Source: Dermacentor variabilis (lineage: Eukaryota; Arthropoda; Arachnida; Ixodida; Ixodidae). Taken from it: a stretch of DNA of 64,000 nucleotides. Position numbers and translations under genes: made by a program. The notes beneath the pieces were generated by a model. It saw only the letters and a list, made by a program, of their open reading frames with translations, was not told the origin of the DNA and searched no databases. Positions 1-64,000 of the stretch are shown piece by piece. The number at the start of each line of letters is the position of its first letter. The stretch's first letter is position 1. The stretch covers positions 26,890,662 through 26,954,661 of the forward strand of contig NW_027460291.1 in assembly GCF_050947875.1 (NCBI RefSeq), in the 5' to 3' direction.

Positions 1-98
1 AGCATTTCTCGGAGGGCAATTAGGGCTATAAGACAGCAAATTACTGTACTGATATGCTCTTTCTTTTAATGGGACCAAAATAAAATGACAGAAACATG
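1..98 (-). repeat. Initiator-tRNA array spacer, partial unit
   Basis: The window opens inside the spacer that separates tRNA units. It shares the block reading ctcggagggcaattagggct on the plus strand with every other spacer. A-rich plus-strand sequence (aaaataaaatga) just left of the tRNA gives T-runs on the minus strand that can act as Pol III terminators. Confidence 0.85.
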
Positions 99-170
99 TA
101 GCTGAGCGTGGTTTCGATCCACCGACCCCAGGGTTATGCGCCCAGCACGCTTCCGCTGCGCCACTCTGCT
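99..170 (-). tRNA. Initiator tRNA-Met (CAT), degenerate copy 1
   Basis: A 72-nt minus-strand tRNA with CAT anticodon and a D arm like canonical eukaryotic initiators. Changes in the 3' acceptor strand (gctgag instead of gcagag on plus) and in the variable/T-stem region (ccaccgacccc) make it probably a pseudogene. The 3' end of iM1 abuts its 5' end. Confidence 0.75.
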
Positions 171-230
171 GCTTTTTTTTTCTGTATTGCCATCTTGGAC
201 GCGTATTACAATGTCACATATGGTAAAACA

Positions 231-253
231 CTTCAGCCACACTTGGGCTGAGG
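231..253 (-). other. 3' UTR hairpin of iM1
   Basis: An 8-bp stem, CTTCAGCC with GGCTGAGG, and a 7-nt loop ACACTTG (plus strand) lie about 10 nt after the ORF2 stop. Equivalent hairpins with different stem sequence occur in iM2, iM3, iM4, iM7 and possibly iM9 and iM11. Confidence 0.6.
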
Positions 254-262
254 CGAGTGGTG

Positions 263-2262
263 CTAAAATCTTTTCATTTGTGCTAAATCATCAAGCAGTG
301 ATATCCCCTCTGGTGAATCAGTCTGAGCCCTGAAACATTCGCGCAGATAAACAACACTTTAGATCTACTTTTCACGTGTGCAACTTGTCTTTATGTCTGC
401 ATGTGGCACCTGCATTCGCGTTTTCCACAAACTGTGGAGGCCAAGAAGCATAATTAAATCGTAGGGCACTTCTTCACTTTCAATTGGTAAGTACCGGATG
501 CCGTAAGGATTTAAAGAGAGTTCCTTTTTAATCGTCCTCTGAAGGACATCCCAATAAAAAATTGGATACCAGCATTCTAGGAAAACATGTTCTACTGTCT
601 CGGGCTTCCTGCATAACACGCAGTTTGTTGTCCATGGTACGAATAGAACTTTATCTTGCAGCCAAGTTTTACCAGGCAGCGTACCGGAATGCAGTTAAAA
701 AAAGTTTTGGTCACAGGTCTAACGGGCATATTCTTAACTCTTAAAAATATCTTGCCCTGGGCCTCCAAAGTGTAGTGTCCGATAAATGGGTACCGGCAAC
801 ATCAGGTCAACCAGCCCTTTGTACAGCTTTTTCTTATTAACATAGGTATTCAGGGCTGAAGCGTACATCAAACATCTTGCACGAAAGAACAACCTCGCGC
901 AAGTATCCTGTCACAGCACCGCACATGTTATTACAGGAGACCATTCTTCCAGGGAGCAGTCCCTGTAGGCGCACTTGCATAACAGTTCATAGAAAGAGAT
1001 CACTTAGATCAAGCTAAAAACATAAATCGCGAGACCACTTGCCGCAAAAAAAAAAAAATGCGCCAGGCCAAGGCCTCCGCTTTTAACAGAAACAAACAGG
1101 TTAGTTCGGCTGGCTCTTTCCCAGGTCGACGCCCAAATAAAAACAGCAAAAACACGATGCATTTTTTGAATAGCTGTTCGTGTCGCACACAGCACTTTCA
1201 TGACACACCAGAGCTTCGAAATCAAAAAGACATTACAGATAGAGGCACGGGAAAACATTGATAGCTGTCTTCCTTGCCACGCGACCGCTTTTTTTTTCAT
1301 TCTCGAAGTTTCATCTTTCCAGTACGAGCTGGGATCCCGATAACTATCCAGTGGTACTCCTAGATACCGCGTTGGCAAGGTGGACCATCGAAACAGAGAA
1401 AAACAACCCGGTGTTACGTCCCATTCGCGATGCCAAAAACCGGAACTTTTTCCCCCAACTGATCTGACTTCCAGTCTGAGCGCTGAATTTTTCGACCGCA
1501 CTCGTGACTTTACAGATGCTCTGTCTATCAGCGCAAAACACCGCTATATCGTCAGCATACGCGATTACTTTCACGTGGGATGACTTCAATCTGTAACCGG
1601 AAATTCGGTCAGAACTGATAATTTCCAGGCACAGCGGCTCTAAATACACTGCGAAAAGCAAGGGGGAAAGCGGGCATCCGTGTCTTACTGAAGAACGTAC
1701 AGCAAGTTTGTCAGTGAGATCGCCATTAACTATAATGCGGGTTGTACAGTTCTTGTATGCAATTTTAACGCCCTCTAATATAACGTCGCCTAGTTTGGAA
1801 TGTTCAGGATGGAAAAATTTCGTGTGAGACGTAGTCAAAGGCTTTTGCCAAGTCGAGCTGCATCATTGCTATCTGACCGCCAACTCCATCAACACACTCA
1901 AATACGCTGCGTGCGACATGTATATTTGTGGCGATGCTACGGCCTTTAATTCCACAGGTCTGGTGAGACCCTACCGATTTCGTGATCACAGACTGCAGTC
2001 TTTTGGCTAGAGCCTTCATAAATACTTTGTAGTCGACCTTGGTCAGACTAATCGGTCGATATGACCCCACCAACAGTCGTTCTTCCGGATCATCAGACTT
2101 GCGAATTAGAACGATGTGGAAAGTATTGAAAGTCAATGGAACCTGTTTGCGTTCTTAAGCCTCGGATATTACATGGAGCATGCACTGTGCAACAGGAAGT
2201 TTAAATGTTTTATAAAAGGCCGCACTTGGCCCATCTGGCCCAGGAGCTTTCCCAGATGGCAG
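263..2262 (-). pseudogene. iM1 ORF2 fragment: reverse transcriptase to C-terminus
   Basis: This is the 3' two thirds of an ORF2. Reading leftwards from 2262 it starts at the GKAPGPDG block of the RT, then shows SYRPISL, the HQTCGIKGR block, QLDLAKAFD (first catalytic Asp), QGCPLSP and AYADDIAVF (catalytic pair intact). The thumb region with RYLGVPL follows, then a C-terminal zinc motif C-x2-C-x7-H-x4-C (CVLC...HVFLEC) and an LKRF-like end before a stop at 263-265. At least three frame changes between 2136 and 365 inactivate it. The endonuclease and ORF1 are absent because of 5' truncation. Confidence 0.85.
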
Positions 2263-2467
2263 TGCGCCACTCTGCTGCTCCTGCGTGCTACGTAAATTTG
2301 TTTATATTTGTAATAAACCAGAGTAGTCTTTCTTTTAGGGCGAGAAACACGAGCGCGTAGCACGAGAGAGCATTTCCAGGAGGGCAATTATGGCTATAAG
2401 ACACCAAATTACTGCGCTGATAAGCTCTTTCTGTTACATGGCAGAAAAATAAAATGAAGGAAACATG
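2263..2467 (-). repeat. Array spacer with 5' tRNA duplication
   Basis: It begins with the 16-bp copy of the tRNA start left by iM1 (2263-2278). The standard spacer follows, including tttata (TATAAA on minus) upstream of the duplicated tRNA start, a poly-T stretch, and the ctcgg/aggagggcaatt block. Confidence 0.85.
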
Positions 2468-2539
2468 TAGGAGAGCGTGGTTCCGATCCACGGACCTCTG
2501 GGTTATGGGTACAGCACGCTTCCGCCGCGCCACTCTGCT
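2468..2539 (-). tRNA. Initiator tRNA-Met (CAT), degenerate copy 2
   Basis: A 72-nt initiator-type tRNA. The anticodon CAT is present, but the GGG stretch of the anticodon stem is changed (plus gggtacag instead of gggcccag), and the acceptor and T loop also carry changes. Likely a pseudogene. The 3' end of iM2 is attached to its 5' end. Confidence 0.72.
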
Positions 2540-2647
2540 GCTTCTTTTTTTTTATATTTATTCGCTGAATGGTACATCACGTGCAAAGAACAACGGAAGA
2601 ACGAAATGCACTTACAGAAAAAAATGACACAGAGTAATGTTTAAAAA

Positions 2648-2670
2648 CGTCAAACACACTTTGTTTGGCG
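2648..2670 (-). other. 3' UTR hairpin of iM2
   Basis: Stem CGTCAAAC with GTTTGGCG (one T.G pair on the plus strand) and loop ACACTTT. The loop is almost the same as in iM1 and iM7 although the stem sequence differs. Confidence 0.55.
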
Positions 2671-2679
2671 TGCGATGAT

Positions 2680-5600
2680 TATAATGAAATGAGGTCATTC
2701 CGAACGGGTATCCATTACGGCTAATCTTCGTCTTCACAATATACAACCCTGGTGTGAGCTATACTTTCTATAAAGCATTCTCTGGCTGGCCGTGCGTTTA
2801 CATCCGCATGCCTCACCGCCATACGTGTCTTCGAAATTGCGTGCATACTCAACAACGTAAACATATCATACGGTATGTCACTTTCCCACTGAACCGGCAG
2901 AAAACGAATTCCGTATGGTGTTATAGGGAGGTCCTTCTTTAAAGTTCGCTGAATGATGTCCCAGTGGAACACGGCATCCCAACAGTAAAAAAAAAATGTG
3001 ATCAATACTTTCCGGCTTGCAGCACAAGAGGCAATTAGTACTCCACGGAACAAATAGGCCCTTTTCGTCTAGCCGTGGTTTCACGGGCAACATACCAATG
3101 TTTAGTTGAAAAAAAAAAAGGTTTTGGCTGATGGCCGTACTACCATTCTTTTGATTCTTTTGAAGACATCTTTTCCGGGCCCGATCGCATACAAGCTGCG
3201 ATACAAGGGTTCTGGCATCATTACGTCGATAAGATGTTTATACAGCCGTTTTTTCTTAACTTCGCACAAGTAATGCAGAGAAAAACGAAGGTTTAATATA
3301 CGAAAAGCCGATACTACTTCGCGCAGATAACCACGCATAAACATTCGCCCTGCGCGAGAAGTCGATATTATGAATTCAGGTAAATAACAGCATAATCTAA
3401 ATTGTAACATGGTGCGCGAGAATGGATGACTGATCTCGTAGAAAAATAAACCTCGACACAATCTGTCGTAAAGACAAATGGGCCAATCCCAGCCCACCAG
3501 CTTTAACTGATCGAAAAAGATTTGTACGACTCGTACGTTCCCATTGGGATCCCCCAAAAAGTGGCAAAGACTCTGTGTATCTTCTGAATGTTTAGCATAT
3601 TCATGCAAAGCACCTGAAGCACGTACCAAACTTTCGCTACTAACAAGATATTGCAGATTGTTGACCGGGCGAATATCGAGAAGTTTCTCCCTCCCCACTT
3701 AACAACTTTCTCTCTCAACATTTCTGTTTCGTCCTTCCAATATTCATCTGTATATTTATATCCCCCTAGTGGCACCCCGAGATATATTGTAGGCACGTCC
3801 NNNNNNNNNNNNNNNNNNNNNNNNNNNNNNNNNNNNNNNNNNNNNNNNNNNNNNNNNNNNNNNNNNNNNNNNNNNNNNNNNNNNNNNNNNNNNNNNNNNN
3901 NNNNNNNNNNNNNNNNNNNNNNNNNNNNNNNNNNNNNNNNNNNNNNNNNNNNNNNNNNNNNNNNNNNNNNNNNNNNNNNNNNNNNNNNNNNNNNNNNNNN
4001 AGAAAACGGCAATGTCATCAGCATAAGACAATAATTTGACCTCCGCCATCATAAGCTTAATACTACGTACTTTGTTATTCTGAATTACGAACAAAAGGGC
4101 TCTAAGTAAATAGCAACAATGAAGGAGAATTTGGACACCCCTGGCGAACGCTCCTGGGAATTTGAATACTTTCAGTGACTTATTTGTTAATGACAATGTA
4201 AGCCTCACAATTTTTATACATTTTCACACCTTCCTAAGATAACATTCCCGGCATTTACACGTTCCAATACTGTAAAGAGTACGTCCATGCACTACACGAT
4301 CGAAAGCCTTTTCGAGGTCTAATTGTAACATCGCGATTTTCCTGTCCCATGCATTACAGCCTTCGAGGATGCTCTTCGCTGTGTGAATGTTCGTTGCTAT
4401 TGTTCTGCCCATTATGCCGCACGTTTGGTGAGGCTCTACGATTAATTGTATTACAGTCTGCCGTAGCTTGGCTAGCCCCTTCATGAACACCTTATAATCT
4501 ACATTGGTGAGGCCTATAGGACGATAAGCACTCACCGATAAAGCTTTCACTGTGTCGTCGCTTTTGGGTATCAGTACAATGCGCGACCTTCTAAAGGATG
4601 GCGGCGCATCCTTTATTTCGTACGCTTCAGCGAAGAGTCGCGAAAGAGCCTTCGAGAGGTCATTTTTAAACGCCTTATAAAAAGCAGCACCAAGTCCGTC
4701 TGGACCCGGCATTTTCCCTTCACTTAGATCGTCTATTGCTCTTTCTATTTCGGTTAAACCAATTGGCATTTCAAGGCGTACTTTGGTTTCGTTATCTAAT
4801 GTAGGCATTAGTGTCAAAAATTCACCGCGTAAAGAGGCATCACTAAAGAGGCCGCTGCATCCAAGCAATCCTTTGTAATATTCGACAAACGCTTGTTGGA
4901 TCATCAATTTGTCCCTTGTAATCTCTTCACCGTACGTTATCAGCGTTATTTCCTTACGTGAAGCGTACCGCTTCTCCTCGCTCAAGGATCGTTTCGTCAG
5001 TGTTTCGCCGAGCCAGAGGTGTTCTGCGCGTGCGCGTATAACTGCGCCTCTGTATTTTTCCGTATCCATTATTTCAAGCTGATTATTTTTCTTAATTCTT
5101 CATTGAAAGTGAATGACTGCGCGCTCTCGAATGTCAACAAGAATTCCAACTGACACTGTAGTTCCCTTTCTTTTCTTTTTCATTCTGGTGCAAAATGGAA
5201 GATCTCTCGATAGCGCTAATTTTTACTTCTTCCTTAAACCGCTCCCATACATCAACAAATCTCCCCGACTCAAACAAGTGCATTTTTTCTATAAGTGCTT
5301 TCACATTGTCAACAAAGACTTTACCATTAAGTAATTTGTTGTTGAGTTTCCACAACTTCAACGAAAAACTTGACCCACTTTTTTTTTCACGCCTATTGAA
5401 AACATTACGACACTGTGGTCAGTAAACGCTACCGGTTTAACCTCATAACTGCTGCCAAGTGGTACAAGCACATCTGCCACGTATGCTCTGTCTAAACGGG
5501 GGTGGCAATCACGTTGGAAATGTGTATAGAAAGTGCCACTTCCGTTTTTCAGTACATTTCCGCCATCATCTAGGCCACACTCTCGCGTAATCCTAGATAA

Positions 5601-6255
5601 AAACAAAGCACTTTGATCCAGAACTGGCAATCCCTTGCTCCTATCTTCCTTCAGGCATACGGAGTTAAAATCACCGAGCAGTATCACTTTTCTTTCACAT
5701 TTAAATATGGTTCAACACTTGCGAAAAACCTAAGACGATCCTTAACGCTATTTGGTGCATATATACAAATGAGGCGCCATTTCAGAAACAAGAACAGAAA
5801 ATCACCAACGACAAATCGGCCGTCTTCACTAGAATAAACATATTCTTCCACAAGACTTAAAAAACTACGCAAAAAGAAATGGCACAGCGTCCAGAGGTGC
5901 CAAGGGAGTGACATACGCAAACCGTGTACAAATACCTAAAAGGTTCAACCATGCGATCCGTTTGCTCCTGACTTTCAACCTCGGTCTCCTGAACCGCTAT
6001 CAAGTCAAGGTCATACTCGTGGAAGAGGCGACTGACCTGATATTGCCTTCGTCTATACCGTAGTCCACGAACGTTTAATGTGGCAACCCGTAACGCGGTT
6101 TTAGATTGCGAAGTCCGCGTGCCAGTAGGAGCGGATCGCATGGTTCCTACCTCACACATAGTCCCGGCGTCGCCGGTGCAAAACCTTGAAGGACTTGCGG
6201 GTATACACGCACACGGCGTGCGCCCGCCACACACGTCACATGATGCTGAAGCCAT
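2680..6255 (-). pseudogene. iM2 ORF2: endonuclease and reverse transcriptase, frameshifted
   Basis: The reading begins with an ATG at 6255, about 60 codons upstream of the point where related copies start, and reaches the endonuclease core TLNVRG near 6075. Catalytic blocks are visible: QETE, LGDFNSV, LDRAYV and FTDHS (the usual SDH serine is Thr). The RT follows: GPDGLGAAFYK, SAYRPIGLTN, HQTCGIMGR, QLDLEKAFDRV, and SYADDIAVF at the edge of the N gap. The C-terminal zinc motif begins CLLCCKPESIDHIF but loses frame. Segments occupy different frames around 5920, 5687, 5361, 5069, 3698 and 3053. The left end is approximate. Confidence 0.8.
3801..4000. other. Assembly gap (200 N)
   Basis: Exactly 200 unknown bases inside the iM2 reverse transcriptase, just downstream in reading direction of the YADD motif. 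The round number suggests a placeholder rather than a measured gap, so the iM2 length is uncertain. Confidence 0.99.
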
Positions 6256-6469
6256 TCTAGCCGTGTCCTTTTCCGTCTATGGTTTTAAGGCCCTTGGTTG
6301 AAGCAGAGCCCTCGTTGCCTCGAGGGTGGCTTCCGCGGCCGTCGGGTGCCCGCTCCGATGTTGGGTGTGCGCTCAGTGTTGATTCGCCTGCCCGTGCCCA
6401 CCTTCGTCGCCGGCTCATCTCCTGCGCCTTGCCTGGTCGGCCGCCGTCACGAGCGACCTCTTCAATCGG

Positions 6470-7468
6470 TCACTTTGTAGTTGTGCCACTTACTCTTGCA
6501 CTCACGACATCCATGTCTTCTGGCTGGCTGTTTGACGCGGTGTTATCTTTTCCTTCGTCTTTGCTGTTTTCGTCCACTGGAGCATCGTTGACCGCTTTGG
6601 TTGGCTCGATACAATGCCCGACATCTTCCACGCGTCCCACATTCTTTTCTTTCTCCGTCGACCATTTAGAAAGGGGCGTGTACACGGGCTCCCCCATTCT
6701 GCTGCTGGCTGCTTCCTCTGCGACAACTTGGTCCATGATGTGCTCCGAGGCACGGTCGGCTGTAACCGTACCTGCCACCTTGGCATATGTCTGAGTGCTT
6801 TCGTTGTCTTCATGACCATAGCGCCTGCACTGACCGTACCTCGGTATTCGACAGCCACGTCTAATATGCCCCGTTCGGCGACACCGTAAGCACAGTGGCG
6901 CTCGGCCTGGCACAACCAGAAGTTTTGTCATAACACCCACTCGAAGCTGATGGGGTAGGTCCTTGAAAGTCGCTCCGGTTTTCAGTTCTAGTGCTACGGT
7001 ACGACTCGAAGTTCCTTTGTCCGCGATACCATGGACGCGCCATCGCTCCTGTGATACTTGTGTCACCTTCCCGTAGGCCGCAAACGCGGTGCGTACATCT
7101 TCATCCGGTACATAATGCAAAAGCCAATATAGCTTTAGCCGAACGTCTTGCTTATTTGGGTCGATAACGAGGCATCGCCTCTCCTTTATCTTGACGTCAC
7201 CAACCGCCAGCATCTTCTTCATTCCTTCTGCTGTGCTGAAGGTCACCGCCCATACGTGGTTCATCTGGAAAGCCCCCAAAGCAAGCACCTCGGGCAGTAT
7301 TCCCAGACGAACCATCGTGTCGCGGACATCTTCCACACGATAAGGTCTTGCCCTGATGTCTCCGTACAGAAAAACAGTATTCGTAACACACGCACCTTTA
7401 GGTAACTGTGGCAAAACGACTTCATATTCCTGGTTTTCTTCGGCAACGGTCCTGTTTCCACGACCCAT
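6470..7468 (-). CDS. iM2 ORF1, gag-like CCHC protein (start codon lost)
   Basis: An open frame of 332 codons. The N-terminal part contains the block ARPYRVEDVRD and MNHVWAVTF. A middle domain has LLHYVPDEDVRTAFAAYGK and ERWRVHGIADKGTSSR, spacing that recalls an RNA-binding fold. A CCHC knuckle CLRCRRTGHIRRGC follows, and then a second knuckle that has lost two Cys (RYGQC...NES). The tail is acidic and low complexity. The family start (MSSxGA...) reads ISSGGA here, so the family ATG has become ATT and the next Met lies about 11 codons later. It would bind the element RNA in a ribonucleoprotein; that role is inferred from gag-like ORF1 proteins. Confidence 0.75.
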   Translation of the reverse strand: MGRGNRTVAEENQEYEVVLPQLPKGACVTNTVFLYGDIRARPYRVEDVRDTMVRLGILPEVLALGAFQMNHVWAVTFSTAEGMKKMLAVGDVKIKERRCLVIDPNKQDVRLKLYWLLHYVPDEDVRTAFAAYGKVTQVSQERWRVHGIADKGTSSRTVALELKTGATFKDLPHQLRVGVMTKLLVVPGRAPLCLRCRRTGHIRRGCRIPRYGQCRRYGHEDNESTQTYAKVAGTVTADRASEHIMDQVVAEEAASSRMGEPVYTPLSKWSTEKEKNVGRVEDVGHCIEPTKAVNDAPVDENSKDEGKDNTASNSQPEDMDVVSARVSGTTTK

Positions 7469-7542
7469 ATGGGTCGCTGTATCCGCTCCACCGGAGCTAA
7501 TGGTAACACAACCTTGCGCTAGCGCGTCCGGCAGTGGAATCC

Positions 7543-7643
7543 GCCACTCAGCTGCTCCTGCATGCTATGTAAATTTGTTTGCATTTGTAATAAACGAGAG
7601 TAGTCTTTTTCTTAGGGCGAGAAACACGCGCGCGTAGCACAAG
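7543..7643 (-). repeat. Array spacer, left part (split by CR1-like LINE)
   Basis: tRNA-start copy followed by the standard spacer up to cgcgtagcacaag. The same spacer resumes at 12301 with agagcacttctcgg, so the plus-strand LINE between them interrupts a single unit. Confidence 0.85.
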
Positions 7644-7648
7644 GGGCC

Positions 7649-8601
7649 GGATATGGAGCCGGCACACTGGCCGACATGATGCTAATGCAGCTGTTGCTTG
7701 TGCAGGTACCTTTGGTCCTTGTCTCGGCGGTTCGTCTGGAAGCAGCGGAACACGGGGCGTGGCCTTTTTCGTCGGAGCCCTGGATAACATCTGCAATATC
7801 TCGGCTATCGTCCACCCGTGTTCATGAATCGTCATCTATCGTTGGCAGCATGCGTGGTGCGAACGGTGGATGGATCAGCGAGGACCGACAAATCGACTTC
7901 GACCAACAGGACCCACGTGATGCCGATCAAGGCTATATAGACACTCGGCACGATGGCTTCGTGGGATTTGGAGCCGGCACACTTGCCGACATGACGCTAA
8001 TGCCGCTGTTGCCGGTACAGGTACCTCTGGTCCTTACCCGCCGTGGTTGCTCAGTGGCTATGGTGTTGGGCTGCTGAGCACGAGGTCGCGGGATCGAATC
8101 CCGGCCACGGCGGCCGCATTTCGATGGGGGCGAAATGCGAAAACACCCGTGTGCTTAGATTTAGGTGCACGTTAAAGAACCCCAGGTGGTCAAAATTTCC
8201 GGTGTCCTCCACTACGGCGTGCCTCATAATCAGAAAGTGGTTTTGGCACGTAAAACCCCAAATATTATTATTATTATTATTACCTTTGGTCCTTGTCTCG
8301 GCGGTTCGTCTGGAAGCAGCGGAACACGGGGCGTGGCCTTTTTCGTCGGAGCCCTGGATAACATCTGCAATATCTCGGCTATCGTCCACCCGTGTGCATG
8401 AATCGTCATCTATCGTTGGCAGCATGCGTGATGCGAACGGTGGATGGATCAGCGAGCACCGACCAATCGACTTCGACTAACAGGACCCACGTGATGCTGA
8501 TGAAGGCTATATAGACACTCGGCACGATGGCTTCGTGGGATTTGGAGCCGGCACACTTGCCGACATGACGCTAATGCCGCTGTTGCTGGTGCAGGTTAGT
8601 T
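7649..8601 (+). repeat. Tandem 315-bp promoter-like monomers of the CR1-like LINE
   Basis: Unit 1 is 7649-7963. Unit 2 is 7964-8537, which is 315 bp once the SINE and its duplication are removed. A partial unit 3 starts at 8538. Each starts with ggatttggagccggcacact or a near match. Units 1 and 2 contain ggctatatagacactcgg, a TATA-like site, near their end. Tandem 5' monomers act as promoters in some LINEs. Confidence 0.8.
8036..8280 (+). mobile_element. tRNA-derived SINE (Ruka-like), copy 1
   Basis: A 245-bp SINE with a well-preserved tRNA-like head: acceptor halves gccgtgg and ccacggc, and box B-like gggatcgaatcccg. An unrelated body and an (ATT)n tail follow. A 14-bp duplication, tacctctggtcctt at 8022-8035 and tacctttggtcctt at 8281-8294, differs at one base. 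I recognise the body as the tick SINE Ruka from memory. Confidence 0.85.
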
Positions 8602-8693
8602 ATTACTATCCATCTGAATCGCATAAGCTAGTGTGTGCGTTGCCGGCCCCTCCCACGATGCCAAGTGTTTGTAACTAAAATCGCTGTTGCAGC

Positions 8694-9482
8694 ATGTACA
8701 GAATGCATCTGAAGGGATTCCGTTTATTTTCCAGCAGAGTGGTCTACTTGATTTTGTTGTTAATACTCGCGGGGGACGTTGAACTGTATCCAGGGCCTAC
8801 TAACACACCGGAGATGGAACTGCTGCAATGTTTGCGCAGTGGGAAGGAAACTTTAATTTCAAAGTTAAACGGCATCGAAGCCAGGTTCGACAGGAATGAG
8901 AACATGCTGATGGAAGTGAAAAATAATCTTAGCCAAACTCGGAACCAGATAAAGGACATCAGTATGATTCCTACAATAGTCAGCTATAATATGGCATCTC
9001 ATGCAACAGGTAAACGATTTGCAGAAGACAACAAACGACCTAGAGAACAGAAGTCGCCAGAAAAATCTTGTTTTCTATGGTGTTGATGATAAACCCTCAG
9101 AATCATGGGATGAATCTGAAGCTATGGTAAAGAATATTTGTAAAACGAGCCTTGGAATGAACTCGGGTCTCTGGAAAGGGCACACCGCTTAGGACGCTAT
9201 ACAGAAAATGGAAAAAGACTGATTATTAAATTTTCCTTGTACAAAGACCGTCAGGCAGTTCTTCCTAATGCTAAAAAATTTAAGGATTCGCAGTACAGCG
9301 TCGGCGAAGATCACTCACCTGAAACAAGAAGTACTAGGAAGAAGTTATGGGAATACGATAAGGCAAAAAGAGAGGATAAGAACAATAAAGTAAAACTGAA
9401 TTTTGACAAACTGATTATCAACGGCAGGGCTTTCAGGTGGGATGAAGACAAAGAAGAGGTCGTCCCATTGCGTAGACAGTGA
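8694..9482 (+). pseudogene. CR1-like LINE ORF1 with 2A-like N-terminus, frameshifted
   Basis: ATG at 8694. Residues 16-27 form a hydrophobic stretch (VVYLILLLILAG), followed at residues 28-35 by DVELYPGP, one residue away from the 2A ribosome-skipping consensus D(V/I)ExNPGP. A heptad-like, probably coiled-coil region and LENRSRQKNLVFYGV follow, a block typical of LINE ORF1 proteins, then a basic C-terminal part ending at 9482. Frame changes near 8990 and 9190 break it. A signal-peptide or skipping role is inferred from known 2A-bearing LINEs. Confidence 0.75.
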
Positions 9483-9519
9483 CAGACCAGACAAAAGCAG
9501 AAGTACCAATGTCGACGAC

Positions 9520-12195
9520 TCGTTGCTGTCGTCGTGAACTGCCGAAGCGTACTTAATCAAAACAGCCGAACTTTCTGGGTTGTTAGAAAGTGTTGACGCT
9601 GACATAGTCCTTGGCACCGAATCTTGGTTAAAGCCTTCAATTGCTGATAGTGAGGTGTTTCCAGAAAACTACGTCGTCTATCGCAAAGATAGGCCCACTG
9701 CAGGTGGGGGTGTCTTTTTTGCTTGAACTACAGTTTTCAGCAATTGATTACAAGTGCAATGCACTGGAGTCTATACGGTGTAAGATAGTCCTATCTGATA
9801 ATTTCACGTTCATTGTTGGGGTGGTTTATCGCTCGTCCGGCTCGGATATCAGCACAGTGCAAACATTATATGAAATTCTCAGAGGTGTCAGCTCAGACGA
9901 TACTTCTTGGGGGGGGGGGGGGATTTTAATCTGCCTGGGTTATCTTGGTGCGATGATACGTGTACAAGTTCTGGCGGGCGCATGAACCTTGCGATGAAAA
10001 ATATCGTAGACACGTTTGGTCTGACGCAGTACGTTACCGATCCTACTCGCAATGGCGCTGTGTTAGACTTGCTGTTTTGTAACTCGCCGGATTTTATAAG
10101 AAATGTGAATGTCATTCCGGGAATTAGCGACCATCTGGCTGTTGTTGCCGGTATCCATAAAGAAAAAACCGTGCGAAGTTATCCACGAGTAGAAGGGTCT
10201 ACATATATGAAAAGGGTGACTACGATGCAATTTCTGAGAAACTTCGTAATTTCTTTTCTGTTTTCGAGTGCATATCTGAGCAGAGTAATGTGCACAATAT
10301 GTGGCACAATTTTAAGAACATGTTACTTGAGCTCGTAAGTGTACATATCCCCAATGTTGATTCTTCATGGCTTAAAAAGCACAAACAGCCATGGGTAACA
10401 ACACATATACTAAAACTCATCAAGAAAAGGATGAGGGCTTTTAACGCATTCAAGGAAAGCAAATCAGCTGCTCATTTTACAAAACTACATACGATTATAC
10501 GCGAATATAGGTTAAAGATAGGAAAAGCTAAAGATGAATACTTCAGCGAGCTGAGCAACAAAATGAAATCAAACCCTAAAATGTTTTGGAAGTACTAAAA
10601 ACAGTGTGGATCAGATTCCTTCTGAATGCAGGAGTTAAATTATAACGGTAAGATAATTATGTAAGACGAAGATAAAGCTGCCTGCCTAAACAACTTTTTT
10701 CATTCGGTATTCTTACCCAACCACACCTGTCGTATTCATCCACCTACAACTAATATTTCGCCTATGCTTTCTGTTGAGCTTAGTGTTAATGGAATTGAAA
10801 AACGATTGAAAGATATTGGTGAGTGTAAATCTAGTGGTCTGGATGGAATTTCTCCACGTGTACTAAAACGTTGCGCGGGGCCCATTTCTATGTACCTTCA
10901 TGTAATTTTGAAAAATCTTTATCGACAGGTATTTTACCCCATGATTGGAAAATTGCACACGTTGTTCCGATACATAAAGGTGGGTCCAAAAAAGACGTTG
11001 GTAACTACAGGTCAATATCACTTACATCTATCCCGTGTAACATACTTGAACATATCTTATATAAACAAATACTAAATCATCTAAGTAAGCATAAGTACTA
11101 ATTAACGAGCAGCATGGATTTCGTAGGGGACTATCTTGTACAACACAACTAGTTGAGTTTTATCATGACATAATATCCAGCGTAGATGCAGGAGGACAGG
11201 TAGACGGTGTGTTCCTGGATTTTTGGAAAGCCTTCGACACGGTATCACATTCACTCATATTCTTTAAGCTTAATACCCTACACATTGATGCAACTGTTTT
11301 TAAATGGATTGAATGTTACCTTTCCCAAAGAAGGCAATGTGTAATACTGAATGGAAAATGCTCCGAATATGCAAATGTTACCTCAGGAGTCCCACAGGGC
11401 TCCGTTCAGTATCCGCTATTACTTTTGGTGTACATTAATGATATCTCTGCCGGAATTTCATCTTTTGTACGGTCGTTTGCGGACGACTGTGCTGTGTACA
11501 AAAAAATGCCCATCAGAATGATACAATTGAACTTTAGAACGACTTATCAATCATTCATGATTGGTGTACTAAATGGAAAATGACCAATTCCGTCACGGTA
11601 TCATGGAAAACCAATTCAGTCACGGTATCATCTGGACAATGTACTCTTGAAGCATGGCAGTACGTATAAGTCTTTAGGTCTGCTACTGTCATCTGAATGT
11701 TCGTGGAAACCTCAGGTAGGCAGTATCATAGCCAAAGTTGGTAAAGCTTTGAATTTCATTCAGAGAAACCTGCGCTGTTCACATGCGAATTTAAAACGTA
11801 TGGCATATACAACTTGTGTTCGACCACTCTTAGAATATGGCTGTGTTGTGTGGGACCCCCACGAGGTAACCTTCATTGCCGCTCTAGAAAAAATACAAAA
11901 CCGTGCTGCCAGGTTCGTCTTAGGGCGGTATGGAAGAGAGAGCTGCACTGCAATGAAGGCTGAGCTAGGATGGGAATCACTTTCTGTCAGCCGCAATAAA
12001 CTGAGATTGAAATTTCTATATTCGATTTACTATAATAAAACAGGAATTAATAGCGAAATTTACCTACAGAAACCTCATTACATTTCAAAACGAACTGATC
12101 ATAGTTGCAAAATCCTCGAGTACCCTGCCAAGACGAACATGTATGCCAACTCATTTTTTGTTCGAAAAATTAAACAGTGGGAATTGGCTGACTGA
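9520..12195 (+). pseudogene. CR1-like LINE ORF2: endonuclease and reverse transcriptase, frameshifted
   Basis: Endonuclease blocks in order are NCRSVLNQ, LGTESWL, FNLPGLSW (after a run of G near 9910), LDLLFCNS and ISDHLAV. RT blocks follow: GLDGISPRVLK, HKGGSKKDVGNYRSISLTS, LDFWKAFDTV, GVPQGSVQYPL and a catalytic box FADDCAVY. The C-terminal part reads CVVWDPHEV...RAARFVLGRY and ends at 12195. At least five frame changes, several beside homopolymers, show it is dead. The beginning is approximate because the initiator region is out of frame. Confidence 0.8.
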
Positions 12196-12300
12196 AAAGC
12201 AAGTGCATTGTGTGAATGAAGATGTATTTTCTTCCATGTTGTAACCCCCCTGCTGTAACGCCTTTGGGCGCTGCGGGGCATCGATGAATAAAGAATAAAG

Positions 12301-12401
12301 AGAGCACTTCTCGGAGGGCAATTAGGGCTATAAGACACCAAATTACTGCGCTGATACGCTCGTTCTGTTAAATGGGACCAAAATAAAGTAAAGGAAACAT
12401 G
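12301..12401 (-). repeat. Array spacer, right part
   Basis: Continuation of the spacer interrupted at 7643. It reads agagcacttctcggagggca and leads into the next tRNA copy with A-rich plus-strand sequence that gives terminator-like T-runs on minus. Confidence 0.85.
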
Positions 12402-12473
12402 TAGCAGAGCGTGGTTTCGATCCACGGACCTCTAGGTCATGGGCCCAGCATGTTTCATCTGCGCCACTCTGCT
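12402..12473 (-). tRNA. Initiator tRNA-Met (CAT), degenerate copy 3, no element attached
   Basis: A 72-nt copy with intact acceptor ends and CAT anticodon, but changed D loop (tgtttcat on plus) and anticodon-stem change (taggtcat). Normal spacer follows its 5' end, so this is one of five empty target sites in the window. Confidence 0.75.
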
Positions 12474-12668
12474 GCTCCTGCATGCTATGTAAATTTGTTG
12501 ATATTTGTAATCACTGAGAGTAATCTTTTTTTTTTTTAGCGCGAGAAACACGAGCGTGTAGCACAAGAGAGCATTTCTCGGAGGGCAATTAGGGCTATAA
12601 GACACCAAATTACTGCGCTGATAAACTCTTTCTGTTAAATGGGACCAAAATAAAATGAAAGAAACACG
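12474..12668 (-). repeat. Uninterrupted array spacer
   Basis: Shows the native arrangement. The distance from this tRNA start (12402) to the next (12669) is 267 bp, giving the unit length. It contains gctcctgcatgctatgtaaa beside the tRNA 5' end and a poly-T tract. Confidence 0.88.
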
Positions 12669-12740
12669 TAGCAGAGGGTGGTTTCGATCCACAGACCTCT
12701 GGGTTATGCGCCCAGCACGGTTCCGCTGCGCCACTCTGAT
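12669..12740 (-). tRNA. Initiator tRNA-Met (CAT), degenerate copy 4
   Basis: 72 nt, CAT anticodon kept. Acceptor and anticodon-stem substitutions are present, and the first bases at the 5' end are altered (ctctgat on plus) at the junction with the iM3 poly(A). Confidence 0.72.
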
Positions 12741-12863
12741 TTTTTTTCTTTATTGCCGGAACTTTCACGTAGCAAACACAAAGAATACCATCTTAGTAAG
12801 TGTAGTAAGCGATACAGAAATAAACACAAACACACTTTCAAGTTTGTGCGCATGCATATTGTG

Positions 12864-12888
12864 TGGTCAGTCACATTGTGGCTGACCA
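12864..12888 (-). other. 3' UTR hairpin of iM3
   Basis: A 9-bp stem TGGTCAGTC with GGCTGACCA (one T.G pair on plus) and loop ACATTGT. It lies about 9 nt after the ORF2 stop at 12897. Confidence 0.65.
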
Positions 12889-12896
12889 TGTCATGT

Positions 12897-13983
12897 TTAA
12901 AATTCCTTTAATGTAGCGAGCAGCTCAATCCTCACCAGCCAATCAGGAGGACATTCTTGATCTTTAATCACATCAATGAACTTTGAAATATCTTCCCGGA
13001 ACAGCAGCCGCGCAGGGCGGCTGTCAGGCTCGCAATTACAACCGGCTATTCGGGCCCTCCATAAACAGTTGAGACCCATTAGCACAATTAAGTCCAAAGG
13101 CCTCCCGTCCTCATTTTCTACCGACAAATATCTATTACCTATTGGACTTCAAGACAATTCTTTCCGTACTGTTCCTTGAAGTGCGTCCCAAAAAAATACC
13201 CCTGCCCAAGAATGCGAAAAACATGGTCAATTGTTTCGAGCTGTTTACATATAAGGCAGTTTGCTCCCCTAGGTAAATAAAAACCCCTCTCTCGAAAGAA
13301 GGCCCGTACCGGTAAGGTTCCGGTATGCAAGTTAAAGAAAAAGGATTTAGTGTTTGGCTGCACCTGCATTTTCTTAACACGCTTTAATACGTCGTTTCCC
13401 TGTGCTCCACTGTTTATGGCTCTGTACAGCGGAACCGGCATAATCATGTAAACTATATCCCTGTACAATTTCTTCCGCGACACCGAAAAAAGATAATCCT
13501 TAAAGAATTTGTACGTACAGAAAACGTACACTATCAACAACTTCCCTTAGGTACCCTCGTAAAGCACCAGGCATACTTAAATTGCCCACCACGTACATCG
13601 GCAGATGCTTGCTCAGTCGCAACTGGCACATTCTGCGCAGAAAGGGGCCATGCACGTCTCGAAAGAAAAAAAAAACCACTGTTTACTAGCTGTTTCCCAA
13701 AAAGATGTGACAGGCCTAAGCCCCCGTCCTTGACTCTCCTAAATAAGTTCGTGCGGCGGCACCTGTCCCTTTCTGATGCCCAAATGAATACAGCAAGAAC
13801 TGTGTGGAACCTTTGCACATTTAAACGAGAGCAACAGAAAACTTGCATAACATACCATATTTTGCTTATTAAAAACAAGTTACATACAGTAGCTCTCGCA
13901 CACATCGAGAGATGATCACCTTTCCAATTTGTTGTTTTTTCTTTGTGTCGTTTGGCCTCTTCTAGCCAGTAGTCCTCATTCCC
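12897..13983 (-). pseudogene. iM3 ORF2 C-terminal fragment
   Basis: Contains the thumb block WKGDHLSMCARATVCNLFLISKIWYV and the AVFIWAS...RTNLFRRVKDGGLGLSHLF segment shared by the family. The C-terminal zinc region follows (CLICKQLETIDHVF, final Cys lost), and the protein ends LATLKEF with the stop at 12897. Frame changes occur near 13540 and 13139. The polymerase active site is missing because of truncation. Confidence 0.82.
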
Positions 13984-14204
13984 TGCGCCGCGCTGCTGCT
14001 CCTGCATGCTATGTAAATTTTTTCATATTTGTAATAAACGAGAGTCATCTTTTTTTTTTTTTTAGGGCGAGAAACACGAGCGCGTAGCACAAGAGAGCAT
14101 TTGTCGGAGGGCAGTTAGGGCTATAAGACACCAAATTACTGCGCTGATATGCTCTTTCTGTTAAATGCGACCAACATAAAATAAAGAAAACATGTAGCAG
14201 AGCG
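13984..14204 (-). repeat. Array spacer with tRNA-start duplication
   Basis: Begins with a 16-bp copy of the tRNA start. The standard spacer with a long poly-T tract (14050-14064) follows. Confidence 0.85.
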
Positions 14205-14262
14205 TGGTTTCGATCCACGAACCTCTTGGTTATGGCCCAGCATGATTCCGCTGCGCCACTCT
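14205..14262 (-). tRNA. Initiator tRNA-Met (CAT), damaged copy 5
   Basis: The copy is missing one G in the anticodon region (tatggccc), and its first acceptor nucleotides are replaced by the poly(A) of iM4 (plus reads gccactctttttttt). The acceptor stem cannot pair fully. Probably non-functional. Confidence 0.65.
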
Positions 14263-14320
14263 TTTTTTTCTTTATTTCCGAAGTTCACATGATGAACAAT
14301 AAGTCCCAAACGATAAAGCA

Positions 14321-14343
14321 CTTCAGCTACGCTTGAGCTGAGG
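14321..14343 (-). other. 3' UTR hairpin of iM4
   Basis: Stem CTTCAGCT with AGCTGAGG and loop ACGCTTG. Compared with iM1 the innermost pair is changed on both sides (C-G to T-A), a compensatory change. Confidence 0.65.
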
Positions 14344-14352
14344 CGAGCAACG

Positions 14353-17300
14353 TTAAAATTTCTTCAAACTCACTAAATCATCCAGAAGTGTTACCCACTG
14401 AGGTGGGTCATGCTGTGCCCGGATGCGTTCCCGAAGGTAAGCAGCGCTTTCAATAAAGTTTTTACGTGCACTGCGCGTATTAACATCTGCGTGCCTTACT
14501 TTCATTCGTCTTTTCCACAAGCTGTGGAGGCCAAGAAGCACGAACAAATCGTATGGTACATCTTCGTGATCAACCGGTAAAAACCTGATACCATAGGGGC
14601 CAATGGTAACTCTTTCTTTATAGTTTTCTGGAGGACGTCGCAGTGGAATATCGCGTCCCAGCAGTCCAGAAATACATGTTCGACTGTCTCTGGCCTCTTA
14701 CATAAAAGACAGTTCGTTGTCCAAAGGACAAAGATTCCCTATTCTTGAAGCCACGTTTTGACAGGTAATGTATTAGAGTGTAACTTGAAAAAGAGTGTTT
14801 TCACGCCTGGCCTGACTGGCATCATCTTCACTCGCTTTAAAATATTCAGTCCTGGGCCTCCACGATAAGGCGCATGGTACAATGGCACCTGCAGCTTGAT
14901 ATCCACAAGATCTTTGTGCAGTTTTTTTTTGGGAACACTGTACAAATAGTCTGGGGAAAAACGCACTTCTAACAACTTACAAGAAAGCCCAACCTCGCGC
15001 AAAAATCCGGCTACAGCACTGCGAATGTTTTCACCAGAGGACACTATGTTTCTTGGGAGTAGCCTCTGCAATCGGACCTGTATAACCGTTCTTAAGAAGG
15101 TGTCATTTTGATCACGAATTAAAAAAAAGCGTGATACCACTTGACGCAAATACAAATGAACCAGTCCAAGGCCTCCACTCTTCACTGAAAGAAACAGGTT
15201 TGTTCTCCTCGTTTTTTCCCAGGTCGAAGTCCAAAGAAAGACGGCAAATATACGATGCAATTTTTGAACAGAGGTCCGCGAAGCACACAGCACATTCATG
15301 AGGTACCATATTTTTGAAATGAGAAAAACATTGCAGACAAAGGCACGTGAGAAAATTGACAGATTCCTTCCTTGCCACGCTCCCGCTTTCTTTCTCGCCC
15401 TTGACATCTGTTCGTTCCAAAGTGGACTGGGATCGCGATAACATTCTAGGGGGCACATCAAGGTATCGCGTTGGAAAGGGAGACCATTGCAGCCGTGAGA
15501 AAAATTGCGGTGTAATGTCACATTCCCCGTGCCAAAATCCAGAACTTTTTTCCCAGTTTACTTGACATCCAGTCTGGTTACAAAACCTTTCCAGAATGTT
15601 TGTAACTTCACAAATGCTTTCTCTGTTCGTGCAAAATACCGCGATGTCGGCCGCATACGCAAGAAGTTTCACCTGAGCAGATTGCAGCTTGAAACCTGTG
15701 ACGTAATCACTGTTGATAATGGCCAGACATAAAGGTTCTAGATACGCTGCAAAAAGCAGGGGAGAGAGGGGACAACCTTGCCTCACCGAAGAAGGCACTG
15801 TGAGGCGCTCAGTAAGGCCGCCATTAAGTATAATGCGTCTCATACAGTTTGCGTACGCCCATCTTTACTCCTTCTACTATTACGCTACCCAGGTTAGCAT
15901 GCTCTAGAATGGAGATAAGAATGTCATGTGAAACGCGGCCGAACGCTTTGTCCAAGTCCAGCTGTATCATAGCTACCTGGCTTCCAAGCATGTCCACACA
16001 TTACAATGCGGTTCTGGATGCATGTATATTTGTTGCAATGCTTCGACCTCTGATGCCACAAGTTTGGTGCGGCCCTACTAATTTGTCGATTACACTCTGA
16101 AGTCGCCTGGCTAGTACTTTTATGTACCCCTTCGAGTCTACATTAGTGAGGCTGATAGGTCTGTAGGAACCCACTAACATTCGTTTCTCCGGATCGTCAG
16201 GCTTGGGAATAAGTACAACGTGTGAAATACCAAAGGACAATGGTACTTTTTTACGTTCATAGGATTCTGTTATCACTTGTAACACGAACTGAGAAACATA
16301 ATGTTTAAAGGTTTTATAAAAGGCAGCGTTCAGCCCATCTGGCCCCGGAGCGTTTCCAGAAAGGAAGATCATCTATTGCTTTCTCGATCTCTTCCGAAGT
16401 AACAGGCAATTCAAGACGCTCTCTTACATCATTGTCGAGTGTTGGCATTAGTCGTAGGAAATCCCCTTCGAACTCTTGCGCATACTCGCGCCTATTTCTA
16501 AAACGTTCAGCAAAGTATTCCGAAATAGCGCGCTGAATCTCACTAGGGGCGCTTGTAATGTGCCCCTCGTATCTTATTTGCCCGATTTCCTTCTGGCAAG
16601 CATACCGCTTTTCATCTGATAGCGCCCGCTTTGTAGGCACTTCACCTGCCCACAAATTATCGCTCCATGAGCGTATTATTGCTGATCTGTACCTGTCAGT
16701 GTCAATTGTTTCGATCCGACACTTCACGTCTTTTATTTCCTTACTAAAATTTCCTGGCTGATAGGTTTCCATGATAACCAAGCACTCGAGTTGTTCACGA
16801 AGTTCCTTTACTTTTTCTTTCTGTTTATACTGAAGTGTGCAACTTTTTTCTATAGCTTTAAGGTTCACTCGTTCTTTGAAACTTTCCCATTCAACGGCAA
16901 AGCAGTCCGCTTGCTCAGGTAGTACACCGTCGAGATCGCTTTTAATTTCCTTGACAAATCCTTCATCGTCTAAAATTTTCTCATTTAGTTTCCAAAGGTA
17001 CCAATTAAAGCGTGATTTCCTTCCCTTCGTTCCAAAAGTCGCGCTCACAAGGCAATGATCGCTAAACGATACAGGTTTTACATCATAGGCTGTGCATAGT
17101 GGCACGAGATCAGCAGAAACATACAGCCTATCTAATCTTGCGTGACTGTCGCGTTAAAAGTGTGTGTAATCAGGCCGTGTTCCAGCCGAAAACACACTTC
17201 CAACGTCCTCCAATAAATAATCGCGCACAAGTTCAATCAACACTTCCGCGCTCTTGTCCCTCACTGCTCTACACTTCACTCGGTCAGTAGCAGCACAGAC

Positions 17301-17761
17301 GCAGTTAAAGTCTCCCAATAGAAGCAGCACCTTGTCACAATTCAAGTACGGCTCAATGGAATGAAAAAAAAAATTTACGTTCACTTTCAACATTGCGGGC
17401 ATAAACACATACAACGCGCCAGTGTAAGCTTGAAAGAGAAAAATCAACAACCAAGAGGCGGCCACTTTCACATGCAATTACAGACTTCACACTTATACCT
17501 AATGTGTTGCGAATGAAGAGAAGGCATCCATCCGATGTCCCAGCGGAGTGACACACACACACACACTTCAAAGTTGGCGTGGAAAGTGGGCACCAAGTGG
17601 TCAGCATGTTCTTGCGACTCTATCTTTGATTCTTGCACAGCTATTAGGTCAAGGTCATTATCAATAAGCTGGCGATTATGCTGACATTGCCGCCTTCATG
17701 CTCCAGGCCCTCTAACATTCAAAGTTGCTACACGCAATGGGGCTCTTAGCTCAACTACCAT
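14353..17761 (-). pseudogene. iM4 ORF2, catalytic RT motif mutated
   Basis: ATG at 17761 opens MVVELRAPLRVATLNVRG. Endonuclease blocks QESK, LLGDFNCV, LDRLYVSA and FSDHCLV are all recognisable but spread over several frames. The RT has GNAPGPDGLNAAFYK, SYRPISLTNVD, HQTCGIRGR, QLDLDKAFGRV and QGCPLSPLLFAAYLEP. The catalytic box reads AYAADIAVF, so the first Asp of YADD is Ala. The C-terminal zinc motif CLLCKRPETVEHVFLDC is complete, and the protein ends LVSLKKF before the stop at 14353. Frame changes near 17105, 16372, 15843 and 15521 show it is inactive. Confidence 0.83.
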
Positions 17762-19072
17762 TCCTTTACGTAATAAAAAGGGGCGCGATCCCCATGGTGC
17801 CTACCTCTGTCGACCATGTGATTCTCCTGACTGATGTTCCGCAATGATGTTCGGGGGGTCTGTCCGGCCACCCAAAGGGTTGTCTGGTGTTTGTCTCGAA
17901 GTGGTCTGAGGCTCTTCCTCGTCGCATCCTCCACCTTGCATGCGTGCAAACTCGAAATGTCAGGCATGAACACTGTGTCGGTCGACACACAACCGGCGCT
18001 GAAATTCCACAGAACACAGAAAAAAAAATTACGGAGGCGGTTTAGCCGCCTTCCGTGACTCGGCTGCGGCTTCAACGACGAACGTCGACTTCCTGTCGTT
18101 TTTGGAGACGGCTCCCCACTGCTACTACCACCAGGCTGCGGGTTCTCTCCGGCGCTCTCTTCGCGGGACCGTTTTTCAGCGATTAGGGCAGCCGCTTCAT
18201 CGTCGGCGTCCATGGCGTCGGCAATGCGAGGCTCCACGCAGTCCGGGGTTTTCAGCGAAACTTTCGTATCGGCCACCGTACTGTGACCGCTGTCGCTTTC
18301 GGGGCCACGCTGCGCTAGCTGAGACGCCACTACTGCAGGAGACGTCAATGTTGTCGTTGTCTTCTGCTTAACCAGACGCGTAAACGAAGGCCCATGTTTC
18401 GTCCCCGTTTTCGCAGTTGTCCTCGCTGCCTCTTCTGCGTCCGCCTCATCCATCAAATGCTCCGAGGCATTTTCACTGGTTCCAGGGCCGGCGATGCTCG
18501 CATAAGTACGGGGGCACTCACCGTCTTCGTGACCGAAACGTCGACAAGCTCCACATCGCCGTACCATACACTCCCGACGAATGTGTCCCGTACCTCGGCA
18601 GCGAAGACATAACGGGGGCCTTCCAGGCACAACGCCGAACGCCAACTCACCCCCAACGTTAAGCTGGTGCGGCAAGTCGTCCACTTTAACGCCAGCTTTC
18701 AATTTCAGCGTGACCATCCTGCTCGTTGAGCCTTTCTCTGACACGCCGTGCACGCGCCAGCGCTCCCGCGCCACCTCGGATACCTTTCCATACGGTGCAA
18801 GTGCGACACGCACGTCCTCGTCCGGCACGGTGTGAAACAGCCAATGGAGCTTGAGACGTACGTGCTGGTTCGCCGGGTCAATATCCAAGCAGCGGCGTTC
18901 TTTGACGCGCAGCTCACCGGCGCCTGCAATCTTCTTAACAGCATCCGCATCCTTCAGCGTGATGGCCCAGATATGGCTCATCCGATACGCCCCAGGGCGA
19001 TAACATCCGAGAGCAGGGACTGCCTAGCCAACGCATCTCGAAAATCTTCCACCCGGTACGGGCGGGCCCTGA
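17755..19072 (-). pseudogene. iM4 ORF1, gag-like CCHC protein, N-terminus lost
   Basis: A long open frame (18981 to 17755) contains MSHIWAITL, LFHTVPDEDVRVALAPYGK, ERWRVHG and two good CCHC knuckles (CLRCRGTGHIRREC and CGACRRFGHEDGEC). A low-complexity tail follows. The part upstream (ARPYRVEDFRD) is joined through a one-base deletion in a run of G near 18990, and everything before it is missing at the iM5 junction. The open frame runs on to a TAG one base beyond the ORF2 ATG (ATGGTAG), an arrangement that could couple termination with ORF2 initiation if real. Confidence 0.78.
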
Positions 19073-19099
19073 TATTATGGCTATGTAGTAACTTTAAAC

Positions 19100-20161
19100 A
19101 TCATCATCATCAGCCTGGTTGCGCCCACTGCAGAGCAAAGGCCTCTCCCATGCTTCTCCAACAACCCCGGTCATGTACTAATTGTGGCCATGCCGCCCCT
19201 GCAAACTTCTTAATCTCATCCGCCCACCTAACTTTCTGCCGCCCCCTGCTACGCTTCCCTTCCCTTGAGATCCAGTCCGTAACCCTTAATGACCATCGGT
19301 TATCTTCCCTCCTCATTACATGTCCTGCCCATGCCCATTTCTTTTTCTTGATTTAAACTAAGATGTCATTAAGTCGCGTTTGTTCCCTCACCCAATCTGC
19401 TATTTTCTTATCCCTTAACGTTACACCTATCATTCTTCTTTCCATAGCTCGTTGTGTCGTCCTCAATTTGAGTAGAACCCTTTTCGTAAGCCTCCAGGTT
19501 TCTGCCCCGTAGGTTAGTACTGGTAAGACACACATATTATATACTTTTCTCTTGAGGGATAATGACAACCTGCTGTTCATGATTTGGGAATGCCTGCCAA
19601 ACGCACTCCAGCCCATTCTTATTCTTCTGATTATTTCCGTCTCATGATCCGGATCCGCCGTCACTACCTGCCCTAAGTAGATGTATTCCCTTACGACTTC
19701 CAGTGCCTCGCTGCCTATTGTAAATTGCTGTTCTCTCCCGAGACTGTTAAGCATTACTTTAGTTTTCTGCAGATTAATTTTTAGACCCACTCTTCTGCTT
19801 TGCCTCTCCAGGTCAGTGAGCATGCATTGCAATTGGTCCCCAGAGTTACTAAGCAAGGCAATATAATCAGCGAATCGCAAGTTACTAAGGTATTCTCCAT
19901 TAACTTTTATCTCCAATTCTTCCCAATCCAGGTCTCTGAATACCTCCTGTAAACACGCTGTGAATAGCATTGGAGATATCGTATCTCCCTGCCTGACGCC
20001 TTTCTTTATTGGGATTTTGTTGCTTGCTTTATGGAGGACTACGGTGGCTGTGGAGCCGCTATAGATATCTTCCAGTATTTTTACATATGGCTCATCTACA
20101 CCCTGATTTCGTAATGCCTCCATGACTGCTGAGGTTTGATTCAGTCGTTTGATTCAGTCGA
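19100..20161 (-). mobile_element. RTE-clade LINE, 5'-truncated, inserted in iM5
   Basis: The 3' end is a (ATG)n-type tail, seen as catcatcatcatcagcctgg on plus at 19099-19118. It is flanked by a 10-bp duplication, aactttaaac at 19090-19099 and 20162-20171. Removing it restores the iM5 codons for CLKLLHSHNI. A direct 13-bp repeat, tttgattcagtcg, sits at its 5' junction (about 20135-20160). Confidence 0.88.
19110..20123 (-). pseudogene. RTE reverse transcriptase fragment
   Basis: The reading MEALRNQGVDEPYVKI...KKGVRQGDTISPMLF is typical of the RTE clade. The catalytic box reads RFADYIALL, so the second Asp of FADD is Tyr. LPVLTYGAETW and the C-terminal GRQKVRWADEIKKFAG segment are present in the same frame but separated by one stop codon at about 19353. 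The endonuclease is absent through truncation. Confidence 0.87.
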
Positions 20162-21975
20162 AACTTTAAACAGAAAGGTTCCAAATAAAGTGCAAAGAGA
20201 AAGGCCGAGGTCGGACAGCCTTGCTTTATGCTAAACATTACTGCAATCCACCTGCTCAGATTGGTGTTAATAATTAGGTTTCTGGTACAACCATCATACA
20301 TCAATTTCACCCCGTGCAAAATGACTGATCCGACATTAGCACTATCGAGAAACATAAACAGGATCTGGTGTGACACCCTGTCAAAACCTTCGGCCAAATC
20401 TAGTTGTTGCATAGCTACATGATCTACCATCGCATCGCAACATTCAAGTATGCTACGCGCTATATGTATATTTGTGAATACAGTCCTGCCTTTTATACCA
20501 CATGTCTGATGTGTGCCTACTAGGGATTTCGCTACACTCTGAAGCCGATGCGTGAGCACCTTCAGAAATACTTTATGATCAATATTTGCTAAGCTTCTTG
20601 GCCGGTAGGCCTCTATGGATTGAAGTTTGATGTGGTCTGTTGATTTAGGTATCAGTACTACATGTGTCTGCCGGAAAGAAGTAGGCGTCCATTTTTGTTC
20701 GTAACACTTGGTTATGACGCGGTGCAGAGCCTCATCCACTTCAAGCTTGAAAATTTTATATATCGCTGCCTCAAGTCCGTCCAGTCCAGGCGGTTTCCTT
20801 GCACTAAGACCATTTATAGCCTTTTCAATTTCTGTTACAGAAATCCGCCTCTCAAGGGCATCCTTAAGTTCTCCACCAATTTTCGGCATCAGAGGTAAAT
20901 ATCCACTCTTAAACGCAGGGATATCGCTTGTCCTCTTGCTTAGCAGCGTGCTATAGTAGTCGACGAATGCGCGTTCTATGATTTCCCTGTCATTTGTAGG
21001 CTGCCCTTGACAAACGATTTCTTTTTCTTCCTTGGTAATAGCGTACCTCTTGTCTTCACTTAAAGCTCGCTTGGTGGGCATTTCACCCAGCCATACACGT
21101 TCAGCGCGTGCTCTTAAAACCGCGCCACGATATCTCTCTTCATCAATCACTTCAAGTTTCGCTTTAAGTTATTTGATATCGTGTGCAAATATACCAGCCA
21201 CGCCGCTTTCCATGTTCAACAGGTATGCTAATGGCATTGCAGTTTCTATTCTTCTGGCTTTTGTTTTTGCCGCAACATGCACGCTCTCTCCAAAGCAATT
21301 CTTTTCGCTTCGGTTTTGAGGATCTCCCAAGCTTCTACAACATTTTTTGTTGTAGAACACACCGCAAGAAAGACCTCAGATACACAAGATATTGTTGACG
21401 TTCTCGAGCATTGTCAGGGGCGTATACAGAAACCGCCCGCCACAGAAATCCACAAAAAGAGAAAATCGCAAATAAGCAAACGCCCCCCCCCTCACATGAA
21501 GTAACTTGTTGCTCTGTTATCCCAATGCAATTTCTAATAAACAAAAGGCAGCCCCCAGAAGTGCCACTCGCGTGGCAAACGCATACATAGTACTTATTTC
21601 TGAAAATTTCAACCAATCGAGTGGTTTTTTTCTTCAGATTAAATTTTAGTTTTTGGACAGCCATCAAATCAATGTCATTTTCTAGTAACATGCGACTTAT
21701 CTGACACTGCCTTCGCCTCTGCGACAACGCTCTGACGTTTATTGTCGCCAAACGAAGCTTACTGGTGAGGTTAATAGTGTATACCATTGGTTTAGTTATA
21801 TTTACGATACGCCCCTACACAATTTTTCTTAGGAAACATATGAACTCTGGTATGCAGTGATGCTCGTTGAACATGGCCCTCCCTTTCGAGCCGACTGCTG
21901 CCAACCCACTTAGTTGCAGGCCCATTCCCGATCAAAGCTCGGGTTTTGGAAGTTCTTTCCCGGACACTACCTCCG

Positions 21976-23187
21976 CTAAGGCGGAGATGGCCCGTGTGGC
22001 AGCCGTCTGTCGGGCGGCACGTTGGGTTTGACCTTCGACGTCGACCGTCGTCCTGTCTGGGTTTTCTGTGCCGGTCTTTCGGTACCCGCGCCTTCGGTCT
22101 CTCGGCTGTGGTCCTCAACATCGTCGCGCAACCGCTTTCCGGCACCCTTAGCGCCGGAAGTCATGTGCATGCTCTCAGAAATGCTGACTGTCTCGTCAAC
22201 CGCGGTGGTGTGGGTTGCTTGGATATTTGAAGACGCACTCTTCGCTTCAACACCACTTTCCTTGACTTGAACTTTGGCGGGTGGAAGCGCAGAATCCGGC
22301 ACGTTGCCCTTATCAGTCCCCTCCGAGTTCAGCTTCTCGGTCTTCATTGCCAGAGATGTAGACTGAGCATCCGCCCCTTCAGCTGCTTCCTTAGCGCCTC
22401 TTCGGCATCCTCTTGATCCCTAAGGAGCTCCGATGTTTCTTCGCTCCTGCCTGGACCAGCAACGTTGGCGTACGTTCTCACGTACTGTGTCTCGTCGTGG
22501 CCGAAGCGACGACACAGCCCACAGCGTGGAACCCGGCACTCTCGTCTAATGTGTCCGGTGCCACGGCACAGGAGGCAGAGGGGTGCTCTGCGCGGGACAA
22601 TGACGAGAGCCAGGTCTTCCGCGACAAGAAGCTGATGTGGTAGGTCGTCCGCTGTCATTTCAGTCTTGAGTTTCAGGACCACAGACCGTGTCGTGGTTCC
22701 TTTGTCGTTGCAGCCTTGTAGTTTCCACTTCTCCCTCGTCACTGTGGTCACTCTCCCGGACGGTGCCAATGCTGTTAGAACGTCTTCATAAGGAACACCG
22801 TGCAGCAGCCAAGAGAGCTTGAGCCTGACACCCTGATTGCACGGGTCAATGATCCCGTATCGATGTTCTTTAACAAGAAATGCTTCAGCGTCAAGTATCT
22901 TTTTTTTTTGCGGCTTCGTTCGAAAAAGTTACGGCCCACACATGATTCATCTAATAAGCCCCGAGGGCCATCACTTCAGGCAGCAGCATCAGTCTTGAAA
23001 GCGCGTCTCTGAAGTGCTCTACACGGTAAGGCCGCGCTTTAACTTCGCCGTGGATAAAAATAGTGTTCAAAACACTAGCACCTGAAGGAAGTTGTGGTAG
23101 AAACATCCGGTAGTCCGGAGAAGGCTTTTCCGTTGACCAGGAATCGCGGCCAAGGGCCGCTGTAACCGCTCCTGGGGAGCAAGACAT
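21976..23187 (-). pseudogene. iM5 ORF1, gag-like CCHC protein, frameshifted
   Basis: ATG at 23187 opens MSCSPGAVTAALGR, matching the family start. ARPYRVEHFRDALSR follows, then a stop in place of the usual QMNHVW block. Downstream frames carry ERW-like KWKLQGCNDKGTTTRS and two CCHC knuckles (CLLCRGTGHIRREC and CGLCRRFGHDETQ, the latter ending YV instead of C). Frame changes near 22770 and 22345 show it is dead. Confidence 0.78.
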
Positions 23188-23224
23188 TCTGCGACCCTTC
23201 ACTGCGGTGGCCGGATGTGGAATC

Positions 23225-23426
23225 TGCCACTCTGCTGCTCCTCCATGCTATGTAAATTTGTTTATATTTGTAATAAATGAGAGTAGCTTTTTTTTAGGGC
23301 GAGAAACACGAGCGCGTAGCGCAAGAGAGCAATTCTCGGAGGGCAATTACGGCTATAAGACACCAAATTACTGCGCTGATAAGCTCTTTCTGTTAAATGC
23401 GATCAAAATAAAATAAACTAAACATG
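23225..23426 (-). repeat. Array spacer with tRNA-start duplication
   Basis: tRNA-start copy at 23225-23238, then standard spacer with tttata on plus (TATAAA on minus) upstream of the duplicated tRNA start. Confidence 0.86.
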
Positions 23427-23498
23427 TAGCAGAGCGCGGTTTCGATCCACGGACCTCTGGGTTATGGGCTCAGCACGCTTCCACTGCGCCACTCTGCT
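23427..23498 (-). tRNA. Initiator tRNA-Met (CAT), copy 6, nearly complete
   Basis: 72 nt with intact acceptor stem, CAT anticodon, and A54/A60-type T loop (GATCGAA). One G of the GGG anticodon-stem signature is A (plus gggctcag), producing a mismatch. The iM6 3' end abuts it. Confidence 0.78.
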
Positions 23499-24322
23499 GC
23501 TTTTTTTCTTTATTGCCTGTTTACATAATACAGAAAACAACAGAAGGATCTCAAAAACTTTTGAAATTCATCACTCATCAAACAGTGTAGCCTAATCAGG
23601 TGTTTCTGGCTGGGCTCGGTAAAGCTCTCGCATATACGCTACACGTTGAATAAAATTTTCCATTACAGGCCGAGCGTTAGTGTCGGCATGTCTTACCGAC
23701 ATTCGGGTTTTCCATATACTTTGGAGGCTCAGTACCATTATCATGTCGTAGGGAATGTCGCCGTTGTTCTCAACTGGTAAATATCGGATTCCATGTTTTG
23801 TAATAGGTAAGTTCTTTTTGATAGCTCGCTGAAGGATGTCCCAGTGAAATATGGGATCCCAGCATTCAATAAATACATGTTCTATTCTCTGTGGTTTTTG
23901 GAATAGTATGCATTTGACTGTCCACGGTACAATCATTCCGTTATCTTGTAGCCACATTTTTACAGGTGATGATGATGTGTATTGTTTCATGGCGCAAGGG
24001 CCAGGTTTGGCCAAAGAGCGTCATGACAAGTGGTAACGTTGACGATGTATTATGGAAGGTGTTACTTGGCTGTAAAGTGGCCTAAATATAGTCGCTGTAA
24101 AGTGCGTAAAATTTACGTGCTATAAAATTATGGCGATCACTAATGACGAATACTATGAACATTAAAATCCATCGTAAAAAATGATGCAAAATAGAAAATA
24201 TATAAGATAGCAAAATTGCTTGGAGCACTGCTGCCTCGCCAGAGCCCTTGAAACACAAGGGCCTAGAGGCATGTGCTATACCAAAGAGCTATCACAGCGG
24301 CGCCCTCTGAAGAGAGGACCCG

Positions 24323-27300
24323 CTACGAACATGTGGGGCTAACAACATGCAGGACATCTTTCAGAAAACTTAGGACTGCGTTGGTGCCAAATAAATGTTC
24401 TGGGCCGAGTAGCATTACGGGATGAAGGGGGATGTGCTGCCGGTATGCTAGAGAAAAATGTTTCCTTCTCTCAGATTCGGCTGCCCGACACTCCAGGAGG
24501 ACGTGGAGAACGGTCAGCCTCTCCCCGCATTACCGCAGATTGGAGGATCATTTTCAGTGAGCAAGAAGTTATGCGTGCCAAATTTGTGTCCTATTCTGAG
24601 GCGACAGAATAGGACATCTGTTCGCCGTGATTTGGTTACGTAGGGCCAAGAACCTAACTGTGGCTTTATCACGTGCAGTTTGTTATTTACTTCTGCGTCC
24701 CATATACGTTGCCAGTGGTTTCGCAGTTTCCTTCTTAAGAAAGGCTTCAGGTCTGTGACAGGGACCGAAGCAGCAGGATTAACTGCATGCGACGAAATTG
24801 ATGTGGCCATCTGGTCCGCTAGAACGTTAGCCTCGATGCCCCTATGCCCAGGCACCCAGCATATAATCACGTGTTGGTTAGATATATATGCTTTACACAG
24901 TACGGAGTAGAGTTATATAATTTCCGGATTTTTGTGGTTACAGAATGATATCAAGGCCTTCACAACACTAAGGGAGTCTGTATATATAACTGATTTCTGG
25001 AGTTTTGATTTATTTATATGTTTTACAGCTGACAACAGTGCGTAGGCCTCAGCCGTAAAGATACTAGTTTCCGGATGCAGTACGTCGGATTCCGAGAAGG
25101 ACGGACCGACGGCTGCATAGGACACCCCGTCGTCTGACTTCGATGCATCTGTGTAGAACTCCGTGCAGGAGTATTTATATTGGAGTTCCCGGAAATGCAT
25201 TTGGATTTCAAACTCTGGAGCATGCTTTGTGACTTGCACGAAAGATATATCGCATTGTATCCGCTGCCACTCCCAAGGAGGTAGCAGCTTGGCTGGATGC
25301 ATTAGGCGAAGCTCGAGGAGTGGGACAAGCATTTCATGACTAAGCTCCCTCACACGCAGCGAGAGAGGCTGTCTTACGGAGAGACGATTACGAAACATTG
25401 TAGCATATGCCATATCGTTAACGGTGTTAAAACAGGGATGTTCAGGATTAGAGTGGACTTTCAGAAAGTATGTTTGGCTTATGTATGTTCTCTGCAGATG
25501 AAGTGACTGCTCATTTGCTTCTGCATATAAACTTTGTATGGCACTTGTTCTGAAAGCGCCAGTGGCCAGTGGGATTCCTAGATGGTGGACTGGGTCTAGC
25601 ATCTTTAGTGCGCTCGGGGCGGCAGAGTGATAAATCACGGCACCATAGTCTAATCGTGATCGAATGAGGCTTTTATATAGTTTCAATAAACACTTCCTGT
25701 CACTACTCCACGTAGTCTGGGATAGAAGTTTCATTATGTTCATTGTTTTTAGACATCTTTCTTTAAGATGTTTAATGTGGGGGACGAAAGTGCGTATGTA
25801 GTCCAGTATAAGACCTAGAAATTTGTGCTCTTTGTTTACAGGTATTTGTTGTCCACCCAGTTCTAAGCAAGGATCTGGGATCATTCCTCTCTTTCTTGTA
25901 AAAAGAACGCAAGAACTTTTTGTTAGGATTGATCTTAAATCCATTCTTGTCTGCCCACATCGACACTTTCTTCAGGGCATATTGTACCTGTCTCTCGCAC
26001 ACTGCTAGGTTACAGGATTTGAAAGCTATTTGTATGTCGTCCACGTAGACAGAATAAAAGATTGCCGGTGGTAATGAAGCGCGAAGTGTGTTCATCTTCA
26101 CGATGAAGAGTGTGCAGCTGAGCACGCCTCCTTGGGGTACACCCGTTTCTTGCGTAAAAGGACGGGAAAGTACATTACCGACCTATACCCGGCAGGTACG
26201 ACTGGACAGATAGCTATTAGGTTTAGCATATTACCATGGATGCCCATTTCTAACAAGTCTCTTAGGATTCCGTAACGCCACGTTGCATCATACGCCTTTT
26301 CCATATCGAGAAATATCGATAGGAAGAACTGTTTATGTATAAATGCGTCCCGGATATTTCCTTCAACAGGTACGAGATGATCGGTTGTGGACCACCCTTC
26401 TCGGAAGCCGCACTGATACGGATCAAGCATTTTGCTCATTTCAAGTAAATGAATGAGTCGCCGATTAATCATTTTTTTCAAATACCTTACAAAGGCAACT
26501 TGTGAGGGCGATCGGGCGGTAACATGCCACTGATGAAGGATCTTTGCCTTGTTTCGAAACAGGAACCACAATGGCTTCTTTCCATGCAGTTTGGAGGTAT
26601 CCTGCAGCCCAAATGGTGTTAAAAATTGTTAGTAGTGTAACTTGGGTGTCATTGCGTAGGTTTTTGATCATTTCATACATGATTCTGTCAGATCCGGGTG
26701 CAGAGCTCTTGCATGAGCTCAAGGCAGCTTTCAACTCGGCAATACTGAAAGGGCTGTTGTATGATTCATTCTGTAGACATTTTCTTTTGAGTGGCTTACA
26801 TTCTTCTATTTGTTTATATTTCGGAAAGGATTTCGAATGTTTTCAACTTCACACTCTCAAAGTGCTCCCCAAGTGAGTCTGCCTGATGTTGCAGCGTATC
26901 ACCTCGTGTGTTTACCAGAGGGAGTGAATATGTTTGTCACCATCTAATTCTATTTACGCGGTTCCAGACTTTCGCCTCATCTGTCAACGAGTTGATGTGG
27001 GATAAAAACTTTTGCCAACTCTCTCTTCTGGCATGTCGGCGGGTTCTCCTGCCTTGAGACTTAACTTTCTGAAAGTTAACAAGATTCTCTGCAGTGGGCG
27101 AAGCGCGTAGCCACCCCCACGCTTTGTTTTGATTCCTACGTGCGATTCTACATTCATCGTTCCACCACGGGACATGCCTTTTGCATGCCGAGCCACTTAC
27201 TTCACGTGTGCATTTAGATGCGGCATCTATAATGAAGGCTGTAAAGTAATCTACAGCAGCATCAATTTCTAACGAGGACATGTCATCCCATGATATGCTT

Positions 27301-28029
27301 GTTAAGGTTCGGAATTTCTCCCAGTCTGCTGTTTCAATCTTCCACCTAGGAGCCTGTGGTGGATATTCGTTTTGTTTAAGTGTTCTTAATAGTATGGTGA
27401 AGTGGTCGCTTCCGTAAGGATTGTTCGTAACTTCCCATTCGAGTTCAGGCAGTATGGACGGGGAAACTATGCTCAGATGAATTGAAGAAAAGGTGTTGTT
27501 TGCAAGACAGTAATATGTGGGTTTCTTCTTATTCAGAAGGCACGCACCAGAGGAAAAAAGGAACTGTTCAACAAGACGACCTCGCGCAACTATACGAGAG
27601 TCGCCCCACAGGGAGCTGTGCGCATTAAAATCGCCAAGAGCAGCATAAGGTTCTGGGAAATGATCTTTAAAGGATTGGAATTCATGTTTCGTTAATTTGT
27701 AATACGGGGGTATGTAAAGAGAGCTAATAGCGAAGAGTTTGTTTAGGAGAACAGCTCGAACCACCGCTGCTTCAAGGGGCGTTTGTAGCTGTAAAGATTG
27801 ACAGGCTATACATTTATGAGTGACAATCGCAACACCACCCGATGATGCGACGGCATCATCGCGATCTTTGCGAAACGTAATCTACGTTCAGAGAAAGTTT
27901 GTGTGTTTGGATTTTAAGTGTTTCCTGTAAACACAGCACTTTTGGATTATGTTTGTGGATGAGTTCTTGTACATCAGCAAGGTTTCTAAGAAGACCTCTG
28001 ACGTTCCATTGAATTATTTGTGTATCCAT
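24323..28029 (-). pseudogene. I-like LINE ORF2: endonuclease, RT and RNase H, frameshifted
   Basis: ATG at 28029 opens MDTQIIQWNVRGL. Endonuclease blocks LCLQETL, LGDFNAHSSLWG and GSDHFTI are present. RT blocks are SAPGSDRIMYEMIK, CYRPIALTS, QCGFREGWST, LDMEKAYD and YVDDIQIAF. RNase H shows the four acidic residues: FYTDASK, TAEAYALL, YTDSLSV and the GIEANVLADQM block, preceded by CWVPGHRG. A Cys/His-type C-terminus follows and reads to a TAG at 24323-24325. Frames change near 27800, 26900, 26600, 26110, 25900 and 24890, so the copy is inactive. Confidence 0.84.
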
Positions 28030-28075
28030 TTTTAAAGTAAATTGGTGCTGTGCATACAGAAAAGGAAGTGATACC

Positions 28076-29371
28076 TTAAGGTACAGAGCCCTTTCGAGGC
28101 CCTGTAATCGGGGTCTTGCCCTTTCTGGAGCGTTCGAAGGAGCCTCGCCGCTCCTTAGGCGCTTGGCGCGCCGTGAGAACAGGTGTAGTGTCCATTGCCT
28201 CTTGTGAGGCGCCGGACACATGCTCTTGCGAGGAAGAAGTTTTCTGTGCGGGGCCTGCCTCGGAAGGCAAGATCCCTGCGCCCACAAGCCCGGAGGTCCA
28301 TGGGGCTCCCTGAGGGATCTGGCTGCGCCAGCTGTTGCCAGCGCTGGATGGCGCCGGGGAGGTTGGGGTAGCCTCGGCTGCGCCCACCTTCGGGGTCGAT
28401 GACCCCGTCTGCTGTGTTGGCGTAGCAGCGTTAGCTGCAGCCGCCGAGGGGGCGGATGGCGTCACTGCCGCCTCACTGGGTGTGGGTCGGACAGCTGGCG
28501 GAGGCCGTTGTGGCGCTGCCCCCTGACGCGCCACTTCGGCAAATGTGTTCTTAGGCAGGTATGCCACCCGCCTACGTGCCTCCTTGAATGATATATTTTC
28601 TTTCACTTTGATCGTGACAATTTATTTTTCTTTTTTCCAAGATGGGCACTACCGCGAGTACGCGGCGTGCTCTCCATCACAGTTTACACAATGCAAACAG
28701 TTCGCGCAAGCTTCACACGTGTGTTCATGGGCACTGCATTTTGCACATGTTTGGCGGCCTCGGCAGCTCTGCGAGCTGTGGCGAAAACGTTGGCATTTGA
28801 AACATCTCAGAGGATTTGGCACATACGGTCTTACACGGAGCTTGATGTACCCGGCCTCGATTGACTCGGGCAGGACACTTGAATTGAAGGTGAGCATTAG
28901 GTGTTTGGTCGCAATTTCTTTACCATCTCGCCTCATCTTGATTCTTTTGACATTTATAACATTCTGTTCACTGAAGCCCTCCAAGAGTTCAGCCTCAGAG
29001 AGCTCCAGCAAATCATCGTCCGAGACAACGCAGCGGGTGGTATTCATCGTACGGTGCGGGGTTACTACTATTTCGGTATCCCCAAATTATACTAGTTTAG
29101 GCAGTTTCTCAAATTGTTTCTGATCGCGGAGCTCCAAGAGGAGGTCACCGCTAGCCATCCTCGACACCTTATAGCCTGGGCCAAAAACTTCGGTAAGGGA
29201 CTTCGATACAAGGAATGGGGAAATTGTTCGCACTGGTTTGGCTGGTTTTTCAGAATGGATGACGTGGAAACGAGGGACAGATTCTTTTTGCCGACCATAA
29301 AATATGAATACTTCATTGGTGCGCCCTCTTTTCTGAGGGCGATCAGGGAGTGGGGGGACGGAGTTAGCCAT
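28076..29371 (-). pseudogene. I-like LINE ORF1, CCHC protein with three in-frame stops
   Basis: ATG at 29371 starts MANSVPPLPDRPQKRGRTNE. The single frame runs to 28076 but is interrupted by TAA after LPKLV (about 29087), TAG after AAYSR and TAA after WKKEK (about 28650-28670). Three Cys-rich knuckles lie before the TAG: CFKCQRFRHSSQSC, CAKCSAHEHTCEAC and CLHCVNCDGEH. The tail is rich in Pro and Ala. No frameshift is needed, so decay here is by point mutation. Confidence 0.82.
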
Positions 29372-29895
29372 AAAGATATGTGAGATTTCGGCAGTAACGC
29401 CAGCCACTCACCGTGGAGTCCTACAAGGGGACGCTGCAGGACCTGCGAAACACGGCCTGCAAACGCCAGCTGTACATCACCACTATAACCAAATATGAAA
29501 TAACCAAGGTTAGCTATCCACACAAGGTTAACCCTTGCTGCCTGGAAAAATTGGAAGTAGAAGGAAACCAGAAGAAGACAGGAAAGGTGGAAAGTAAGGG
29601 AAAGACGAAGGTAATAGGGAGAGAGAGACAGGAAAAGGGAACTACCGATTTCCCCCGGGTGGGTCAGTCCGGGGGTGCCGTCTACGTGAAGCAGAGGCCA
29701 AAGAGGTGTGTTGCCTCCGCCGGGGGGCCTTAAAGGTACAAACACCCGGCATCGCCTCAACCCCCAGGATCGCCCTTTCCCCGGACACGGCTAAACCGCG
29801 CACGGCTACACGCGGGAGGGTCCAACCCTCGTGTGCTCGGGTACGTGGTGTCGCAACACACCAAGCGCCTGCTTACGCAGACGTCCCAGCGGGGG
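29372..29895 (-). other. 5' UTR of the I-like LINE
   Basis: No ORF with recognisable homology was seen. The minus-strand start reads CCCCCGCTGGGACGTC next to the target duplication. The region probably carries the internal promoter of the element. Confidence 0.6.
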
Positions 29896-30142
29896 TTTTA
29901 CAGGTAGAGTGTTTGTATGGTCTTGAAGAAAAAGGCGTGGCTCACTACCGCGTAGTACCGTGGCGTAAACCGCTGCACCATGCTGCGGGTCTCGTCATCA
30001 CCATCTACTTTTGTTTCTTGCATGGCTAACATGTCAAGGTCATATTCCACCAGCAGCCTACACACTTGGCTCTGCTTTCGCTTGGCGGCCAGACCTCGAA
30101 CATTTAGCGTGGCCAATCTAAGCGACGGGTTGGGAGCCATGA

Positions 30143-31436
30143 TTATAGGTCTAGTGAAAAGATTTGGCCCGGAGCATGGTGTTTACCTTTAGCGCCTAGC
30201 ACACAGCTAGAGGCCCCCGGAGCCGCCCGGTGGACCGGTACCACTGAAGAGCGGTGGCGGCTTCTTCTCGGACTTCTTGTCTGCGTTAGCGGTGTTCGGT
30301 CGTGGCTTGTAGCTGCTGCGCCTGCCCGTTGGCGTCTTCGAAGGCGACCCGTCTTCCCCACTTCCTTGGTTCGCGGCGCTGCTGTCTGAAGCCTTCTCAA
30401 GAGGCCGTTTGACCGAGGCTATTGCTGCTCATAGGGTCGTTCTGCGACGACTGGTCCTCAGCTGTCTTCATTTGCTCGCTGGCTTCGTTAGGCTGCTCTT
30501 GCTTTCTTCTTTGGTCTCTTCTGCTGGCTTTTTTTCCGCACCTTCCGTAGAGTATTCCCTGTCCGGTGGTGTCCCCACGCCCGCATCAGGTGCAAGCACA
30601 CCGCCTACAGCACATGGGGTTGCCTGGTCTCCTGCCCCTTTCGCCAGGTCTTCGGCCTCGGCCGCATCCATTACCAACCTTGCTGTGTCGTTGCCTTCGG
30701 TTGGCCCAGTCATAGAGGGGTATGTACGTACAGACTGGTCCTCGGCGTGTCCAAACCGACGGCATTGCGAGCACCGGGGAACCTTGCAGTCTCATCGTAC
30801 ATGACCAGTGCCTTGACAGCGCAAGCACTGCGTTGGCCTGCCAGGAACGACGACTAGGGCCAGCTCACCGACGACCCTAATTTGGTGCGGGAGATCTTCC
30901 ACCTTCACGCCGCTGTTGAGCTTGAGCAAGACTGAACGGGTAGTCGTCCCCTTGTCGTTGATACCCTGAACGCGCCATCGCTCTCGGGTGACTTGTACGG
31001 CTTCACCGAAAGCCGCCAATGCCGTTCTTACATCTTCATCGGCCACACCATGTATTAACCAATGAAGACGCAGCCGCACCTGCTGGTCCTGAGGGTCGAC
31101 CACGATGCAGCGCCGCCCCTTTACCTTCAGCTCCTTGACTTCCAGCATCCTTTTCGTGGTGTCCGCTGTGTTCATGGTCACAGCCCAGACGTGCTTAATC
31201 TGGTAGGCCCCAGGGCAAGCACTTCCGGCAGCAATCCTGTTGGGCCAAGAGCGTCCCGGAAATCTTCTACTTTCTAGGGTCTAGCTCGCATGTCGCCGTT
31301 TAAAAAACATGGTGTTTAGCACGACGCGCCCCTTTGGCAGTGGAGGCAAAATAGTCTGATAGCCTGCGTCGTCATCGCTGTTCCACCTGTTTCCGCGGCC
31401 AACGAAGGCCGCTGTCGCCGCTCCACTGGAGCTCAT
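30143..31436 (-). pseudogene. iM6 ORF1, gag-like CCHC protein, frameshifted
   Basis: ATG at 31436 opens MSSSGAATAAFVGRGNRW. The blocks IRPLPKG-like LPPLPKGRVVLNT, LIHGVADEDVRTALAAFGE and ERWRVQGINDKGTTTRS follow. The first CCHC is CLRCQGTGHVR followed by TMRLQGSP-type frame loss; the second is CSQCRRFGH-like in another frame. Frame changes near 31300, 31190 and 30800 disrupt it. The tail is low complexity. Confidence 0.75.
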
Positions 31437-31462
31437 AATTCTTCGTCCGTCACGCTCGGTGG

Positions 31463-31471
31463 CCGGAAGTA
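31463..31471 (+). promoter_or_regulatory. ETS-like motif at the 5' terminus of iM6
   Basis: CCGGAAGTA lies within the first 15 nt of the element. The same position reads CCGGAAGTG in iM7, iM8, iM9 and iM10. It matches the recalled ETS/GABP binding core; the function is inferred only. Confidence 0.4.
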
Positions 31472-31474
31472 GAA

Positions 31475-31677
31475 TGCGCCACTCTGCTGCTCCTGCATGA
31501 TATGTAAATTTGTTTATATTTGCAATAAACGAGAGTAATCTTCTTTTTAGGGCGGGAAACACGAGCGTGTAGCACATAGAGCATTTCTCGGAGGGCAATT
31601 GGGGCTATAAGACACCAAATTACTGCGCTGATAAGCTCTTTCTGTTGAATGGGACCAAAAAAAATGAAGGAAACATG
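31475..31677 (-). repeat. Array spacer, first of three consecutive units
   Basis: Begins with the perfect 16-bp tRNA-start duplication (31475-31490) left by iM6, then gives the standard spacer. Confidence 0.88.
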
Positions 31678-31748
31678 TAACAGAGCGTGATTTCGATCCA
31701 CGGACCTCTGGGTTATGGCGCAGCACGCTTCCGCTGCGCCACTCTGCT
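31678..31748 (-). tRNA. Initiator tRNA-Met-like, degenerate copy 7, no element attached
   Basis: 71 nt. One base is missing in the anticodon arm (tatggcgcagc on plus), and the acceptor and T stem each have a change. It is an empty target site with normal spacer upstream. Confidence 0.7.
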
Positions 31749-31772
31749 GCTCCTGCATGCTATGTAAATTTG

Positions 31773-31778
31773 TTTATA
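31773..31778 (-). promoter_or_regulatory. TATAAA upstream of tRNA copy 7
   Basis: TATAAA on minus at positions -25 to -30 relative to the tRNA 5' end. The same hexamer occurs in most spacers. Upstream TATA-like boxes assist Pol III at some insect tRNA genes; that is established elsewhere and inferred here. Confidence 0.55.
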
Positions 31779-31937
31779 TTTGCAATAAACGAGAGTAATC
31801 TTTTCTTTAGGGCGAGAAACACGTGCGCGTAGCACAAGAGACCACTTCTCGGAGGGCAATTAGGGCTATAAGGCATCAAATGACTGCGCTGATAAGCTCT
31901 TTGTTTAATGGGACCAAAATAAAATACAGGTAACATG

Positions 31938-32009
31938 TAGCAGAGCGTGGTCTCGATCCACGGACCTCTGGGTTATGGGCCCAGCACGCTCCCGCTGCGC
32001 CACTCTGCT
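31938..32009 (-). tRNA. Initiator tRNA-Met (CAT), copy 8, best-preserved cloverleaf
   Basis: All stems pair: acceptor AGCAGAG with CTCTGCT, anticodon stem with GGG/CCC, T stem CGTGG with CCACG. Initiator hallmarks are present: A1-T72, C33 before the CAT anticodon, A54, and no TTC in the T loop. Changes are limited to the D loop (AGCGGGAG) and one T-loop base. Box B reads GGATCGAGACC. The upstream TATA reads TAGAAA here. Confidence 0.85.
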
Positions 32010-32201
32010 GCTCCTGCATGCTATGTAAATTTGTTTCTATTTGTAATAAACGAGAGTAATCTTTTTTTTTACGGCGAGAAACTCGGGCGCGTAGCACAAG
32101 AGAGCACTTCTCGGAGGGCAATTATGGCTACAAGACACCAAACTACTGCGCTGATAAGCTCTTCCCGTTAAGCGGGACCAAAATGAAGTGAAGTAAATAT
32201 G
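32010..32201 (-). repeat. Uninterrupted array spacer
   Basis: A standard spacer between copies 8 and 9. The tRNA-to-tRNA distance is 264 bp. Confidence 0.88.
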
Positions 32202-32270
32202 TAGCAGAGCGTGGTTTCGATCTACGGACCTCCGGGTTATGGGCCTAGCACGCTTCCGCTGCACCACTCT
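32202..32270 (-). tRNA. Initiator tRNA-Met (CAT), damaged copy 9
   Basis: Body near consensus with CAT anticodon. The first acceptor nucleotides are overwritten by the iM7 poly(A) (plus ccactcttttttttt), so the 5' acceptor strand starts AAA. T-stem and anticodon-stem changes are also present. Confidence 0.68.
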
Positions 32271-32330
32271 TTTTTTTTCTTTATTGCCTGTTTGCAGCAC
32301 AAACCAAGAATACATTCAAATGCTAAAACA

Positions 32331-32353
32331 TGTCAACCACACTTTGGCTAACA
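32331..32353 (-). other. 3' UTR hairpin of iM7
   Basis: On the RNA (minus) sense the stem is TGTTAGCC with GGTTGACA, pairing along all 8 positions if two G.T wobbles are allowed, around loop AAAGTGT. It lies 8 nt after the ORF2 stop. Confidence 0.55.
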
Positions 32354-32360
32354 TTTTATA

Positions 32361-35300
32361 TTAAAATCGCTTCAGCTTGATCAGTTCATCAAGAATAGCC
32401 ACGCACTCGGGAGGCTCACTCTGGGCACGATATATTTCCCGAATATACGCGACACTTTCGATGAAGTTTATTCTCGCCGGACGGGTATCGACATCCGAGT
32501 GTCGCACTGCCATTCTCGTTTTCCACAGACTGTGGAGGCCAAGGAGCATGAACATATCGTACGGAACTCCTCCTTCGTTATCGGTTGGCAAATATCGAAT
32601 ACCAAGAGGTGTAATCGGTAGTTCTTTTTTAAGTGTACGTTGTAAGACATCCCAATGAAATATTGGTTCCCATCAATCGATGAAAACGTGTTCAATGGTC
32701 TCTGGCTTTTTACAAAGTAAGCAGTTTACTATCCATGGCACATATATTCCTTTTTCGTCTAACCATGTTTTTACGGGTAGCGTGTTTGTGTGTAGCTTAA
32801 AGAAAAACGTTTTTTGAGGGGGTCTAACTGGTATTTTTTTCACCCGTTTCAGTACATCATCTCCTTGGCCTCCCCAGTTTACAGACCTGTACAATGGTAT
32901 TCGCAACATTGTGTCAACTAAGTCTTTATACAGTGTTTTTCTTTTCACAGAGCACAGATACTCCATGGAAAACCGCACACGCAACATACGAAGGGAATCA
33001 ACCACTTCGCGCAGATATCCCCTAATACTTCCTCCCTTCACATCACTGGTCGTTACAACATATTGCGGCAGTGCTTTTCACAAACGGACTTGAATTACTG
33101 TGCGTAGAAAATCATTTCTCTGATCCCGAAAAAAAAAAAGAAAATGCGACACAATTTGTCTGATAAACAAATGCGACAGGCCTAGCCCACCACTTCGACC
33201 TGAACGAAACAAACTGGTTCTGCTTATCCTCTCCCAACTAGAAACCCATATGAATACGGCAAAAACACGATGCATTTTTTGCACACTTGAACGACACATT
33301 GATATGAATACGGCAAAAACACGATGCATTTTTTGCACACTTGAACGACACATTGATAACACTTGCTTAGTATACCACACTTTCGCTACTAAAAAGAGAT
33401 TGCACAGAGAAGCGCGTCCAAACATTGACGAATATCGGCCAAGCCAACCCTTTGATTTTTCACTCATTCTATCAGCTTCATCGGACCAGTACTGTGCGGT
33501 GTCATTATAGTGCTCGAGCGGCACACCCAAGTACTTAGTTGGCGTTGTTGACCACCGGATGTTTGCAAAGTCAGCTGGTATAATGTCCCAATGACTGTGC
33601 CATATACCGATGCTCTTTTGCCAATTGATCTGGGATCCAGATTGTTCACGGTACTTCTTTACAAGACGTAAAGCTTCAAGAACGCTATCACGATCCTCGC
33701 AGAAGACTGCGATGTCATCAGCGTATGCCAGTACCTTGACTTCATAAAGCTGTAGCCGGAATCCTCGGATGTTGTCATTGCGTATCACTGCTAAACAGAA
33801 AGGCTTGAGGTACAATGCAAAAAGCAATGGACTTAGTGGACACCCTTGTCTAAGGGAAGATCTTAGTGACAGCTTCTCGCTGAGGGACTTATTAATTATA
33901 ATCTGTGTCGTGCAATGGTCGTAGGCCATTTTGACGCCATCTAAGATTACTTTCCCTACGTTAACATATTCCAAAACAAGAAGAAGAGCATCGTGGGACA
34001 CACGGTCAAAGGCTTTCGCCAGGTCGAGTTGCAACAAAGCAACGCGTCTAGCGAAAACGTCGCAACACTCTAGAACGTTTCGCGCTACGTGGCTGTTTGT
34101 AGTAATAGTGCGGCCTTTTATGCCGCAAGTTTGATGCGGACCGACAAAATTTGTAATGACTGTTTGGAGTCTCTTTGCCAATACCTTCATGAGTATTTTA
34201 TATTCGGTGTTTGTAAGGCTAATTGGCCTGTATGCCCCAACCGATAAAAGCGCCTTGTGGTCATCTGTTTTCGGTATTAAAACCATGTGTGCACTTCTGA
34301 AAGAAGTTGGCAGTCGCTTATATTTATGTGCCTCAGAGTATACATGCTCCAACACTTGAGCAAGCCCAGGTGCAAATGCCTTATAAAAGGCGGCTCCTAA
34401 GCCATCGGGACCCGGTGATTTGCCTGCAGGAAGTTCTTCGATCGCGTGTTCTATTTCTCGGCCGCTTATCGGTTCCTCGAGACTGGCTTTTACGTCGTCA
34501 TTGACGCGCGGCATAAAATTCACGAAACTTGCTTCAAATTCAGCTCCCACGTGGATTGGGACGCCGAACAACTTGCGGTAGTGTTCGGTAAAGGCCTGTT
34601 CAATGATATTCGAGTCGGAAGTAACCTCATCCCGATAATTATTCTGTCTTATTTCCTTTTTCCTAGCGCACATCTTTTCATCGGCAATGGCGCGTTTGTT
34701 CGGCGTTCCATCAACCCACAGTCTTTCCGTCCGTGCCCGAATAACTGCTACTCTATATTTTTCCGTGTCAATAGCTTCCACCGCGCTTTTAACTGTTCTG
34801 ATTTCATCACTAAATTTTCCAGGTTCCGCACTGTCCATAAAAATCAGAAAATTTAGTTCCTTCTGGAGCTCATTTTCTTTCATTTTTTCATTGTGTCTAA
34901 CAGTTCCTACTTCAATTGGAACCATTTTCACGCGAACCTTAAAGTCTTCCCATACTTCTGCCCAAGGTACACTCTCATTACTCAACGTGTTTTTAATTTC
35001 GTGCTTTACATCGTTCATAAATTTGTCATCACCTAGGTGTTTTTCGTTAAATTTCCAAAGTACCCAATCGAACCGCGGCTTTTTTGGCTTGGTACCGAGT
35101 GCAAACCACACTACACTGTGATCGCTAAAGGACACCCGCTTCACGACATAGTTATCACATAGAGGCACAAGATCTAACGAGATGTAAGCTCTGTCAAGTC
35201 GTGCATGGCTATCTCGTTGATAGTGTAAATTGCGCCTGCAAAGTACTGGCCAAAAGGCGACGAACGTCTTCTAGGTTGTAGTCATTTACTAAGGTGTTCA

Positions 35301-35811
35301 ATATCACTGCACTCTTGTCCTGCGGGAATTTACGTTTAGCACGATCTCCTGCATGGCACACAAAATTAAAGTCACCAAGAAAGATGATGTGCTTGTCACA
35401 ACGAAGGTACTCTTCTAGATTCGAGAAAAAACGACATCTTTCATTGATATCATTTGGCGCATACACACATATCATCCTCCATTGTGATCCATTAAAAGAA
35501 AAATCAAGAACAATAAAACGCCCACATTCGCTCACAGTAACCATATCTTCATTTATACCAATACCCCTTAGAACCAAGACAGCGCATCCACCAGACGTGC
35601 CGAGAGCGTGACATATGCATATGTTATAATATGTTCTGAAAGGTGTTACCAATTTGTCTGTTTGCTCCTCGCTTTCAACTTTCATCTCTTGTATAGCTAT
35701 AATATCGAGTTCACTTTCAACGCATAGTCGGCTGAGCTGGTACTGCCTCCGTCTTGACGCGAGGCCGCGTACAGTAATAGTAGCAACTCGTATTCCCCTC
35801 TTCAAATCCAT
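32361..35811 (-). pseudogene. iM7 ORF2: nearly intact endonuclease-reverse transcriptase
   Basis: ATG at 35811 opens MDLKRGIRVATITVRGL, with the usual catalytic Asn of the NVRG block changed to Thr. QEMK, LGDFNFV, LDRAYIS and FSDHSVV follow. RT blocks are GPDGLGAAFYKAF, AYRPISLTNTE, HQTCGIKGR, QLDLAKAFDRV, QGCPLSPLLFALYL, AYADDIAVF and KYLGVPL. The defects are an apparent 2-base deletion near 35228, TGA near 33075, and TGA near 32671 exactly at the final Cys of the C-terminal zinc motif (CLLC...HVFID-stop). An in-frame 54-bp duplication (33249-33357) repeats MCRSSVQKMHRVFAVFI. The protein ends LIKLKRF. Confidence 0.88.
33249..33357 (-). repeat. Tandem 54-bp duplication inside iM7 ORF2
   Basis: Two identical adjacent blocks, each reading gaatacggcaaaaacacgat... 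on plus and coding for 18 residues in frame. Related copies have one block. A replication slip or an assembly error at a read end would both explain it. Confidence 0.85.
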
Positions 35812-36112
35812 TGTTAATAAGCGGGAAAGGTAGGCATAAAAGAAAAACGTATATAATCACACGTAGCACTTCTAGGTCTACTTATAGTTTCGTCTACAAG
35901 TGCTAACGGACAGAGCAGCTGCTTCGCGACACATTGAAGTGCAGTCCATAAAATACCTTGCTTGAGCAGCAGCTGACCTCCCGGACCCTTCGGTAGCGTT
36001 GGGCTCTCGCAAGCTCGCGTCTGAGTGCCTTTGCAGGAACAAGTCCCTACGGCTACTTTGGCGTCGGCGCCGCCGTTCTTTTGTCCGGCGGGATATTCGG
36101 CGTCGCCCGTAA

Positions 36113-37243
36113 TTACGGCCGGCGCGCTACCGCCGACTTTGGCGGCGGTTCCTCGCTGTTCGGTTTGCCAGTTTTCCCGCCGTCGCTTGTTGATGTTCGC
36201 TTGTGTGTTCGCTTCCCGACCGCCACAATAGCATTGGTAACGTCCATCGCTTCGTTGTCAGCTGATGCCATAGTCGAAGCAGCAGGCGTTTCTTTGGCCG
36301 CGATGTCTTGCTTATGAACGTCGACGGCCGAGCCCTCGCTCACAGGTCGCGTAGACGTTCCTGGCACACCCACCGCTCCGGCAGTCGTTTGCCCCTGCAG
36401 TTTCGGTGGTGGTGTCGCTGGGACCTTCGCCTCGTTGGCGCTCCCGGCAGAGGCTTCCTCGGCATCCACTTCGTCCATAAGAAGTTCAGCGCTTTCATCT
36501 GCAGCCGTCGGCCCCGTCACGTTTGCGTATGTCCTCACGCACTGCGACTCGTCATGGCCATGACGACGACAACGTGCGCAGCGAGGGACGCGGCAGTCAC
36601 GCCGGATGTGCCCTGTGTTGCGGCAACGAAGGCAGAGCGGTGCTCTTCCAGGAATCACCACGAGAGCTTCCTCAACGGCTATCCGTAACAGATGAGGCAC
36701 GTCGTCAGCCTCCAAGCCCTCCCTCGGCATCAGGGTGACCAGGCGCGTTGAAGAACCTTTATCCTGAAGACCATGCACCCGCCACCGCTCTCTTGCCACA
36801 TCCGTGACTCGGCCGTAAGGCGCGAGGGCTTCACGAATGTCCTCGTCCGGCACGTTGTGTAACATCCAGTGCAGCTTGAGGTGCATTGCTTGATTTCCAA
36901 GGTCGACGACGATGCATGCTCTATCCTTCAGCTTCAAGCCCTTTGCCCGCAGCAGTTCTTTCACTCCGTCACTACTTTTGAAAGTCACAGCCCACACATG
37001 ACTCATTCGATACGCCCCTAGGGCGACAACGTCAGACAGCAACTTCATGCTCGACAGCATGTCACGGAAGTTTCCCGCACGGTATGGCCTTGCACGCGTA
37101 TCAGCATGCAAAAATAAAGTATTCGTAACAAGTCGCCCTGTTGTTTGTTGAGGCAGTAGCACCTGATAATCAGGATCCTCGTTAACAAAAAACCTAGAAC
37201 CGCGGCCCTGCTGGGCCGCTGATGCCGCTCCGACGGAGCTCAT
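36113..37243 (-). CDS. iM7 ORF1, intact gag-like CCHC protein
   Basis: ATG at 37243 begins MSSVGAASAAQQGRGSRF, the best example of the family start. The frame stays open to 36113 (about 376 codons). Blocks in order: LLPQQTTGRLVTNTLF, ARPYRAGNFRD, MSHVWAVTFKSS, LHNVPDEDIREALAPYGR, ERWRVHGLQDKGSSTR, then two perfect knuckles CLRCRNTGHIRRDC and CARCRRHGHDESQC (both C-x2-C-x4-H-x4-C). The tail is rich in Ala, Pro and charged residues. It probably coats the element RNA; function is inferred from gag-like LINE ORF1 proteins. The leader before the ATG is only about 40 nt. Confidence 0.85.
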   Translation of the reverse strand: MSSVGAASAAQQGRGSRFFVNEDPDYQVLLPQQTTGRLVTNTLFLHADTRARPYRAGNFRDMLSSMKLLSDVVALGAYRMSHVWAVTFKSSDGVKELLRAKGLKLKDRACIVVDLGNQAMHLKLHWMLHNVPDEDIREALAPYGRVTDVARERWRVHGLQDKGSSTRLVTLMPREGLEADDVPHLLRIAVEEALVVIPGRAPLCLRCRNTGHIRRDCRVPRCARCRRHGHDESQCVRTYANVTGPTAADESAELLMDEVDAEEASAGSANEAKVPATPPPKLQGQTTAGAVGVPGTSTRPVSEGSAVDVHKQDIAAKETPAASTMASADNEAMDVTNAIVAVGKRTHKRTSTSDGGKTGKPNSEEPPPKSAVARRP

Positions 37244-37270
37244 GACAGCCACGTCCGTACACTACAGTGG

Positions 37271-37279
37271 CCGGAAGTG
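37271..37279 (+). promoter_or_regulatory. ETS-like motif at the 5' terminus of iM7
   Basis: CCGGAAGTG starts about 13 nt inside the element. It is conserved at the same place in iM8 (42758), iM9 (47923) and iM10 (53294), while iM2, iM5, iM6 and iM11 have one-base variants. Confidence 0.45.
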
Positions 37280-37284
37280 GAATC

Positions 37285-37483
37285 CCGCCACCGCAACACT
37301 CTACTGCTCCTAAATGCTATGTAAATTTGTTTATATTTGTAATAAACGAGAGTAATCTTGTTTAGGGCGAGAAACACGGGCGCGTAGCACTTCTCGGAGG
37401 GCAATTAGGGCTATAAGACACCAAATTACTGCGCTGATAAGTTCTTTCTGTTAAATGGGACCAAAATAAAATAAAGGAACATG
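37285..37483 (-). repeat. Array spacer with altered tRNA-start duplication
   Basis: Begins with a degenerate copy of the tRNA start, then the spacer with tttata on plus. It is slightly shorter than most because the acaagagagcat segment is missing. Confidence 0.83.
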
Positions 37484-37555
37484 CAGGAGAGCGTCGTTTC
37501 GATCCACGGACCTCTGGGTTATGGGCCCAGCACGCTTCCGCTGCGCCACTCTGCT
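37484..37555 (-). tRNA. Initiator tRNA-Met (CAT), copy 10, no element attached
   Basis: 72 nt with perfect anticodon arm and D arm. The 3' acceptor strand differs (caggagag on plus), and one T-stem base is changed, giving mismatches. An empty target site. Confidence 0.75.
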
Positions 37556-37748
37556 GCTCCAGCGTGCAATGTAAATTTGTTTATATTTGAAATAAACGAG
37601 AGTAGTCTTTTTTTTTTCTTTTAGGGTGAGAAACACGAGCGCGGAGCACAAGAGAGCATTTCTCGGAGGGAAATTAGGGCTATAAGACACCAAATTACTG
37701 CGCTGATAAGCTCTTTCTGTTGAATGGGACTAAAATGAAGGAAACATG
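37556..37748 (-). repeat. Uninterrupted array spacer
   Basis: Standard spacer. Distance between tRNA copies 10 and 11 is 265 bp. Confidence 0.88.
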
Positions 37749-37820
37749 TAGCAGAGCGTGGTTTAGATCGACGGACCTCTGGGTTATGGGCCCAGCACGC
37801 TCCCGCTGCGCCACCCTGCT
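37749..37820 (-). tRNA. Initiator tRNA-Met (CAT), copy 11
   Basis: 72 nt with intact anticodon arm. Box B is altered (plus tttagatcgac), and the acceptor has one change (caccctgct). The iM8 3' end abuts it. Confidence 0.74.
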
Positions 37821-37934
37821 TTTTTTTCTTCATTACCTTCTTGGTACATGACACAATGAAAGACATACAGAACACTAATATCGCTTTACAAGTAGAAGAT
37901 GCGAGCGATGCACTGGCCAGCTCACACCAAAGGA

Positions 37935-40900
37935 TTAAAAGCGTTTCAGTTTGGCGAGGTCATCCATTAATGGGAGCCATGCCGGCTGTTCTTTTTGAGC
38001 CTTAAACACATCTCTTACATAAAACCCATTTTCAATAAAATACTCTCGTGCAGGGAGGATAGTTTCATCTGCATGCCTAAACGCCATTCGATTTTTTCCT
38101 AGTACTGTGTAAGCTGATAAGCATAAACATGTCCCACGGCACTTCGTCTCCGCTATCTACCGATAGAAATCTTATGCCATAAGGTGATATTGGAAGCTGC
38201 GTTCTTAAAGTTCGTTGCAAGAAGTCCCAATGAAACACAGCGTCTGTGCAGTGAAGGAACATATGATCTATAGTCTCCGGTTTTCTACAGATTAGACAGT
38301 TTGTGGACCATGGGACAAATATTCCTTTCTCTTGTAGCCATGGTTTCACGGGCAGTGTGCCAGTGTGCAGCTGAAAGAAGAATCATTTCGTTGAGGGCCG
38401 CACCGACATCTTTTTCACTGTCTTGAGTACATTCCCTTCAGAGCCAACACAGTATATGGAACGGTACAAAGGTATAGGCAACATAGTTTCAATAAGGTCT
38501 TTATAAAGTTGTTTCCTTCTAACATCAGCAAGATACTGTGCAGAAAAGCGAACTTTCTAACACTGAAAAGCGCGCACAACCTCCCAAAGAAAGCTCCGCA
38601 CCCGTACGCGTTTCACAGGGCTGGATGATACAACATATTCAGGCAGTGCCTCTTTCAACCAAATTTGCATTACCGTACGCAGGAAGGCATCTTTTGACAA
38701 TCTTGAAAAAAGTTGTCTAAGAAACAAATGAGCCAAGCCTAGGCCACCCTTTCTCACGGACAGAAAGAGATTTGTGTGCCTTTTCCTCTCCCAACTCGAC
38801 TTCAACATGAACACTGGGAAAACTCGGTGCAATTTCTGGACGCTGGTCCGGGACATACACAGTGCCTGGAGAACATACCATACCTTGGCCCCCAGAAAGA
38901 GGTTACATACTGTGGCCCGAGCAAAAATTGAAAGATCGCGGCCACGTCATTTTTGCGTACATTCCCGTGTGCGCTCAGTTTCCGCTTCCCAATACTTTGG
39001 AGGTTCTCGATAGTGGTCTAGCGGTACTCCCAAGTATTTGACAGGTGACGTTGCCCACTGAACGCTCTCAAACATTTCAGGCCCATAATCCCATTTTCCG
39101 TGCCAGAAACCAAAACACTTTTCCCAGTTTATCACACTTCCGGAGGCTTTGCAAAATCTAGCCGCGTCCTTCACCGCTTCAGTTAGACTTTCACTATCTT
39201 CGCAAAAAATGGCGATATCATCCGTATACGCAAGTACTTTAACTTCAGTGGACAACATCGTGCAGCCACGCATTTTTCGTTTGATAATATTTTCAGGCAA
39301 AAAGGTTTGAGATACAGTGCAAACAACAATGAAGACAATGGGCCCCCTTGCCTCACGGAAGAACGAACAGCGATACTTTCACTCAGTTGCTTATTAACAA
39401 CTGAGATTTGCCGTACAACCTGCATATGCCATTTTGACACCTTCCAAGAGCACTCGGCCGACATTCACGTGTTCGAGGATACAAAACAGATTATGGTGGT
39501 TGACGCGGTCAAAGGCCTTTTCCATGTCCAGTTGCAACATGGCTACACGTTTATCAAATGCATCGCCGCATTCTAATATGCTCCGTGCTACGTGAATATT
39601 TGTCGTTGACGTACGTCCTTTAATCCCGCACGTTTGGTGCTGGCCTACGATAGCTTTTATTACGTTCTGCAACCTTCTGCCCAGAGCCTTCATGAATATC
39701 TTATAGTCGACATTCGTGAGACTTTTGGGCCGATACCCTCTGACTGACAACCTCTTAACCGGGCCTTCACTCTTCGGAACTAGGACGATGTGACTTATTC
39801 GGAAGGATGGTGGCATCACCTGCTTTTCGTATGTTTCTTGAATTACGCTGTGTAGAATATGTGCCATATCAGATTTAAACGCTTTGTAAAAAGCTGCGCC
39901 CAGCCCGTCGGGACCAGGTGATTTGCCAGAGCTTAACTTGTCGATTGCGCTCTTTACTTCCGCAGCGCTAATCTATACCTCGAGCCCCAGCTTGAATTCA
40001 TCCTCTAAGATAGGCATCAGTGCCAAAAACTCCGCCGCGAGGCCTTCTTCAACACGTGACTCGTGACCTAGTAGTCCTTCGTAATAATCAACAAACGCAC
40101 GTTGAATAGTGTTATAGTCACGAGCCATTTTGCCCTTGTACTCTATCGCTTTTATCTCGTTCTTTACTACATATCGTTTTTCGTCGCACAGGGGACCGCT
40201 TTGTCAGCGTCTCGCCAAACCACAACCATTCTGCACGTGCGCGTATGACCGCTCCTTTATATTTTTCTTTATCCATCAATTCTAACTTATTTTTGTTTCT
40301 TTTATTTCTTTTTCGTACTGGCCCGGCCGAGCAATTTCCAGCCTCAGCAGCAAATCTAAGCGGCTCTGAAATTCTTTTTCGTCTGTCTTGTCGCTTTGGC
40401 GCAGCGCGCTCGCTCTTTCTATAGCGATCATTATTATTTCTTCTTTAATATGTTCCCATTTTCCAATAATATCCCTCTGATCACCAGTTTGCAAACAGTC
40501 CATATTTCTTTTACTTAAACACAAAACGTTCATCCTCAAGAAGCCTTACGTTAAATTTCTATAGTTCCCAGTTGAACTTCCACCTTTTGGTCTTCGTTCC
40601 TGTTGTAAACATTACCATGCAATGATCGCTGAACGCAACGTTTTTAATCAAGTAGTCACTGCACATTGGGACCAGGCCAGCATACGCATAAACCCTGTCA
40701 AGTCTCGCATGACTTGCTTGTTGGAAATGTGTGAACTGCAGACGGGCACCTTCTGACAGAGCACTCCCGACGTCTTCCAAATTGTGCTCTAGGACAATTG
40801 CATTAAAAAGTAACGAGCTCTGGTTTCGAATGGTCGCGTTACTAACTCTGTCTTCGAGCATGCGTACACAGTTGAAGTCACCCATCAGAATAATGTATCT

Positions 40901-41323
40901 AGGACACTTCAGATAGGGCTGGACCATTTCGAAGAAAGCTTTGCGCTCATTTTCCTTGTATAGGGCATACACACACATTACGCGCCACTGTAAATCAAGA
41001 TACGAAAAATCACACACCAGAAAACGCCCAGTGTTGAAAACTGTAACAGATTCTTCAATAACACCTAAAGAATTTCGAATTAAAATGGCACACCCTCCCG
41101 ACGTACCAACAGAATGACACACGCATACATTGTAACGGCTTCTAAAAGGCTCAAGCATGCGGTTCGTCTGAGCTTCCCTTCCCACCTTGGTCTCTTGCCC
41201 TGCCACTACGTCAACATCGTTCTCAAGCAGGAGGCGACTTATTTGATATTGATGCCGCCTCGCTGCCAGTCCCCTAACATTAAACGTGGCAAATTTAAGT
41301 GCTGATTCTATTCTGCCTGTCAT
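37935..41323 (-). pseudogene. iM8 ORF2 with intact endonuclease domain
   Basis: ATG at 41323 and an unbroken 254-codon endonuclease stretch carry all expected blocks: FATFNVRGL, GQETK, LMGDFNCV, LDRVYAYA and FSDHCMV. The frame is then lost at a stop near 40559. RT pieces continue in several frames: GPDG region, RGYRPKSLTNVD, HQTCGIKGR, QLDMEKAFDRV, RQGGPLSSLLFALYL, and AYTDDIAIF where the YADD Ala is Thr. The zinc motif CLICRKPETIDHMFLHC is complete, and the end reads DDLAKLKRF with a TAA at 37935-37937. Inactive. Confidence 0.83.
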
Positions 41324-41523
41324 GTGCGCGACAAATTAAATAGGCCGAGCGGCTTCGTGCTCACCTTCCGCCTTATTACACCGAGAAGTGAAGCTCAGCA
41401 ATTTTCCCTTCTCAAGAGTTCTCGAGCCCACACAAGAGGAGTGCTCGCTTTCTGCAGCAGGCTGGCGCAGCGTCGGCGCGCTGGTCGTCGTAGTCCCGTT
41501 GTGTGGGTCGCCTGTCGTCCCTT

Positions 41524-42730
41524 TCAAGCCAGAAGGGAGCAATGGTTGCTACGTCGGTGTAGTCTTGACCGGCTTTTGGTCCGGCGGGATGTTGGGCTTC
41601 GGGTGAAACGTCGGCCGGCGCTGCCCTCCCCATTAGGGGGTGGTTCGTCGATGCTCGCAGAAGGATGCTGAACCTCTTCTACACAGGCCTTGTCGTGTAT
41701 CCTCTTTGCTGGAGCACTACTCATGCTTGGTTGGACGACGTCCATGCCTTCTCTCTCCTCTTGAGCTTTTCCATGTGCAGCTTCCGTAGCAGTACTTGTG
41801 CTTAGTTCAGCTGCATCAATCTTCGAGGCTACAACAGCCTGCTTCGACCCAGTGGTCTGGTCTTCAGTCTGTGTCGCTGCCACGTCCCCCTTGACGTCGT
41901 TAGGCGCTGCCTGCGGCGTATTCTTTTTGCAGTTCTCGCTGCCTCCTCAGATTCGTTCGCATCCATGAGAAGTTCGGAGTCGTCTTCTCCTCTCATGTGC
42001 CCTGTGACATTTGCGTACGTTTTGACGCACTGCGATTGGTCATGGCCGATGCGACGGCACTGACTGCAACGGGGAACTTTGCATTCACGTCGGACGTATC
42101 CTGAGGTATGGCACCTTAGGCAAAGCGGGGCTCTTCCAGAAACCACAACGAGGGTGTGCTCTTCAGCAATGCGTAGCTGGTGAGGCAGGTCCTCAATTGT
42201 AACTCCAGGCTTCAACTTCAAGGACACACAACGCGTTGACGAACCTTTGTCCATGACTCCCTGAACGCGCCAGCTATCCTTGGCGACTTCCGTCACCGTT
42301 CCGTAAGGTGCAAAGACTGTTCGCACATCTTCGTCTTGCACGCTGTACAAAATCCAGTGGATCTTCATCCTCAAGCCTGGTCATCTGGATCAATGACAAT
42401 GCACCGTCATTCTTTAACAGTCACTTCACCGGCTGAAAGCAGCTTCTTCATTCCTTCAACACTCTTGAACGTGATAGCCCAGATGTGATTCATTTGGTAC
42501 GCCCCCAAGGCGGCAACCTCGGGAAGCACTGCCAAACGAACCAGTGCGTCGCGAAAGTCCTAGACCTTGTAGGGTCTTGCTCTGCCGTCGGCGTGCAAAA
42601 ACAGCGTATTTGCAACAATTCGACCTGTTGGTAGCCGTGGCAAAATAACTTGATAATCCTGGTCACTCGAGCCAGCAAACCTGTTTCCACGGCCAAGCTG
42701 GGCCGCTGATACCGCTCCGTTGGAGCACAT
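41524..42730 (-). pseudogene. iM8 ORF1, gag-like CCHC protein, frameshifted
   Basis: ATG at 42730 opens MCSNGAVSAAQLGRGNRF. LPRLPTGRIVANTLFLHADGRARPYKV follows, with a stop soon after. Downstream frames give YSVQDEDVRTVFAPYGT, DSWRVQGVMDKGSSTRC, and knuckles CLRCHTSGYVRREC (the His position is Tyr) and CSQCRRIGHDQSQC. The tail contains MDVVQPSMSS. Frame changes near 42560 and 42370. Confidence 0.77.
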
Positions 42731-42772
42731 GATGCGCACGTCCGTCACGCTCGGTGGCCGGAAGTGGAATCC

Positions 42773-42981
42773 TGCGCCACTCTGGTGCTCCTGCATGCTA
42801 TGTAAATTTGTTTATATTTGTAATAAACGAGAGTAATCTTTTTTCTGGGGGGGGGGAGAAACACGAGCGCGTAGAACAAGAGAGCACTTCTCGGAGGGCA
42901 ATTAGGGCTAAAAGACACCAAATTGCTGCGCTGATAAGCTCTTTCTGTTGAATGCGACCAAAATAAATTCAAGGAAACATG
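42773..42981 (-). repeat. Array spacer with tRNA-start duplication and G-run
   Basis: Duplicated tRNA start at 42773-42788, then spacer. A run of G on plus (about 42847-42855) replaces the usual poly-T/agggcg junction. Confidence 0.87.
42811..42816 (-). promoter_or_regulatory. TATAAA upstream of the iM8 5' end
   Basis: The spacer TATA-like hexamer lies 39-44 nt upstream of the first nucleotide of iM8 and about 25-30 nt upstream of the duplicated tRNA start. A start site 25-30 nt downstream would fall in the duplicated tRNA bases just before the element. Confidence 0.45.
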
Positions 42982-43053
42982 TAGCAGAGCGTGGTTTCGA
43001 TCCACTTACCTCTGCGTTATTGGCCCAGCACGGTTTCACTGCGCCACTCTGCT
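42982..43053 (-). tRNA. Initiator-type tRNA, anticodon changed to AAT, copy 12
   Basis: 72 nt, related to the other copies, but the anticodon triplet reads AAT on minus (plus gttattggccc). The T-arm entry (cacttacc) and D loop are also changed. Most likely a pseudogene. The iM9 3' end abuts it. Confidence 0.7.
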
Positions 43054-43120
43054 TTTTTTCTTTATTACCTTGTGATGAACATTGTACAAACATAACAGCA
43101 AACAAAAATACATCAAATCC

Positions 43121-43136
43121 CTAGCCATTCGGCTAG
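43121..43136 (-). other. Possible 3' UTR hairpin of iM9
   Basis: Perfect 6-bp stem CTAGCC with GGCTAG around ATTC, 10 nt after the ORF2 stop. Its loop is shorter than in iM1, iM2 and iM7. Confidence 0.45.
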
Positions 43137-43146
43137 TTCGTATGTT

Positions 43147-46100
43147 TTAAAATGGCTTACTTTTGCCGAATTCATCAAAAACAGTAATCCACTCCGGTGC
43201 ATCATTTAGGGTCTTATAAACATCTCATATAAATGACAGCTTCTACGAAATAGTGTCTTGCCGATTGGGGATACAAATGCGCATTTCTCACGTCCATTTT
43301 TGTTCGCCAGATACTGGGCATGCACATAACCATGAACACATCACTGGGTACTCGTTCTGTTCCAGCACAAGGTAAGTAGCGAATTCCGAAAGGCAGATCT
43401 TTTTTTAAAGTCTTTTGAAGTACATCCCATAAGAACATCGCGTCATGGCAGTCAAGAAAAACATGTTCAATTATTTCCGGTTTTCTACAAATTGAGCAAT
43501 TGTCAGACCATGGAAGAAAAAGGCCTGTGCTGTGTAACCATGGCTTCACAGGTAGTGTGCTGGCATGCAGATGGCAAAAGAAAGATTTCATTGAAGGTTT
43601 CACCGGCATTCGCTTAATACGCTTGAGGACGTCACGCTCAGGGCCCAGCTGGTACAAACCACGGTACACAGTAATCGGCAAAAAAACATCAAGTAGGTCT
43701 TTGTATAAACGCTTACGTGTCACACTTGTTAGGTATTCATAGGAGAATCTTGCCCTAAGAATCTGCACCGAAGATACAAGTTCTCGTAAATAGCCAGATA
43801 AGACTGCTGGCCTCAAACAATACGTGGATATTACGTAGTGTCGCCAGGAATCCTGTAAGCGCACTTGGATTACACTTCGAAGAAAAACGTCAGTCTGTTC
43901 ACGCAAGAAAAAACAATCTCGTCGCAATCTGTTCGAACAATAAATGCGATAATCCCAAGCCCCCGTTTCTAACTTGATGAAAAAGGTTGCAACGGCTCAT
44001 GCGCTCCCAAGTGGACCCCCAGATAAAAACTGCAAAGACCCTATGCAGATTTTGTACGGAAACTCTAGTAATTCACCTGCATCACATAATACAACTTAGC
44101 AATTAGAAACATATTACAAAGAGCAGCTCTTGAAAACATAGAAAAATTATGTCCCCCCCATTTTTCTGTTTGTAGCTTAACTCGTCCTGCTTCTTCTGCC
44201 CAATAATCCTTGCTATCCTTATAATGTTTCAGTGGAACTTCCAAATACCTATCCGGAGTGGTGTTCCATTGTATGTTGCACAACGTGTCTGGAGCGTGTT
44301 CCCAGTTGCCATGCCAGAAGCCAAAACTTTTTGACCAACTAATCACGCTTCCTGTTGCTGTAAAAAAATCCTTAGCCTCTTGTACAACTTCACGCACACT
44401 TCTTTCATCTTCGCGAAATGCTGCTATATCGTCAGCGTAAGCAAGGACCTTAACTTCAGTATTGAAAAAGTGTAGCCCCGAATAAATGTATTTGCAAGTA
44501 CTTTTAAACAAAAAGGGTGTGAGCTAAAGATCAAAAAGGAGGGATGATAAACAACAGCCTTGTTTTACAGATGTTTCAACGCAAATACTTTCACTCCGTT
44601 TCCTATTAATCACAAGTTTCACTGTACATTTGTCATACACCATTTTCACGCCCTCTAGAACTAAAGATCCTACATTGACGCGGTTCAGTATAAGGAACAA
44701 TATTTCGTGCACGACTCTGTCAAATGCCTTATTCAAATCTAGTTGAAGCATTGCAACTCGATCCTGCATGGCATCGCAACATTCAAGAACAGTTCTTGCT
44801 ACATGGATTTTTGTAAGAATAGATGTTCCTTTAATTCCGCATGTCTGATGCGGACCTACAAGGGACTTTACAACAGTTTGGAAATGGTGAGACAAAACTT
44901 TCATGAAGACCTTGTAATCAGTATTCTTTAAACTTACCTGTCAGTACGTTTCTACTGAAAGCAGTTTGACCGGGTCATTAGTTTTCGGAATGAGTATGAC
45001 GTGGTATGTTCGAAAGGACGGTGGTGTTAGTTGCTTTTCAAAGCGCTCTTCAATAACTAGGTGTCGAAATTCTGCCATTTCAATTTTGAAGAACTTATAT
45101 ACAGCTACCCCGAGACCATCTGGGCCAGGTAATTTACCAGGACTGAGATCGTCTATGGCCTGCTCAACTTCTGCGACTGTTATTGGCCTTTCAAGTGACT
45201 GTTTTGTCTTGTCATCAAGACTATGCATGAGCGGCAGAAAAACACTTCGAAACCATTCAGTATCGCATGCTTTATGACTAAAAGGTTCTCTGTAATATTC
45301 AACAAAGGCACGCTCTATCATTTCACTCTCTCGAGTAACGTTATTTTGAAAACTGATTTCACTAATTTACTTCGATACTGCATGTCTCTTCTCATCGCTC
45401 AGCGCGCGCTTTGTGGGCGTCTCACCCAACCATAGCCGCTAGCACCGCGCCCTTATCATTGCGCTGCGATACTTTTCTGTTTCTATGATCTCAAGCATCG
45501 CCTTTACTTCTTTTATTTCTCTCGAGAACAACCCGGGCTTAGCATTGTCTGCGCTGACCATGTAATCTAACGCAATATGTAGCTCCTTTTCTTGCTGTTT
45601 TTCTTTCTGCCTTAATATACTCGCTCTTTCCAAAGCGGCGATATTGAAGTCGATCTTGAACTGTTCCCACACCGCTATAAAATTACATGTTTGGTTCAGC
45701 TGCAAACTGTTTATATATTCCTTTAACTTTGTAACAAAAATTTCATCCTTTAGTAATTTGTTGTTGAATTTCCACAACTCCCCGTTGAACCTAGACTATT
45801 TTTTCTTTGCACCTAAAGTAATCATGACTAAGCAGTGATCTCTAAAGCTCACATGCTGCGTATGGTACTGGGGACACCAAGGTACAAATTCAGCAGGCAC
45901 ATAAATTCGATCCAATCCAGCATGAGACACATTCTGAAAGTGAGTGTATTTTGCTTGGTCTTCATGCGTACACACTAAGCCAATATCTTCGAGTTCATTC
46001 TCGTCAATCATTACGCGTAATACTTCTGCACTTTTATCTCTATGGTTTCTGTTACTAGATCGATCTTCAGGTCGACATACGCAGTTGAAGTCGCCAAGAA

Positions 46101-46533
46101 GTAATACACTCCTTTCGCCTTCTAGACAAGGTCGCACAGTATTAAAAAAATCTTGCCGCTCATTGATTCTATTCGGTGCACAGACACAAACAGCACGCCA
46201 GGCAATTTCACCAAGCACAATATCACAAAATACTAGCCGGCCATTTTCACTACTTGACACAGATTCAATAACCCCAATGCTTTTTTGAATAAAGATAGCA
46301 CAACCACCGGACCTACACCCTGCATGACTCACGCATACATTATATCTGCTACGGAAGACTAAAACCATTTTATCAGTAAGTTCTTCACTCTCGATTTTGG
46401 TCTCTTGGACCACTAACAAGTCTATATCATTTTCTAAGAGAATGCGACTTAGCTGATATTGCCGTCTTCGTGCAGAAAGGCCTCTTGAATTAAAATTTGC
46501 GATGCGCAAGGCATTTTTAATGTTTACTGCCAT
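43147..46533 (-). pseudogene. iM9 ORF2: endonuclease and reverse transcriptase, frameshifted
   Basis: ATG at 46533 opens a 245-codon endonuclease stretch: IANFNSRGL, VQETK, LLGDFNCV, GLDRIYV, with the SDH block reading FRDHCLV (Ser to Arg). RT pieces follow in shifting frames: GPDGLGVAVYK, HQTCGIKGT, QLDLNKAFDRV, KQGCCLSSLLF, AYADDIAAF (catalytic pair intact) and RYLEVPL. The C-terminal zinc motif CSICRKPEIIEHVFLDC is complete, and the end aligns with the family LKxF terminus at a TAA at 43147-43149. Frame changes near 45777, 45321, 44904 and 43930. Confidence 0.83.
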
Positions 46534-46700
46534 ATCAAGTTGACATTATTGCCAATATTTTGCTCACTTTTATACGTGAAACAGGGGCATGGGCTGACAA
46601 GGCTTCTATATATGTGGCCGTGCAGGGTATTAACGCGAACAAGTACTCCGCTGACGGAGCGGAATTGTACAATGGAAGAGAAAAAAAGAAAAAGCTGCCG

Positions 46701-47910
46701 CTAAGAAGGCGGCAGTTTTGAATTAGTCCGTCGTGCCGGCTCAAGGTCTGGCGTTGGCTTGAAAGGCTGCCGTCTGGACGTTGCAGCCTTTGTGAGAGGG
46801 TCTCCGGAGCTTGTTACATCACCTCTTGCAGAGGTGCCTCCAGTTTCCTCTCGGGTTCTCTTTGCAGGTCCGCTGCCAGACGCTGCCATATCTACATCTG
46901 TGGAAATTTCCTAAGTGGCTTTCTTCTTTTCCGGAAGAGAATCGCTGATGTGGTCTTGGGTGCTGTTCGCGTCTTCTTTCGATGTGTCCAGGCTCGCTAC
47001 GGTAGCGATAGGCCCAGGGTCTTCCTAGCTACTCGGCTCGTTGGCGTCTCCGCCTGGGGTATGCATAGGCACTGCTGCCTCAGTCTTTCCTTCCTCGCCA
47101 TGTTCTTTGGTAGCTTCTTCTTAATCAAGTGCGTCCATCATGTGCTCGGAAACCAAGTCCCTCCGGGCTGGGCCTGCTACGCTGGCGTAGGAGCGCACGC
47201 ACTGGGTCTCGTCGTGGCCATAGCGACGACGAGGCCGCAACGTGGAACACGGCACTCCCGACGTATGTGGCCGATCCCGCGGCACCGGAGGCAGAGCGGA
47301 GCTCTGCCTGGAACGCGGACGAGTGCGACATCTTCAGCCACACGCAATTGATGAGGCAAATCTTCGATGGTGACGCCCACTTTCAGTTTTAGTGTTACAG
47401 AGCGCGTTGTGGATCCTTTATCAATGCTTCCTTTAACCTTCCATTTCTCTCTTGTGATTTCAGTCACTTTTCCGAAGACCGCCAGTGCCGTTCGCACATC
47501 GTCGTCCGGCACACCATGGAGTAGCCAGTAGAGCTTCAGGCGAACTCCTCTGTTGCAGGGGTCTATAACTATTCAGCCCTCATTCTTGACATTGAAGGTG
47601 TCTGCAGCCAGTATCTTCTTTCCTTCCTCGTCCTTGAACGTCACTGCCCACAGGTGATTCATTTGGTACGCCCCAAGGGCAACCACCTCCGGCAGCAGTG
47701 AAAGACGGTCCAGTGCGTCGCGGATATGCTCGCAACGATGCGGCCTTTCCTTTAGGCAACCATGCAAAAAAACCGTATTCAAAACGGAATCACCTGTGGG
47801 CAGATGCGGCAAAACAACCTGGTAATATTCAGCCTGTTTGTCCGAAGACCTATTTCCGCGGCCATTGGCCGCTGTCACCGCTCCGAGGCAGCACCTGCTT
47901 GCACGACCAT
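46701..47910 (-). pseudogene. iM9 ORF1, gag-like CCHC protein, start lost and frameshifted
   Basis: The family start is not preserved, although LGAVTAANGRGNRSSDK is recognisable near 47895. LPHLPTGDSVLNTVFLHG, MNHLWAVTFKDE, PDDDVRTALAVFGK and EKWKVKGSIDKGSTTRS follow. The first knuckle is CLRCRGIGHIRREC and the second starts CGLVVAM, where the frame is lost. Frame changes near 47573 and 47180. The end is uncertain. Confidence 0.74.
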
Positions 47911-47938
47911 TCACTGCGGTGTCCGGAAGTGGAATCGT

Positions 47939-48147
47939 TGCGCCTCTCTGCTGCTCCTGCATGCTATGCAAATTTGTTTATATTTGTAATAAACGAGAGT
48001 AGTCTTTTTTTTCTTTATGGCGAGAAACACGAGCGCGTAGCACAAGAGAGCACTTCTCGGAGGGCAATTAAGGCTATAGGACACCAAATTACTGCGCTGA
48101 TATTCTCTTTCTGTTAAATGGGACCAAAATAAAATAAACGAAACATG
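47939..48147 (-). repeat. Array spacer with tRNA-start duplication
   Basis: Duplication at 47939-47954, then standard spacer with tttata on plus. Confidence 0.87.
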
Positions 48148-48219
48148 TAGCAGAGCGTGGTTTCGATCCACGGACCTCTGGGTTATATGTCCAGCACGCT
48201 TCCGCTGCGCCACTCTGCT
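48148..48219 (-). tRNA. Initiator-type tRNA, anticodon changed to TAT, copy 13
   Basis: Consensus outside the anticodon arm. The anticodon region reads GGACATATAACC on minus, so the triplet aligned with CAT is TAT and the GGG stem signature is broken. Probably a pseudogene. The iM10 3' end abuts it. Confidence 0.7.
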
Positions 48220-48325
48220 GCTTTTTTTTTCTTTATTGCCTTTTCACAAATGAAAACAAAAAGATCAAATACATGACATGTACATATGCTAAAAACACCA
48301 CCGCAGCTCCGCCAGTGTAAGGCGT

Positions 48326-51300
48326 TTAAAAGGGCTTCACTGAAGGCAATTGGTCTAGTACCCGTAGCCATTCCGGGGGTTCACGTAGAGCTCTGAACAA
48401 GTCGCGTGTGTATATAATACTCTCAACAAAATCGTGTTTTGCTGAGTGAGCCTGTGTATGACCATGCCTGATATCCTTTCTCTTCTTCCATACGCTATGC
48501 ATGCAAAGCAGCATTAGCATATCACTCGGCACTTCCCCTGTTTCTACACGTGGAAGAAACCGGATTCCAAAAAGGCTTATCGGCAACTCTCTTTTATAAG
48601 TGTTCTTTGTAGGATGGTCCCGCAGAAATACGGCGTCATGGCAGTCAAGGAAAATATGCTCTATTGTTTCCGGCTTATTACAGATTAAGCAGTTCACCGA
48701 CCAAGGTACAAAAAGACCTTTACTTTGTAACCATGGCTTTACAGGGAGAGTGTCGGTATGTATTTGAAAAAAGAACGTTTTAACTGAGGGTCTCACTGGC
48801 ATTTTTTTAACACGCTTTAGCACATCGCACTCAGGACCTAGCCTGTAGGCAGCTCGGTAAACCGGAAATGACCCGCCGTGGTTGCTCAGTGGCTATGGTG
48901 TTGGGCTGCTGAGCACGAGGTCGCGGGATCAAATCCCGGCCACGGCGGCCGCATTTCGATGGGGGCGAAATGCGAGAACACCCGTGTGCTTAGATTTAGG
49001 TGCACGTTAAAGAACCCCAGGTGGTCAAAATTTCCGGAGTCCTCCACTACGGCGTGCCTCATAATCAGAAAGTGGTTTTGGCACGTAAAACCCCAAATAT
49101 TATATTATAAACCGGTAATGGTAAAATACATCAAGAATATCAGAATACAAACGCTTTTTCGTGACATCACACAAGTATTCATATGAAAACCTGGCCTCGA
49201 GCAAGCGTACAGAAGTAACCACTTCACGCAAATACGGACTGAGCGGTCCAGCTCCCAAAGAAACAGATGATACGACAAAGTCAGATAGATAATCCTGCAA
49301 TCGAGCTTGGATCACAGTTCTCAAAAACACATCAGTTTGGTACCGCAAAAAGAAGAATCTGCTCACCAGCTGCTTGAAAAATAGGTGTGAGAGCCCTAGC
49401 CCCCATTTTTCACCTTATGCAACAAATTGCACCGGCTTGTGCGTTCCCATTGCGATCCCCAAAGAAAGGTCGCAAACACTCTGTGTATTTTCTGAACCGA
49501 AGTTCTTGCCATGGTCATCACTTGCAACACGTAGAACACTTTTGCAATTAAAAAAAATATTACAAACGGAAGCTCTTGCAAACATTGAAAAGTTATGGCC
49601 ACCCCATTTACCGGTAGCACTTTTGACGCGTTTATTTTCCTCAGACCAATATTCCTCAGCATTGCCGTAGTTATTCAGTGAGACACCGAGGTACTTTCCG
49701 GGGGAGACGGTCCAATTCATATTACAGTACATAACGGGTGTGCTCTGCCAGTTGCCATGCCAAAATCCAAGGCATTTCGGCCAACTGATCGCTCTACCAG
49801 TTGCTGTGCAGAACGCCTTAGCAACACTGACAACTTCCTGCACGCTTCTTGCATCAGTGCAAAACACGCCTATGTCGTCCGCGTAGGCTAAGACCTTAAT
49901 TTCACGGCTCAAAAACGCGTAGCCTCGAATACATGGTGTTGCAAACAAACGTAAACAAAAAGGCTCCAAGTATATTGTAAAAAGCAGAGGGGACAACGCG
50001 CATCCTTGTTTCACGCTCGACCGTACAGGAATTTACATACTTAATTCTTTGTTGATCACTAATTTGGCTGTGCAATCGTGATACACAATTTTAACACCTT
50101 CAGTAATTACAGATCCAACATTTACGTGTTCCAGCAATAATAACAGAACTTCATGTAGCACTTTGTAGAACGCTTTATGTAAGTCTAGCTGAATCATAGC
50201 TACGCGATCATGCACTGTGTCACAACATTCCAGAATACTTCTTGCTATGTGTATGTTTGTAAAAATTGTTCTACCTTTAATGCCACAGGTCTGATGCGGG
50301 CCAACAATGGACTTAATAACGTTTTGGAGCCTTCTAGCTAACACCTTCATGTATATTTTATAATCTGTATTGGTCAAACTAATGGGACGGTAGGACTCAA
50401 CTGAAAGTAATTTTGCAGGATCGTCAGTTTTGGGGATCATCACTACGTGCGCTGTCCTGAACGAGAGAGGCGCTTGCTTTCTTTCATAGCATTCAGCGAT
50501 CACTCGGTATAAAGCCACTGCTATTTCTGCCTTAAAAAATTGTATATGGCTGCACCCAGTCCATCTGGGCCAGGTGACTTCCCATTACCTAAGTCATCAA
50601 TTGCCGCTTCAATTTCGGCCACGCTAATTTGAGATTCCATTGATTCTCTAACCGTGTCCTATAACCTTTGCATAAGGGCCAGAAAGTGGGTATTGAAGTA
50701 CTCGGGGTCATAAATCCTTACTCCTAGAAGGTCGGTATAAAATTCAACAAAAGCAAGTTTTATCTCTTCACTTTGTCGTGTAACTTTGTTGCAATATCGA
50801 ATTTCATGGATCTCCTTATTTGCAGCATGTTTCTTTTCTTCACTAAGCACACGCTTAGTGGGCGTTTCGCCCAGCCACAACTTTTCAGTGCGCGCCCTAA
50901 TCATTGCGCCGCGGTACTTGTCTTCGTCGATCAACTCGAGTTTTGCTTTCACCTCTCGTATTTCTTTTTTAAGCGCTCCACGCACTTCATGTTCAACCCC
51001 TAACATGTACACCAGCAAACTGTGTAACTGTTTCTCTTGTTGCCTTTCCTTGTGACGCAATACACATGCTCTATCGATGGCAGCAATTTTAATGTCGCAT
51101 TTAAACTGCTCCCACACTGATATGAAACTGTTGGTTTCCGTATGCAGGGCATCTGAAAGATACTCCTTGGATCTCGTGACAAACACTTTATCTTGCAGCT
51201 GCTTTTCGTTGAACTTCCACAGGAACCAATTAAACTTGACACCCTTTCGTTTTTCGCCAATCGTAATCGAGACCAAATTATGATCGCTAAAAGTGAGATA

Positions 51301-52008
51301 TTGTGTTTCATAAGAGAACACAGTGGTACAAACTTCGCCGGTATGTATATTCTATCATGCCTCGCATGGGAATCGTCTTGAAAGTGCGTATACCGTGCTT
51401 GGCCATCTCGCGTCATTGCATACCCGATGTCCTCAAGCTCTTTCTCAATTACTATCACGTTCAACAGCTCAGCGCTTCTATCGCGTACTTTGAAGCTCGT
51501 CGTTTTATCTTCAGCTGCACGGACGCCCCCCCCCCCAATTGAAGTCCCCAAGAAACACAACATGTCGTTCTGTTTTCAAAAACCCTTCAGCATACTAAAA
51601 AAAAATTTCACGTTCATGATTTTTGTTCGGTGCGTAGATGCACACAGCGCGCCACAGTAGTCCTGCAAAAATAAAATCACATGCGACAAGTCTCCCACTT
51701 TCGCAGGTGGACACTTTTTCAACAACCGATAAGCTGTTGCGAATAAAAATGACGCAGCCTCCTGACCGTCCAACAGCATGGCACACACATACACTGTATA
51801 TAGAGCGAAAAACTTGAACCATTTGTTCTGTTTGCTCCTCACTCTCAATTTTTGTTTGTTGTACAGCTAGAAGGTCAACGTCATTCTCTAAAAGCATGCG
51901 ACTAATCTGGCATTGCCGCCTGCGCGAACACATTCCTCGCACATTCAAAGTCGCAACGCGTAGGCTAGATTTAAAATTAGACGCCATCTCATGGGGTTGC
52001 TTGGCCAA
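48326..52008 (-). pseudogene. iM10 ORF2: endonuclease and RT, split by a SINE
   Basis: ATG at 52008 (or 51987) opens with LRVATLNVRGM. The catalytic Glu block reads VQQTK (Glu to Gln). The GDFN block is destroyed by a C-run near 51530. The RT shows SYRPISLTNTD, HQTCGIKGR, QLDLHKAFYKV, KQGCALSPLLFTIYLEPF, AYADDIGVF and KYLGVSL. The SINE splits the region after it at 48871-49107. The zinc motif CLICNKPETIEHIFLDC is complete, and the end is LPSVKPF with the stop at 48326. Frame changes near 51600, 50659, 50030 and 49415. Confidence 0.84.
48871..49107 (+). mobile_element. tRNA-derived SINE (Ruka-like), copy 2
   Basis: Nearly the same sequence as the SINE at 8036-8280. It is flanked by a 13-bp duplication taaaccggaaatg (48858-48870) and taaaccggtaatg (49108-49120), one mismatch. 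Its A/T-rich tail is short. It interrupts iM10 ORF2. Confidence 0.88.
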
Positions 52009-52204
52009 GCATCCTACTCACATCGAAACTGTGGGGTTCTTGTGGTCATCGTTGAAGGCTGCTGGAATGGGTCCTCGGCTAGGGCGGAGGCGTTTTAGGG
52101 GCCACCCTACTGCCAGGTGGCACGTTCGGCTTTGGTTTAAGCAAAGACCCCCGCGTAGTCGATGCCTTCGGTGGAGGTTCGCCGGTGCCTGAGGCAGTAG
52201 TTAT

Positions 52205-53267
52205 TCCTGTAATGCCAGTGTCTTCGTGAGCACGCTTTGCGGCGATGCTTCCGGCTATTGCATCTCGACGTCCGTTGCTTCCTGGCCAACTTCTTGTGGC
52301 AGTGACGACGACGCGCTTGCTGCCTTCACGCCTGCGTCACATGTTGCAGTCTCTGGCTTCGTTTCCGGGGCTGAAGCCAAGGGCTCATCCCCGAGGTTCG
52401 CTTCCTGGACAGCTCCTGGGGAGGGTTCAAGGGGCTTTGCAGGAGGCTTCGCCACGTCGTTGTCCTCCCTGCTAGCTTCTTCGGCATCCGCGGCGTCCTC
52501 AGGTGTTCGGATACTACGTACCTTTGGAGTGGGCCTGTAACGCTGGCATAAGAGCGCACACATTGGGAATTATCGTGGCCGCAGCGACGACAGACCCCAC
52601 ATCGCGGAACGCGGCACTCTCGCCGGATGTGTCCGATGCCACGGCATCGGAGGCAGAGCGGCGCTCTGCCAGGAACGAAGACCAGCGCCATATTCTCAGC
52701 AACACGCAGTTCGTGTGGTAGGTCGTCCAAAGTGAGACCCACATTTAATTCAGCGTAAGCAATCAGCTGGTTGATCCTTTGTCGAAGCAGCCTTTGACCG
52801 CCCACTTGTCTCAGCAAATATCCTTCACTTTTCCAAGCGGCGCCAAAGCCATTCGCACGTCTTCGTCCGGCACACCATGAAGCAGCTAGTATAGCTTCAG
52901 TCGGAGACCTCGGTTGCGCGGGTCGATGACCATGCAGCGGTGGTCTTTAACGTTGAACGCTTCAGCTCCTAATATCTTCCTCTTGCCTTCCTCGTCCTTA
53001 AAAGTCACTACCCACAGGTGATTCATTTAGTATGCCCCGAGGGCAACCACTTTCGGCAGCAACAAAAGACGTGCAAGGCTATCTCGGACATGCTCCACTC
53101 GATACGGCCTGGCTTTCACATCGGCATGCAAAAAAAACGGTGTTTAAAACAGAAGCACCTGTGGGCAGATGAGGCAGAACAACCTGGTAATCTTCAGCCG
53201 GCTTTTCACTACACCTGATACCACGGCCCACACGGGCCGCTTAAACCGCCCCTACAAGGGAGCACAT
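52205..53267 (-). pseudogene. iM10 ORF1, gag-like CCHC protein with early stop
   Basis: ATG at 53267 opens MCSLVGAV followed by a stop, then AARVGRGIRCSE, so translation would end at once. Later frames carry the LPHLPTGASVLNT-like block, MNHLWVVTFKDEEGK, and two good knuckles CLRCRGIGHIRREC and CGVCRRCGHDNSQC. The tail is rich in Pro, Ala and Glu. The 3' end is approximate. Confidence 0.75.
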
Positions 53268-53310
53268 GATAGCACGTCCGTACGCTGTGAAGGCCGGAAG
53301 TGGAACCTCC

Positions 53311-53518
53311 TGCGCCACTCTTCTGCTCCTGCATGCTATGCAAATTTGTTTATATTTGTAATAAACGAGTGTAGTTCTTTTTTTCTGAGGGCGAGAAACA
53401 CTAGCGCGCCGCACAAGAGAGCATTTCTCGCGGGGCAGTTAGGGCTATAAGACACAAAATTACTGCGCTGATATGCGCTTTCTGTTAAATGGTACCAAAA
53501 TAATATAAACGAAACATG
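53311..53518 (-). repeat. Array spacer with tRNA-start duplication
   Basis: Duplication at 53311-53326, then the standard spacer with tttata on plus. Confidence 0.87.
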
Positions 53519-53590
53519 TAGCAGAGCGTGGTTTCGATCCACGGACCTCTGGGTTATGGGTCCAGCATGCTTCCGCTGCGCGACTCTGCC
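53519..53590 (-). tRNA. Initiator tRNA-Met (CAT), copy 14, no element attached
   Basis: 72 nt, CAT anticodon. Minor changes: one anticodon-stem base (gggtccag), one D-stem base, and one base in each of the acceptor start and the A-box region. An empty target site. Confidence 0.77.
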
Positions 53591-53784
53591 GCTCCTGTAA
53601 GCTATGTAAATTTATTATTATTTGTAATAAACGAGAGTAGTCTTTTTTTTTTTAAGGCGAAAAAGACGAGCACGTAGCACAAGAGAGAATTTTTCGGAGG
53701 GCAGTTAGGGCTATCAGACACGAAATTACTGCGCTGATATGCTCTTTCTGTTAAATGGGACCAAAATAAAATGAAGGAAACATG
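53591..53784 (-). repeat. Uninterrupted array spacer
   Basis: Standard spacer with a poly-T tract and 266-bp unit spacing. The TATA-like position reads tattattat here. Confidence 0.87.
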
Positions 53785-53856
53785 TAGCAGAGCGTGGTTC
53801 CGATCCACAGACCTCTGGGTTATGGGCCCAGCACGCTTCCGCTGCGCCACTCTGCT
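53785..53856 (-). tRNA. Initiator tRNA-Met (CAT), copy 15, near consensus
   Basis: Acceptor, D and anticodon arms match the array consensus exactly. The T loop has A58 changed to G (plus ggttccgatcc), and a T-stem pair becomes T.G. The iM11 3' end abuts it. Confidence 0.8.
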
Positions 53857-53930
53857 GTTTTTTTTGTTTATTAGATTTCTCAGGCTTGAAACAAAGCGAT
53901 ACAATCACAAATTCACAATACATAAGGTAA

Positions 53931-54516
53931 TTTGGCAGCAGCAGCGGCAGCAGCTTGATCGACCGACTCTGAACAATATTTCTGCTGCACTTTTTGCAGG
54001 GCCAACAGAAGTGTGCGTCGATGTGCCAGTGATCAACTTCTGAACTGCTGACAAGACGGAAGTCGACTTCGCCGACTCTGTCCGAGCAGTTCCTTGCATC
54101 TGCGCAGCATCCTTCAAGGCATCGTGACGTCAACGTGACGAAGCATGTCGCCGCCAAGGGTATAAGAAGACGGAACCGCCTTCGGGGAGGCATTTTGGCA
54201 GCAGCAGCGGCAGCAGCTTGATCGACCGACTCTGAACAATATTTCTGCTGCACTTTTTGCAGAAGTGTGCGTCGATGTGCCAGTGATCAACTTCTGAACT
54301 GCTGACAAGACGGAAGTCGACTTCGCCGACTCTGTCCGAGCAGTTCCTTGCATCTGCGCAGCATCCTTCAAGGCATCGTGACGTCAACGTGACGAAGCAT
54401 GTCGCCGCCAAGGGTATAAGAAGACGGAACCGCCTTCGGGGAGGCATTTTGGCAGCAGCAGCGGCAGCAGCTTGATCGACCGACTCTGAACAATATTTCT
54501 GCTGCACTTTTTGCAG
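53931..54516 (+). repeat. Tandem 254-263-bp promoter-like monomers
   Basis: Units start with tttggcagcagcagcggcag at 53931, 54194 and 54448. Units 1 and 2 are almost identical except for a 9-base difference (gggccaac region). They contain gggtataagaag, a TATA-like site, and gacgtcaacgtgacg. Unit 3 is partial and runs into the leader. Confidence 0.88.
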
Positions 54517-54674
54517 GTCAGTTGGAAATTTCCTTGGAATATTTTGCTTGAATTGGTTACCTTTGCTGCTGCTGCTGCCGCCGCTCTGTTTCTTTTTTTT
54601 TTTCTCATTGTGCGTTCCTAGGGAAAGGGAAGAGAGGGAAACGCGTGTGAACTTGTGCCTAGCCTTACCTTGTT

Positions 54675-55580
54675 ATGGCTCCGGAGGTGTGTCCTGCCTG
54701 CAATAAGGATTGTCAAGATGAGGAGGGTTTTGCGTGTGTGAGTTGTACTTACGTATATCACTTCGGAAAGTGTTCAGGAGTTGCAGAATCGACATTCAGG
54801 TCAAAAGGCGAGACATGGCGTAAAGCATGGTGCTGTCCAACATGTCGGACCGCAAGCACAAAGAGCCGCCAGAGTGGCAGGTCGAACTCTGAACAAGACA
54901 CTGATTATGCCAGCTTGATATTGAGCATAAATGACAAGCTGGCACAGCTGATGACACTAAAAAGCACGGTGGAAGGCATTGAACAGTCAGTGCAGACAAT
55001 GTCTGATCAGTACGACACAATTCTTAAGCACATTACCCGCCAAGATAAGGATATAGCCGAGCTAAGGAAACGAGTGGACATCATTGAGAGTAGGGAACGT
55101 TCACTTGACTCTGAGCAGATAGCAAAGGATATCAATGACCTGGAATGGCAAAGCAGGAAATTAAACCTTGAATTCCATGGCATTCCGGAAAGCAAGGATG
55201 AGGACCTGCTGTCGAAGCTTAATGCTGTAACGAGCAGGGTGAACCTTCCCGTGCTAACTGTGAATGATGTGGCCGCTGTGCATCGGCTGCCAGCGCCTAA
55301 ACATAAGGTCCCAGCAATTATTGTCCGATTCGCAAGACAGTCGCAGAAAGATCTGTTCTTGAGCAAGAAGGGAGAACTGAATAAACTGAAAACAAACTGC
55401 TTTATGCTCGAAAATTTGACAAAGAGGAACAAGGAGTTGCTCAAAGATGCAAAGAACTGGGCGAAAAACAGCAACTTTAAGTATGTGTGGCACAGAAATG
55501 GGAGAATTTTTGTGAGACAGCGAGACGGAACAAATGCAGTTCACATTGCTTGCACAGCGGATTTGAATAATATAGTATAG
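54675..55580 (+). CDS. CR1-like ORF1: zinc finger and coiled-coil RNA-binding protein
   Basis: An intact 301-codon frame. Residues 6-57 form a PHD-like zinc finger: CPAC, CVSC, YHFGKC and WCCPTC. A Ser/Arg-rich linker follows, then a predicted coiled coil with heptad-like spacing (about 85-150, LILSINDKLAQLM through IAELRKRVDIIES). The block LEWQSRKLNLEFHGIPES and VAAVHRLPAPKHKVPAIIVRF then match the RNA-recognition-like part of LINE ORF1 proteins. The C-terminus ends LNNIV and TAG. It probably trimerises and binds element RNA; this is inferred from family knowledge. ORF2 lies in the same frame, 45 nt downstream. Confidence 0.88.
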   Translation: MAPEVCPACNKDCQDEEGFACVSCTYVYHFGKCSGVAESTFRSKGETWRKAWCCPTCRTASTKSRQSGRSNSEQDTDYASLILSINDKLAQLMTLKSTVEGIEQSVQTMSDQYDTILKHITRQDKDIAELRKRVDIIESRERSLDSEQIAKDINDLEWQSRKLNLEFHGIPESKDEDLLSKLNAVTSRVNLPVLTVNDVAAVHRLPAPKHKVPAIIVRFARQSQKDLFLSKKGELNKLKTNCFMLENLTKRNKELLKDAKNWAKNSNFKYVWHRNGRIFVRQRDGTNAVHIACTADLNNIV

Positions 55581-55625
55581 TTTTCTTTCCTTGTGTCTCG
55601 TTTTGTTAGTTTTTCACAAGTTACA

Positions 55626-58511
55626 ATGGAAAGTGCACTTTCTTTGTTGCACATGGCGGTAAATGCTTCTTGCTGTGTAATGCCACGTGATTTTTTGGAT
55701 CTTTCTAGATCTCAGACAGTGCAATCTTTCAGCGTATTTCATTTAAATGCTCGGTCTGCGGTATCTAAAACAGCTGATCTCGAGTTGCTTTTTACGCAAC
55801 TGGGTTTTGCTTTTGATGTGGTCATGTTGACCGAAACCTGGTATGGTGAACATAGCAGTATATTCAAGCTTCCTTTGTATGATACATTTGTTTTAAATCG
55901 CACGAATAGTCGCGGTGGTGGCGTACTATTGATGGTAAAAAAGCACTTTCAGTGTGATGTGTTACCTGAATTTTCTGTCATAAACTCTGATTATGAAATT
56001 CTGTCCCTTGTTATCGAAAATAAGGTCGTGGCGGTCGTATATCGCCCTCCAAGCGGAAATTTGAAATCCTTCTTCGATTTTCTTGACCTTTTTTTGTCTT
56101 TCATAAGTGAAAACAAATACGATGTCATTTTAGGAGGTGATTTCAATATTAACCTCCTTGCAGATAACCCCACAAAAAAAGAATTCCAAAATCTATTAAA
56201 TTCTTTTGCCCTCTTAAACGTGATATGCGATCCTACACGTGTTACATTGCAGACTGAATCACTACTTGATCTACTTATAACCAATATGCACATGCCTATT
56301 CTGAAAGCAGGCGTAATAAATACTGATATCAGTGACCACCGCGGCGTTTTTATGTGCGTTCCGAAAAGCAAATTTCCTAATTCAAAAAAGATACCAAAGT
56401 TATGTCAAGATATGTCGACAAAAAACCTGAACAATTTCAAAGAGAAAGTTCGTAATCATGACTGGAGAAATGTTCTTGAGGAAACAAGTGCCGAAAAGGC
56501 TTATGTTTTGTTTTTAACGGCTTTTTTGTGTATATACAGCGAGTGCTTCCCTTATAAACATGCACAGGAACGAGGGAACATAAGGAAGCCATGGATCACA
56601 CCTGAATTGCTGAAGAAAATTTACAAAAAGGATAGGCTATACAAGAAGTTTGAAAAAACTCGAGACCCGGATAGGCTTAAGGCTTTTAAAATGTTCAGAA
56701 ATAAACTGACGGCGGATATACGCAGAGCACGTGATCAATATCTCTGTAACCAGTTCTGCTGCTCGATGAATAAGTCGGATGAATTATGGAGGAAATTAAA
56801 TGAGCTTCTAAACAGATCTACAGGCCCAAACCCAGTAACAAAAATTCATACTCAAGATAAAGAACTCACAGGCACTGATTTAGCAAACGCATTCAACAGA
56901 TACTTCACAGAGATAACTAGTGAATTCGTTGGTTCAAATACTCTTCATGTAAGAAACGAGAAGTCAATGTTCCTAACACCAACATCAGTATCAGAGGTCA
57001 TGTCTGTTTTCATGGGGCTAAAAAATAGCAAATGTTGTGACGCAGACGGAATTGTGATAAAACCGGTGAAGTTTGTGATAGGAGACATAGCAGAGTGCTT
57101 AGCTCACATATATAACCTTTGCTTATCTCAAGGAACATTTCCGGGGCAAATGCAACTCGCCAAAGTGAGCGTACTGCACAAAAAAGGTAGTAAGAATGAT
57201 TTTACAAATTTTCGACCAGTATCTATATTACCCGTTTTCTCAAAAGGCTTTGAAAAAATAGTTCTTACTAGAATGACAAATTTTAGCGAACAATGCAATA
57301 TCATTTATGGCGCGCAGTATGGCTTCCGGAAATATCGATCAACAGAAATGGCACTGTTAGAACAAAAAGAATTTATCCTGCAATCGCTTGAAGATAAAGA
57401 AGTAGCCCTTGGAATATACGTAGATTTCACGAAAGCTTTCGATTATTTAAATCACTCTATCCTGCTAAAGAAACTTGATATGTACGGATTCCGGGGGACG
57501 GTTCTGTCACTACTGACGTCCTACCTTAGTGAGCGCAAGCAGTACGTGTATTTAAATGGCTGCTCTTCTAATATATTACCAATTTCTGCCGGCGTACCTC
57601 AAGGGAGTATTCTGGGCCCATTTTTGTTTAACTTATATTTGAATGACATTGTTAACGTCGATCCTATGGTGAAATTTGTTATATATGCTGATGATGTGAC
57701 ACTGTTATTCTCTGCAGAAAGTACGGATGAGTTGATTCTGAGAGCAAACAGAACGCTTGTGAAATTAGACACATGGGCGCAACTTAACAAATTGAAAATA
57801 AACGTTAGTAAAACGAAGGCTGTCATATACCGTGCGAAAAACAAGAAAATTAACATTACCTCAGACATTAAGCTGCGAAACTCAAAAGTAGAACTAGTAA
57901 GCGCATTTAAAATACTTGGAGTGTATTTCAGCGAAAATATGACCTGGGACACTCATATCGACCACGTTGTGTCAAAACTGTCTCGCATCGTTGGATTGAC
58001 ATACGCCAACAGATACATTCTACCGTCAAAGGTTAAGCTTCTGCTGTACAATGCGTTATTCCACTCACATATGAAATATTGCCAATTAGTTTGGGGGAAC
58101 ACAACAAAAGGTAATTTGCAAAGAATCATGATATTACAGAAAAAAATGTTACGAAATATTGAAAACGTCCCCATGAGTCACCCTTCCCACCCTCTGTTCT
58201 TGAAGTACTGTGTAATGAAAATAGACGAGCTATATCCGCATTGCCTGTGTTCACGTTATAAGCTTGAAGTAAAAAATAACAGCTATTCCCTACTACGGTT
58301 GGCATCGCTTTCTAAAAGGACCACACCTTATGAGAATCGAAATACACAGCCATGGCTAATCAAAACGTGCAGAACCGGATACGGACAACAAATGGTAAAC
58401 AGAACCCTACCGCATTTGCTAAATTTCTGCCATAAAAACGGTTTCACTCCCGAAACAGCATCGAACCAGAAACTGAAATTGTTCTTCTGTGACAAAGCTC
58501 CTTTCCCATGA
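55626..58511 (+). CDS. CR1-like ORF2: endonuclease-reverse transcriptase, intact
   Basis: ATG at 55626 is the first in-frame ATG, and the frame is open back to the ORF1 stop. The endonuclease has all key blocks: FHLNARS, LTETWY, LGGDFNIN, LLDLLITN and ISDHRGV. The RT has CDADGIVIKPVK, KGSKNDFTNFRPVSIL, QYGFRKYRST, VDFTKAFDYL, GVPQGSILGPFLF and YADDVTLLF with both Asp. The thumb (FKILGVYF) and a C-terminal region with AYNALFHSHMKYC-like and KTCRTGYGQQMVNRT follow. About 961 codons with no frameshift or premature stop. Length is usual for CR1-group ORF2. It would nick DNA and reverse transcribe its own RNA. Confidence 0.92.
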   Translation: MESALSLLHMAVNASCCVMPRDFLDLSRSQTVQSFSVFHLNARSAVSKTADLELLFTQLGFAFDVVMLTETWYGEHSSIFKLPLYDTFVLNRTNSRGGGVLLMVKKHFQCDVLPEFSVINSDYEILSLVIENKVVAVVYRPPSGNLKSFFDFLDLFLSFISENKYDVILGGDFNINLLADNPTKKEFQNLLNSFALLNVICDPTRVTLQTESLLDLLITNMHMPILKAGVINTDISDHRGVFMCVPKSKFPNSKKIPKLCQDMSTKNLNNFKEKVRNHDWRNVLEETSAEKAYVLFLTAFLCIYSECFPYKHAQERGNIRKPWITPELLKKIYKKDRLYKKFEKTRDPDRLKAFKMFRNKLTADIRRARDQYLCNQFCCSMNKSDELWRKLNELLNRSTGPNPVTKIHTQDKELTGTDLANAFNRYFTEITSEFVGSNTLHVRNEKSMFLTPTSVSEVMSVFMGLKNSKCCDADGIVIKPVKFVIGDIAECLAHIYNLCLSQGTFPGQMQLAKVSVLHKKGSKNDFTNFRPVSILPVFSKGFEKIVLTRMTNFSEQCNIIYGAQYGFRKYRSTEMALLEQKEFILQSLEDKEVALGIYVDFTKAFDYLNHSILLKKLDMYGFRGTVLSLLTSYLSERKQYVYLNGCSSNILPISAGVPQGSILGPFLFNLYLNDIVNVDPMVKFVIYADDVTLLFSAESTDELILRANRTLVKLDTWAQLNKLKINVSKTKAVIYRAKNKKINITSDIKLRNSKVELVSAFKILGVYFSENMTWDTHIDHVVSKLSRIVGLTYANRYILPSKVKLLLYNALFHSHMKYCQLVWGNTTKGNLQRIMILQKKMLRNIENVPMSHPSHPLFLKYCVMKIDELYPHCLCSRYKLEVKNNSYSLLRLASLSKRTTPYENRNTQPWLIKTCRTGYGQQMVNRTLPHLLNFCHKNGFTPETASNQKLKLFFCDKAPFP

Positions 58512-58920
58512 CAGAATTTCATGTGGTTCTTTCATCTCTGCGCATGTACGCTACACGCATTGCAATGTACTGTTTCATACTACACCAATGTGTGCCGTTT
58601 TATTTTTTGTTTTTTCCTTCATTATGTAGCGCTTTTTACTTGCAGTTTTTATGTTTGTACGTTTTTGTTTAACATTGGTCTATCACGCAGTTAACAAACT
58701 TTTTATTTCTATAGTACCTTATTGTCAATGTTATCGACAAGTTATTGCTGCATTAGTATTTATTTGTTTGTGATTTTTATGTTGCCATGCAAAAAAGTGT
58801 TTCTGTTTCTTCTATTTTGTTCTCCGGGGAGCTGGGAACTAGTCAAGCTGACTTGTCAGCTTTTTTTCCCGCACTCCCTCACTTCATGAGTGAAATAAAG
58901 ATTATTATTATTATTATTAA
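58512..58920 (+). other. 3' UTR of the CR1-like LINE
   Basis: Non-coding, T-rich sequence with a gagctgggaactagtcaagc segment. It ends gtgaaataaagattattatt, an AATAAA signal directly before the ATT repeat. Confidence 0.75.
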
Positions 58921-58926
58921 TAAAAA

Positions 58927-58949
58927 CGCTTGCCCGCTTTGGGCAAGCG
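58927..58949 (-). other. Hairpin at the iM11 ORF2 end
   Basis: A perfect 9-bp stem CGCTTGCCC with GGGCAAGCG and loop GCTTT, placed where other iM elements have their 3' UTR hairpin. It lies next to the CR1-like tail, so assignment to iM11 rather than to the inserted LINE is an inference. Confidence 0.55.
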
Positions 58950-58954
58950 TGGGT

Positions 58955-61900
58955 ATTTCAGGTTGACAAGAGCATCTAATACAGGCATCCATGCTAGTGG
59001 ATCAATCTGTGCTTTATACATCTCACGAATAAACGCGATACTTTCTTTGAAGTACTCTCTGGCTGGCTGGGCGTGCAATTATGCATGATACACTGCCATT
59101 CTTGTTTTCCAGATGCTGTGAAGACATAAAACCATAAACATGCCATACGGCACCCCTTCATCATTATCTGTTGGGAGGAAGCGGATGCCATATGGGGTAA
59201 TCGGTAACTCTTTTTTTAAAGTACGTTGCAGTATGTCCCATAAGAAGGTGGCATCTACGCAATCAAGAAATATATGGTCGATAGTTTCTGGCTGCTTGCA
59301 CAATAACCAGTTTATCGTCCAAGGCGCAAAGATACCCTTCTGCTCTAACCACGGTTTAACGGGCAGAGTTCCGGTGTGCAAGTAAAAGAAGAACGTTTTC
59401 ACCGTGGACCGTACTGGCATCAGCTTCACCCTTTTCACTACGTCTTTGCCTGCTCCTGTTGACAACATGCTGCGATAGAGTGGTTCTGGCATACATACAT
59501 CAACAACGTCTTTGTGCAGTTTCTTTCGTGTAACATTGCTTAGATACTGTAATGAGAACGGTGCCGCGAGGAACTCGTAAGACCAGACGACTTCTCGCTG
59601 GAAGCCTCGTACTTTCGGCCAATCAACCCGACCAGACGAAACAATAAACGTTGGCATAACGTCACACAATCGCATTTGAATCACAGTACGTAGGAAAGCA
59701 TTGCTTTGCTCTCGCAGAAAGATAAATCTGGACACTACCTGTTTTAGAAACAAATGCGCCATGCCCAGTCCGTCACTTTTCACTGACCGGAATAAATTTG
59801 TACGGCTTGTACGTTCCCAAGTTGATCGCCATGTATACATTGCTAGCACCCTGTGGAGTCTTTGAATGCTTCCTCTCGTCGCACACAGTACTTGCAGAAC
59901 GTACGAAATCTTGGCTACAAGAAAATGGTTACATACTGTTGACCTTGCAAATATAGATAAGTCTCTCCCTCCAAATTTCGTCGATTATTCTTTTATTTCT
60001 TCCGCTTCATTTCTCCAATAATCACTAGTGTCTTTGTAGTGATTTAAAGGCACCCCGAGGTATTTCGTTGGCGAAACCGTCCACTGCCCGCTTTCAAAGA
60101 CGTCCGGGGTATCTTTCCATTACCCATGCCAAAAGCTCAAAGATTTGCTCCGGTTGATAACGCTTCCGGTCACTTTACAAAAACTCTTCGCCACACTGAT
60201 GGCATTCCTGACACTTTCTTGGTCAGAACAGAAAACTGCAACATCGTCAGCGTGCGTAAGTAGCTTAACCTCGCTTGTGGTCAACCTAAAACCTTTTATT
60301 GCACTCGATGACATGATTTTCAAACAGAAAGGCTCCAGGTACAGCGCGAAGAGTAAAGGAGACAAAGGGCATCCTTGCCTAACAGAGGACTTTATCTGGA
60401 AACTGGCAGTTAATGATTTATTAATTTTAATAATGCTAGAAATGTCTGCCTAACACATTTGTATACCTTCTGATAGGACCTTCCGGACATTGATGTGTTC
60501 TAGAATGTTGAAAACAACTTTATGCACAAATCTGTCGAATGCCTTCTCTAAATGCAGTTGTACTATGGCGACCTTCCCGCAGTACGCATCACAGCACTGC
60601 AGCACGGTTCTAGCCACGTGCATGTTTGTTACAACGGACCTTCCTTTTATGCCACAAGTCTGATGCGGCCCCACAAGCCTGGTTATAACACTTTGCAGTC
60701 TCCTACCCAAAACTTTAGCGAAGATCTTGTAGTCCGTGTTCGTTAGAGTTATCGGTCGATACGCTCGTACAGAGAGCAAGGCAGCTGGATCCTCTGTTTT
60801 TGGAAAAAGTACAACATGACTCTGCCTGAAAGAAGGAGGCAACTTCTTTGTTCTGTATGCCTCCTTTATTACGTTATGCAGGGCAACTGCTATCTCCGTT
60901 TTAAAAGCATTGTAGAATTCTTAGCCAAAACCATCAGGGCCTGGCGATTTCCCTGCACTCAATTCATCGATTGCCCCCTCAATTTCTGCAACGCTGATTG
61001 GTGCTTCGAGATTCGTTTAAACTTATGCTTCAAGTTTTGGCATGTCTCAAGAATTCGCTTTGAAAACCTTCCACAATCTATGGTTCGTGGCCAAGTAAAT
61101 CCCGATAATATTCAACAAATGCGCGACGTATTAGTTCCTCGTCTTGCACAACTTCATCTCTGTATATTATCGCTTTTATTTCGTTGCGCGACGCATAGCT
61201 TTTTTCATCTGATAGAACGCGTTTGGTCGGGGTTTCACCCATATACATTTTTTCCGCACGCGCTCGTACAACTGCGCCCCTGTACTTTTCTGTATTAATA
61301 ATTTCTAGTTTGCCTTTAATTTATTTTTTTTTTGTCTGGCAAAGTTACCCGGGGCTGTAGCTTCTGCATTCAAACAAAAGTCAAGCTGGCTTCGGAGCTC
61401 AGTTTCTTCTTTGTTTTGCTTCCTCCGCAAGCCCGGCTCTTTCGATGGCTGAGATTTTTGCGTTTTCCTTAAAATGTTTCCATGCCTCCGCATAACACTC
61501 CGGTTCATTTGCCAGTAGGTCTCCAATTTTTCCCTTTCGTTTCCTTAATATATACCTCATCGTTGAGGAGTTTAACATTGCATTTCCACAGGTGCCAGTT
61601 AAATTTCGCCGGTTTCCTCGGACCTAGCGCACACACAACCAAACTATGGTCACTAAATAAAAACGTCTTTATGTCATACTTATTGCAGACGGGTGCCAAA
61701 TCTGCCGAAACATAAATACGATCTAATCTAGCGTGGCTGACCCTCTGGTATTGGGTAAACCGAAGCAATGTGCCATTTGACAGGAAGCACCGTACATCTT
61801 CTAACAGGTGACATTCAGTCAGCGCATTTAGTACTGACACACTCGCATCTCGTATCGGTGCAACTCTTCTCCTGTCTTCTACTCTGGATACGCAATTAAA

Positions 61901-62347
61901 GTCCCCCACCATTATAATTGCCCTGTCATATTTCAGATAATGTTCAACACTTTCAAAAAACAATCTGCGCTCACTTGGTGCATTTGGGGCATGTAAACAA
62001 TCTATTCGGAACTTCTGGGCTTTCAACGTTATGTCACATACAATAAGTCGTCCAGTGTCACACGCGTGCACACTGTCAACAGATATGCCTGTGGAGTGCT
62101 ACAAGAACAGCGCACAACCACCGGCTGTACCTACTGCATGCGCAACGCATACATTGTAGTACGCCCTAAAAGGTTCAACCATGCGGTTTGTTCCTTCCTG
62201 ACTTTCGATCTTCGTTTCCTGCATGGCAATTACGTAGAATTCATTTTCCATAAAAAATCAACTCAGCTGTTATTGTTTTCTCCATATCGACAGGCCCCGC
62301 ACGTTAAGAGTGCCTACATAAAGAGGCGTTTGGAGAGTAATAGCCAT
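58955..62347 (-). pseudogene. iM11 ORF2: endonuclease and RT with HADD catalytic box
   Basis: ATG at 62347 opens with TLNVRGL. QETK, VGDFNCV, LDRIYVSA and FSDHSLV are all conserved, though stops interrupt the N-terminal part. The RT shows AYRPITLTNTD, HQTCGIKGR, QLHLEKAFDRF (the catalytic Asp of this block reads His), and THADDVAVF in place of YADD. The C-terminal zinc motif has Trp for its first Cys (WLLCKQPETIDHIFLDC). Frames change near 61526, 60842, 60450 and 60000. The end lies next to the nested LINE. Confidence 0.82.
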
Positions 62348-62413
62348 TTTTTTTATAAACACAAACCGCATAGTATCCCTTGCTTATCACAAGACGGCAA
62401 AACACTCACACTT

Positions 62414-63727
62414 TTATAGGAAAACCCAGTCGTTACAGCCATTTTGATTAGAATTTAGACTTCGCCGTGACGACGTCAACGCGCTGTCTTTCCGGTCCCT
62501 TCCGCTGATAGTGGCCGGTTGGAAAAAAGGAAGGCTCGACACCTCTTCACGTCGCCGGCGGGGCCGGCGGTTTCCGCTCGGGCCGTGGCTCGAGCGGTAT
62601 TTTCGGTGCGGGTTCAAATGGTGGGGTGTCGTTTTCACAGGCGGCTCATCCGTTGTATTCTCGTCGGTATTGTGCCCTTCTTTGCCGTCCTCATGGAGTC
62701 GTTTTGGTGCAGGGCTGCTGGTACTTGCCATAACGATGTCTGTAGTCTCAGGGCTTTGCTCGACACTCGCGCCAGGTGCAATGTATTGGCTCGCTGTAGT
62801 GCCCATCGCCAGTGTCTCTACAGCCTCTGTTGAAGCGATGGCTGTGTCTTCCGCAATAATGACTGCAGCTTTTTGCTTCACATGTGACACGTTTGTTGCA
62901 CCAATAGCTCGCGAGCTGTCTGCCACGGGGGTAGTTTCGGCCGCGTCTGCCTCGTCCATTAGATGTTCCGTCTACAGTTCATCGCTTGCTTTGTCTCCGG
63001 CCACGTTTGCGTGTGTTCGCACGCAGACGCTTTCATTGCGGCCATATCGCCGACATTTGGCACAACGCGGCACCCGGCAGTCTCACCTGATATGGCCTGT
63101 GGCAATGCACCTGAAGCATAGCAGTGGTCGTCCCGGCGCAACGAGTAGAGCCATGATTCCTGCAACCCGCAACTGATGGGGTAAATCTTCTAGAGTTACA
63201 GTAGGCTTGAGCTTTACACCAACCGTGCGCGTAGACGAGCCTTTGTCAGCTATTCTGTGCACTCGCCAGCGCTCCTTGTAGATATCGCTTGCTTTCTCGT
63301 ACGGTGCTAGAGCAGAGCGCAGTTGTTCGTCCGGAACATTATGTTGCACCCAGTAAAGCTTGGTGCGCACTTCTTGATTTTCGGGGTCAACCACAAGGCA
63401 CCGTTTCTCCTTGACCAGAACTTCCCAAATTTCTACCATCTTCTTCGTAGCTTCTGCACTTTTAAAAGTGACGGTCCAAACATGGTTCATCTGGAACGAC
63501 CCAAAAGCGACATCTTCAGGAAGCACTCCGAGATGAACCAACGTGTCCCGAAAGTCTTCTACACGGTAAGGCCGGGCTTTCAATTCCCCGTGAAGAAAAA
63601 CAGTATTCGCTACGGACGCACCTGTTGGCAGGGACAGCTGAATAACTTGATAGTCCAGGGTTTCATCAGCAAAAAAGCTGTTTCCGCGACCCTACTGGGC
63701 CGCTGATACCGCTGCGGCGGAGCACAT
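62414..63727 (-). pseudogene. iM11 ORF1, gag-like CCHC protein with stops
   Basis: ATG at 63727 opens MCSAAAVSAAQ followed by a stop, then GRGNSFFADETLDYQV. The block LSLPTGASVANTVFLHG and ARPYRVEDFRDTLVHL follow, with MNHVWTVTFKSAEA and VQHNVPDEQLRSALAPYEK. The first knuckle is CFRCIATGHIR with a stop at its end; the second reads CAKCRRYGRNESVC (the His position is Arg). The tail from 62959 is low complexity. Non-functional. Confidence 0.77.
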
Positions 63728-63770
63728 TCCACACGCGTCCGTTTGCTATCACGGCCGGAAGTAGAATCCG

Positions 63771-63969
63771 CTGCACCTCTCAGCTGCTGCTCCACCTCTG
63801 TGTGAAATTATTTGTATTTGTAATAAACGAGAGTAGCCTTTTTAAGGCGATAAACACGTGCGCGTAGCACATGAGAGCCCTTCTCCGAGTGCAATCATGG
63901 CTACAAGACATCAAATTACTGCGCTGATAAGCTCTTAACTTTCAGCGGGACCAAAATAAACGAAATATG
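63771..63969 (-). repeat. Array spacer with degenerate tRNA-start duplication
   Basis: Begins tgcacctctcagctgctgct, a decayed copy of the tRNA start, then a shortened spacer with typical gtaataaacgagagtag. Confidence 0.82.
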
Positions 63970-64000
63970 TAGCAGAGCATGGTTTCGATCCACTGACCTC
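63970..64000 (-). tRNA. Initiator tRNA-Met, partial copy 16 (window edge)
   Basis: The 3' half of another tRNA copy (acceptor, T arm with ggtttcgatcc on plus). It is cut by the window end before the anticodon. Confidence 0.7.

What the first reader, a model, noticed from the sequence alone, without database searches (positions are those of the whole stretch)
1..64000. Non-LTR elements inserted specifically into a tandem initiator-tRNA array
Ten of fifteen tRNA copies have an element fused to their 5' end, always in the tRNA orientation and within a few bases of the same position. At the 5' side of the elements the sequence GCAGCAGAGTGGCGCA, or a decayed copy of it, recurs. That is the last two 5'-flank bases plus tRNA nucleotides 1-14. 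Insertion thus occurs inside the tRNA, at the A box, and the duplication rebuilds a tRNA downstream. Known targeted LINEs use rRNA, U2, 5S, tRNA or telomeric sites; I cannot say whether an initiator-tRNA target in ticks has been described.
Basis: partly seen in the sequence, partly recalled or inferred. Interest (0 to 1): 0.95.

Follow-up and report, generated by a model that had tools for sequence, protein, structure and literature searches.

The report
Tick LINEs that insert into tRNA genes
A diverse and recently active group of tick jumping genes inserts itself at the very start of tRNA genes of many kinds, and of tRNA-like repeats, copying about 15 bases so that a complete tRNA gene remains downstream; such general tRNA-gene targeting is known from amoebae and yeasts, and I found no report of it for a LINE in an animal.

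Summary
The window (a 2.48-Gb tick genome, probably Dermacentor variabilis) is a decayed array of ~262-bp initiator-tRNA units. Ten of 15 tRNA starts directly follow a LINE A-tail, all in tRNA orientation; all ten readable 5' junctions carry the tRNA-start remnant. Nine of the eleven elements could be compared: 39-60% identical in reverse transcriptase, so one duplicated insertion is excluded. Relatives elsewhere, chosen only by protein match, abut tRNA genes of 15 isotypes (ARAGORN) or dispersed repeats with A/B-box-like sequences: of 110 readable copies, 60 tRNA genes, 41 such repeats, 9 neither. A control LINE gave 0 of 17. One family (20 copies, mean divergence 0.43%) shows 27 distinct sites, all but one at or near tRNA genes, mostly within 2 nt of nucleotide 1, with a median 15-bp duplication ending in the A box. 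The target is thus the tRNA gene start (Pol III internal promoter) in general. L1-group LINEs with general tRNA-gene targeting are known from social amoebae at other positions; ten searches of an open-access library showed none for an animal. How the site is found (Pol III factors or A-box DNA) is inferred, not shown.

The parts
53858..63768 (-). Element A (ORF1, ORF2), with a + strand CR1-like LINE nested in its 3' part; 3' tail abuts tRNA at 53856. Element starts here and below are approximate to a few bases
48222..53308 (-). Element B, full-length; tail abuts tRNA at 48219
43054..47936 (-). Element C, full-length
37821..42772 (-). Element D, full-length
32271..37284 (-). Element E, full-length: ORF1 36113-37252, EN 35209-35811, RT 33078-35168 (EN and RT in different frames)
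23501..31474 (-). Element F, interrupted by another LINE (about 24.9-28.6 kb)
14263..23224 (-). Elements G1 and G2, fused (RT of G1 runs into ORF1 of G2); an RTE-like piece lies at the joint, flanked by TTTAAAGTT
12739..13983 (-). Element H, 5'-truncated, same target junctions
2542..7541 (-). Element J, full-length
173..2262 (-). Element K, 5'-truncated, same target junctions
53327..53857 (-). Two tandem initiator-tRNA units
47955..48221 (-). initiator-tRNA unit (anticodon mutated)
42789..43053 (-). initiator-tRNA unit (decayed)
37308..37820 (-). Two tandem initiator-tRNA units
31491..32270 (-). Three tandem initiator-tRNA units; the second and third show the uninterrupted target
23239..23500 (-). 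initiator-tRNA unit
14000..14262 (-). initiator-tRNA unit
12298..12738 (-). Two initiator-tRNA units; the second is cut in its spacer by other repeats and resumes at 7643-7556
2279..2541 (-). initiator-tRNA unit
3..172 (-). initiator-tRNA unit, runs off the window
63798..64000 (-). partial unit at the window edge, 5' side of element A

Best explanation
A lineage of L1-group LINEs (two ORFs, AP-type endonuclease, reverse transcriptase, short A-tail) in a tick genome uses tRNA genes in general, and repeats with A- and B-box-like sequences, as its landing site. Shown by sequence: the A-tail is joined at or within a few bases of tRNA nucleotide 1, in tRNA orientation; the tRNA bases 1 to ~15, ending in the A box, are present on both sides, so a complete tRNA gene start remains on the 3' side. 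Inferred from other LINEs: target-primed reverse transcription, with the antisense strand nicked first at nt 1 and the sense strand about 15 nt further. Inferred with about 0.6 confidence: the element protein is brought there by the Pol III factors sitting on the A and B boxes (TFIIIC/TFIIIB), rather than by reading the target bases itself. The initiator-tRNA array of the window is one large old target among many.
For: Of 119 copies taken by protein hit alone, 110 had a readable 3' flank: 60 tRNA genes (34 of 35 in family 2, 9 of 16 in E, 8 of 19 in B, 0 of 20 in '65', 9 of 20 in '60'), 38 SINE1, 3 SINE2, 9 none. Of the 60, ARAGORN itself in the flank, of 15 isotypes, and 12 rest on similarity to called tRNAs; no flank of 110 has a tRNA call on the opposite strand. 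Control CR1-like LINE: 0 of 17. Family 2: 20 copies, mean divergence 0.43%; 32 of 40 copies with a duplication of at least 6 bp, reducing to 27 distinct sites; at least 11 bp shared in 31 of 34 pairs, against 24 of 1881 mismatched pairs. At SINE1, 8 of 8 paired junctions share 9-15 bp, and target variants are repeated on both sides in L174/L145, L176/L151 and L179/L119; 19 of 20 SINE1 cores sampled have the uninterrupted 5' part. No base motif at the nick: every column from -12 to +24 is below 0.61 bits. Near-misses still lie beside a tRNA gene: 11 nt upstream of tRNA-Arg (L028), 32 nt upstream of tRNA-Met (L055), 10 nt inside tRNA-Ser (L022). RT and EN match LINE-1 ORF2p.
Against: Nine of 110 readable flanks matched neither tRNA nor the two repeats; at least L029 (inside another LINE), L135, L139 and L171 look like plain misses. 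The '65' group has no tRNA gene at all, only SINE1 (17 of 20). Twelve of the 60 tRNA calls are by similarity only; two of these are weak (L016, 74% over 61 columns; L045, 80% over 60), and Rfam finds no tRNA in L012 and L016 even at E up to 1. Rfam does not call SINE1 a tRNA either, so its Pol III activity is assumed from box-like sequences. A strict A+B-box pattern is met by only 27 of 35 family-2 and 9 of 16 E flanks (0 of 17 control, 128 of 20,000 random window 90-mers). The A box is common to the main targets, so direct reading of it by the protein is not excluded. Only one genome was examined.
Confidence: 0.88

Rival explanations
1. Initiator-tRNA-specific LINE: the endonuclease recognises the initiator-tRNA 5' sequence only.
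For: All ten element tails of the window abut initiator tRNA. Of the 60 tRNA-flanked copies sampled elsewhere, 5 have tRNA-Met; four of these are at the initiator (L037, L056, L057, L157), one (L055) lies upstream of another tRNA-Met.
Against: The same families, with near-identical copies, sit at many other isotypes.
Confidence: 0.01
2. Direct DNA recognition: the endonuclease or another element protein reads the A box itself, as R1, TRAS or Tx1 elements are thought to read their targets (recalled); no Pol III factor is needed.
For: The duplication ends in the A box in most sites; an A box is common to tRNA genes, SINE1 and SINE2.
Against: The nick floats: the A box starts at flank base 7-10 in 23 of 35 family-2 flanks, at 5-6 in the five SINE1 flanks of family E, at 19 in L028, and none is found in the first 40 nt of L055. 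No fixed motif at the cut.
Confidence: 0.35
3. Segmental duplication: one ancestral insertion was copied with its array unit.
For: Some copies clearly share sites: L005/L006 have the same flanks; ten hits lie ~4.9 kb apart on C11.
Against: Nine window elements compared are 39-60% aa identical while complete units are 86-90% identical to a reference unit; two are 5'-truncated at different points; family 2 has 27 distinct sites with their own duplications.
Confidence: 0.02
4. The tRNA is part of the element (carried along), not the target.
For: A tRNA or tRNA-like sequence follows the tail in 101 of 110 readable copies.
Against: The tRNA differs between near-identical copies, fits the local array, and its first ~15 nt are repeated upstream of the element.
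Confidence: 0.01

Closest known systems
Dictyostelid tRNA-targeting LINEs TRE5, TRE3, NLTR-A, NLTR-B (L1 group; PMC5911963 passages, PMC5006619 passages, PMC5391098 abstract)
   Same: APE-type L1-group LINEs that insert near tRNA genes in general (a tagged TRE5-A reached 384 of 405 tRNA genes); TRE5-A also uses A/B-box loci without other tRNA context; NLTR-A inserts 2-6 bp upstream of the mature tRNA, almost the position seen here.
   Different: TRE5 sits 40-54 bp upstream in opposite orientation, TRE3 40-150 bp downstream, NLTR-B 39-64 bp upstream; NLTR-A has an RNase H domain. The tick elements join at about nt 1, duplicate ~15 bp into the A box, lie in tRNA orientation, and are in an animal.
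NeSL-1_TV (tRNA-Pro), LIN15_SM (tRNA-Arg), LIN25_SM (tRNA-Glu) (PMC4640811, passages)
   Same: Non-LTR retrotransposons specific for tRNA genes; the LIN families are from planaria.
   Different: Reported in an analysis of elements related to the NeSL clade (restriction-like endonuclease), each for one isotype; the tick elements have an AP-type endonuclease and use many isotypes.
Dewa (zebrafish, spacer of tRNA-Leu; PMC3706591, one passage; that it is a LINE is recalled)
   Same: Animal element tied to tRNA genes.
   Different: One isotype, spacer rather than gene start.
Dada DNA transposons (PMC3706591, PMC8869645, passages)
   Same: Several lineages insert at tRNA nt 8-13, inside the A box.
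   Different: DDE transposase, 6-7 bp duplication, mostly one tRNA type per family.
Ty3 (yeast LTR element; PMC5911963 passages)
   Same: Inserts at tRNA genes by way of Pol III factors (TFIIIB, TFIIIC).
   Different: LTR element with integrase; both orientations.

Membership tests
L1-group APE LINE | RT closest to LINE-1 ORF2p among solved structures | tested here: met
   E 4.9e-59 over residues 14-665; R2 1.2e-24 at best, over the RT core; 6.3e-74 for relative P0001
L1-group APE LINE | AP-type endonuclease N-terminal to RT | tested here: met
   Pfam Exo_endo_phos in E; endonuclease ORF of D matches L1 EN; the aligned N, E, D-x-N and SDH residues of P0001 agree with L1 (that these are catalytic is recalled)
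L1-group APE LINE | A-tail, target-site duplication, 5' truncation | tested here: met
   copies H and K
Tx1 clade | RT tree groups with Tx1, Keno, Mutsu etc. | not tested
   No reference Tx1 sequences at hand; placement only suspected from memory
TRE5 (Dictyostelium) | 40-54 bp upstream of the tRNA, opposite orientation | tested here: not met
   About nt 1, same orientation
NLTR-A (D. purpureum) | 2-6 bp upstream of the mature tRNA | tested here: not met
   Family 2: 31 of 34 tRNA sites from 2 nt upstream to 4 nt inside (with L044 placed); close but not the same
NLTR-A (D. purpureum) | RNase H domain after RT | tested here: inconclusive
   zf-RVT (PF13966) and no RNase H among the Pfam domains listed for the 120 relatives shown; no sensitive search made
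Single-gene-specific LINE (R1/R2 type) | One target gene and sequence | tested here: not met
   15 isotypes by ARAGORN plus two repeats
Dada DNA transposon | DDE transposase, 6-7 bp duplication | tested here: not met
   RT/EN proteins, median 15 bp
Pol III-factor-guided element (works like TRE5-A/Ty3) | Dependence on the B box, TFIIIC or TFIIIB | not testable with these tools
   needs experiment

The most novel reading that the evidence does not exclude
An animal counterpart of the Dictyostelium TRE elements: a many-family, recently active LINE lineage that treats the Pol III internal promoter as a universal landing pad, joining at the first base of a tRNA gene, leaving a complete tRNA gene behind, and spreading through the tandem tRNA arrays and A/B-box repeats of tick genomes. 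It would be guided by TFIIIC or TFIIIB, and its endonuclease would have little sequence preference of its own.
Probability: 0.55. Interest if true: 0.88.

Novelty: new variant of a known kind. Interest (0 to 1): 0.8.

Why it matters
General tRNA-gene targeting by LINEs is documented, in the papers I saw, for social amoebae, and is explained there as an adaptation to compact genomes; here it occurs in a 2.5-Gb animal genome, which questions that explanation. The site repairs itself: each hit leaves a tRNA gene start, so the same place can be hit again, and arrays can host many families. The families give natural variants for asking how an AP endonuclease with little base preference is steered to one position, which bears on safe-site gene delivery. 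It may also help explain tandem tRNA arrays and decayed tRNA genes in tick genomes.

Tried and rejected
Initiator-only specificity, segmental duplication and carried-along tRNA were tested and rejected (see rivals). Scans of viral contigs for RT and for the 3' junction, and of genome contigs for the 5' junction, found no relative; plasmids gave no match to the tRNA unit. I could not place the lineage in the Tx1 clade for want of reference sequences. Of the window families only E and B were followed genome-wide; the search for C did not complete, a G1 probe did not complete, and A, D, F, G2, H, J and K were not tried. A count of all tRNA genes (RF00005) did not complete, so no chance rate per genome is given; the control LINE, mismatched pairs and random 90-mers serve instead. 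The strict A+B-box pattern undercounts tRNA genes with divergent B boxes. In one search, offsets of 76-79 (L005, L006, L044) are artefacts of doubled reference records; ARAGORN puts these at nt 1 or 1 nt off. L045 is counted as a tRNA gene (80% over 60 columns), but its isotype label Phe is not used. In script 113 the label 'empty' was given to 18 of 20, wrongly to L199, which follows an A-rich, tail-like stretch, and 'other' to L188 and L194, which differ from the empty form by two and one bases next to the core; I recounted by reading the flanks.
Full report
What is in the window. On the minus strand the window is an array of ~262-bp units, each with an initiator-tRNA gene. There are fifteen tRNA starts, and one more unit is cut by the edge. 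Ten of the fifteen directly follow the A-tail of a LINE; five follow spacer. Eleven elements can be told apart (A-F, G1, G2, H, J, K; G1 and G2 are fused), giving ten 5' and ten 3' junctions. A further break, in a spacer at 12298/7643, is due to other repeats.

Anatomy. The elements carry ORF1 and ORF2. In E, ORF2 holds an AP-type endonuclease and a reverse transcriptase. RT hits LINE-1 ORF2p at 4.9e-59 over residues 14-665, R2 only over the RT core. ORF1 of E has two CCHC-like knuckles whose Cys and His are invariant among the 30 aligned sequences, and a folded part whose best Foldseek matches are the two RRMs of hnRNP A1 (E 4.4e-6, but TM-scores only 0.24/0.44 and model mean pLDDT 59). The eight window elements with a complete 5' end begin TTCCACTTCCGG or close to it; tails are AATAAAG(A)n or variants. 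H and K are 5'-truncated but keep the same target junctions, as expected of target-primed reverse transcription (inference from other LINEs).

Independence. Pairwise RT identity among the nine window elements with enough alignable sequence (not F and H) is 39-60%, while complete units are 86-90% identical to a reference unit. One insertion copied with its unit cannot give this. In the window the tRNA parts diverge about as much as the spacers (10.4% against 11.5%, 105 pairs of units): this segment is an old, decayed piece of array, so the tRNAs 'rebuilt' here have not been kept as genes.

Genome-wide test. The host assembly (G000, 2.48 Gb, 605 contigs) was searched with the RT of E: 65 scored rows out of 96,281 first-look candidates, so a capped sample; 41 rows are a family about 60% identical to E ('family 2') and 24 belong to E's own family, E included. 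I took 40 of the 41 family-2 copies and 19 other E copies. Fetched by RT match alone, they are not at initiator tRNA in general: their A-tails abut Ser, Gly, Met, Ile, Asp, Leu, Arg, Thr, Asn, Ala, Glu, Pro, Val and other tRNA genes. Rfam finds tRNA genes on both sides of the element in 18 of the 20 loci L021-L040, often in tandem. With a 3'-proximal ORF of window element B, 150 rows were scored and I took 60: 20 B-like, 20 about 65% and 20 about 60-63% identical ('65', '60').

Tally. 119 copies: 8 withheld, 1 without 3' end, 110 readable. tRNA gene 60 (family 2: 34 of 35; E: 9 of 16; B: 8 of 19; '65': 0 of 20; '60': 9 of 20). SINE1 38 (E 5, B 9, '65' 17, '60' 7). SINE2 3. None 9 (L029; L002, L014; L135, L139, L146; L153, L158, L171). 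ARAGORN calls a tRNA in the flank itself in 48 of the 60, of 15 isotypes (Ala, Arg, Asn, Asp, Glu, Gly, Ile, Leu, Lys, Met, Phe, Pro, Ser, Thr, Trp); the other 12 are truncated, shifted, intron-bearing or decayed genes placed by similarity, two of them weakly (L016, L045); no flank has a call on the opposite strand. Copies are not all independent: L005/L006 share flanks, L147/L148 are neighbours in a row of ten hits ~4.9 kb apart, and 32 family-2 rows with a duplication reduce to 27 distinct sites. Control: 17 copies of the CR1-like LINE nested in element A, out of 51 scored rows and chosen for a reachable 3' end, have neither tRNA nor A+B box.

SINE1 and SINE2 are my labels. SINE1 contains TGGCTCAGTGG and GGTTCGATTCC, which fit A and B boxes as I recall them; Rfam does not call it a tRNA. 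Its 41-base core occurs 1807 times exactly (872 forward, 935 reverse; reversed control 0). Of 20 cores from the start of that list, 19 have the usual uninterrupted 5' part and 1 (L199) follows an A-rich, tail-like stretch. It is thus an independent repeat into which the LINEs insert.

Junctions. Family 2: 31 of 34 pairs share at least 11 bp between the two sides, against 24 of 1881 pairs of copies at different targets; the other three share 3, 6 and 9 bp. Median duplication over the 27 distinct sites is 15 bp (6-19). In 31 of 34 tRNA sites the joint lies from 2 nt upstream of nt 1 to 4 nt inside (L044); the others are L022 (10 nt inside), L028 (11 nt upstream) and L055 (32 nt upstream of a tRNA-Met). 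L029 lies inside another LINE. No column from -12 to +24 around the joint reaches 0.61 bits. At SINE1, 8 of 8 checked pairs share 9-15 bp, and three carry a target variant on both sides: each copy was inserted into its own target.

Age. Twenty family-2 elements differ by 0.43% on average (0.08-0.73%), and 32 of the 41 rows show an open frame of 1133 aa, 30 of them without a stop inside, so this family moved recently. Among the 120 listed of 375 ORF1 relatives, named ones are from hard ticks of the genera Ixodes, Dermacentor, Rhipicephalus, Amblyomma and Haemaphysalis, and a soft-tick protein is related in ORF2 (P0117, among 120 listed of 2128); DNA flanks in those species could not be read. 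Five contig lengths of G000 equal those listed for Dermacentor variabilis proteins, hence the likely species.

Mechanism. Shown: site, orientation, duplication and the variety of targets. Inferred: target-primed reverse transcription with the antisense strand cut first. Inferred with less confidence: guidance by Pol III factors. For it speak the lack of a motif at the joint, the floating position, the near-misses beside tRNA genes, and the A/B-box promoter as the common feature. Against it: the A box itself could be read, SINE1 activity is untested, and a few insertions lie at no such site.

Literature. Ten searches of the open-access library (listings) gave no animal LINE with general tRNA-gene targeting. 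The 2018 review on Pol III targeting (PMC5911963, passages) has TRE5, TRE3, NLTR-A and NLTR-B as the non-LTR entries of the table part I saw, all from social amoebae; 'animal' and 'arthropod' do not occur in it. PMC4640811 (passages) names isotype-specific tRNA elements, and PMC3706591 (passages) Dewa. The D. variabilis genome paper (PMC12341941, passages) has 'tRNA' once, for mitochondria. Subscription papers and Repbase reports were not searched, so a prior description there is possible.

Noticed in passing
L021-L040: Many tRNA isotypes lie in tandem arrays in this genome (for example Asn ~151 bp, Thr ~158 bp, Gly ~143 bp, Arg ~226 bp periods).
   Followed up: partly
window 54675-58511 (+): CR1-like LINE nested in element A; six other copies elsewhere are listed at 100% (rounded) amino-acid identity over residues 2-972, so it is very young.
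   Followed up: partly
window 19095-20158: RTE-like LINE fragment inside the fused element pair G1/G2, flanked on both sides by TTTAAAGTT.
   Followed up: no
window 24913-28606: Another LINE with an RNase H-like match (RVT_3) nested in element F.
   Followed up: no
G000:C11:103736970-103781773: Ten hits of the '65' family in a head-to-tail row at ~4.9 kb spacing; repeated insertion at one restored site or unequal exchange.
   Followed up: no
P0117 (Ornithodoros turicata): A predicted protein that runs from ORF2 into an ORF1-like stretch of this lineage, as if two elements stood in a row in a soft tick (by reading).
   Followed up: no
5' ends of elements A-F, G1 and J: Eight window elements with complete 5' ends, though very diverged, share TTCYAC-[TA][TG]-CCGG at their start; it resembles an ETS-factor site (recalled), perhaps an internal promoter.
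   Followed up: no
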